A DNA stretch of 29,389 bases from a virus: positions 1-29,389 of the IMG/VR virus record IMGVR_UViG_3300042502_000163; one strand, given 5' to 3'. Below, one piece after another: positions 1 to 29,389 of this stretch. The notes beneath the pieces were generated by a model. That model was not told the DNA's origin and did no database searches. It worked only from the letters and a program-made list of their open reading frames with translations. Position 1 is the first letter of the stretch. Each line of letters starts with the position of its first letter. The translations under genes and the position numbers were made by a program.

Positions 1-127
1 ATTCCCGCTATTGATGTATCTAATTTTCAAGATACAAAAATTGCGTTAAATGTTTCTAATGGGCAGTTAATGATAACTACGATTTTAACATACGCAGATG
101 AAGCAGCTGCTACAACGGCTGGGCTTT
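1..127. repeat. terminal direct repeat, left copy (circular overlap)
   Basis: Bases 1-127 are identical to 29263-29389. The repeat lies inside a coding sequence that stays in frame across it. A length of 127 is also a common assembler k-mer size, so this is most simply the overlap left when a circular or circularly permuted genome is written linearly. A real terminal repeat of the packaged DNA is less likely. Confidence 0.9.
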
Positions 128-180
128 TAACAGGAACTCTATACGGAACTCCAACGGGCGAGGTAAGAATCAAACTATAA
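1..180 (+). CDS. C-terminal end of the tail-tip/baseplate-like protein that starts at 26908
   Basis: This is the last part of the gene that starts at 26908 and runs off the right edge. Frame 1 is open from base 1 to TAA at 178-180. Position 29263, identical to base 1, lies exactly 785 codons after the ATG at 26908, so the frame is kept across the join. The joined protein is 844 aa. Its last residues (TYADEAAATTAGLLTGTLY, then a GEVRIKL end) resemble a short C-terminal segment that I recall from many phage structural proteins of Bacteroidota. The join is seen in the sequence; the tail role is inferred from context. Confidence 0.85.
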   Translation: MPAIDVSNFQDTKIALNVSNGQLMITTILTYADEAAATTAGLLTGTLYGTPTGEVRIKL

Positions 181-181
181 A

Positions 182-213
182 CAAACAAAACCCTTTAGAA
201 TAACATTATAGTT
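182..213 (+). promoter_or_regulatory. late two-part signal, copy 1 (before the tape measure gene)
   Basis: CAAACA at 182-187, 16 bases, CATTATAG at 204-211, TT, then ATG at 214. The same parts at the same spacing precede the starts at 3919, 6474 and 25478. There is no Shine-Dalgarno box. It could be a phage-specific promoter whose transcript starts close to the ATG, or less likely a translation signal. Confidence 0.55.
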
Positions 214-2193
214 ATGGCAAACAATCCCGTAGAGATACCAATAAAGTTAAACGGACTAGGACAAATAAAGTCTGAGTTAAGAGCGTTAAAAGGAGAATTA
301 GCAAGTGCTACCGACCCCAAGCAAATGGCAGAACTCGCAGAAAAAGCGGGAGAACTTAGCGACAGATTAAAAGACGCAAACGAGAAAGTTGCGGTTTTTG
401 CTAGTGGTTCTAAATTCGAGCAAACATCAAACGCTTTCGGGTTAATGAAATCACAGTTAATGGACATGGATTTCGAAGGTGCTGCGGAATCGGCTAAGAT
501 GTTTTCCTCTACGTTAACTTCAATCTCGCCTAAGGCAATCGGTGCGCAGTTAAAAGGTCTTGTTTCTGTTGTTGGTACGTTAGGGAAAGCGTTCATGACT
601 TTCGGTATGCAGTTACTTTTAAACCCTATCTTTCTTTTGATTGTCGTTATTACTGCGATAGTTGCAGCGGTCATTTGGTTTGCACACAAAATGGGGTGGC
701 TAGCTAAAATCTTCAAGGTAGTTAAAGATGCTTTACAACCTTTGATTGATGCGATTAAATGGTTTTTAGATTTGATTGGTTTGACTAACTACGCACAGGA
801 AGAACGAACTGCAAAAGCGTTAGAGGGCTACAAGAAAGAGAAGGAAGCGATGGAGAAAATCGGTCATCAAATAGACAATAAAATCTTGCTACTTGAAGCC
901 GAAGGAAAATCTACCCTAGCCCTACGAATCGAAAAGAATAAAATGTTTTTAGCGGATGCCAAAGCAAATGCAGAAGCAATGAAAGCCATGACTAGCATGA
1001 TGGATTCTAGTTCTACAATGGGCAAGGCTTACGGAGATTTAACACAAACCGCAGACGATACTTTTGTACAACTTAAAGCCGAAGAGATAAAACTAACTCA
1101 AGAGGTAAAAGCTGAAAACAAGAAACGTGCGGATGACAATAAAGCATATCAAAAAGATAGACTAGATGCACAACGTTTAATTAGAGACTTGACCGTTGCT
1201 CAAATGGAAGAGGGAATAAACAAAGAATTAGAACTAAACAAAATCAAATATCAACGTTTAATTGTTGACACTAACGCTAACGAGAAATACACCGCAAATG
1301 AAAAGTTGAAAATTAACGCATTGTATGCTGAACAACAACGAATCGAAGCATTAAAGTTGTATCAAAAACAAGCGGATGAATTACAAGCAAGCATTAAAGC
1401 ACATGACCAAAAAGTACTAGAAGAAAAAAAGAAACTTGAAGAGGAGGAAAAATTAAGATTAGCAGAGCAACAAAAGCTAGCATCTGAAACTTTAGGAACT
1501 GAGCAAAGCAGAGAACTAGATAAACTGAAAGAAGAATACGCTGCTAAGTATTTACTAGCAAAAGATAACTTTGCTTTGACATATGCTTTAACGGAAGAGG
1601 AGAAAAAGAAACAAGCAGAAATCAATGAACGTTACCGACTAGCGGAGATTGAAAAAGAGCAAGCGTTGAGAGATGCTAAAATCTCTTTTGTAGGTCAAAC
1701 TGTTGAGGGTATCGGAGAACTTGGTAAGCTATTCATAAACGACCAAAAGAAACTCGAGAAAGTAAATAAAGCGATGGCGTTAGTTCAAATAGGAATTGAT
1801 ACGGCTAAAGCGATTTCTGCATTAGTTGCTACTGCTCAAGCTAACCCATTAAACTCATTAACGTTTGGTGGTGCGGGACTTGCTCAATACGCTTCGGGTA
1901 TTATTCAAATCATTACAAACATCGCAAAGGCTAAAGCATTACTATCAAATCCTAGCGCATCTGTAAGCGGTGGTAGTTCAGGAGGTGGCGGTGGTGCAAG
2001 TGGTGGCGGTACAAATGCCGAAGCTATGCAACCTCAATTTAATATGTTTGGCTCTGCGGGTAACGCTAACACAATCAACGCAAGCGGACAACCGAATAGT
2101 AATAACATCACAGTAACTGCTGTGGTATCTGAGACCGAGATAACAAGTACTCAAAATAACATCAACCGAATTAAAGAATCCGCTTCTCTATAA
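214..2193 (+). CDS. tape measure protein
   Basis: The 659 aa protein fits a siphovirus tape measure protein, which sets tail length and is chaperoned during tail assembly. The N-terminal 60 residues are an amphipathic start with many charged heptads. A hydrophobic stretch at about residues 133-157 could be a membrane-penetrating segment. A long Lys/Glu/Ala-rich coiled coil covers roughly 190-480. A further Ala/Gly-rich hydrophobic region lies near 515-570, followed by a Gly/Ser-rich linker near 580-600. By the usual rule of about 1.5 angstrom per residue the tail would be near 100 nm. It lies between the tail-tip genes and a gp10-like gene whose ATG overlaps its stop. The start is supported by the late signal directly upstream. 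This length is short for the family but common in 30 kb phages. Confidence 0.85.
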   Translation: MANNPVEIPIKLNGLGQIKSELRALKGELASATDPKQMAELAEKAGELSDRLKDANEKVAVFASGSKFEQTSNAFGLMKSQLMDMDFEGAAESAKMFSSTLTSISPKAIGAQLKGLVSVVGTLGKAFMTFGMQLLLNPIFLLIVVITAIVAAVIWFAHKMGWLAKIFKVVKDALQPLIDAIKWFLDLIGLTNYAQEERTAKALEGYKKEKEAMEKIGHQIDNKILLLEAEGKSTLALRIEKNKMFLADAKANAEAMKAMTSMMDSSSTMGKAYGDLTQTADDTFVQLKAEEIKLTQEVKAENKKRADDNKAYQKDRLDAQRLIRDLTVAQMEEGINKELELNKIKYQRLIVDTNANEKYTANEKLKINALYAEQQRIEALKLYQKQADELQASIKAHDQKVLEEKKKLEEEEKLRLAEQQKLASETLGTEQSRELDKLKEEYAAKYLLAKDNFALTYALTEEEKKKQAEINERYRLAEIEKEQALRDAKISFVGQTVEGIGELGKLFINDQKKLEKVNKAMALVQIGIDTAKAISALVATAQANPLNSLTFGGAGLAQYASGIIQIITNIAKAKALLSNPSASVSGGSSGGGGGASGGGTNAEAMQPQFNMFGSAGNANTINASGQPNSNNITVTAVVSETEITSTQNNINRIKESASL

Positions 2194-2618
2194 TGGCTAC
2201 ATTCAAGGTAAAATACGCAACAAGAAACAAACTAGCAAAGGCTTTACAACAAGAAGTAAGGAAACTTGGCTTAGTTGATACGGGAGCGTTGTACGATTCA
2301 ATACGAATATCTGCAATGACAGGAGACGAGTTCAATAGAATTGATATAACCGTAAACGCGTTGTACTATTATTTCTTTTTAGATGAGGGAACTATTTACA
2401 TTGACCCGTACAATATAACGGATGCTTGGCTAGCTAGTTCAAAAGTTCAAAATATTATTAGTGAGATAGTACAAGAATACATTCAATGGCAGTTTGAGAA
2501 ATACCCACTTTTAGAAATGGCTAGAATCTTAAACAACCCTAGAGTATTTGTTAGCTTTAATTGGATTGATGAACAAGCACTACCGTACAAACTACCGAAA
2601 CGAAATATACAGAATTAA
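2193..2618 (+). CDS. HK97 gp10-like tail completion/neck protein
   Basis: The 141 aa protein carries the GLVDTGALYDSI segment near residues 25-37, the signature-like part of HK97 gp10-type proteins that connect or complete the tail at the neck. A second conserved-looking part is the YYYFFLDEGT stretch at about 58-67, where gp10 proteins often have a Y/F-rich strand and an EyGT-like turn. The ATG overlaps the tape measure stop by one base (taATG), implying coupled translation. Its TAA at 2616-2618 is interleaved with the TAA of the opposing minus-strand gene. The family is recognised from motif and position; the exact role is inferred. Confidence 0.7.
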   Translation: MATFKVKYATRNKLAKALQQEVRKLGLVDTGALYDSIRISAMTGDEFNRIDITVNALYYYFFLDEGTIYIDPYNITDAWLASSKVQNIISEIVQEYIQWQFEKYPLLEMARILNNPRVFVSFNWIDEQALPYKLPKRNIQN

Positions 2619-3340
2619 GTTTCTGTGTCTTTCTTCATGGATAGCATATTAAAGGCAAAGATTAAATTCATGCCTAAGACCTTTTCCATGTTTGTGATAT
2701 CTTCGTTTGCTAGTATGTAGATTGTTTTTTCCCAAGCCCATTTCGACATCTTCATTTCTGCTTCTAGTTCTTTACGGTCTTCGGGTTCGACTTCTTGTAA
2801 ATCCTCTTCTGTAATCGGTTCGTCAAATAGATTTGAATAGGTGTTTAGAAAGTTTTCTCGCCATTGTAGATAAGATGTAACAACACCGTAAACAGAATTA
2901 ATTGATAGGTTTAGAAATTCTTTAGAGCGTTCTTCTAAATCGTATTCGTGTGGCTCATAAGATAAATGCTTCCACTCATCAACTCGTGTTTGCTTGTAAA
3001 GGATAGCGCAAATAATCGGTAAGTATTCGATATAGTCTTTTGTAACGTAGTACTCTAAATCTAGAAACTCCTCTACCTTAATTTTGTTTAGTGGTTTAAG
3101 TTGATATTCAAGAATTGATTGTGCTGGCATTTTGTTAGGCTCAGATTGCACGAAAGAAATCCTAGCAAGGAGCGTGCTAAATTCGTCAAGTTCTAAATCT
3201 TCAAGGTCTTCGGTAGGTACATCAGCAAGAACTCCTAAGAGTTCAAGCTGACTTTCAAAGTTAGAATCCATGTTTACTGATTTTCTAGCTTCGATGTACT
3301 GTGCTACCGTTACATCATTCCACGACTTCGGTAACTTCAT
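2615..3340 (-). CDS. probable tail assembly chaperone-like protein (second of a paralogous pair)
   Basis: A 241 aa acidic, helical protein without signal peptide or membrane segment. It starts with a short KLPKSWNDVTVAQYIEA-type segment, then LELLGVLADVP, then an EF(S/L)-rich helix, a KPLNKIKVEEFLDLEYY strand-helix and a conserved-looking SINSVYGVVTSYLQW part. Proteins of this build are common beside tail genes in Bacteroidota phages. The position next to the tape measure is where tail assembly chaperones (the gpG/gpGT role) are found. It overlaps the upstream gene by 26 bases in a different frame, and its ATG lies inside that gene. The chaperone role is inferred from context only; no activity motif is visible. 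Confidence 0.55.
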   Translation of the reverse strand: MKLPKSWNDVTVAQYIEARKSVNMDSNFESQLELLGVLADVPTEDLEDLELDEFSTLLARISFVQSEPNKMPAQSILEYQLKPLNKIKVEEFLDLEYYVTKDYIEYLPIICAILYKQTRVDEWKHLSYEPHEYDLEERSKEFLNLSINSVYGVVTSYLQWRENFLNTYSNLFDEPITEEDLQEVEPEDRKELEAEMKMSKWAWEKTIYILANEDITNMEKVLGMNLIFAFNMLSMKKDTET

Positions 3341-3857
3341 TTTGAGAGATTAGTTTACGAGATACTGCAACAACGTAAGGCACGACCAACGTAGCACTCA
3401 AATCTTTAAACAACTTTTCCTTGTGTTTAAGATGTGCGTTTTCGTAGTGTTCTGCGTTGGTTAAATCGGTGCGCTTAAATATGATTGCCATTAAACGAGC
3501 AAAGTAGTTAGTATTGTCTTTACCCATTGCTTTCTCTATCATTTTCAAATCACGAACTTTCAACTTAAACTCATCCTCATACGCTCGGTATGTGTAACCA
3601 TCTAACTCAAATTCTTGAGTCATTTCAATATCGTTAATCGCTTGTGTATCGTTAAACAATTTCACGTAATCAATGAACTCCTGAAACTCCATGTCATTTA
3701 CCTCAGAAGATGGAACGCCCAAGAAGATAAACAAGTCTGCCCACTTCTCAAATTTATCTAGTTCTTCATCGTTTAGAATCTTACTTACTTTCTCGAATTG
3801 GTCAAGCGTCAACTCTGCGATGTCGTTATTAATTTGATAACCTCTAATTTCTACCAT
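3315..3857 (-). CDS. probable tail assembly chaperone-like protein (first of a paralogous pair)
   Basis: A 180 aa acidic, helical protein. Its parts follow the same order as in the next gene: a LTLDQFEKVSKIL start helix, ADLFIFLGVPSSEV, an acidic EFQEFIDYVKLF helix, FKLKVRDLKMIEKAM, FARLMAIIFKRTDL, and a final ATLVVPYVVAVSRKLI helix. The match suggests a remote tandem duplication. This gene and the next are the only minus-strand genes in the genome. They have their own host-type promoter about 15-45 bases upstream. The tail chaperone role is inferred from position between capsid and tape measure genes. The ATG at 3857 is the first after that promoter. Confidence 0.55.
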   Translation of the reverse strand: MVEIRGYQINNDIAELTLDQFEKVSKILNDEELDKFEKWADLFIFLGVPSSEVNDMEFQEFIDYVKLFNDTQAINDIEMTQEFELDGYTYRAYEDEFKLKVRDLKMIEKAMGKDNTNYFARLMAIIFKRTDLTNAEHYENAHLKHKEKLFKDLSATLVVPYVVAVSRKLISQNEVTEVVE

Positions 3858-3870
3858 AGTAATTTTTTTT

Positions 3871-3901
3871 CAAATATACAAATTTTTGAACACTTGACAA
3901 A
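3871..3901 (-). promoter_or_regulatory. Bacteroidota-type promoter for the minus-strand pair
   Basis: Read on the minus strand, TTTG (3901-3898), a 19-base spacer and TATATTTG (3878-3871) match the -33 TTTG and -7 TAnnTTTG elements of Bacteroidota primary-sigma promoters. Transcription would start near 3866, about ten bases before the ATG at 3857. The -33 part lies inside the divergent late signal at 3887-3918. Confidence 0.7.
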
Positions 3902-3918
3902 TAGTTTTCATTATTGTT
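3887..3918 (+). promoter_or_regulatory. late two-part signal, copy 2 (before the protease gene)
   Basis: TGAACA at 3887-3892, 16 bases, CATTATTG at 3909-3916, TT, then ATG at 3919. It differs from copies 3 and 4 at one base in each element. It overlaps the minus-strand host-type promoter. Confidence 0.5.
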
Positions 3919-4887
3919 ATGGCAAATGATTTACCTATTTATAAAATCACTATTGACGAGGAATATTCTGAGGGCAACGCTTTAGGAATAGAGCAAGTAG
4001 CATTCACTGCTAAGCCTGCGATTATGGTTAAGGGTATGGCATTTTCTAGTACACAATCGTTTGAGTTTAAAGATGAACCTAAGATGAGAATCGTAGCACC
4101 TGCCATGATTCCAATGGATATCTACAGAAATGACGATGGAGAAGAGTACTACGTACAATTTACAGAAGCTGAGATTGAAAATATATTCTCAGACTTTATG
4201 CAGAACCTAAACAATAAAGACCTTTTTAACTTAGAGCATGACGCTGGGGAAACAGTACCCGCTTACATTCTTGAAGCGTGGCTAGTTGAAAATCCTAAAG
4301 TAGATAAAGCGTTTACATCTTATGGTATTGAAGTACCTAAAGGGACATTGATGCTAACGGCTCAAGTAACTGATTCAAAGTACTATGAGCAACTAGTTAA
4401 AAAAGGTCAAGTAGGCTTCAGTATCGAAGGATTCTTGGGTCTTAAATTATCGCAATTAAAAACCAAATATAGTATGAAGTTACCCGATGGAGAACATCTA
4501 ATCGAAGGCAAAATCTACATTGTAACAGATGGCGAGATTGTTGAAGTGAAAGATGCACCTGTTGAGGAAGCAATGTCAACTGAAGAGGCAGTAGTCGAAG
4601 AAGAAGTGACAATGGCAACCGAAACAGAAGAAGAGGTAGTAACCGAAGAAGAAGTTGTAGAAGAAGAAGTGGCAATGGCAGTTGATGCTACCGCAGACGC
4701 TGAAGCAGTTTTGGCTATCGTTACACCAATCTTAGACGAGCGAATCAACGAAGTATTGCAGTTGATAGCAGAGATTAAAAACATGATGCCTATTGTAGAA
4801 GAGGTGGAAGTGGAAGAAGAAATTGCAATGCGCAAATTATCAGTAAATGAGCGATTCACAGCGTTCAGAGAAACATTTAAAAAATAA
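3919..4887 (+). CDS. XkdF-like prohead protease with C-terminal scaffold-like region
   Basis: The 322 aa protein has an N-terminal domain (about 1-190) like the XkdF group of phage capsid serine proteases. His107 sits in NLEHDAG and Ser168 in GQVGFSIEGF, the expected His and Ser parts of such an active site, and the EAWLVENPKVDKAF and PKGTLMLTAQV segments are typical. Residues about 215-300 are very acidic and helical, and the end (KLSVNERFTAF) may be a capsid-binding tip, so the protein may be protease and scaffold in one chain. Three acidic repeats of the type EEE(V/I)(T/A)M begin at residues 227, 248 and 299 and could be self-cleavage sites. It lies six bases before the major capsid gene. 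The protease call is good; the scaffold call is inferred. Confidence 0.8.
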   Translation: MANDLPIYKITIDEEYSEGNALGIEQVAFTAKPAIMVKGMAFSSTQSFEFKDEPKMRIVAPAMIPMDIYRNDDGEEYYVQFTEAEIENIFSDFMQNLNNKDLFNLEHDAGETVPAYILEAWLVENPKVDKAFTSYGIEVPKGTLMLTAQVTDSKYYEQLVKKGQVGFSIEGFLGLKLSQLKTKYSMKLPDGEHLIEGKIYIVTDGEIVEVKDAPVEEAMSTEEAVVEEEVTMATETEEEVVTEEEVVEEEVAMAVDATADAEAVLAIVTPILDERINEVLQLIAEIKNMMPIVEEVEVEEEIAMRKLSVNERFTAFRETFKK

Positions 4888-4892
4888 TAAAA

Positions 4893-5810
4893 ATGGAAAG
4901 AAATTTAAAATTTAATTTGGACATCGAAACAAATGCTTTGTTGTGTCCTAACCCTAACGAGTTCTATTCTCGTGCTTACCTTACAGAAGACTTAGTAGAT
5001 AACTATCGCACTTTGCCAGGTATCAAATCAGAAACAAAATTAGCAAACGTTACTTTTGGAAACATCTTACAAGCATCTACTTGTAACTTCTCAGCACCTA
5101 CTGACAACCTAGATGCAATTGACATTACAGTATGTCCTTTGTCTGCAATGGCTCAACTTTGCCAATTCGACTTAGAGCAGTCATTTTTATCTTTGCAGAT
5201 GGCTCAAGGTTCAAATGGAGACTTTACAGTTGCTTCATTCATGAACTACTATTGGAATGAGATGTCAATGCAAATCCAAGAAGATTTAGAGTTGATTCGT
5301 TGGCAAGGAGACACAGGAAGCGGAGACGATACTTTAGCTTTGTGTGATGGTTACATCAAAAAGTTATTAGCTGACGCTGGAGTTGTTGATGTTGCAAATG
5401 TTGCTATTACTTCTTCAAACGTTATAGCACAATTAACTGCAATTTTGAACGCTGCACCTGCATCAATCAAACGTAAAAAAGCAGACTTACGTTTCTACGT
5501 TTCTTCAAACATTGCTACTGCTTATGAATTAGCTGCTGCAACGGGTAACACTCAAACATACGTTACGCTTCCTTTAGCTTTGACTTTCTTAGGAATTAAG
5601 ATGGTAGTTGCTGAGGGTATGCCAAACGATACTGCGGTCTTGACTTTGAAAAATAACCTTATCTATGCATTCGATGCAGAAGGAGATTCAAGAGCATTGA
5701 AAGCGGTTAACTTGAATGATTCAGTTGCTGAGCCATATTTGAGAACTCGTGCTAACTTGAAAGTTGGATTTGCTTACACGAACCCTACAGAAATCGTTCT
5801 TTACTCTTAA
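4893..5810 (+). CDS. major capsid protein (HK97 fold)
   Basis: The 305 aa protein directly follows the protease/scaffold gene and is followed at once by a strong terminator, the usual setting of the highly expressed major capsid gene. It has no membrane or signal segment. A helical region with EMSMQIQEDLELIRWQGD near 120-140 resembles the spine helix region of HK97-type capsid proteins. The end (RTRANLKVGFAYTNPTEIVLY) resembles the P-domain and C-terminal strand of capsid proteins of phages in this phylum. Codon use here is among the least A+T-biased in the window, as expected for an abundant protein. The start is the ATG after an A-rich stretch without Shine-Dalgarno box. Confidence 0.85.
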   Translation: MERNLKFNLDIETNALLCPNPNEFYSRAYLTEDLVDNYRTLPGIKSETKLANVTFGNILQASTCNFSAPTDNLDAIDITVCPLSAMAQLCQFDLEQSFLSLQMAQGSNGDFTVASFMNYYWNEMSMQIQEDLELIRWQGDTGSGDDTLALCDGYIKKLLADAGVVDVANVAITSSNVIAQLTAILNAAPASIKRKKADLRFYVSSNIATAYELAAATGNTQTYVTLPLALTFLGIKMVVAEGMPNDTAVLTLKNNLIYAFDAEGDSRALKAVNLNDSVAEPYLRTRANLKVGFAYTNPTEIVLYS

Positions 5811-5831
5811 TAAGAACTAATACTAACTAAG

Positions 5832-5862
5832 AAGGGTGGTGCAATATACACCGCCCTTTTTT
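5832..5862 (+). terminator. rho-independent terminator after the major capsid gene
   Basis: A 10-pair stem (5832-5841 with 5849-5858, one G-U pair), a 7-base loop and six T at 5857-5862. It lies 21 bases after the capsid stop and probably limits readthrough into the tail tube gene. Confidence 0.9.
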
Positions 5863-5875
5863 AATATAAAAATAT

Positions 5876-6388
5876 ATGGCTTGTAACACACTAGAAAGCA
5901 TTGCTAAAGGATGCGATGGAAACTTAGGAGGGATAGTAGCGGTATACATTAATGACCAAGCAAACGTAACATCTATTACAGAAACGGATGCAACTTGGAC
6001 TATTGATGAAATTACTACAACTGCACCTTACGAAGTATTTGAGTTTCGTAGAAATACAGGAAACTACACAGAAGAAAGTGCGATTGACTTAGTAAACGGT
6101 TCATCTTTCGTAACGGGTACACTTAACTTGATGTTCTCACGTAGAGAGGCAATTGTTTCTCGTGCTATTAAAATCTTAGGCGAAGGTCAAAGAGATTTAT
6201 CGGTTATCGCAAAAGATGCAAACGGTAAATATTGGTACTTCCCTTATGCGCAAGTAAGCGCAACAGGCGAAGGTTCAGGAACAATGAAAGCAGATGGTTC
6301 TAAATATTCTGTTACGTTGATTGCTGAAAATCCATACCTTGCTAAAGAAGTAGATAGCACAATCATTGCTGAATTAATCGCAGTGTAA
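5876..6388 (+). CDS. major tail tube protein
   Basis: The 170 aa protein begins MACNTLESIAKGC and looks beta-rich throughout, with the segments YEVFEFRRNTGNYTEES, GTLNLMFSRREA and GKYWYFPYAQVSATGEGSG. These fit siphovirus tail tube proteins, especially the G(x)YW(x)FPY...G type common in Bacteroidota phages. The length is normal for the family. It lies between two terminator hairpins and so may be a separate, strongly expressed unit. No late signal of the 214/3919 type is visible before it, so it probably relies on readthrough or an unseen promoter. The position after the capsid gene supports the call. Confidence 0.75.
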   Translation: MACNTLESIAKGCDGNLGGIVAVYINDQANVTSITETDATWTIDEITTTAPYEVFEFRRNTGNYTEESAIDLVNGSSFVTGTLNLMFSRREAIVSRAIKILGEGQRDLSVIAKDANGKYWYFPYAQVSATGEGSGTMKADGSKYSVTLIAENPYLAKEVDSTIIAELIAV

Positions 6389-6405
6389 TAACCTACTCGT
6401 AAATA

Positions 6406-6442
6406 AGAAGCCCTCATCTTAATTGGTGGGGGTTTTCTTTTT
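6406..6442 (+). terminator. probable terminator after the tail tube gene
   Basis: GAAGCCCTCA around 6407-6416 can pair with the TGGGGG and TTTTC stretch at 6426-6437, with one bulge and G-U pairs, followed by T-rich sequence. It is weaker than the hairpin at 5832. It directly precedes the late signal at 6442. Confidence 0.65.
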
Positions 6443-6473
6443 AAACAACTTTCACTTTTCAATCATTATAGTT
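6442..6473 (+). promoter_or_regulatory. late two-part signal, copy 3 (before the connector/portal genes)
   Basis: TAAACA at 6442-6447, 16 bases, CATTATAG at 6464-6471, TT, then ATG at 6474. It matches copy 4 in both elements and in spacing. Confidence 0.6.
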
Positions 6474-6809
6474 ATGATTTATATTAACAAGGGAGAAGTA
6501 AACACTATTGTATTAACCTTAACGGAAGATACAACCATTTCAAATCCTTACTATTTGTTTGTATTTCAAAACGAGTATAATCTACAATCGGATAAAATCT
6601 ATTGGATTGGAACAGATACAAGTGCTTATAAAAATAGATACAATTTATTTACGCTTGAAGAGGGAGAGGATTTAACATTTGTAAAAGGTCAATTCACATA
6701 CTCAGTTTATGAAAGTGCAACACCGCCCGAAGATGAAACAGGACTAACTTTAGTTGAAGAGGGTAGAATGGTAGTAGCAGGGGAAGATATTAATTCAATT
6801 TACGATTAA
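6474..6809 (+). CDS. small structural protein upstream of the portal, function unknown
   Basis: A 111 aa, beta-rich, acidic protein starting MIYINKGEVNTIVLTL. An upstream in-frame start at 6423 would add 17 hydrophobic residues, but it would begin inside the terminator hairpin. The ATG at 6474 is preferred because the late signal ends there, as it does at three other genes. Alternating strands (PYYLFVFQNE, KIYWIGTD, GQFTYSVYES) suggest a single beta-sandwich domain, such as an accessory head or neck protein. It ends immediately before the portal ATG. I recall similar proteins beside portal genes in Bacteroidota phages but no tested role. Confidence 0.7.
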   Translation: MIYINKGEVNTIVLTLTEDTTISNPYYLFVFQNEYNLQSDKIYWIGTDTSAYKNRYNLFTLEEGEDLTFVKGQFTYSVYESATPPEDETGLTLVEEGRMVVAGEDINSIYD

Positions 6810-8129
6810 ATGAAATTATTCGGTTTTAACATTGGTAGTAGTAAAGCTATCGAATCAGTAGAAACAAGTGGCTATCAAGCCTTCTCTACACCATTTCTAA
6901 AAGTTGGTAGTGGGAATCTATCTTTGCCTTATGTAAACGGTAGACAACAAGTAAACGGTAGAATTAGATTTGGAGAGGATGACCTTTATCCGCAAATGAT
7001 TAACCAACTTTATTATACATCGCCTTTGCATTCGTCAATTGTTGACTTTAAAACTAACGCAACAATCGGTGGTGGTTATGACATCAAGATTAAAGACTTA
7101 AATGCAGTTGAAAAGGTAGATGTTTACGCCTTTGAAAAGCGACTAAGCCTAAAGAAATCTATAAACAAAATAACAAAAGACGTTATTCTACACAACCGAG
7201 TTTATTTTTACTTGAAATTTAACCAAAGTGGGGAACTTGTAAAGGTAAAACATATCGGAGCGGAGAAAGTGAGACGTGATAAGCTAGGAGAAAACTACTA
7301 TTTATGTGATGATTGGTACTCTCAAATCAATATTGTAACGATTAAACCATATCACAGAACGTGTAAAGACTTAGAACAGTTGTACGTTTGGGAAAATCTA
7401 CAAGTAGGACAAGATATTTACCCATTACCTAGCTACACAAGTGCATTTAATTGGGCTTTCTTAGATGGCGAAATGTCGTATTTGCAGAAGTCTAACATCT
7501 TAAATAGTATATTCCCTTCATTTGCTATGATGTTCCCTAAGAAGCCACAAAGCGAGGAAGAGAAAAGAGCGATTAAGGACACAATGGAACGTGCAAAGGG
7601 AGCGCACAATGCTGGTAAAGGCGTTGCATTCTTTGCTAACAATAAAGAAAGTCTACCAACAATAGAAAGCATACCAACTAATAACCTAGACAACGTCTTT
7701 CAGGTAACTACTGAGAGCATAGATTCTAAGATTTGTCAAGCACATACTATCGACCCAATCTTAATGGGTATTCGTGTAAGCGGTAAACTTGGAAGCGGTT
7801 CAGATATCAAACAAGCGTATATCATTTTTGAGAAAAATACGATTATTCCTTTGCGTGAAACAATTGCGGATATCGTAAACGACTTATTCGAGATTGCTAA
7901 AGTAAAAGCACGTGTCGAAATCAATAACTACCAAATAGTTAATGAGACAATCGTAGAAATCGAAGGAGATGCAAGTATGACATCTGATGCATTGAACGCT
8001 ATGTCTCCATTGGTAGCAAATAAAGTACTTGAATCAATGACAGACAACGAGATTCGTGCGCTTGCTTCATTACCTCCTGTTGAGGGTGGCGATTTAATTA
8101 AGTCTCAAACACCAACTCCTACGCTATGA
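6810..8129 (+). CDS. portal protein
   Basis: The 439 aa protein forms the dodecameric DNA gate of the head. The layout is typical of SPP1/PBSX-like portals: a wing region starting with FGEDDLYPQMINQLYYTSPLHSSIV (about 54-78), a mixed core, a helical stem region near SGSDIKQAYIIFEKNTIIPLRETI (about 330-353), and a C-terminal crown-like helix ending EIRALASLPPV. Length and order fit. It starts directly after the TAA of the small protein gene, and its end overlaps the next gene by four bases (ATGA), so the connector genes are probably translated in a coupled way. It is separated from the terminase by the whole tail-tip and capsid region, which is not the usual order. Confidence 0.85.
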   Translation: MKLFGFNIGSSKAIESVETSGYQAFSTPFLKVGSGNLSLPYVNGRQQVNGRIRFGEDDLYPQMINQLYYTSPLHSSIVDFKTNATIGGGYDIKIKDLNAVEKVDVYAFEKRLSLKKSINKITKDVILHNRVYFYLKFNQSGELVKVKHIGAEKVRRDKLGENYYLCDDWYSQINIVTIKPYHRTCKDLEQLYVWENLQVGQDIYPLPSYTSAFNWAFLDGEMSYLQKSNILNSIFPSFAMMFPKKPQSEEEKRAIKDTMERAKGAHNAGKGVAFFANNKESLPTIESIPTNNLDNVFQVTTESIDSKICQAHTIDPILMGIRVSGKLGSGSDIKQAYIIFEKNTIIPLRETIADIVNDLFEIAKVKARVEINNYQIVNETIVEIEGDASMTSDALNAMSPLVANKVLESMTDNEIRALASLPPVEGGDLIKSQTPTPTL

Positions 8130-8635
8130 TTTACTTCATTACAGAAACATACTTAAAAAGCCAAACACCGATAACGGCTAACGTAGATGTAAACGATGTT
8201 ACACCGTTTGTGCGTACTCAAACAGAGATGCGAATCCAACCAATTCTTGGAACGTATTTTTATAAGGATATACTAGCAAAGTACAACGCTCAAACGTTGA
8301 CCGCTGACGAGGAGATACTAGTTAGTTACATTCAACCCGTAGTTGCTTGGCGAAGTGCAGAAGATGCGGTCTTTGGTCTAAGTTACCAACTTAAAAACAA
8401 AGGACTTCAAACTCAATTTGGAGATAACTCAAATTCGGTATCTATTCAAGAAGTAAACTTCGGACAAGACCATTACGCACAAAAGGCTAGTTTCTACGAA
8501 GCACGTTTATCTAATTATTTACGAGATAATAGAACGTTGTTTCCTGAGTTTATAAGTGAGTTGAATAGAGATAGTGATTTGCGACCGTTACGAACTTTAG
8601 ATAGTGGTTATACTGATTCAATAATTTTTTTCTAA
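8126..8635 (+). CDS. DUF6712-like head-tail adaptor protein
   Basis: The 169 aa helical protein resembles a group common in Bacteroidota phages (DUF6712 as I recall it). It has an N-terminal YFITETYLKSQTPI part, then RTQTEMRIQPILGTYFYKDIL and SYIQPVVAWRSAEDAV helices, and a C-terminal YEARLSNYLRDNRTLFPEF helix. The role fits a gp6-type adaptor ring below the portal, as the gene lies between portal and tail terminator. It overlaps both neighbours (four bases with the portal gene, one with the next gene). Family recognition is from memory of sequence patterns; the adaptor role is inferred. Confidence 0.65.
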   Translation: MIYFITETYLKSQTPITANVDVNDVTPFVRTQTEMRIQPILGTYFYKDILAKYNAQTLTADEEILVSYIQPVVAWRSAEDAVFGLSYQLKNKGLQTQFGDNSNSVSIQEVNFGQDHYAQKASFYEARLSNYLRDNRTLFPEFISELNRDSDLRPLRTLDSGYTDSIIFF

Positions 8636-9267
8636 TGACTAGCTACAAAGGACTATTAAATAAGATTGAAGCGTTTTGTAACGCTCACTTGCAGATTAAG
8701 AAGTATGGTGGCGAGTTTAAAGAACAGATGCCTAACTTTAGTACTGAGAATGAAAAATATCCTATTGTTTACATAGTTCCTACAAGTGATATAAGCGACT
8801 TAAATACTAATCAATTTACACTTGATATTTATTGCGTTGACATTATACAAAAAGACCGAGCAAATATTAACACAATTATAAGCGATTGTAACTTAATTCT
8901 AAACGACCTTTACTTATACTTTCTAGATGGCAATGATTTAACTATTGATGTAATCGGAGCAAGTAACGGAAGCCCTTTAAACAACTTCGACTTAGATTAT
9001 TCTGCTGGGTGGGTAAAGTCAATAACGTTTGAAGTACAAGCGTATAGTGTTTGTGCTATTCCGATGAATCCAATAAGCCCGAATCCTCCTGTAGTTTGTG
9101 ATGATGCAACGGTAAGAAATTCAGATAGTACATATTTAGAAACGGTATCAAGTGGTGGTACATTGGTACTACCTGACACAACCTATAATTTTATAGTGAA
9201 CGGAGTTACAACGAGCGTAACAGTACCAAGTTTAAACGATGAAACATTTAACATAGTATGGCAATAA
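8635..9267 (+). CDS. tail terminator-like protein with an extra C-terminal beta domain
   Basis: In this 210 aa protein residues 1-140 resemble tail terminator or tail completion proteins: an N-terminal helix, KYPIVYIVPTS and FTLDIYCVDIIQKDR strands, a long helix near 82-100, and a strand near WVKSITFEVQAYSVC. After a proline-rich linker (about 143-152) comes a short beta-rich part starting DDATVRNSDSTYLETVSSGG. Such a part is frequent in structural proteins of Bacteroidota phages and may be a decoration or fibre-anchoring module. The ATG overlaps the previous stop by one base; the end overlaps the fibre gene by ten bases. Confidence 0.6.
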   Translation: MTSYKGLLNKIEAFCNAHLQIKKYGGEFKEQMPNFSTENEKYPIVYIVPTSDISDLNTNQFTLDIYCVDIIQKDRANINTIISDCNLILNDLYLYFLDGNDLTIDVIGASNGSPLNNFDLDYSAGWVKSITFEVQAYSVCAIPMNPISPNPPVVCDDATVRNSDSTYLETVSSGGTLVLPDTTYNFIVNGVTTSVTVPSLNDETFNIVWQ

Positions 9268-10355
9268 TAGATATAAATATTCCGATTGAAGATGCCGTTA
9301 CAGATGGCAGTTTAAACCCAGTAACAAGCAACGCAGTATTTGACGCTTTGGCAGCTTTACCTTCAGGTACAGTAACTTCAGTAGGCTTGACTATGCCGAG
9401 CGCATTTACAGTCGCAAATAGTCCAATAACATCGAGCGGAGATATAGCTGTAACGGGTGCGGGTGTAGCAAGTCAATATGTAAGAGGTGATGGCTCTTTA
9501 GCTAACTTTCCAACGTCAAGTGGTGGTGGTGCATCTGTTAGTTATTACTTGAATGGCTCAGTAAGTCAAGGTACATTCGGAGGTGTAGCTATGCGTGAAA
9601 TAAATAAAGTTCCAATCATCGGAGCGGGTACGGATTTCACTATTTCATCAAACGGATATATTCAGTCTTTTATCACAGATGCGAATGACCCTAATCAGTT
9701 AGAGATACCAGCGGGAAATTGGAATTTTGAAACATATTTTTCTGCATCATCTAGTGGTGGGAATCCATCATTTTATATTGAGTTGTATAAATGGGATGGT
9801 GCTACCTTATCTTTAATTGCTAGTAATTCAATTAATCCTGAAATCATAACGGGAGGGACTGCGACTGATTTGTATATTAGTGCTTTAGCAGTACCGCAAA
9901 CTAATTTGGCATTAACTGATAGATTAGCTATTAGAATCTATGTAACTACAAGTGGTAGAACTATTAAACTACATACTGAAAACAGTAACTTAAGCCAAGT
10001 TATTACAACTTTTTCGAGTGGTATTTCTTCGATTAATGGACTTACAAAACAAACACAATATTTGGCTTTAGGTCAATCAGGAAGTGTTATAAATTGGTCA
10101 TCTGTTACCGATACGCATACATTAAACATTCCTATAAAATACACTATTGAACTTGTAAACGCGCTAACAGTTGATTTTTACGCGCCTTACAACTTATCAA
10201 TAGGTTCGATTACAAACATTTTAAACGCTCCAACGATAACAATTCAGGACGACGGAGTGGCGTATACACTAGGTGGTACAATAGCGGCTGGAAGCAAAAT
10301 AACGGTAACGGCTTCAATTGCTTCAGTAGTAACTTTGAATGTAACTAGATTATGA
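9258..10355 (+). CDS. tail fibre/receptor-binding-like protein
   Basis: The 365 aa protein is rich in Ser, Thr, Gly and Asn with few charges, as in fibres. An N-terminal part with DGSLNPVTSNAVFDAL (about 16-31) is a known-type repeat in fibre proteins. SGTVTSVGLTMPSAFTVA (about 36-53) and YVRGDGSLANFP (about 74-85) are common in trimeric tail fibres. The central part (about 100-250) is beta-rich with a jelly-roll-like look (NWNFETYFSASSSGGNPSFYIELY). A final part around 275-365 is also beta-rich. It probably sits at the tail or head surface and binds the host. Assignment as tail rather than head fibre is uncertain. Confidence 0.7.
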   Translation: MAIIDINIPIEDAVTDGSLNPVTSNAVFDALAALPSGTVTSVGLTMPSAFTVANSPITSSGDIAVTGAGVASQYVRGDGSLANFPTSSGGGASVSYYLNGSVSQGTFGGVAMREINKVPIIGAGTDFTISSNGYIQSFITDANDPNQLEIPAGNWNFETYFSASSSGGNPSFYIELYKWDGATLSLIASNSINPEIITGGTATDLYISALAVPQTNLALTDRLAIRIYVTTSGRTIKLHTENSNLSQVITTFSSGISSINGLTKQTQYLALGQSGSVINWSSVTDTHTLNIPIKYTIELVNALTVDFYAPYNLSIGSITNILNAPTITIQDDGVAYTLGGTIAAGSKITVTASIASVVTLNVTRL

Positions 10356-10954
10356 TAAACGATTTATACATAAAAGCAACTGCTCCAGCATCTTCTGCAC
10401 CCGTTGGAGCAAAGGTTTTAAAAACGGGTCAAACGGTATCAAATGCTACTTATGACGATGGAGATTTGGAGCGTGGTAGATTAGCTAGCTTTCTTACTTT
10501 AGCTTCAAATAATCCGTTTGGAAATACAAATAGGTTTACTGATAAACTAGGTGGACAAACATACACTAATAGTGTTGCATATGATTGGTCTACATTTGAT
10601 GGAACATCGGTTTCAGCTTATTACTACGGAGATGCTAATACACGAACTTGGGCTACTCAACTTTCTCAGTATGCTACAAGTACAATTGATGGTTTAAACG
10701 GATGGTTTTTGTTTAACATTCATGAAGCGATGTCATTAATGAATTTTAGTTATCCTAGCACGTTTCTTTATGGCTACGCTCCTTTTTCTTTAACTAGAAG
10801 ATATATGTTTGTAAGCACAAACGTTACAGGATTGCTAGGTTTAGCAACCGATACAGGACCTGGAAGTCCACCATTTACATCTGTAAATAAAACTAATGCA
10901 CTTTGGGGAATTTGGACTAGAGTATGTACAGTTTCAGGCACTACAATAACATAA
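10352..10954 (+). CDS. DUF1566/lectin-like surface protein
   Basis: The 200 aa protein begins with a short tail-attachment-like part, then TGQTVSNATYDDGDLERGR, NPFGNTNRFTDKLGGQTY and YDWSTFDGTSVSAYYYG. It later has an STIDGLNGWFLFNIHEAMSLMN segment. These fit the DUF1566/Lcl type domain with a C-type-lectin-like fold seen in Bacteroidota phages, where the GW-x-L-P-N-x-E part is central. Here it reads GWFLFNIHEA, a changed version. It overlaps the fibre gene by four bases, so the two are probably partners in adsorption. No reverse transcriptase or template repeat was seen, so it is not evidently a diversity-generating target. Confidence 0.6.
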   Translation: MINDLYIKATAPASSAPVGAKVLKTGQTVSNATYDDGDLERGRLASFLTLASNNPFGNTNRFTDKLGGQTYTNSVAYDWSTFDGTSVSAYYYGDANTRTWATQLSQYATSTIDGLNGWFLFNIHEAMSLMNFSYPSTFLYGYAPFSLTRRYMFVSTNVTGLLGLATDTGPGSPPFTSVNKTNALWGIWTRVCTVSGTTIT

Positions 10955-10958
10955 AAAT

Positions 10959-11180
10959 ATGACAATTAAACTAGAAAACTTCTCCGCTACAATAGATGTT
11001 GAAAGCGTTGAGATAACAAGCGTAACGGATAACGTAAAAGCAAAGACTGCAAGCGTTAACATAGTAATCAATAACAACTACGGAACTACATTAGATGGTT
11101 TCACTTATGTTACAACTTGGGAAGATAGCGAGGTTTTGACATGGGCTAACAATGAACTGAATAAATACGTAATCAAATGA
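10959..11180 (+). CDS. small conserved-looking phage protein, function unknown
   Basis: The 73 aa protein starts MTIKLENFSATIDVESVEI and has three or four amphipathic beta strands, then a short tryptophan-containing end (TWEDSEVLTWANNELNKY). There is no signal or membrane segment. It lies between the adsorption genes and the lysis genes. I recall similar short proteins at this place in related phages but no known role. A small structural or accessory protein is possible. Confidence 0.6.
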   Translation: MTIKLENFSATIDVESVEITSVTDNVKAKTASVNIVINNNYGTTLDGFTYVTTWEDSEVLTWANNELNKYVIK

Positions 11181-11404
11181 ATTTAGAAACCACTCTAAAA
11201 GGCATTAAAGATTACGGTATAACGGGCGTCTTAGTTGCGTGGCTATTTATTACAAATAATCGTTTGTCAATCGTAGAAAATAAACTTTTTGATTGTTACA
11301 TGACGAAGCACTCAAGTATAAAAACTACGGAAAACGTTTACATGATGCCTGAGTTGATTGCTATTATACCAAGTAACCCTGTAGGAAAGATTGAAAGTGT
11401 TTAA
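11177..11404 (+). CDS. small membrane protein, holin/antiholin candidate
   Basis: The 75 aa protein has one predicted membrane helix at about residues 13-27 (YGITGVLVAWLFIT), then a charged part with a Cys (FDCYM). Single-helix proteins of the form AWLFxTNNRLxxVE directly before lysis genes are common in Bacteroidota phages. They are candidates for holin-like or holin-modulating proteins. It overlaps its upstream neighbour by four bases and its downstream neighbour by 14 bases. The lysis role is inferred from position only. Confidence 0.55.
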   Translation: MNLETTLKGIKDYGITGVLVAWLFITNNRLSIVENKLFDCYMTKHSSIKTTENVYMMPELIAIIPSNPVGKIESV

Positions 11405-11612
11405 AGAAATAGTTAACGATACTTTAAAGCGTAACGGCAAATGGAGTAGAACGTCTTTAACGATGCTCTCATCTTGGTTCATTGCTTTAGTTATGGCTAT
11501 CTTAGATTTTTGTTTTAACGGTCTTAGGTTCGATGTATGGCTAGGTTTAATAAGCGTTTCAATCGGTAGCAAGATAAGTGATTCACTTAGTAAAAAATTA
11601 CACAATGAATAG
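11391..11612 (+). CDS. probable holin, non-ATG start
   Basis: The protein (73 aa from TTG at 11391, 71 aa from GTG at 11397) has two hydrophobic stretches, about residues 25-43 (LSSWFIALVMAILDFCF) and 48-62 (DVWLGLISVSIGS), and a charged Lys-rich end. Two-helix proteins of this size beside an endolysin are typical holins, which open the inner membrane for the lysin. No ATG is available before the first membrane segment, so a TTG or GTG start is needed. It overlaps the previous gene by 14 bases and the spanin gene by eight. Confidence 0.55.
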   Translation: MKVFKEIVNDTLKRNGKWSRTSLTMLSSWFIALVMAILDFCFNGLRFDVWLGLISVSIGSKISDSLSKKLHNE

Positions 11613-12048
11613 AGAGAATAGAGAATTTAGATTTTTAATAATTGTTGCTTTGCTTTGTGCTTTTTGGATAGGCTTCTTATCTAGTTGTTCAGCTAATTAT
11701 CACATGGCTAAGTTTATTAAAAAAGGTGGTATTATAAAAAACGATACTACTTTAATAACGGTAAACGATACTATTAGAATAAACGGCAAAGATTCGGTAA
11801 TTGTTAGAACAGTTCAAGCGGTTTGCCCTGAGATGAAATCCCCAAAAACACGCTATGAAACGAGAATAGAATATCGATACAAAACGAAAGTAGAAAAGGC
11901 TCAAGTAAAGTGGCGTACTAAGTACCAAACAAAGTACATTAAACAACAAAAAAAGATTGAAACAAAGAACAACAAAACGTTAAATTTGCTTTTGATTGTG
12001 TTGGGTCTTATAACATTGACTATATTAGCCTTCAAATTTTCTAAATAA
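11605..12048 (+). CDS. probable unimolecular spanin (lipoprotein with C-terminal membrane helix)
   Basis: The 147 aa protein has an N-terminal hydrophobic signal at about 10-25 ending in a lipobox LSSC with Cys28, so it is probably an outer-membrane lipoprotein. Residues about 40-72 are beta-rich (TTLITVNDTIRING, SVIVRTVQAV). Residues 80-122 are very basic, with many Tyr, Lys and Arg. A clear membrane helix at about 126-143 lies at the end, with a short basic tail. A lipoprotein anchor plus a C-terminal inner-membrane helix is the plan of unimolecular spanins such as T1 gp11, which fuse the two membranes. It lies directly before the endolysin gene. The ATG at 11605 is preferred over a GTG at 11578 because it gives a good signal peptide. 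Confidence 0.65.
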   Translation: MNRENREFRFLIIVALLCAFWIGFLSSCSANYHMAKFIKKGGIIKNDTTLITVNDTIRINGKDSVIVRTVQAVCPEMKSPKTRYETRIEYRYKTKVEKAQVKWRTKYQTKYIKQQKKIETKNNKTLNLLLIVLGLITLTILAFKFSK

Positions 12049-12054
12049 ACGTAA

Positions 12055-12624
12055 ATGAACTTAGAAACGTATATCAAATTCACAAAGAAGTGGGAAGGTG
12101 GACTATCAAGAGACACTTCGGATTCAGCTAGTAAATATCCTTGTCCTAAAGCATACAAAGGAATAAGCGGATATCACACAAACATGGGAATAACATACCG
12201 AGTTTGGGAAACAGTATTCGGAAAGAATAACGATGTCAGATTCTTTGAGATGTCAAACGAAGATTGGTTCAAAGTGTTTAAAACTTTGTATTGGGATAGC
12301 GTAAAAGGAGACGATTACGAATGTTTCTCTATTGCGGTAATAGTAACAGGCATGGCGTGGGGTTCGGGCGCACACAGAGCAAGTATAACACTACAACAAG
12401 CGATTAATAACTGCGGTGGAGATGTTGCAGTAGATGGTAAAATCGGAATGAAGACCGTAGCAGGTGCAAACGCTATTAACGACCTTCAATTATTCAACGA
12501 ATTGATACGATTAAGAAAGCAATTCTTTTTAGCTATTTCAGAACCTGGAAGTAAGAACGCAAAGTTTAGAAACGGATGGTTAAATCGTTTAGTTGATTAC
12601 GAAAAGACTTTTAGACCTTTTTAA
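12055..12624 (+). CDS. endolysin, GH108-type N-acetylmuramidase with PG-binding part
   Basis: The 189 aa protein starts with FTKKWEGGLSRD; Glu14 in the WEGG motif is the expected catalytic acid of the glycoside hydrolase 108 (TtsA-like) family, which cleaves the glycan strands of peptidoglycan. YKGISGYHTNMGITYRVW at about 35-51 is the second family part, where the G(x)TxxGIT-like segment is usual. The C-terminal half (about 95-185) has the helical PG-binding type 3 form, with LQQAINNCGGDVAVDGKIG and FRNGWLNRLVDYEK. There is no signal peptide, so it should need the holin. The length is normal. It follows the spanin gene by six bases. Confidence 0.85.
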   Translation: MNLETYIKFTKKWEGGLSRDTSDSASKYPCPKAYKGISGYHTNMGITYRVWETVFGKNNDVRFFEMSNEDWFKVFKTLYWDSVKGDDYECFSIAVIVTGMAWGSGAHRASITLQQAINNCGGDVAVDGKIGMKTVAGANAINDLQLFNELIRLRKQFFLAISEPGSKNAKFRNGWLNRLVDYEKTFRPF

Positions 12625-12637
12625 CGAAGGTTTTTTT
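12615..12637 (+). terminator. weak terminator at the end of the endolysin gene
   Basis: ACCTT (12615-12619) pairs with AAGGT (12627-12631), leading into eight T. The stop codon lies in the loop. With only five pairs it is probably partial and may let some transcripts into the phosphoesterase gene. Confidence 0.55.
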
Positions 12638-12656
12638 ATTTACCTAAATATTGATT

Positions 12657-13691
12657 ATGAAAAAGAGTAACCGCTTTAGATTAAAAGTTGATGAGATTGA
12701 AGTATTAAATCAATACAGAGCAATTAAAACAGCATCAGATGAAATAGGAATAGATGACAAAGATGTTAAACATGGTTGGTTAAAATCAAAAGACGCTTCA
12801 CTATTCTTTAAGAATCCAAACTTTAAAACAGAAGAAGCACAACAATACGAACTTCTTAGAAACGAACTACTAGAACAAGTTAAAAGCTATTCTCCTAAAT
12901 ATCCAACTTTAAAACGTTCAAATAATTCAGAAGGACATTTACTTATTGTAGACCCTGCTGATATTCATATTGGTAAACTTTGCACCGCATTTGAAACAGG
13001 CGAAGAATATAATCAACAAATTGCAGTTCAACGTGTTTTAGAAGGAGTTGAAGGAATTATACAAAAGTCTAGTGGTTGGAATATAGACCAAGTAATATTT
13101 GTTGCTGGTAACGATGTTCTACATACTGATACACCAAGACGAACTACTACAAGCGGAACGTTTCAAGATACCGATGGAATGTGGTACGAGAATTTCATGA
13201 TAGCTACTAAACTATACATTCAAGTTATTGAGCGTTTAATGACTATTGCAGATGTACACGTTATGTATGACCCAAGCAACCACGATTACACAAACGGATT
13301 CTTTTTAGCTCAAGTTATTAAAGCTCATTTTAGCCAATCTAAAAACATTACTTTTGATGTGAGTATTTCGCATCGTAAATATTTTGTTTATGGCTTAAAT
13401 CTAATCGGAACAACTCATGGAGATGGAGCAAAGGCACAAGACTTGCCGATGCTTATGGCTCAGGAGTCTGAACATTGGGGAACAACTAAGCACCGTTATT
13501 GGTATACTAAGCACTTACACCATAAAGTAAGTAAAGATTATCATGGTGTTTGCGTTGAAACGTTAAGAAGTCCTAGTGGTACTGATAGCTGGCATCATCG
13601 AAACGGCTACCAACACGCACAAAAAGCTATTGAAGGATTTATACATTCTAAACAATTCGGTCAAATTGCTAGATTAACTCACATCTTTTAG
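12657..13691 (+). CDS. calcineurin-like metallophosphoesterase family protein
   Basis: In the 344 aa protein the metal-binding parts of the calcineurin-like fold appear in order: Asp102-x-His104 (DPADIHIG), Gly151-Asn152-Asp153 (VAGNDVLHTD), Asn208-His209-Asp210, His254-Gly255, and His286-x-His288 (KHLHH). It could therefore be a phosphodiesterase, nuclease or nucleotide hydrolase. Residues 1-90 form a separate basic helical part of unknown role that might bind DNA. The start is ATG 12657; a TTG six bases upstream is less likely. It is the last gene of the late region, before a strong terminator. Similar proteins occur in Bacteroidota phages; the substrate is unknown. Confidence 0.75.
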   Translation: MKKSNRFRLKVDEIEVLNQYRAIKTASDEIGIDDKDVKHGWLKSKDASLFFKNPNFKTEEAQQYELLRNELLEQVKSYSPKYPTLKRSNNSEGHLLIVDPADIHIGKLCTAFETGEEYNQQIAVQRVLEGVEGIIQKSSGWNIDQVIFVAGNDVLHTDTPRRTTTSGTFQDTDGMWYENFMIATKLYIQVIERLMTIADVHVMYDPSNHDYTNGFFLAQVIKAHFSQSKNITFDVSISHRKYFVYGLNLIGTTHGDGAKAQDLPMLMAQESEHWGTTKHRYWYTKHLHHKVSKDYHGVCVETLRSPSGTDSWHHRNGYQHAQKAIEGFIHSKQFGQIARLTHIF

Positions 13692-13699
13692 TATATTTG
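13666..13699 (+). promoter_or_regulatory. possible Bacteroidota-type promoter for a short transcript
   Basis: TATATTTG at 13692-13699 is a perfect -7 element. TTG at 13666-13668 is a possible but rather distant -33 part (23 bases). A transcript starting near 13703 would meet the terminator at 13737 after about 60 bases, so it may make a short RNA. Confidence 0.45.
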
Positions 13700-13736
13700 C
13701 ATTGATTCATAGTTCAAATTTTGTTTTGTTTAGGTT

Positions 13737-13763
13737 AAACCCTCGCTTCGGTGGGGGTTTTTT
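13737..13763 (+). terminator. strong terminator with UUCG tetraloop
   Basis: The stem 13737-13746 with 13751-13760 includes two G-U pairs and is closed by a C(UUCG)G tetraloop. A run of six T starts at 13758. It separates the late region from the early region. Confidence 0.9.
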
Positions 13764-13770
13764 AGTTTTA

Positions 13771-13818
13771 TCTACGTAGTTCTACGTATATTCTTCTACG
13801 TAGTTTTACGTAATTTTA
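13771..13818. repeat. two tandem 24-base repeats with four TACGTA palindromes (operator or iteron candidate)
   Basis: The unit at 13771-13794 recurs at 13795-13818 with 19 of 24 bases the same; the first 11 are identical. Each unit holds two TACGTA palindromes ten bases apart (13773, 13783; 13797, 13807), so the sites lie on one face of the helix. The block sits about 30 bases upstream of the early promoter at 13849-13878. It may bind a dimeric repressor or activator, or serve as an origin-type iteron set. Confidence 0.6.
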
Positions 13819-13848
13819 CTCTAATTTGCATTTTTATTAACTAAATTG

Positions 13849-13878
13849 TTTGTAAGTTAAATAATTGTAGTATGTTTG
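13849..13878 (+). promoter_or_regulatory. early promoter, Bacteroidota type
   Basis: TTTG at 13849-13852, an 18-base spacer and TATGTTTG at 13871-13878 match the Bacteroidota -33/-7 pattern. The leader has three AAAAC-type repeats just before the ATG at 13912 and no Shine-Dalgarno box. It probably starts the 13912-15994 gene run. Confidence 0.7.
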
Positions 13879-13911
13879 TAAGGTCAATAAGGCAAAACAA
13901 AACAAAACAAT

Positions 13912-14148
13912 ATGAAAAACACAGTAATTGAACTACAAGAAAAGGCTAACAACTTACTAGAGTTAGCGGAGCAAATGGATTCACGCATCAAATGGTTAAA
14001 AGAAGATGCTTCAAGTGAGTACTTTCATTTAACAAGTCAAGAGTATAAAGACAAAAGAAACAATACAATAGACACGTGCGAGCGTGGGAGTAAAAGACTT
14101 TGGTCTGCTTATCTTCAAGTATTAACACAAATTAAATTAGAGTTATGA
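13912..14148 (+). CDS. small early protein, coiled coil, function unknown
   Basis: A 78 aa, highly charged helical protein with heptad-like leucines in its first 25 residues (LQEKANNLLELAEQMD), so a coiled-coil dimer is likely. There is no signal, membrane or metal motif. It is the first gene after the early promoter and operator-like repeats, the usual place for host-takeover or regulatory proteins. It overlaps the next gene by four bases. No family is recognised. Confidence 0.65.
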   Translation: MKNTVIELQEKANNLLELAEQMDSRIKWLKEDASSEYFHLTSQEYKDKRNNTIDTCERGSKRLWSAYLQVLTQIKLEL

Positions 14149-14381
14149 TAATTATAGAACTATTTGAAGACTTTGCTAAGGTCTTAGTAAACGGTAAAGA
14201 GTTTGATATTGCAATCCATCAGCCATCACAGGAAATCATTTTAGACATCAATTTTCTACGTGAGTTTAAAAACTTTGATGACATGAATGAATGCGATGAA
14301 TGTGAACAAGGATGGTACGATGATGGCGAAGGAGACGAAAGCCATTTTGTTAAATGTGAATGTCAACCTAAAATTAAGTAA
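14145..14381 (+). CDS. small early protein with Cys-rich zinc-ribbon-like end
   Basis: The 78 aa protein has an N-terminal beta-rich part (MIIIELFEDFAKVLVNGKEF). Its end, at about residues 49-74, carries CDEC, GWYDDGEGDE and CEC, and could bind zinc. The CxxC/CxC spacing resembles a small zinc ribbon or a DnaJ-type cysteine pair (CxxCxGxG-like). It might be a nucleic-acid or protein-binding adaptor. It overlaps the preceding gene by four bases. The role is unknown. Confidence 0.65.
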   Translation: MIIIELFEDFAKVLVNGKEFDIAIHQPSQEIILDINFLREFKNFDDMNECDECEQGWYDDGEGDESHFVKCECQPKIK

Positions 14382-14382
14382 A

Positions 14383-14550
14383 ATGAAAGCACTAAACACT
14401 TGGCTAAATAAAAACGTAAAGCCACAAACAAAAGAAAACGTTTACATACCAGCTTTAAGCGTAAACGATGCAGACAGAAAGCGATTCTTTACTACGTACA
14501 ATGTAGAATTAATGCAGTCAATAAGAGAAGTAAAATTAAAAAATAGTTAA
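14383..14550 (+). CDS. very small early protein, function unknown
   Basis: A 55 aa protein from ATG 14383, one base after the preceding stop. An earlier in-frame start at 14287 lies wholly inside the previous gene and would give an unusual Asn/Met/Val-rich leader, so it is rejected. The protein is basic and has no recognisable motif. It is translated from the same early transcript as its neighbours. Confidence 0.5.
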   Translation: MKALNTWLNKNVKPQTKENVYIPALSVNDADRKRFFTTYNVELMQSIREVKLKNS

Positions 14551-14551
14551 G

Positions 14552-14962
14552 ATGAGCAGAAGAACACAAATAACAGAAAAACAAGCATTAATTATAATGC
14601 ATAATTATAGAAAAGGTATTAATTCAGTAGAAACAGCAAATTATATTGGATGTTCACAATCACTTATTTCAATATTTGTAAAGGCTTTTAATGGAAATAA
14701 AAAGCAACTAGATAAATTAGGTAAAGAACATTCAGATTTAATAATGAGAATAAGTCCATTTTATAAATCAAAACAATCAACAGACAAAATAGTAGAAAGC
14801 GTTATAAACCAATTTAAGCAACGCTCAGAAGTAGGAATAAATAAATACGGAACTACACTAGACAGAAACGATTTAAGCACCTTAGAATGGATTGAACACG
14901 CTAAACAGGAAGCAATGGATTTTATCCTTTATTTAGAACGATTAAAACAAGAATTGAAATGA
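14552..14962 (+). CDS. HTH domain fused to a MazG-like NTP pyrophosphohydrolase domain
   Basis: In the 136 aa protein residues about 7-45 form a helix-turn-helix (TEKQALIIMHNYRKG, then SVETANYIGCSQSLIS). Residues about 80-135 resemble the all-alpha NTP pyrophosphohydrolase (MazG/dUTPase-like) group: INQFKQRSEVGINKYGTTL, DLSTLEWIEHAKQEAMDFILYLERL. Glu120 and Asp123 (EAMD) fit the ExxD metal motif of that group. The second domain may remove dNTPs or alarmones, and the HTH may bind DNA such as the TACGTA sites, making it a possible early regulator. The 5' half is distinctly A+T-rich. The fusion is clear; both activities are inferred. Confidence 0.6.
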   Translation: MSRRTQITEKQALIIMHNYRKGINSVETANYIGCSQSLISIFVKAFNGNKKQLDKLGKEHSDLIMRISPFYKSKQSTDKIVESVINQFKQRSEVGINKYGTTLDRNDLSTLEWIEHAKQEAMDFILYLERLKQELK

Positions 14963-15207
14963 CAAAAGAACAGTTTGAAATGACCTTAATTTTATCCATC
15001 TTACCATCGTGTGCGGATAAGTTAGAACAGTTTCCATTTAGACAAATAGCAAAGATGAGACAAAACGAAGTAGTAAACGCTATCCGAAAACAAGATAAGC
15101 TATACATGAACACAGGGAACATAGAAATCTTTGAACAACAGTTAAACATACAAAGAGCATTCCTTCAATGGATTGATGAAGCATATAAAAACACATTAGA
15201 ATCATGA
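14959..15207 (+). CDS. small early protein, function unknown
   Basis: An 82 aa helical protein starting MTKEQFEMTLILSILPSC. A charged mid part (KMRQNEVVNAIRKQD) is followed by an amphipathic helix with QQLNIQRAFLQWIDEA. There is no membrane, signal or metal motif. It overlaps both neighbours by four bases, so it belongs to the early operon. Its family is not recognised. Confidence 0.6.
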   Translation: MTKEQFEMTLILSILPSCADKLEQFPFRQIAKMRQNEVVNAIRKQDKLYMNTGNIEIFEQQLNIQRAFLQWIDEAYKNTLES

Positions 15208-15584
15208 AAGCAAATGAATTAAGAATTGGTAATTATGTATTTGATAGGTATAAAATAACACAAGTTGATAAATATTTTTATCAGAGTGCAGAATGTTTTT
15301 GGACTAATGAATTCAAACCAATCCCATTAACAGAACATTGGTTGTTTAGATTTGGGTTTGAGAAAAACATAGATTATGAACAAGAGATAAATGAATACGG
15401 TAAATTATCAGAGTCAAATGGTAGAAGAGGTGTTGGGTTATATCTACATGAAGGAGAATGGTTTGTAACATTTAGAGAAGATGTCGGTTGTGGATGGTGT
15501 GAATTAAACGAAATTGAATATGTACACCAACTACAAAACCTATACTTTGCATTAACTAACGATGAACTAACAATAAAATCATGA
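15204..15584 (+). CDS. conserved-type phage protein (KANELRIGNYV...YVHQLQNLYFALT)
   Basis: The 126 aa protein starts MKANELRIGNYVFDR and ends with YVHQLQNLYFALTNDEL, a pairing I have often seen in Bacteroidota phages and prophages. A central PIPLTEHWLFRFGFEK part is also typical. It is probably one beta-rich domain with a terminal helix. No function is known to me. It is A+T-rich and lies in the early operon, overlapping both neighbours. Confidence 0.75.
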   Translation: MKANELRIGNYVFDRYKITQVDKYFYQSAECFWTNEFKPIPLTEHWLFRFGFEKNIDYEQEINEYGKLSESNGRRGVGLYLHEGEWFVTFREDVGCGWCELNEIEYVHQLQNLYFALTNDELTIKS

Positions 15585-15994
15585 CACTAGAAGAACTAAT
15601 AAACGAACTTGATTTAACATCTAAATCTAGAAAGCGTGAAATCGTCTACACTCGCTTAGTTTTATTTCAATATCTAAGAACACAAAAGTTAACGATGTAC
15701 GCAATAGGTAACATTTTCAAAAAAGACCATAGTACAGTTGTTTATGGATTGAAGCAGTACGAAATGCTAGACAAGAACAAAAAACACTATCCAGACTTTG
15801 CACGAATCAAAGACGATGTATTAACAAAGTTAGGATTAACGCCAAAGCTACAACCTAAAGCCGAAGTTAGCTACTTAGAAAGAAAAGTATTAGAGTGCAA
15901 AACGTATTTAGACCTACGAAACATTCAAGAAGAACTAAAAAAAGTAATTTTAGAACGTGAAGAAGAAAAAATATTTACAACGTTTGACATTTAA
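15581..15994 (+). CDS. DnaA domain IV-like DNA-binding protein
   Basis: The 137 aa protein has, at residues about 22-60, a stretch like the C-terminal domain of DnaA: helices in VYTRLVLFQYLRTQKL, then MYAIGNIFKKDHSTVVYGL. Asp49-His50-Ser51-Thr52-Val53 is the DHSTV signature that contacts DnaA boxes. No AAA+ domain precedes it, so it is a free DNA-binding domain. The C-terminal part (about 95-137) is a charged helix. It could mark the phage origin, compete with host DnaA, or regulate transcription. It lies directly before the recombination and replication genes. Confidence 0.7.
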   Translation: MTLEELINELDLTSKSRKREIVYTRLVLFQYLRTQKLTMYAIGNIFKKDHSTVVYGLKQYEMLDKNKKHYPDFARIKDDVLTKLGLTPKLQPKAEVSYLERKVLECKTYLDLRNIQEELKKVILEREEEKIFTTFDI

Positions 15995-16016
15995 TTAACA
16001 AAAATGTTTATATTTG
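15983..16016 (+). promoter_or_regulatory. Bacteroidota-type promoter before the ERF operon
   Basis: TTTG at 15983-15986, a 22-base spacer and TATATTTG at 16009-16016. Transcription would start near 16021, about 20 bases before the ATG at 16042. Confidence 0.65.
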
Positions 16017-16041
16017 CATAAACAAAATAAAAAATAAGAAC

Positions 16042-16572
16042 ATGAAAAATCTATTTAAAGCGTTGGCACAGTTCCAACAAGAAGTACCTGTAATTTTCAA
16101 AGGTAGCACCGCTGGTCAAGGTAACTTTGCTTATCAGTACACAGATTTACCCGCTATTTTTAAAGTTATCAATCCACTATTAGCAAAACATGGTTTAGGA
16201 TTTAGTCAAATTACTGAGTTTAAAGATGGACACGATTACTTAGTAACGATTGTATTCCATATTGAAAGTGGAGAAACGTTAGAAACACGAACACGCTTAA
16301 TGCCTGACGTTGAGTTAAGAGGTCAAAACGTATTCCAATCTTACGGAAGTCAATTAACGTACTTTAGACGCTACGGTATAAGCCAAATCTTAGGGTTAGT
16401 AACTGACAAAGATACAGACGCACAAGGTGAGCAATTAAAGAAAAAGCCTACAATAACGGTAGAACGTTTTGAGAAAGCACTACAAGCGATTCAAGAAGGT
16501 AAAGCTAAAGTAAGCGATTTAGATAAATTCGAGCTTAGCGATGTTCAACAGTCAGCTTTAAAACTATTATAA
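16042..16572 (+). CDS. erf: ERF family single-strand annealing recombinase
   Basis: The 176 aa protein has the ERF core: FAYQYTDLPAIFKVINPLLAKHGL (about 29-52), then LVTIVFHIESGE strands, and the diagnostic YGSQLTYFRRYGISQILGL with GxxxTYxRRY at about 101-112 and following DKDTDA. ERF proteins anneal complementary strands for phage recombination and repair, usually with an exonuclease. Here the next gene is a probable exonuclease overlapping by one base, followed by an SSB-like protein, so 16042-17584 is a complete single-strand recombination set. It starts a unit with its own promoter. Confidence 0.9.
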   Translation: MKNLFKALAQFQQEVPVIFKGSTAGQGNFAYQYTDLPAIFKVINPLLAKHGLGFSQITEFKDGHDYLVTIVFHIESGETLETRTRLMPDVELRGQNVFQSYGSQLTYFRRYGISQILGLVTDKDTDAQGEQLKKKPTITVERFEKALQAIQEGKAKVSDLDKFELSDVQQSALKLL

Positions 16573-17264
16573 TGGAAGATTTACTATTATTTAGAGCATC
16601 GTCTCTAGGGAAGTTAATGACAGAATCTCGGAGTAAATCTGATGTTTTGTCTGAAACTGCTAAAACTTATATTCAAGAGTTATTCAAAGAGCGTGAATAT
16701 GGTATTTATAAAGAGTTTTCAAGCCGTTACACCGACAAAGGTATAGAGAATGAAGACATCGCTATTCAAATGGCTTCAGAGGTCTTAAATTGGGAATTCG
16801 TAGTAAAGAACGAAACGAGATTTAACAACGATTACTTAACGGGCGAGCCTGATATCTTAACGGATTCACTTTTAGCTGACATTAAATGCTCGTGGAATGG
16901 AAGTACTTTTCCGATGTTCGACAAAGAATTAAAGAATAAAGATTATTTTTGGCAGATGCAAGCGTACATGATTCTAACAGGACACGAAGAAGCGGAACTA
17001 GTTTACTGTCTTACAAATACACCTTTTCAAATCGTAGAAGATGAGGTACGTAGAATGCATTGGAAACTTAATCTAATTGATGAGGATTTAGATGTGAGAG
17101 AGGCAGTTCAAGCATCGCATAATTTTGACCATTTACCAGACTCGCTAAGAGTAAAACGTTTTATTATCAAACGAGATAACGAAGCAATCAAAAGAGTAAG
17201 GCAACGTGTAGAAGTAGCACGTGAATATTACGAATCACTAAGAACAATTTTTTTTCTAGCATAA
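16572..17264 (+). CDS. YqaJ/lambda-exo-like PD-(D/E)XK exonuclease
   Basis: The 230 aa protein has the nuclease parts in order: Glu in GIENEDIA (about 59-61), Asp94 in TGEPDILTD, Asp103-x-Lys105 in LADIKCSW, and a Gln helix YFWQMQAYMIL (about 125-134). These match the YqaJ-type viral recombinase nucleases, which resect DNA ends to give single strands for ERF-type annealing. The length is normal. It overlaps erf by one base (taATG), giving a strong operon link. Confidence 0.85.
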   Translation: MEDLLLFRASSLGKLMTESRSKSDVLSETAKTYIQELFKEREYGIYKEFSSRYTDKGIENEDIAIQMASEVLNWEFVVKNETRFNNDYLTGEPDILTDSLLADIKCSWNGSTFPMFDKELKNKDYFWQMQAYMILTGHEEAELVYCLTNTPFQIVEDEVRRMHWKLNLIDEDLDVREAVQASHNFDHLPDSLRVKRFIIKRDNEAIKRVRQRVEVAREYYESLRTIFFLA

Positions 17265-17296
17265 ATAATTTTAATTAACAAATAAAAACAAGTAAA

Positions 17297-17584
17297 ATGA
17301 GTACACTTATCTCAGGTTCTATTGACCTAACAAAAATTGATAAAAGCAAGCTGAAAGATGGCAAGTATTTAAACGTTCAAATATCAATAAACGATACTAC
17401 TGATAACTACGGAAACAACGTAGCAATCACTTTGAATCAAACAAAAGAAGAACGTGAAGCAAAGGAGAAAAAGACGTATCTAGGAAACGCTAAAGTAGTC
17501 TGGACTGATGGAGTTATTAAGACCGCTGACAAAGTAGAAGCTAAAGCTGAAAGCAAAGCAGTAGAAAACGACCTACCATTCTAA
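17297..17584 (+). CDS. ssb: SSB-like single-strand DNA-binding protein
   Basis: The 95 aa protein starts with SGSIDLTKIDKSKLK and a KYLNVQISINDTTDNYGN strand pair, and has YLGNAKVVWTDG. This is a compact OB-fold-like protein of a type common in Bacteroidota phages. The end is acidic, finishing ENDLPF, the SSB-type tail that recruits partners. Its position after the ERF and exonuclease genes fits a role in protecting single-strand DNA. It is shorter than host SSB. The assignment rests on tail, context and strand pattern. Confidence 0.75.
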   Translation: MSTLISGSIDLTKIDKSKLKDGKYLNVQISINDTTDNYGNNVAITLNQTKEEREAKEKKTYLGNAKVVWTDGVIKTADKVEAKAESKAVENDLPF

Positions 17585-17590
17585 ATTAAC

Positions 17591-17644
17591 AAGGGGGTTG
17601 TGTTGGGTTACCTAGCAGTAAAAGTAAAACTTTTGCCCCCTTTT
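17591..17644 (+). terminator. GC-clamped hairpin after the ssb-like gene (terminator or leader structure)
   Basis: GGGGG at 17593-17597 pairs with CCCCC at 17636-17640, flanked by AA/TT. An inner hairpin pairs 17620-17625 with 17629-17634. Four T follow. The long interior makes it an unusual terminator. It may regulate the small gene starting 13 bases later. Confidence 0.5.
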
Positions 17645-17656
17645 AAAACCAATACT

Positions 17657-17866
17657 ATGGAATGTTATAAACTAATTGTATACAAAAATTATAAACCTAT
17701 TTGTTATGTTTTTTCAGCAAAAGATGAAGAACAAAAAATTTCTAAATTGAAAGCGTGGAAAGCTGAAAATATTACACCTTATGACAAGGTAGAACTGTTA
17801 TTTTTAGGAACAATTGAAGAACAAGAAAAGTTAATTACAAATCAAAAAGATTGGTTATTTAGTTAA
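17657..17866 (+). CDS. small protein, function unknown
   Basis: A 69 aa protein from ATG 17657. A GTG start at 17600 would put the GC-clamped hairpin inside the coding region and is less likely. It starts MECYKLIVYKNYKPICYVFSA and continues with a helix rich in Lys and Glu, giving a small alpha/beta shape. It is A+T-rich. A host-type promoter begins inside its 3' end and reads onward. No family is recognised. Confidence 0.55.
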   Translation: MECYKLIVYKNYKPICYVFSAKDEEQKISKLKAWKAENITPYDKVELLFLGTIEEQEKLITNQKDWLFS

Positions 17867-17883
17867 AATAATTCTTATATTTG
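17851..17883 (+). promoter_or_regulatory. Bacteroidota-type promoter for the structured leader RNA
   Basis: TTGG at 17851-17854, 21 bases, then TATATTTG at 17876-17883. Transcription would start near 17887-17890, just at the 5' end of the pseudoknot-like RNA. Confidence 0.65.
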
Positions 17884-17888
17884 CAACG

Positions 17889-17976
17889 CTTCGGTCTGAC
17901 AATAGAAGCAAAAGAAATTAGTTGCCTCGTTAATGAAGTAGAAGTCAGACCCTACGGATTTAATGAGGCTTTTTTT
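17889..17976 (+). ncRNA. pseudoknot-like structured leader or small RNA, unassigned
   Basis: Two interleaved pairings are visible. Stem A: GGTCTGAC (17893-17900) with GTCAGACC (17944-17951), eight perfect pairs. Stem B: GCCTCGTTAA (17924-17933) with TTAATGAGGC (17960-17969), ten pairs with one G-U. The order A, B, A', B' is that of an H-type pseudoknot. A run of seven T follows stem B at 17970-17976. The RNA starts just after a host-type promoter and ends 12 bases before the ATG at 17988. It could be an attenuator, a ligand-sensing leader, or a separate small RNA ending at the T run. I cannot name an Rfam family. Confidence 0.6.
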
Positions 17977-17987
17977 ATACGTAAATT

Positions 17988-18410
17988 ATGGCAGAAAATA
18001 AAAAATCATTTGTTTTATACGCTGATTTAATCAAAAGCATTGAGCATTTAACTAACGAAGAAAAAGGTATTTTGTTTAATCACTTGCTTGAATACGTTAA
18101 CGACATGAATCCAATTCTTACAGACAGACTTGTTTTAACTGCTTGGAAACCAATCGAAATACAACTCAAAAGAGATTTGATTAAGTTTGAAGAAGTGAAA
18201 CATAGCAGAAGCATTTCGGGTAAAGCTGGTGCAGAGAAAAGATGGCAAAAGATAGCAAACGATGGCAAAGGCATTCAAGCTATAGCAAAAATGGCTGTTA
18301 ATGATAATGTTAATGATAATGTAATAAATACAAAAGCGGATGTTATTTCAACCGACCAATGGGGAAATGAAATTGACATTAACGGCTTTCACATAAAAAC
18401 AAAAAAATAA
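17988..18410 (+). CDS. DUF6291-like protein, probable replication accessory
   Basis: The 140 aa protein has an N-terminal part KKSFVLYADLIKSIEHL, EEKGILFNHLLEYVNDMNP and a later FEPIK-like WKPIEIQLKRDLIKFEE, then RSISGKAGAEKRWQK. This matches the DUF6291 type found at the start of phage and plasmid replication proteins in Bacteroidota. The end is basic and contains a small NDNVNDNV repeat. It may bind DNA at initiation or help load the helicase encoded at 20005. It follows the structured leader RNA by 11 bases, so that RNA may control it. Confidence 0.7.
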   Translation: MAENKKSFVLYADLIKSIEHLTNEEKGILFNHLLEYVNDMNPILTDRLVLTAWKPIEIQLKRDLIKFEEVKHSRSISGKAGAEKRWQKIANDGKGIQAIAKMAVNDNVNDNVINTKADVISTDQWGNEIDINGFHIKTKK

Positions 18411-18414
18411 AATT

Positions 18415-19593
18415 ATGAAGACAATAAAATTAGAATCTAAAATTGTCAATGATAAATATACTGAATATGTATACGAATCATTTGACATACAAAATAAAGA
18501 AAATACAATTGTAGAAATACCTATGAATTTTGGTGAATGCAAAACGTTTGATTGGAATATAGGAGTTATTTATGGTGGTTCTGGTACAGGTAAAACTACT
18601 TTATTAAAAGAATTTGGTAAGTTAACTAAAATTGAATTTGATTTTGATAAAGCATTAATATCTAATTTTGATTGGTTAGAACCAAATGAAGCCACAATGT
18701 TATTAAGTTCAATTGGTTTATCTTCTGTACCCACTTGGTTGCGTCCATTTCACACATTAAGTAATGGTGAACAATATAGAGCGGAGTTAGCGTATAAAAT
18801 TGGTAAAGCAAAAGAAAATGAAGTTGTGTTAATCGATGAATATACATCAGTAGTGGATAGAGACGTTGCAAAATCTATGTCTTTTGCACTACAAAAATAT
18901 ATTAAGAAATTTAATAAAAAAATTGTTTTAGCTTCATGTCATTTTGATATCATGGAATGGTTGATGCCAGATTGGACTTATTCACCATTAAAAGGGCGTG
19001 TTGAAAAACACGAATATGCCAGGCGAAACAGACCAACAATTGAACTTTCGATATTTCGATGTAGATATGAAACTTGGAAAATTTTCAAACAACATCATTA
19101 CATGAGTCAAGATTTAAATAAAGCAGCAAAATGTTTTGTTTTATTATTAAATGACAAACCTGTAGGTTTTATAGCTATTTTGCCTTTTCCTCATGGAAAT
19201 ATAAAGAATGGTTTTAGGATATCTAGAGTTGTTGTGTTACCTGATTATCAAGGTTTATCAATTGGTTTCACTATAATTGATTATTTTGCGTCTATTTACA
19301 AAGCAGATAATAAGAATATGTATATAAAAACTTCTAATCCAGCTTTATTTGTAGTAATGGATAAAAATAAACATAAATGGAAATTTACAAATGAAGTAAA
19401 AAAAGAACAATTAAATTCAGAATGGATGTTGAAACAACAAAATTCAGATAAAAGTGGAATGTTAAAAATGAGAAATGCCATAACTAAATCTTTTAAATAT
19501 ATTGGAGAGCCTTCAATTTGTTCTACTGATATAATTACTTTTAATGCTGATGCTTGGAAAGAAGTTGCACAAAATCAAATAAGTTTATTTTAA
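18415..19593 (+). CDS. ABC-type ATPase fused to a GNAT (Mom-like?) acyltransferase domain
   Basis: The 392 aa protein has two domains. Residues about 45-185 are a compact ABC ATPase: Walker A GGSGTGKT (Gly54-Thr61, Lys60), signature LSNGEQYR (115-122), Walker B VVLIDE with Glu142, D-loop VVDRD, and switch His176. No Q-loop is evident. Residues about 205-325 form a GNAT-type domain: KQHHYMS (225-231), FVLLLNDKPVGFIAIL, and the acetyl-CoA motif VVLPDYQGLSIG (273-284, with Ser282 replacing the usual Gly). Phage Mu Mom, which modifies adenine in DNA, is a GNAT-fold protein and also has an HHY-like segment, so DNA modification is a possible role. The gene is markedly A+T-rich compared with its neighbours, suggesting acquisition. 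Target and cofactor are unknown. Confidence 0.75.
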   Translation: MKTIKLESKIVNDKYTEYVYESFDIQNKENTIVEIPMNFGECKTFDWNIGVIYGGSGTGKTTLLKEFGKLTKIEFDFDKALISNFDWLEPNEATMLLSSIGLSSVPTWLRPFHTLSNGEQYRAELAYKIGKAKENEVVLIDEYTSVVDRDVAKSMSFALQKYIKKFNKKIVLASCHFDIMEWLMPDWTYSPLKGRVEKHEYARRNRPTIELSIFRCRYETWKIFKQHHYMSQDLNKAAKCFVLLLNDKPVGFIAILPFPHGNIKNGFRISRVVVLPDYQGLSIGFTIIDYFASIYKADNKNMYIKTSNPALFVVMDKNKHKWKFTNEVKKEQLNSEWMLKQQNSDKSGMLKMRNAITKSFKYIGEPSICSTDIITFNADAWKEVAQNQISLF

Positions 19594-19603
19594 AAAAAAA
19601 ACT

Positions 19604-20008
19604 ATGAAACAGTACAATATTTTAGGAGGTGTTGATATAATTTCTAATTTAGAAGAACATCCACAATTTAAAGAAAAAGTAATTAATCCAGATAAATATT
19701 ACGGAAGCGATTTAAATAAATTAGTTGCTAAAGATTGTAGAAAAGATATGATGGTAATGAATATTGATTTAATCATAAACGACTATAATCAGAATAAATT
19801 AAAAATTGTTGAATCAAAACATTCAAGAGAACAATTAGGCAAGGGTCAACATTTACTATTGAAAAAATTAGCACAAATGGGAATTGATACATACGTGGTT
19901 TATGGAGATGAGCCATATACAAATTCAAGAGTTTATTCTTATAAAACAAATAGAGAAAAAATAATGAATAAACAAGAATTAATTAATTTTTTAAATAATA
20001 CAAAATGA
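19604..20008 (+). CDS. small PD-(D/E)XK (VRR-NUC-like) nuclease
   Basis: In the 134 aa protein Asp55 (MNIDLIIND), Glu70-x-Lys72 (KIVESKH) and Gln82 in a KGQHLLLKKL helix form the core of PD-(D/E)XK nucleases. The GIDTYVVYGD strand follows, as in VRR-NUC and Holliday-resolvase-like proteins. It has no separate DNA-binding domain. It follows the ABC-ATPase/GNAT gene by ten bases and shares its low G+C, so the two probably arrived and act together. It overlaps the helicase-like gene by four bases. Alternatives are a structure-specific nuclease in replication, or a nuclease that targets unmodified DNA. The fold is fairly clear; the role is not. Confidence 0.65.
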   Translation: MKQYNILGGVDIISNLEEHPQFKEKVINPDKYYGSDLNKLVAKDCRKDMMVMNIDLIINDYNQNKLKIVESKHSREQLGKGQHLLLKKLAQMGIDTYVVYGDEPYTNSRVYSYKTNREKIMNKQELINFLNNTK

Positions 20009-20907
20009 TAGTTAACCACAGAAGTAGTGATGAGTTTCTCGAATTATCTAGGTTAGATAAAATACCTCTTGGTTTAGGTCTTGGAATTGATTTGGATATA
20101 AATCTACGATTTAAACGAGCATCGTTTAACATCGTTTTAGGACACGCAAACGTTGGTAAAACCTATTGGGTTCTTTGGTATCTTTTAGCGTTAGCACACA
20201 AGCACAATCTTAAACATCTTATTTATTCAGCTGAGAACTCAGTAAATGGATTGAAACGTAATCTTATTGAGTTGTATGCTGGGTGCAAAATTAAAGACAT
20301 GAAATCTAAACAACTTGAAAACTGCAAAGCATTTATAGAATCTCATTTTGATTTTATTGATGCACAAAAGGCTTGGACTATTGAAGACTTTATGAAAGAA
20401 GTTCAAGTACTAGGTAGTTATGATACATTAATGATTGACCCACATAACTCATTTTTAAAGCCTAAATTTGCAAACGCTCACGAATTAGATTATGAGATGG
20501 CAACGAAGCTAAGATTGTTTGCCAAAAAAACGAATACTTCGATTTATATGTGTACACACGCAGCAACAGAAGCACTTCGTAAGACTCACAAAGATGGAGA
20601 GTTTAACGGTATGCCTCAAGCACCAAACATGGCAGATGCTGAGGGCGGTGGTAAATGGGGAAATAGAGCAGATGATTTTATTGTAATACATAGATACCCA
20701 ATGCACTCAACAATGTGGATGTATACAGAAGTTCACATGAAGAAAATCAAAGAAACTGAGACAGGTGGTAAACCTACAATCTTGACAGAACCGATTTTAT
20801 TTAAATTAGAAAACGGAACGGGTTTTAGTTGTGCTGGTAAGAATCCATTGAAAGATGAAACAAAACAATCTGAATCAATTAAAAACTTTGATAACTTGCC
20901 TTTTTAA
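20005..20907 (+). CDS. SF4 (DnaB/gp4-like) helicase ATPase domain
   Basis: The 300 aa protein has RecA-type parts: Walker A GHANVGKT (46-53), the catalytic Glu77 in LIYSAEN, Walker B TLMIDPHN (Asp145), and a TSIYMCTHAATEALRK segment (about 177-192) like motif H3. The region ADAEGGGKWGNRADDFIVIHRY near 210-231 resembles the DnaB/KaiC/T7 gp4 C-terminal ATPase. The helicase N-terminal domain is missing, so it may be an isolated motor or loader. The end is SIKNFDNLPF, resembling the SSB-type acidic tail. It lies with other replication genes. Confidence 0.75.
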   Translation: MIVNHRSSDEFLELSRLDKIPLGLGLGIDLDINLRFKRASFNIVLGHANVGKTYWVLWYLLALAHKHNLKHLIYSAENSVNGLKRNLIELYAGCKIKDMKSKQLENCKAFIESHFDFIDAQKAWTIEDFMKEVQVLGSYDTLMIDPHNSFLKPKFANAHELDYEMATKLRLFAKKTNTSIYMCTHAATEALRKTHKDGEFNGMPQAPNMADAEGGGKWGNRADDFIVIHRYPMHSTMWMYTEVHMKKIKETETGGKPTILTEPILFKLENGTGFSCAGKNPLKDETKQSESIKNFDNLPF

Positions 20908-20916
20908 ATACGAACT

Positions 20917-21204
20917 ATGAAACATAAAAGCACCGCATTAAGTCTAACACTAGCACGAATCAATATCGGCTTAGTGATTAACAAACTTATCGTAAGACAA
21001 AAACACGCTTCTACAAGCGATAAACAACGTGAAGGCATACAAACTATGCTTGATGACCTACAAAGTGCGTTAGAAGTGCTAAAAAGCGTATCTAAAGAGA
21101 ATGAACAGATGTATAGATTAAACTATTCTTTGCATATTGAAAACATGAAGCTAAAAAAGCAACTATATGAAGCAACCAAAACAGAAGAAATGCAAGAACT
21201 GTAA
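20917..21204 (+). CDS. coiled-coil early protein, function unknown
   Basis: The 95 aa protein starts MKHKSTALSLTLARINIGL. Residues about 45-95 are a Lys/Glu/Leu-rich helix (TMLDDLQSALEVLKSVSKEN and on) likely to form a coiled coil. It lies ten bases after the helicase gene and overlaps ninG by 38 bases. A partner or loader role for the neighbouring replication proteins is possible, but no family is recognised. Confidence 0.6.
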   Translation: MKHKSTALSLTLARINIGLVINKLIVRQKHASTSDKQREGIQTMLDDLQSALEVLKSVSKENEQMYRLNYSLHIENMKLKKQLYEATKTEEMQEL

Positions 21205-21724
21205 ACAACCATTCACACCGATACGTTCAACGCTTGAGAAGTACTGCAAAGAATCTGAATGTGTTCGTGTTTGGGTAGCGATTGAAAAAGAAAAGGCTTG
21301 GAAAAAGACGAAAGCAGTAAAAAAAGCTGAGTTGATGACCGTACAAGATTATATCAAGATAGCGCAACAGGTGTTTAACAAGTACATTCGACTACGAGAT
21401 GAGGGTAGCGTGTGTATTAGTTGTCAAAAGCCATCAAAAAAAGAAAACGCTGGGCATTTTTTTAACGCTAACAATCATTGGAATGTGAGATTTGATGAAG
21501 ATAACGTGCATCTACAGTGCGAGCATTGCAATACGTTCTTGAGCGGTAACCTTTTGGAGTATCAAGGTCATCTAATTAAAAAGCTAGGACAAGAAAAATA
21601 CGATGCACTTGTAGAGCGAGCGAGAAAAACACGTAAATTTACAATCGAAGAACTAAAGGAAATAATAGAAACCTATAAACAAAAAATAAAAGAGCATGAA
21701 GGAATTAGAAGAAGTATGGAGTAA
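21167..21724 (+). CDS. ninG: NinG/Rap-like recombination endonuclease
   Basis: In the 185 aa protein CKNC at 9-12 and Cys27/Cys32 form a first zinc knuckle, followed by a Lys-rich helix. CISC at 83-86, AGHFF (His97), WNVRFDEDNVHLQCEHCN (Cys118, Cys121) and a C-terminal YDALVERARKT helix match lambda NinG (Rap), a Holliday-junction and D-loop endonuclease. HNH-like fold residues include His97. The length is close to the family. The start at 21167 is inside the preceding gene, consistent with translational coupling. Confidence 0.85.
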   Translation: MKQPKQKKCKNCKQPFTPIRSTLEKYCKESECVRVWVAIEKEKAWKKTKAVKKAELMTVQDYIKIAQQVFNKYIRLRDEGSVCISCQKPSKKENAGHFFNANNHWNVRFDEDNVHLQCEHCNTFLSGNLLEYQGHLIKKLGQEKYDALVERARKTRKFTIEELKEIIETYKQKIKEHEGIRRSME

Positions 21725-21878
21725 AGTTCCTGACAAATTAAAAGAATCTGATTTATATTGTTTTTATGTAAGTGATAGTTATAAAAATGTGCCTGAAACG
21801 TATAAGTCAAAAAAAGTTATTGTACTTTACCCATTGCCAAAAGATTGCGTTTATTATGCGCCAAAAATGTTTGAATAA
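21696..21878 (+). CDS. small protein, function unknown
   Basis: The 60 aa protein starts MKELEEVWSKVPDKLKESD and has several Tyr and aromatic residues (YVSDSYKNVPETYK, CVYYAPKMF). It overlaps ninG by 29 bases. The 3' part is A+T-rich. No family is recognised. Confidence 0.55.
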   Translation: MKELEEVWSKVPDKLKESDLYCFYVSDSYKNVPETYKSKKVIVLYPLPKDCVYYAPKMFE

Positions 21879-21905
21879 AATTAATAAATAAAAAATAAAA
21901 TAAAC

Positions 21906-22037
21906 ATGGATTTTATATTAGGATTAATAGCAGGAATTACAGTTACATTAGGAATATGTATAGGCTTATTCAAAGAGTTTAAGAAAGCACTAAAAGATTT
22001 TGACACATGGAAAGAATGGAAAAACAAACAGCAGTAG
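21906..22037 (+). CDS. 43 aa single-helix membrane protein
   Basis: ATG at 21906 to TAG at 22035-22037. Residues 3-20 (FILGLIAGITVTLGICIG) form one clear membrane helix, followed by a Lys-rich cytoplasmic end (FKEFKKALKDFDTW). It overlaps the next gene by 31 bases. It may be an accessory membrane protein. The supporting signs are frame, hydrophobic pattern and tight packing. Confidence 0.55.
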   Translation: MDFILGLIAGITVTLGICIGLFKEFKKALKDFDTWKEWKNKQQ

Positions 22038-22222
22038 AATGGTTAGTAAGTCATTTAAACAAACAAGGATTTGCACAAGTTGTAACAGATGAGGAAATTA
22101 AACAAGCTAAAGAAATGGAGAAAGAGCATATTGAAGATGCTTATATCATAGGATATACAAATTGTGAGGTAGGCATAAAGTGTAGAAATCAATACTACAA
22201 CGAAACCTTTAAATCAGAATAA
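22007..22222 (+). CDS. small acidic helical protein, function unknown
   Basis: The 71 aa protein starts MERMEKQTAVEWLVSHLNK, with a second ATG at 22016. The form (QTAVEWL near the start, then EIKQAKEMEKEHI and ahelix ending YYNETF) is common for small phage proteins in Bacteroidota and has a Cys-containing centre (YTNCEVGIKC). No function is known to me. It overlaps the membrane protein gene and lies one base before the next small gene. Confidence 0.65.
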   Translation: MERMEKQTAVEWLVSHLNKQGFAQVVTDEEIKQAKEMEKEHIEDAYIIGYTNCEVGIKCRNQYYNETFKSE

Positions 22223-22223
22223 G

Positions 22224-22361
22224 ATGAAAGCAACACGAGAACGAAGAGCAAAGAAGTTGATTAAGCGAGATTGGATGCATCGAACAAATATGAATAAGCG
22301 TGATTATTTAATATGGAAACGCATAGAAAACGAATCAGTAAACAACGAGGAAGGAGATTAA
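22224..22361 (+). CDS. 45 aa very basic protein, function unknown
   Basis: ATG at 22224 to TAA at 22359-22361. The 45 aa protein is very rich in Lys and Arg (starts MKATRERRAKKLIKRDWM) and has a short acidic end (EEGD). It may bind nucleic acid. It starts one base after the previous stop. A host-type promoter starts directly after it. Confidence 0.5.
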   Translation: MKATRERRAKKLIKRDWMHRTNMNKRDYLIWKRIENESVNNEEGD

Positions 22362-22363
22362 AA

Positions 22364-22394
22364 TTTGGTTGATTAGAATTTAATTGTATATTTG
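22364..22394 (+). promoter_or_regulatory. Bacteroidota-type promoter before the sigma-like/terminase region
   Basis: TTTG at 22364-22367, a 19-base spacer and TATATTTG at 22387-22394. Start of transcription would be near 22398, about ten bases before the ATG at 22409. It would drive the sigma-like gene and may read into the terminase genes. Confidence 0.7.
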
Positions 22395-22408
22395 ACTAAA
22401 ATTTAATC

Positions 22409-22657
22409 ATGGAATTACTCTTACTCGTATCTTTTGCTTGGTGGTTTACTAACTTCGAACCGCTTCAAACTGCATTAGATTACATATTTACAAGGTTACC
22501 CATTAATCGTTACACAGTGATAGTTCATACTTCACTTGGATGCATTAAGTGCGTTGCTTTTTGGTCTTCATTGTTAATTAGTGGAGACTTTTTTATTGCT
22601 ACCCTATCCTCATTAACCGCTTATCTTTTAAAATTATGTTTGGACAAGATGAACTAG
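22409..22657 (+). CDS. small membrane protein with CIKC motif
   Basis: The 82 aa protein has hydrophobic parts at about 1-14 and 43-74 (GCIKCVAFWSSLLISGDFF, then IATLSSLTAYLLKLCL). The CxxC followed by FW resembles small membrane proteins common in Bacteroidota phages. It could be a membrane modifier of the host or a lysis-related protein, though far from the lysis module. It is the first gene of a unit with a host-type promoter, and its end overlaps the next gene by 22 bases. Confidence 0.6.
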   Translation: MELLLLVSFAWWFTNFEPLQTALDYIFTRLPINRYTVIVHTSLGCIKCVAFWSSLLISGDFFIATLSSLTAYLLKLCLDKMN

Positions 22658-22842
22658 AATACATCGAAAGCCTAAAGGATGCCAACGAATCAACGCGTAC
22701 GGCAAAAGTTACGTTGAACAGGCTTAAGGCTATAAAAACACGAATCACAAACGAAGTAGACAAAGAATGTTTCTGCTCAAGTGTTAGAAGAAAGATATGG
22801 TACAAGAACTTTATGGAATGGTATGAAAGCACTACTAGATAA
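22636..22842 (+). CDS. conserved-type small protein (EYIESLKDANESTRTAKVTL...)
   Basis: The 68 aa, basic helical protein has EYIESLKDANESTRTAKVTL, LKAIKTRI, DKECFCSSVRRKIWYKNFMEWYE. I recall nearly the same pattern in many Bacteroidota phages next to sigma-like genes and terminases. The CFC plus aromatic end might bind metal or a protein partner. No function is known. It overlaps the previous gene by 22 bases and the next by 20. Confidence 0.7.
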   Translation: MFGQDELEYIESLKDANESTRTAKVTLNRLKAIKTRITNEVDKECFCSSVRRKIWYKNFMEWYESTTR

Positions 22843-23356
22843 CTATATCCAACATAACTACAAAGAGGTAAACAGATACGCTAATTACTTCTTACATCGT
22901 TTAAAGTCAAAATTAGACGCTGACACGGTTATAAATAACGCGTATCTACGAACACTTCAATACAAAGGGGTAATAGTCGAACAGTATGAAGCAAAAGCCT
23001 TGTTATTTGAATCCATCAAAGCGGAAGTACTTTGGAATAGCGAGAGCAAAAAGGAGATTATCAACTCAGTAGAGAGTGATTACATTCCAGAGGTGGAAGA
23101 TACCGACCTAGCCGAGAAGATTCTACTTGAACTACGATACAACGAACAAAAGAACATCGTTGAAATATACCGCAGTCAAATCAATGACCGAGTAAAGTTG
23201 TATTTCTTTCAGGCGTACTACGATAAAGGTATTTGCACCACGAGAAAAATTGCTGAACACTTCAATATATCTACGGCTTCGGCTCATTTGTTGATAGTAG
23301 AAATGAAAGAGGATATTAGAAGGTTTGAAAACACGAGTAAAGTAAACGCATTATAA
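22823..23356 (+). CDS. sigma-factor-like HTH protein, candidate late regulator
   Basis: A 177 aa protein from ATG 22823, inside the end of the previous gene; an earlier start at 22781 is less likely. Residues about 10-70 are helical with some likeness to sigma region 2 (YANYFLHRLKSKLDADTVINNAYLRTL). Residues about 105-168 resemble region 4, with a helix-turn-helix CTTRKIAEHFNISTASAHLLI and a basic last helix (MKEDIRRFEN). ECF-like sigma or related regulators of this size occur before terminase genes in Bacteroidota phages. The four late genes use a non-host-type upstream signal, so a late sigma role is plausible but unproven. Confidence 0.55.
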   Translation: MKALLDNYIQHNYKEVNRYANYFLHRLKSKLDADTVINNAYLRTLQYKGVIVEQYEAKALLFESIKAEVLWNSESKKEIINSVESDYIPEVEDTDLAEKILLELRYNEQKNIVEIYRSQINDRVKLYFFQAYYDKGICTTRKIAEHFNISTASAHLLIVEMKEDIRRFENTSKVNAL

Positions 23357-23358
23357 CT
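23328..23358 (+). promoter_or_regulatory. weak fifth copy of the late signal (before the terminase operon)
   Basis: AAAACA at 23328-23333, 15 bases, CATTATAA at 23349-23356, CT, then ATG at 23359. The order and the distance to the ATG fit the other four copies, but the spacer is one base shorter and two bases differ. It overlaps the end of the sigma-like gene. Confidence 0.35.
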
Positions 23359-23517
23359 ATGAGTAAGTACATTTTAACGATAGCCTACATTCTATTCTTG
23401 GGGTATGCAATGGGTTTAATTTACAACTACGAAAACACAAATAAAATACTAGGTATAGGAATAATCACTTACTTAGTAGGTTCACTTATAAACCAATTAG
23501 AAGAACATGAAGATTAA
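23359..23517 (+). CDS. 52 aa two-helix membrane protein
   Basis: ATG 23359 to TAA 23515-23517. Two hydrophobic stretches lie at about 4-22 (YILTIAYILFLGYAMGLIY) and 31-44 (LGIGIITYLVGSLI), with an acidic end (EEHED). It directly follows the sigma-like gene by two bases and overlaps the next gene by 11. Function is unknown; it looks like a small membrane protein. Confidence 0.55.
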   Translation: MSKYILTIAYILFLGYAMGLIYNYENTNKILGIGIITYLVGSLINQLEEHED

Positions 23518-23737
23518 AGAACAATGGAAGGGTAAAACGCTAGTAAGTTACGACCCAATACTAGGAGAGCGCAGAATCGAAGTAGATAAAATCCAACCAA
23601 AGAACGAGAAGCGCATTAGAAAAATGGGATACGATTATATCTTTGACGATGAAGTAGAGATTAAACCAATTGCATTTGAAGGAATAGAACAACCGATAGT
23701 AAAGAAACCTAGAAAAAAACGAACCCCAACAAAATGA
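23507..23737 (+). CDS. small phage protein, function unknown
   Basis: The 76 aa protein starts MKIKEQWKGKTLVSYDPI and has KIQPKNEKRIRKMGYDYIFDD-like basic and acidic parts, then a strongly basic end (VKKPRKKRTPTK). It may bind DNA or a capsid/terminase partner, as it lies just before the terminase. It overlaps both neighbours by small amounts. No family is recognised. Confidence 0.6.
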   Translation: MKIKEQWKGKTLVSYDPILGERRIEVDKIQPKNEKRIRKMGYDYIFDDEVEIKPIAFEGIEQPIVKKPRKKRTPTK

Positions 23738-23904
23738 ACAATAGCTACCAAATTATAGCAATACTTATTAGAACGGTAGAAGATTACATACTACAAAAGA
23801 AAAACGTAAGGGTAAAGATAGACCCTATACAGATAATAACAAACCAAGACCAACTAAACAAGTTAATAGACGCTTATAACTACATAGAAAATGGGAAAGC
23901 ATAA
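23734..23904 (+). CDS. 56 aa small protein, function unknown
   Basis: ATG 23734 (overlapping the previous stop by four bases) to TAA 23902-23904. The 56 aa protein has an N-terminal hydrophobic/amphipathic helix (YQIIAILIRTVEDYIL), then a basic part and a strand-helix end (TNQDQLNKLIDAYNYIENGK). It overlaps the terminase small subunit gene by 14 bases. No motif is recognised. Confidence 0.5.
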   Translation: MNNSYQIIAILIRTVEDYILQKKNVRVKIDPIQIITNQDQLNKLIDAYNYIENGKA

Positions 23905-24328
23905 AACAATAGAGACACCCGAACAAATGTGGGAACTCTTCGAAGCATATAAGAAGACAGTATCAAAGAACCCAATCTTAATACAGGACTATGTAGGTAA
24001 GGATGGACAAATGGTGTATAGAGAGAGACAACGACCTCTAACGATGGAAGGGTTCGAAAATTACTGCGAGGATAACATTTGTTACGTACATCAATATTTC
24101 GTTAATCAAGAACAGAGATATGGCGATTATGTGAACATCTGCTCGCGTATTAGAAGAACAATTCGTCAAGACCAAATCGAAGGTGGCATGGCATCAATTT
24201 ATAACCCAAGCATCACACAACGACTAAACAACCTAACCGAGAAAACGGATGTAACAAGTAACGGTAAAGAGTTAAACGAAATTAAGATAACGATAGTAGG
24301 TGGAGATTCAAGTAACGAAAATATTTGA
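23891..24328 (+). CDS. terS: terminase small subunit
   Basis: The 145 aa protein starts MGKHKTIETPEQMWELFEAYKK. A helical N-terminal part, RQRPLTMEGFENYCEDNI (about 47-65), YVNICSRIRRTIRQDQIEGGMASIYNPSITQRLNNL (in two stretches) and an acidic/hydrophobic end fit the terminase small subunits (DNA-packaging protein, P22 gp3-like) seen in Bacteroidota phages. It binds phage DNA at the packaging start and guides the large subunit. Its end overlaps the large subunit gene by 29 bases, which supports the call. Confidence 0.85.
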   Translation: MGKHKTIETPEQMWELFEAYKKTVSKNPILIQDYVGKDGQMVYRERQRPLTMEGFENYCEDNICYVHQYFVNQEQRYGDYVNICSRIRRTIRQDQIEGGMASIYNPSITQRLNNLTEKTDVTSNGKELNEIKITIVGGDSSNENI

Positions 24329-25448
24329 TAAGAACTTCAAGGCTCTAAACTCAGATAAGCGGTTCATAATTAATCAAGGTGGTTCTAGGTCAAGTAAGAC
24401 CTATTCACTTTGTCAGCTTATAATCGTTTGGTGTTTACAGAATCCGAATAAGGTAGTATCAATTGTGCGTAAGACATTCCCAGCTTTACGTGCTACGGTA
24501 ATGCGTGATTTCTTCGAGGTGCTTAAAGACTTGGAACTATACGAGAAAGCAAGCCATAATATGAGTGAGAACATCTACCGATTCGATAACGGTTCGATAG
24601 TAGAGTTCTTCTCAGTAGATGACGAGCAAAAGATACGAGGGCGCAAGCGAGATATCGGATGGTGTAACGAAGCAAATGAGTTGTGGTTCGATGACTTTCA
24701 GCAGTTGAACATGAGAACGGAATCTAAGTTAATCTTTGACTATAACCCATCAGAAAGTAGCGGATGGCTATATGAACTACCCGAAGCCGAAAGCGTCTTA
24801 ATCAAGTCAACCTATAAAGACAATCCTTTTCTTCCCGAATCAATAAAGAGACAGATAGAAGATTTAAAAAGAACAGATGAGGCACTCTATCAAATCTACG
24901 CATTAGGAGAGAAGGCAGTCAGTAAGTCAAACATATACACGAATTGGACATTTGTACAACATCGCCCTTCAAAGTTTACGCAATACGTTTACGGGCTTGA
25001 CTTTGGATTTAATCACCCGACTGCATTGATACGTGTCTATTGGCATGAGAAAGATATCTACATTGAACCCGTTGTTTATGAATCGTATTTAACGACAAGC
25101 GACCTAATAGAACGATTTAACAGTCTAGGTATTGATAAGAGTATAGACATACTAGCAGATTACTCAAGACCTGAAATTATAGCAGAGATGCAAATAGCTG
25201 GCTACAACGTCAACAACGCTAACAAGGTAGTAAAGAAAGGAATTGATAACGTAAAGACCTTTGGTGTAATGTGTCAAGATGACCCACGCATGAAGAAGGA
25301 GTACGATAACTACAAATGGAAAAAGATAGGCGATACAATAACGGATGAACCTGTAAAGCTATTCGATGACGCTATGGATGCAATACGATACGCAACTACG
25401 TTTATTAAGGGGATGTACTTTAGTGACGATGGCTACATAGCCTTCTAA
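24300..25448 (+). CDS. terL: terminase large subunit
   Basis: The 382 aa protein has an ATPase with Walker A-like GGSRSSKT (27-34, Lys33) and Walker B with Glu124 (IGWCNEANEL), followed by a YNPSESSGWLYE linker. The RNase-H-type nuclease part has Asp234 (YGLDFGFNHPTAL) and Asp287 (ILADYSRPE), with a third acid probably in LFDDAMDAIRYA near the end. It packages DNA into the prohead and cuts it. It is a little short but has all parts. The GTG start at 24300 is needed, as no early ATG exists. Its order after terS is classic. Confidence 0.9.
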   Translation: MEIQVTKIFDKNFKALNSDKRFIINQGGSRSSKTYSLCQLIIVWCLQNPNKVVSIVRKTFPALRATVMRDFFEVLKDLELYEKASHNMSENIYRFDNGSIVEFFSVDDEQKIRGRKRDIGWCNEANELWFDDFQQLNMRTESKLIFDYNPSESSGWLYELPEAESVLIKSTYKDNPFLPESIKRQIEDLKRTDEALYQIYALGEKAVSKSNIYTNWTFVQHRPSKFTQYVYGLDFGFNHPTALIRVYWHEKDIYIEPVVYESYLTTSDLIERFNSLGIDKSIDILADYSRPEIIAEMQIAGYNVNNANKVVKKGIDNVKTFGVMCQDDPRMKKEYDNYKWKKIGDTITDEPVKLFDDAMDAIRYATTFIKGMYFSDDGYIAF

Positions 25449-25477
25449 ACATTGACGAGAATTTAATCATTATAGAT
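25446..25477 (+). promoter_or_regulatory. late two-part signal, copy 4 (before the tail-tip genes)
   Basis: TAAACA at 25446-25451 (overlapping the terL stop), 16 bases, CATTATAG at 25468-25475, AT, then ATG at 25478. Confidence 0.6.
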
Positions 25478-26911
25478 ATGGCAATTACAATTGAAGCACA
25501 ACCACAAAGAATGACAGCAGGTTATAACCCTGTAATGTATTACCTCAGTTCAAACAATGTTAATCAGTTAGGTTTTAGATACATCGTTGAGGTGTACCTA
25601 GCAGGAACGAGTACTAAGCTATTTGAAAAGAGATACGCGCCTAGACCTGTTGATGGCTTTGCAGAGATTAACATATCAAGAGACGTACAAAGTTACCTTA
25701 GTGCAAACGAACCTTTCGATGTCAGCTCACAGAATGCTACTAACCACTATTTGAAATATGACATTAAGTTCGGGGAAGAGTATCGAGTAGCTTGGACATT
25801 TACCGACTTCATATTTAATGCAGGTCAAACGGGATTCTGGCAAGTGCCGAATGTTACACCTCATCCTTTTGTAGTGGGCGACCAAATCAGTGTCGTATTA
25901 GATTCTCCTCCTGGAGATTTTAGAGATGCGCTTGAGGGTCAGTTCTCAGTAATTGCAGTACCGAGTGCTTATTGGATAACAACGTCTTTGCCTTGGATTG
26001 GTTCGGGTGCCGCGTTAACAGGTAAGATATACTACTCAGATAATCGTAGGTCAAGATTCCCTAACCTAACAAGACTTACAAATCAAATAGTATTCAACGG
26101 TGCTTTAGATATCCAAGCGTTTAAAAATTGGAACTTTAGTAATTACTCTTTAGATGGAGATGGATTGTTTTTAAGTAACCAACCTAACGACTTCAAGATA
26201 ACACCTAGCCAAGATTTATTCCCTACGTTCTTCAATGACTTTAGCACTGCAACGAAGCGGATATATTTTGAGACTGATAGTGGAGATATCGGATATAAAA
26301 CTGTATCGGTTGGTTCTACTGTTGGACTTACACAAGTGAATGCGGGTACAAATGGAATGGCTGCCTTGACTATGGTCGTTGGTACTTTACCATTGATTGA
26401 AGATACTACCGTTTGGTATGAGTATTGGATAGCTGACACAAGCGGAACACAACTAACTGAGAAGGTACGCGTGTACATGAATCGCACTTGTTCAATTGAA
26501 GATTACGAGGTTTTGTTTTTGGATAGACTAGGCTCTTTTAGTTCGTATGCTTTTCAATTACGTTCTACTGAAAAAGGTAGCGTTCAACGAATGAATTACA
26601 ACAAGAAATTCGGAGATGTCAACACCATTACAAACACGTTCAACTTTAATACTTGGGATAGTGGGCGCACTACTTATCATGTAGACTTAAGTAAAGACTT
26701 TACCCTAAACACCAATTGGCTAACGGATGCTGAAAGCGTGTACTTTGAGGAGTTGCTGACTAGCGGTTATACGTTTGTTAAGATTGATGGGCAGTACTTT
26801 GCGTGTCAAGTTCAAGAAACTAGCTTTGAGGTACAACGTCAGAAGAACAAGAATTTGATTAGAAAAACAATAACGGTTAAATTATCAGTTGATACACCAA
26901 TAAACGTATGA
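25478..26911 (+). CDS. large tail-tip/distal tail-like protein
   Basis: The 477 aa, beta-rich protein starts MAITIEAQPQRMTAGYNPVMYYL and has RYIVEVYLAGTSTKLFEKRYAP and GFAEINISRDVQSYLS near the start. The C-terminal part includes MNYNKKFGDVNTITNTFNFN and a final region ITVKLSVDTPINV. Proteins with this start are common in Bacteroidota phages between terminase and other tail genes. It probably takes the place of a distal tail/adsorption connector. It overlaps the next gene by four bases (ATGA). The exact counterpart is uncertain. Confidence 0.65.
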   Translation: MAITIEAQPQRMTAGYNPVMYYLSSNNVNQLGFRYIVEVYLAGTSTKLFEKRYAPRPVDGFAEINISRDVQSYLSANEPFDVSSQNATNHYLKYDIKFGEEYRVAWTFTDFIFNAGQTGFWQVPNVTPHPFVVGDQISVVLDSPPGDFRDALEGQFSVIAVPSAYWITTSLPWIGSGAALTGKIYYSDNRRSRFPNLTRLTNQIVFNGALDIQAFKNWNFSNYSLDGDGLFLSNQPNDFKITPSQDLFPTFFNDFSTATKRIYFETDSGDIGYKTVSVGSTVGLTQVNAGTNGMAALTMVVGTLPLIEDTTVWYEYWIADTSGTQLTEKVRVYMNRTCSIEDYEVLFLDRLGSFSSYAFQLRSTEKGSVQRMNYNKKFGDVNTITNTFNFNTWDSGRTTYHVDLSKDFTLNTNWLTDAESVYFEELLTSGYTFVKIDGQYFACQVQETSFEVQRQKNKNLIRKTITVKLSVDTPINV

Positions 26912-29389
26912 CATTAACACGAATCAATTTATTAGGGATAGATAACTATTTAGAGGTATCGGAAGATGTAGTAGTACCTATCAACTTTTCAATAGCTGAC
27001 ATTCGAGATGTACAAGCAAAGAGCGGTAGTTATTCTAAGTCAATCAAGGTAATCGGCACGAAGCATAATAACGAAGTTCTAAATCACTTATTCGATGTCA
27101 ATGCGGTAAGTTTAACCTACAATTTAAACGTCAAGCAACCATGTCAAATCGTACAAAATGATGAACTGATATTAGACAACGCCATCCTTCAATTGGTAAA
27201 CGTAGAGAAGATATCTAACGGCATGAATGACGATGAGCAAGTAGTTTATACTGTAACGGTTAAAGATACGGTAGGCGACTTGTTTACGGATATTGGAAAC
27301 GCTATGTTGACCGACTTAGACTTCAGCGATTTAAACCACACCTACACGAGTGCTAACGTTGTAGCAAGTTGGGCGCATGACGTAACGGATGGGTACAAGT
27401 ATATTTTACCTATGTCATCTGATAACATCTATCAGTTGCCTGAGATGAAACCTGCTATCTATTTAAAGACGTACCTAGATAGAATCTTTTCGAATGCTGG
27501 TTATCAATACCAATTTAGTCAAGCTACCGAAATCGGTTTCGATAAACTGTTAATGCCTTACAATGGAGATAAGGTTACGTTGTCAGATTCATATATTGAT
27601 GAGGTTAAAATCATAGCGGAAAATACAACATCTACGAATTACGTTTATAACGACCCTTTGATAATTGACACCGAGATACAAGACCCTAACTCGGCTTATA
27701 ATCCAACGACATCAACATATACATCTGAGTATGCGTTAAACGTGCCTAATTCAATTCAGTTTAAGTTTACAGTTGACTATGAGATACTACTAGATAATAC
27801 ATATGGCTCTCCTATTACTTGTGTAACGGCTGGTGTTTATACTCCGAGTATTATCGTTCAAGCAAACGGTGCTAGTACAACAAACATAGACTCTATATCT
27901 TATGAAGTAGGAGATGTTTTACCTAGTGGAGTAAATACGATTGCGAGTGGTGTTAGAACTATTACGGGTGCTGCTTCTAATATAAACGTAGGAGATTTGA
28001 TTACGTTTGAAATCTTTGGTTTTGCGACCGCTCTTTGGAATACAGGAACGAGTATAGTTGCACTTTTTCCAACGGTTCGTATAAACTCTATTAGAATGGA
28101 GATAGCACCCGCTGCGGACACTATCGCTTTTTCGTTTCCTATTGTAATGAATCAGTACGTACCCGTTCAAATTAAGCAATCGGATTTTATTAAGTCAATC
28201 TTTACGATGTTCAACATCTTTTGCCAACCTGACGAAACCAACCCGACTAAGATTGTATTAAAGACTAGAGACAGATTTTATGATACAGGCGTTGTAAAGA
28301 ATTGGAGTAAGAAACTAGTCAAAGATAAACCTCATGTAATTGCATTTCTTCCTGAGGTAACTGCTAAAACACTTACGTTAACATACGCTCAAGATAAAGA
28401 TGTGTTGAATGCTGGCTACCTTCAAAACATTTCTGAGATTTACGGACAAGTGAAGTATGTGTTTGATAACGAGTACATAAAAAACGATGACAAAAAGAGT
28501 TTGATATTTGGAGCATCTCCATTTGTAGATACTTCATTCGGTGCTATCGTGATGGGTATTAACGGAACTGAGCCAAAGACGTTACCAAGAATTGTGTACG
28601 ATGGTGGGAACTATCCATGCGGTACATTTTACATTTATGATTACGGTACAACGGGAACGGCTTGTACTTCATATCCTTACACAACCCACTTTGATAAACC
28701 ATTAAACCCAGACTTAGATTTTAACTTTGGTATTTGTGATTATTACTTTAGTCAATCGTACCAAAACACGACACTAAACAACCTCAGTACTTTATATTGG
28801 AGAAGAACCATGTCGCAGATTAACGGTGGTAAATTGTACATCGTTTACTTGAATTTGAATCCGCATGATATAGCTAATCTAAAACTGAATGATAAGATTT
28901 ATTTAGACAGAAGCTATTGGAATATAAACAAGGTTATTGATTACGATGCTAACTCAAACGAACCTACAAAGGTCGAACTGTTAAGTATTGATGATGAGTT
29001 AGTATTACCTAAGATAAGACGTAAGATTGATTCCAAGCCTAACAACTCAAGTAGTTTAATAAAGCCATTTATACAAGACGTACTAGGAGAAATTAACGGC
29101 AGTTTAACAATAAACGCATCAACGGGTAATGTCATTCTAAACGGCAAAGGAAACATTATCGACTCGGTAGTAAGTAACGCGGTTGTGATTGGAGATAACC
29201 AAGTAGTAACGAAGAACGGTACTACTTCAACGAATAGTATAATTGCAACAACAGATGGCGACATTCCCGCTATTGATGTATCTAATTTTCAAGATACAAA
29301 AATTGCGTTAAATGTTTCTAATGGGCAGTTAATGATAACTACGATTTTAACATACGCAGATGAAGCAGCTGCTACAACGGCTGGGCTTT
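26908..29389 (+). CDS. tail-tip/baseplate hub-like protein, 5' part (continues at 1-180)
   Basis: The gene starts at ATG 26908 and is open to the right edge. With the joined part at 1-180 it encodes 844 aa. The N-terminal part, with INLLGIDNYLEVSEDVVVPI and SGSYSKSIKVIGTKHNNEVLNHLF, is typical of a hub-like tail protein group in Bacteroidota phages: the S-x-S-K-(S/T)-I-x-(V/L)-(P/I)-GT-K-x-NN pattern. The middle is beta-rich, with FTMFNIFCQPDETNPTKIVL and YWRRTMSQINGGKLYIV parts. The end has low-complexity fibre-like repeats (ASTGNVILNGKGNI and so on). It may combine hub and fibre anchor functions. The tail-tip assignment is inferred from motif memory and order. Confidence 0.7.
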   Translation, partial: MTLTRINLLGIDNYLEVSEDVVVPINFSIADIRDVQAKSGSYSKSIKVIGTKHNNEVLNHLFDVNAVSLTYNLNVKQPCQIVQNDELILDNAILQLVNVEKISNGMNDDEQVVYTVTVKDTVGDLFTDIGNAMLTDLDFSDLNHTYTSANVVASWAHDVTDGYKYILPMSSDNIYQLPEMKPAIYLKTYLDRIFSNAGYQYQFSQATEIGFDKLLMPYNGDKVTLSDSYIDEVKIIAENTTSTNYVYNDPLIIDTEIQDPNSAYNPTTSTYTSEYALNVPNSIQFKFTVDYEILLDNTYGSPITCVTAGVYTPSIIVQANGASTTNIDSISYEVGDVLPSGVNTIASGVRTITGAASNINVGDLITFEIFGFATALWNTGTSIVALFPTVRINSIRMEIAPAADTIAFSFPIVMNQYVPVQIKQSDFIKSIFTMFNIFCQPDETNPTKIVLKTRDRFYDTGVVKNWSKKLVKDKPHVIAFLPEVTAKTLTLTYAQDKDVLNAGYLQNISEIYGQVKYVFDNEYIKNDDKKSLIFGASPFVDTSFGAIVMGINGTEPKTLPRIVYDGGNYPCGTFYIYDYGTTGTACTSYPYTTHFDKPLNPDLDFNFGICDYYFSQSYQNTTLNNLSTLYWRRTMSQINGGKLYIVYLNLNPHDIANLKLNDKIYLDRSYWNINKVIDYDANSNEPTKVELLSIDDELVLPKIRRKIDSKPNNSSSLIKPFIQDVLGEINGSLTINASTGNVILNGKGNIIDSVVSNAVVIGDNQVVTKNGTTSTNSIIATTDGDIPAIDVSNFQDTKIALNVSNGQLMITTILTYADEAAATTAGL
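29263..29389. repeat. terminal direct repeat, right copy (circular overlap)
   Basis: Identical to 1-127. Removing one copy gives a circular sequence of 29262 bases in which the tail gene is whole. Confidence 0.9.

Follow-up and report, generated by a model that had tools for sequence, protein, structure and literature searches.

Two-part late promoters and a candidate phage-encoded, ECF-like sigma factor in an uncultured aquatic phage

What reads the paired sequence blocks that stand close before the late genes of an uncultured aquatic phage, whose hosts are probably Flavobacterium-like bacteria? The question arises from a single stretch of 29,389 nucleotides (IMG/VR record IMGVR_UViG_3300042502_000163; hereafter the window), where the signal is carried by five units: terminase, tail, 214, capsid and portal. 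That these are late units is inferred from their gene content, which comprises protease, capsid, portal, tail and terminase units. A TerL search of GTDB matched one contig, lying within a pond MAG. As this contig is apparently itself a phage genome inside the MAG, the assignment of a host to the window phage remains indirect.

A preliminary description of the sequence had listed four sites, at 182/204, 3887/3909, 6442/6464 and 25446/25468, each with a spacer of 16 bases and non-conserved letters. All four are exact base for base and their spacers are indeed unrelated in sequence, but the list was incomplete: a fifth site, which runs from 23330 to 23358 if counted from AACA and has a 15-base spacer, had been missed before gene 23359 (Table 1). 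It sits within the 3' end of the sigma-like gene considered below, ahead of the terminase unit, and is kept in close relatives and found at the same position in distant ones. Scanning the window with YRAACA-N16-CATTATWG-NN-ATG gives four matches on the plus strand and none on the minus strand, and the reversed control gives none in the window. The core AACA-N16-CATTAT, searched on both strands, occurs only at the same four sites. It is also the commonest pattern, with four copies, when every combination of a 4-mer, a gap of 10-20 and a 6-mer is enumerated at the distance from an ATG that these sites show. Among 300 Markov shuffles, the highest count for any pattern was two in 290, one in nine and three in a single case, so that the signal stands above chance despite the search over patterns. 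Consensus sites of the ordinary sigma-70 type show no excess over shuffled sequence.

Table 1. Features of the window discussed in the text; ranks and scores are those given by the matrix built from relatives only.
Feature	Position	Strand	Elements and context	Rank; bits
Late promoter 1	182..213	+	CAAACA (182-187, -35-like), N16, CATTATAG (204-211, -10-like)	3; 14.6
Gene after late promoter 1	214-2193	+		
Host-type promoter for two leftward genes	3871..3901	-	TTTG-N19-TATATTTG; overlaps late promoter 2	
Late promoter 2	3887..3918	+	TGAACA, N16, CATTATTG (3909-3916); gene 3919-4887 and capsid unit follow	2; 14.9
Prohead protease-like gene	3919-4887	+	after late promoter 2	
Head protein (phrog_1623 virion structural protein)	4893..5810	+	unit behind late promoter 2	
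Terminator-like hairpin and T run	6407..6436	+	end of capsid unit, directly before late promoter 3	
Late promoter 3	6442..6473	+	TAAACA, N16, CATTATAG (6464-6471); gene 6474 and portal follow	1; 17.3
Portal protein	6810..8129	+	unit behind late promoter 3	
Host-type promoter of the 22409/22636/22823 operon, with sigma-like gene	22364..22394	+	TTTG-N19-TATATTTG	
Predicted phage ECF-like sigma factor, 177 aa	22823..23356	+	predicted fold, homologs	
Late promoter 5	23328..23358	+	AAAACA (23328-23333), N15, CATTATAA (23349-23356), CT, ATG; gene 23359 follows	4; 14.3
Terminase small subunit	23891-24328	+	unit behind late promoter 5	
Terminase large subunit	24300-25448	+	unit behind late promoter 5	
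Late promoter 4	25446..25477	+	TAAACA, N16, CATTATAG (25468-25475); gene 25478 follows	5 (tied); 13.8

The signal was also recovered de novo, by EM on relatives that fall outside the clade of the window and with no start hints, as TAAAACAC-N14-aYAWTATAR (log-likelihood 295 versus 51 for shuffled input). The distance from AACA to the -10 block was N16 in 72% of this set and N15 in 23%. When this matrix, from relatives only, was run over both strands of the window, as the preliminary description had suggested, the five sites took the top five places, one antisense intragenic match tying with the fifth at 13.8 bits. Training with one late unit held out at a time gave the held-out units medians of 13-16 bits, control genes scoring about -4 (AUC 0.87-0.99), with p-values that are too optimistic since near relatives are non-independent samples. 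Matrices trained on a single unit (6474 or 3919) caught the terminator hairpin or the divergent host promoter instead and failed to generalise. In about 20 related genomes the signal precedes the same late units; the letters of the blocks drift, while the 15-16 base spacing stays constant. Variants of the -10 block, counting the CGTTAATA of phage P12024S, are CATTATAG, TATTATAA, TAATATAG and CGTTAATA. In 21 genomes the motif has 105 matches on the late strand, 94 of them no more than 40 nt from an ATG, and five on the opposite strand. Among the matches listed when IMG/VR was scanned for the exact pattern, 108 of 115 newly fetched loci carry core genes of the phage family.

These results lend strong support to the earlier proposal of a phage-specific late promoter class: the signal is kept before five late units, is found without prior hints and generalises from unit to unit. 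It had also been described as unlike host-type promoters, and it does differ from the Bacteroidota primary consensus TTTG/TAHHTTTG (PMC6847099), whose TAHHTTTG -7 element is absent from all five late sites. Could it nevertheless act in translation initiation, the alternative raised at the outset, or be a copied gene start? The ATG follows by 2-3 bases at most sites of the 21 genomes, as such readings would have it, yet in G003, G004, G016, G028, G029, G031 and G033 the ATG lies 10-15 nt further away and the spacer is still 16. An internal spacing of 15-16 that is independent of the distance to the ATG argues for a promoter and not a translation signal, and the unrelated spacers speak against a copied start. 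No ribosomal factor is known to recognise a block that stands some 26-30 nt upstream at a constant distance. Nor is the Kozak-like A at -3 of Flavobacterium (PMC6847099) a fixed part of the signal. Both readings can be regarded as highly improbable.

With standard promoter geometry the transcript start would fall at or next to the ATG, and near-leaderless late mRNAs are, on the sequence, plausible. The fuller proposal, in which a dedicated phage sigma switch would be joined to the start codon, ATG-abutting late promoters yielding mRNAs that begin on the AUG or beside it and undergo leaderless translation in a phylum without Shine-Dalgarno sites and with leaders on most of its own mRNAs, is tentative and to our mind has slightly less than an even chance of being right. 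If true, early and late genes would differ in their mode of translation as well as of transcription. Flavobacterium mRNAs are mostly leadered (PMC6847099). In several relatives the signal stands 10-15 nt before the ATG, unlike the ATG-abutting sites of the window.

The full host consensus has only two copies in the window, both with a 19-base spacer. Most relatives have a TATATTTG-type -7 element ahead of the sigma-like gene, and the CAAATATA of the leftward promoter is likewise kept in relatives. Hairpins equivalent to that at the end of the capsid unit also occur in relatives.

The candidate reader is encoded at 22823-23356. Like the signal, its regulon, spacing and conservation, the co-presence and position of this gene come directly from computation: 29 of 33 related records carry it, ahead of the terminase genes. 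In G014 the signals are present and the gene was not detected, the contig ending near that locus. The mechanical ORF begins at GTG 22781, and homologs favour ATG 22823. A sigma fold is predicted for the product. Its AlphaFold model comprises three helices, a low-confidence linker (75-90) and four helices, with pLDDT about 90 in both domains, and has the two-domain ECF architecture, with a linker between sigma-2 and sigma-4 and no sigma-1.1 or sigma-3. Most Foldseek matches are sigma factors, with many from the ECF group. Against the PDB no E-value passes 0.001 and full-length TM-scores are 0.3-0.4, low because of uncertainty in how the domains are arranged; taken singly, sigma-4 domains superpose at about 3 A.

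Among the family members, nine of 25 match the NCBIfam sigma70-ECF model (TIGR02937; best E 2.3e-5). The window protein itself falls short of the Pfam and NCBIfam sigma cut-offs (TIGR02985, E 0.0058), and PF04542 matches no family member; phiEco32 gp36, a genuine sigma, is likewise under the TIGR02937 cut-off. Profile-profile comparison gave weak results both with a shallow three-sequence ECF alignment including phiEco32 gp36 (P 0.059) and with gp33 of phage P12024S (P 0.017). Sequence searches of the PDB, whether with the protein or with profiles of its family, yielded nothing of use, and no match to the protein was found in annotated phages or GTDB genomes. On the promoter side, ECF promoters in general typically have AAC in the -35 element, and the signal, with such an element and a spacer of about 16 bases, is as expected for the cognate promoter of an ECF-type factor. 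The signal is most likely read by this product, as a sigma factor encoded by the phage itself.

We consider it quite probable, then, that a phage-encoded ECF-like sigma switch drives the five late units from two-part promoters. Host RNA polymerase with a Bacteroidota-type sigma would transcribe the early and middle units, including the 22409/22636/22823 operon. The 177-residue protein, as a diverged ECF-type sigma factor, would displace the host sigma on the core enzyme; its sigma-4 domain would bind AACA as -35 and its sigma-2 domain YAWTATAR as -10, 15-16 bases apart, and so start the terminase, tail, 214, capsid and portal units. We infer the reading of the signal by the 22823 protein, the time order, and transcripts that start on most late ATGs or no more than a few bases from them.

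Two other readers have to be weighed. Hosts in Bacteroidota possess many ECF factors, for whose promoters the -35 element would be equally usual, and the late promoters might be read by host polymerase with such an alternative sigma, the 22823 protein being a RinA/ArpU-kind activator or something else. A few family members do match TIGR01636 (RinA/ArpU) weakly, the best at 0.0043; a sigma-2 domain, too, is predicted for the family. The 22823 protein, however, has both predicted sigma domains, its gene and the signal are co-conserved in the lineage, and the motif has a single match among 30 genomes akin to the MAG in which a relative lies, although these may not be hosts; we judge a host ECF reader unlikely. 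Less likely again is recognition of the -10-like part alone by the host holoenzyme, with a phage-encoded DNA-binding activator on the AACA block. YAWTATAR can be overlaid on the host TAHHTTTG (consensus PMC6847099), sharing A-11, T-7 and often G-5, but A replaces the host-invariant T-8 and T-6 in nearly all sites, a full host-type element is in use elsewhere in the same genomes, and the constant 15-16 nt between the blocks matches a sigma-2/sigma-4 pair.

Phage sigma switches are known from phiEco32 and T4, while the protein family and promoter class of the window appear to be new; in the open-access literature searched we found no account of how phages of Bacteroidota control their late genes. 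What emerges is a defined regulon of five units and a candidate regulator overlooked by standard annotation. The signature locates late units in uncultured phage genomes, and the two partners make a candidate orthogonal sigma/promoter pair for Bacteroidota.

The Bacteroidota primary promoter resembles the late signal in having two elements and is also used within the window phage, but differs in the sequence of both blocks and in the 19-base spacer of its window copies. T4 gp55 is a phage sigma that redirects host polymerase to late genes, as is proposed here for the window protein. T4 late promoters have a -10-like element only, in contrast to the two blocks at fixed spacing in the window, and need a co-activator and clamp. 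The sigma of phiEco32 and of phage 7-11 has its own late promoters, early genes being served by host-type ones (PMC4331800), and gp36 of phiEco32 has been named a phage sigma (PMC5312081). Like the protein proposed here, gp36 is a small ECF-kind phage sigma that works with host core at promoters before structural and packaging genes. Its late promoter is one compact element (tAATGTAtA / TGATGT; PMC4331800), whereas that of the window is AACA-N16-YAWTATAR abutting the ATG, and the phiEco32 core is not matched by the de novo motif of the window family. No direct sequence match between gp36 and the sigma-like family was found, and the hosts of phiEco32 and 7-11 are proteobacterial, unlike the host suggested for the window phage.

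The cultured Nonlabens phage P12024S shows the window's sigma/signal arrangement independently. As in the window phage, a sigma-70 region 2 gene, PF04542-positive in P12024S, precedes the terminase in P12024S and P12024L, and two-part signals stand close before late ATGs in P12024S: six AACA-N15/16-CGTTAMTA sites, each 4 nt before an annotated start, with 0.2 expected. The gene is annotated in both phages merely as a hypothetical protein containing sigma-70 region 2. Their portals are related to that of the window phage, though distant. P12024S differs in its -10 block, CGTTAATA, and its larger genome (35.7 kb), and its sigma protein is not confidently alignable with that of the window. Since P12024S is cultured, on a Nonlabens/Persicivirga host, and shares the layout, it makes the proposed switch directly testable.

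A signal of two blocks, at fixed spacing from each other and from the ATG, had been reported before four late genes in the preliminary description ('late' being taken from gene content). These sites, here called late promoters 1-4 (before genes 214, 3919, 6474 and 25478, the last three belonging to the capsid, portal and tail blocks), are present exactly as described, and in a scan of both strands of the window AACA-N16-CATTAT matches only there. With four copies it is the commonest of all 4-mer/gap/6-mer patterns lying at equal distance from an ATG in the window; of 300 first-order Markov shuffles, one contained a pattern with three copies, and in the others no pattern exceeded two.

A search of IMG/VR with the portal protein gave 511 related stretches, of which 80 were kept, and 20 genome-scale relatives (27-32 kb each) were fetched; these are syntenic, their records being cut at differing points. 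The two-block signal is retained upstream of orthologues in the relatives and the letters of its blocks drift together, the first appearing as TAAACA, ATAACA or AAAACAC and the second as CATTATAG, CAATATAG, TATTATAA or TAATATAG. An EM motif search from random starts, using regions upstream of the five late units in the relatives and leaving out the window and its nearest relative, returned TAAAACAC-N14-aYAWTATAR (AACA-N16-YAWTATAR in 72%, N15 in 23%), with a log-likelihood of 295 for the real and 51 for the shuffled input. When both strands of the window were scored with this relatives-only matrix, the top five sites were the four already noted and a fifth, with AACA at 23330 (late promoter 5, before gene 23359, which opens the terminase unit), all ending 2 bases ahead of a start codon. 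A sixth match, antisense and intragenic, has the same score as the fifth (13.8 bits); 0.4 matches above 13 bits are expected per genome by chance.

With one late unit left out at a time, medians for the held-out unit were 13-16 bits, whereas the 209 upstream regions used as controls scored about -4. The AUC was 0.87-0.99; relatedness among the genomes makes the p-values over-optimistic. Descent does not explain the agreement of the motif between non-homologous late units. The matrix scan of the genome and related phages that had been suggested finds the signal again before the relatives' late units: across 21 genomes the late strand has 105 matches and the opposite strand 5, a descriptive count, as most of these genomes were used in training. 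In a protein-independent scan of IMG/VR with the exact pattern, 108 of the 115 newly fetched sequences, among the matches listed, carry core genes of this phage family. Three contigs (L243, L254 and L344) have the exact pattern ahead of a 416-aa ORF and no recognisable core gene of the family; they are perhaps a further phage group sharing the signal.

The alternative that the signal acts in translation can be weighed from its position. In the relatives G003, G004, G016, G028, G029, G031 and G033 it lies 10-15 bases before the ATG and the spacer is still 16 bases, while the fifth copy in the window falls inside the coding end of the gene upstream, the 3' end of the sigma-like gene. Because the spacer holds at that distance and a copy lies within a coding end, the sites fit a promoter, as originally favoured, and not a ribosome signal. 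Shine-Dalgarno-like sequences are missing ahead of all 30 starts checked in the window, as expected with a Bacteroidota host.

The likely reader of the late promoters is the 177-residue product of the sigma-like gene (22823-23356), which, by comparison with homologues, starts at ATG 22823 and not at an upstream GTG. A Pfam search gave nothing above cut-off. The predicted structure has helices at 2-26, 33-45 and 54-72, a disordered linker, and helices at 94-119, 123-134, 140-147 and 151-176, with pLDDT of about 90 in both parts. Its Foldseek matches in the PDB are mainly sigma factors, M. tuberculosis SigL, AlgU and SigH being among the first; against viral models the second match is annotated as sigma-70 region 2 and many others as ECF or RpoE-like. 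The NCBIfam sigma70-ECF model matches nine of 25 family members (best E 2.3e-5), and the genuine phiEco32 gp36 likewise falls under its cut-off. Predicted fold and weak sequence evidence together support, and do not prove, membership of the ECF family. Of 33 related records, 29 contain the gene; among the remaining four, three are contigs below 24 kb and the last, G014, has its contig ends near the locus.

The Flavobacterium promoter, TTTG / TAHHTTTG, lies 4-5 nt from where transcription begins, and leaders of >10 nt are found on 87% of transcripts (PMC6847099). The late signal differs from this consensus, which bears out its earlier separation from host-type promoters. Only two full TTTG-N17-21-TAHHTTTG sites occur in the window: site A, ahead of the operon whose last gene is the sigma-like gene, and site B (see table). 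In most genomes the sigma-like gene is itself preceded by a host-type -7 element. One of the two leftward genes behind site B has a weak match to tail-assembly chaperones.

Features of the window and of phage P12024S
Feature	Position	Strand	Remark
Terminator-like hairpin	6407-6436		late promoter 3 directly after
Host-type site B	3901-3871	-	serves two leftward genes; overlaps late promoter 2
Two leftward genes	2615-3340 and 3315-3857	-	conserved in relatives
P12024S gene annotated sigma-70 region 2	20595-21074		shortly before large terminase gene; PF04542 above cut-off
P12024S AACA-N15/16-CGTTAMTA, six sites	147, 2999, 5380, 23930, 25169, 26770	late strand

Most likely, the host holoenzyme acts first and the phage sigma then works on the core enzyme. 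The former would transcribe the early units and the sigma operon, after which the phage sigma would redirect the core enzyme to late promoters 1-5. Since promoter 5 lies inside the sigma-like gene, the terminase unit could be under control separate from that of the sigma operon. More speculatively, late initiation at promoter 2 could turn off the leftward genes, because it overlaps their host-type promoter. If YAWTATAR spans -12 to -5, +1 would be no more than one or two bases from the ATG, and the late transcripts would then be leaderless or have almost no leader.

Bases 1-127 of the window are repeated exactly at 29263-29389 (a 127-bp terminal direct repeat), and the gene cut off by the right end (26908-) is identical in sequence to that cut off by the left (-180). 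For these reasons we take the window, an IMG/VR record of 29389 bases, to be a complete genome, circular or permuted, of ~29.26 kb, in which gene 26908 runs across the junction to 180. A contig of a GTDB pond MAG (L228; JAIXRY010000011.1, 29629 bp) encodes a close TerL relative and looks like the genome of a related phage; it is probably mis-binned, as the MAG's relatives have genomes of 0.4-1.0 Mb.

The strongest outside support for the sigma gene and the two-part signal belonging together comes from P12024S (NC_018271.1; L352), a cultured phage of Persicivirga/Nonlabens whose portal protein is only ~25% identical to that of the window. It has six sites where 0.2 would be expected by chance, and in every case exactly 4 bases separate the site from the annotated start that follows. 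Its second block, CGTTAMTA, differs from that of the window, as expected if every phage's sigma has its own preference. P12024S likewise has leftward genes immediately before several of its late promoters. A mosaic gene at 18439-19190 of the window, for an ATPase/acetyltransferase-type protein, shares 78% DNA identity with P12024S over 750 bases, the two phages being otherwise distant.

Phage sigmas with late promoters of their own are known, as in T4 gp55, phiEco32 gp36 and phage 7-11 (PMC4331800, PMC5312081). For Bacteroidota phages of similar size, we found no account of one in the literature searched, which took in few subscription journals. The switch of sigma and promoters proposed for the window would work in the same way as that of phiEco32 gp36 and its promoters.
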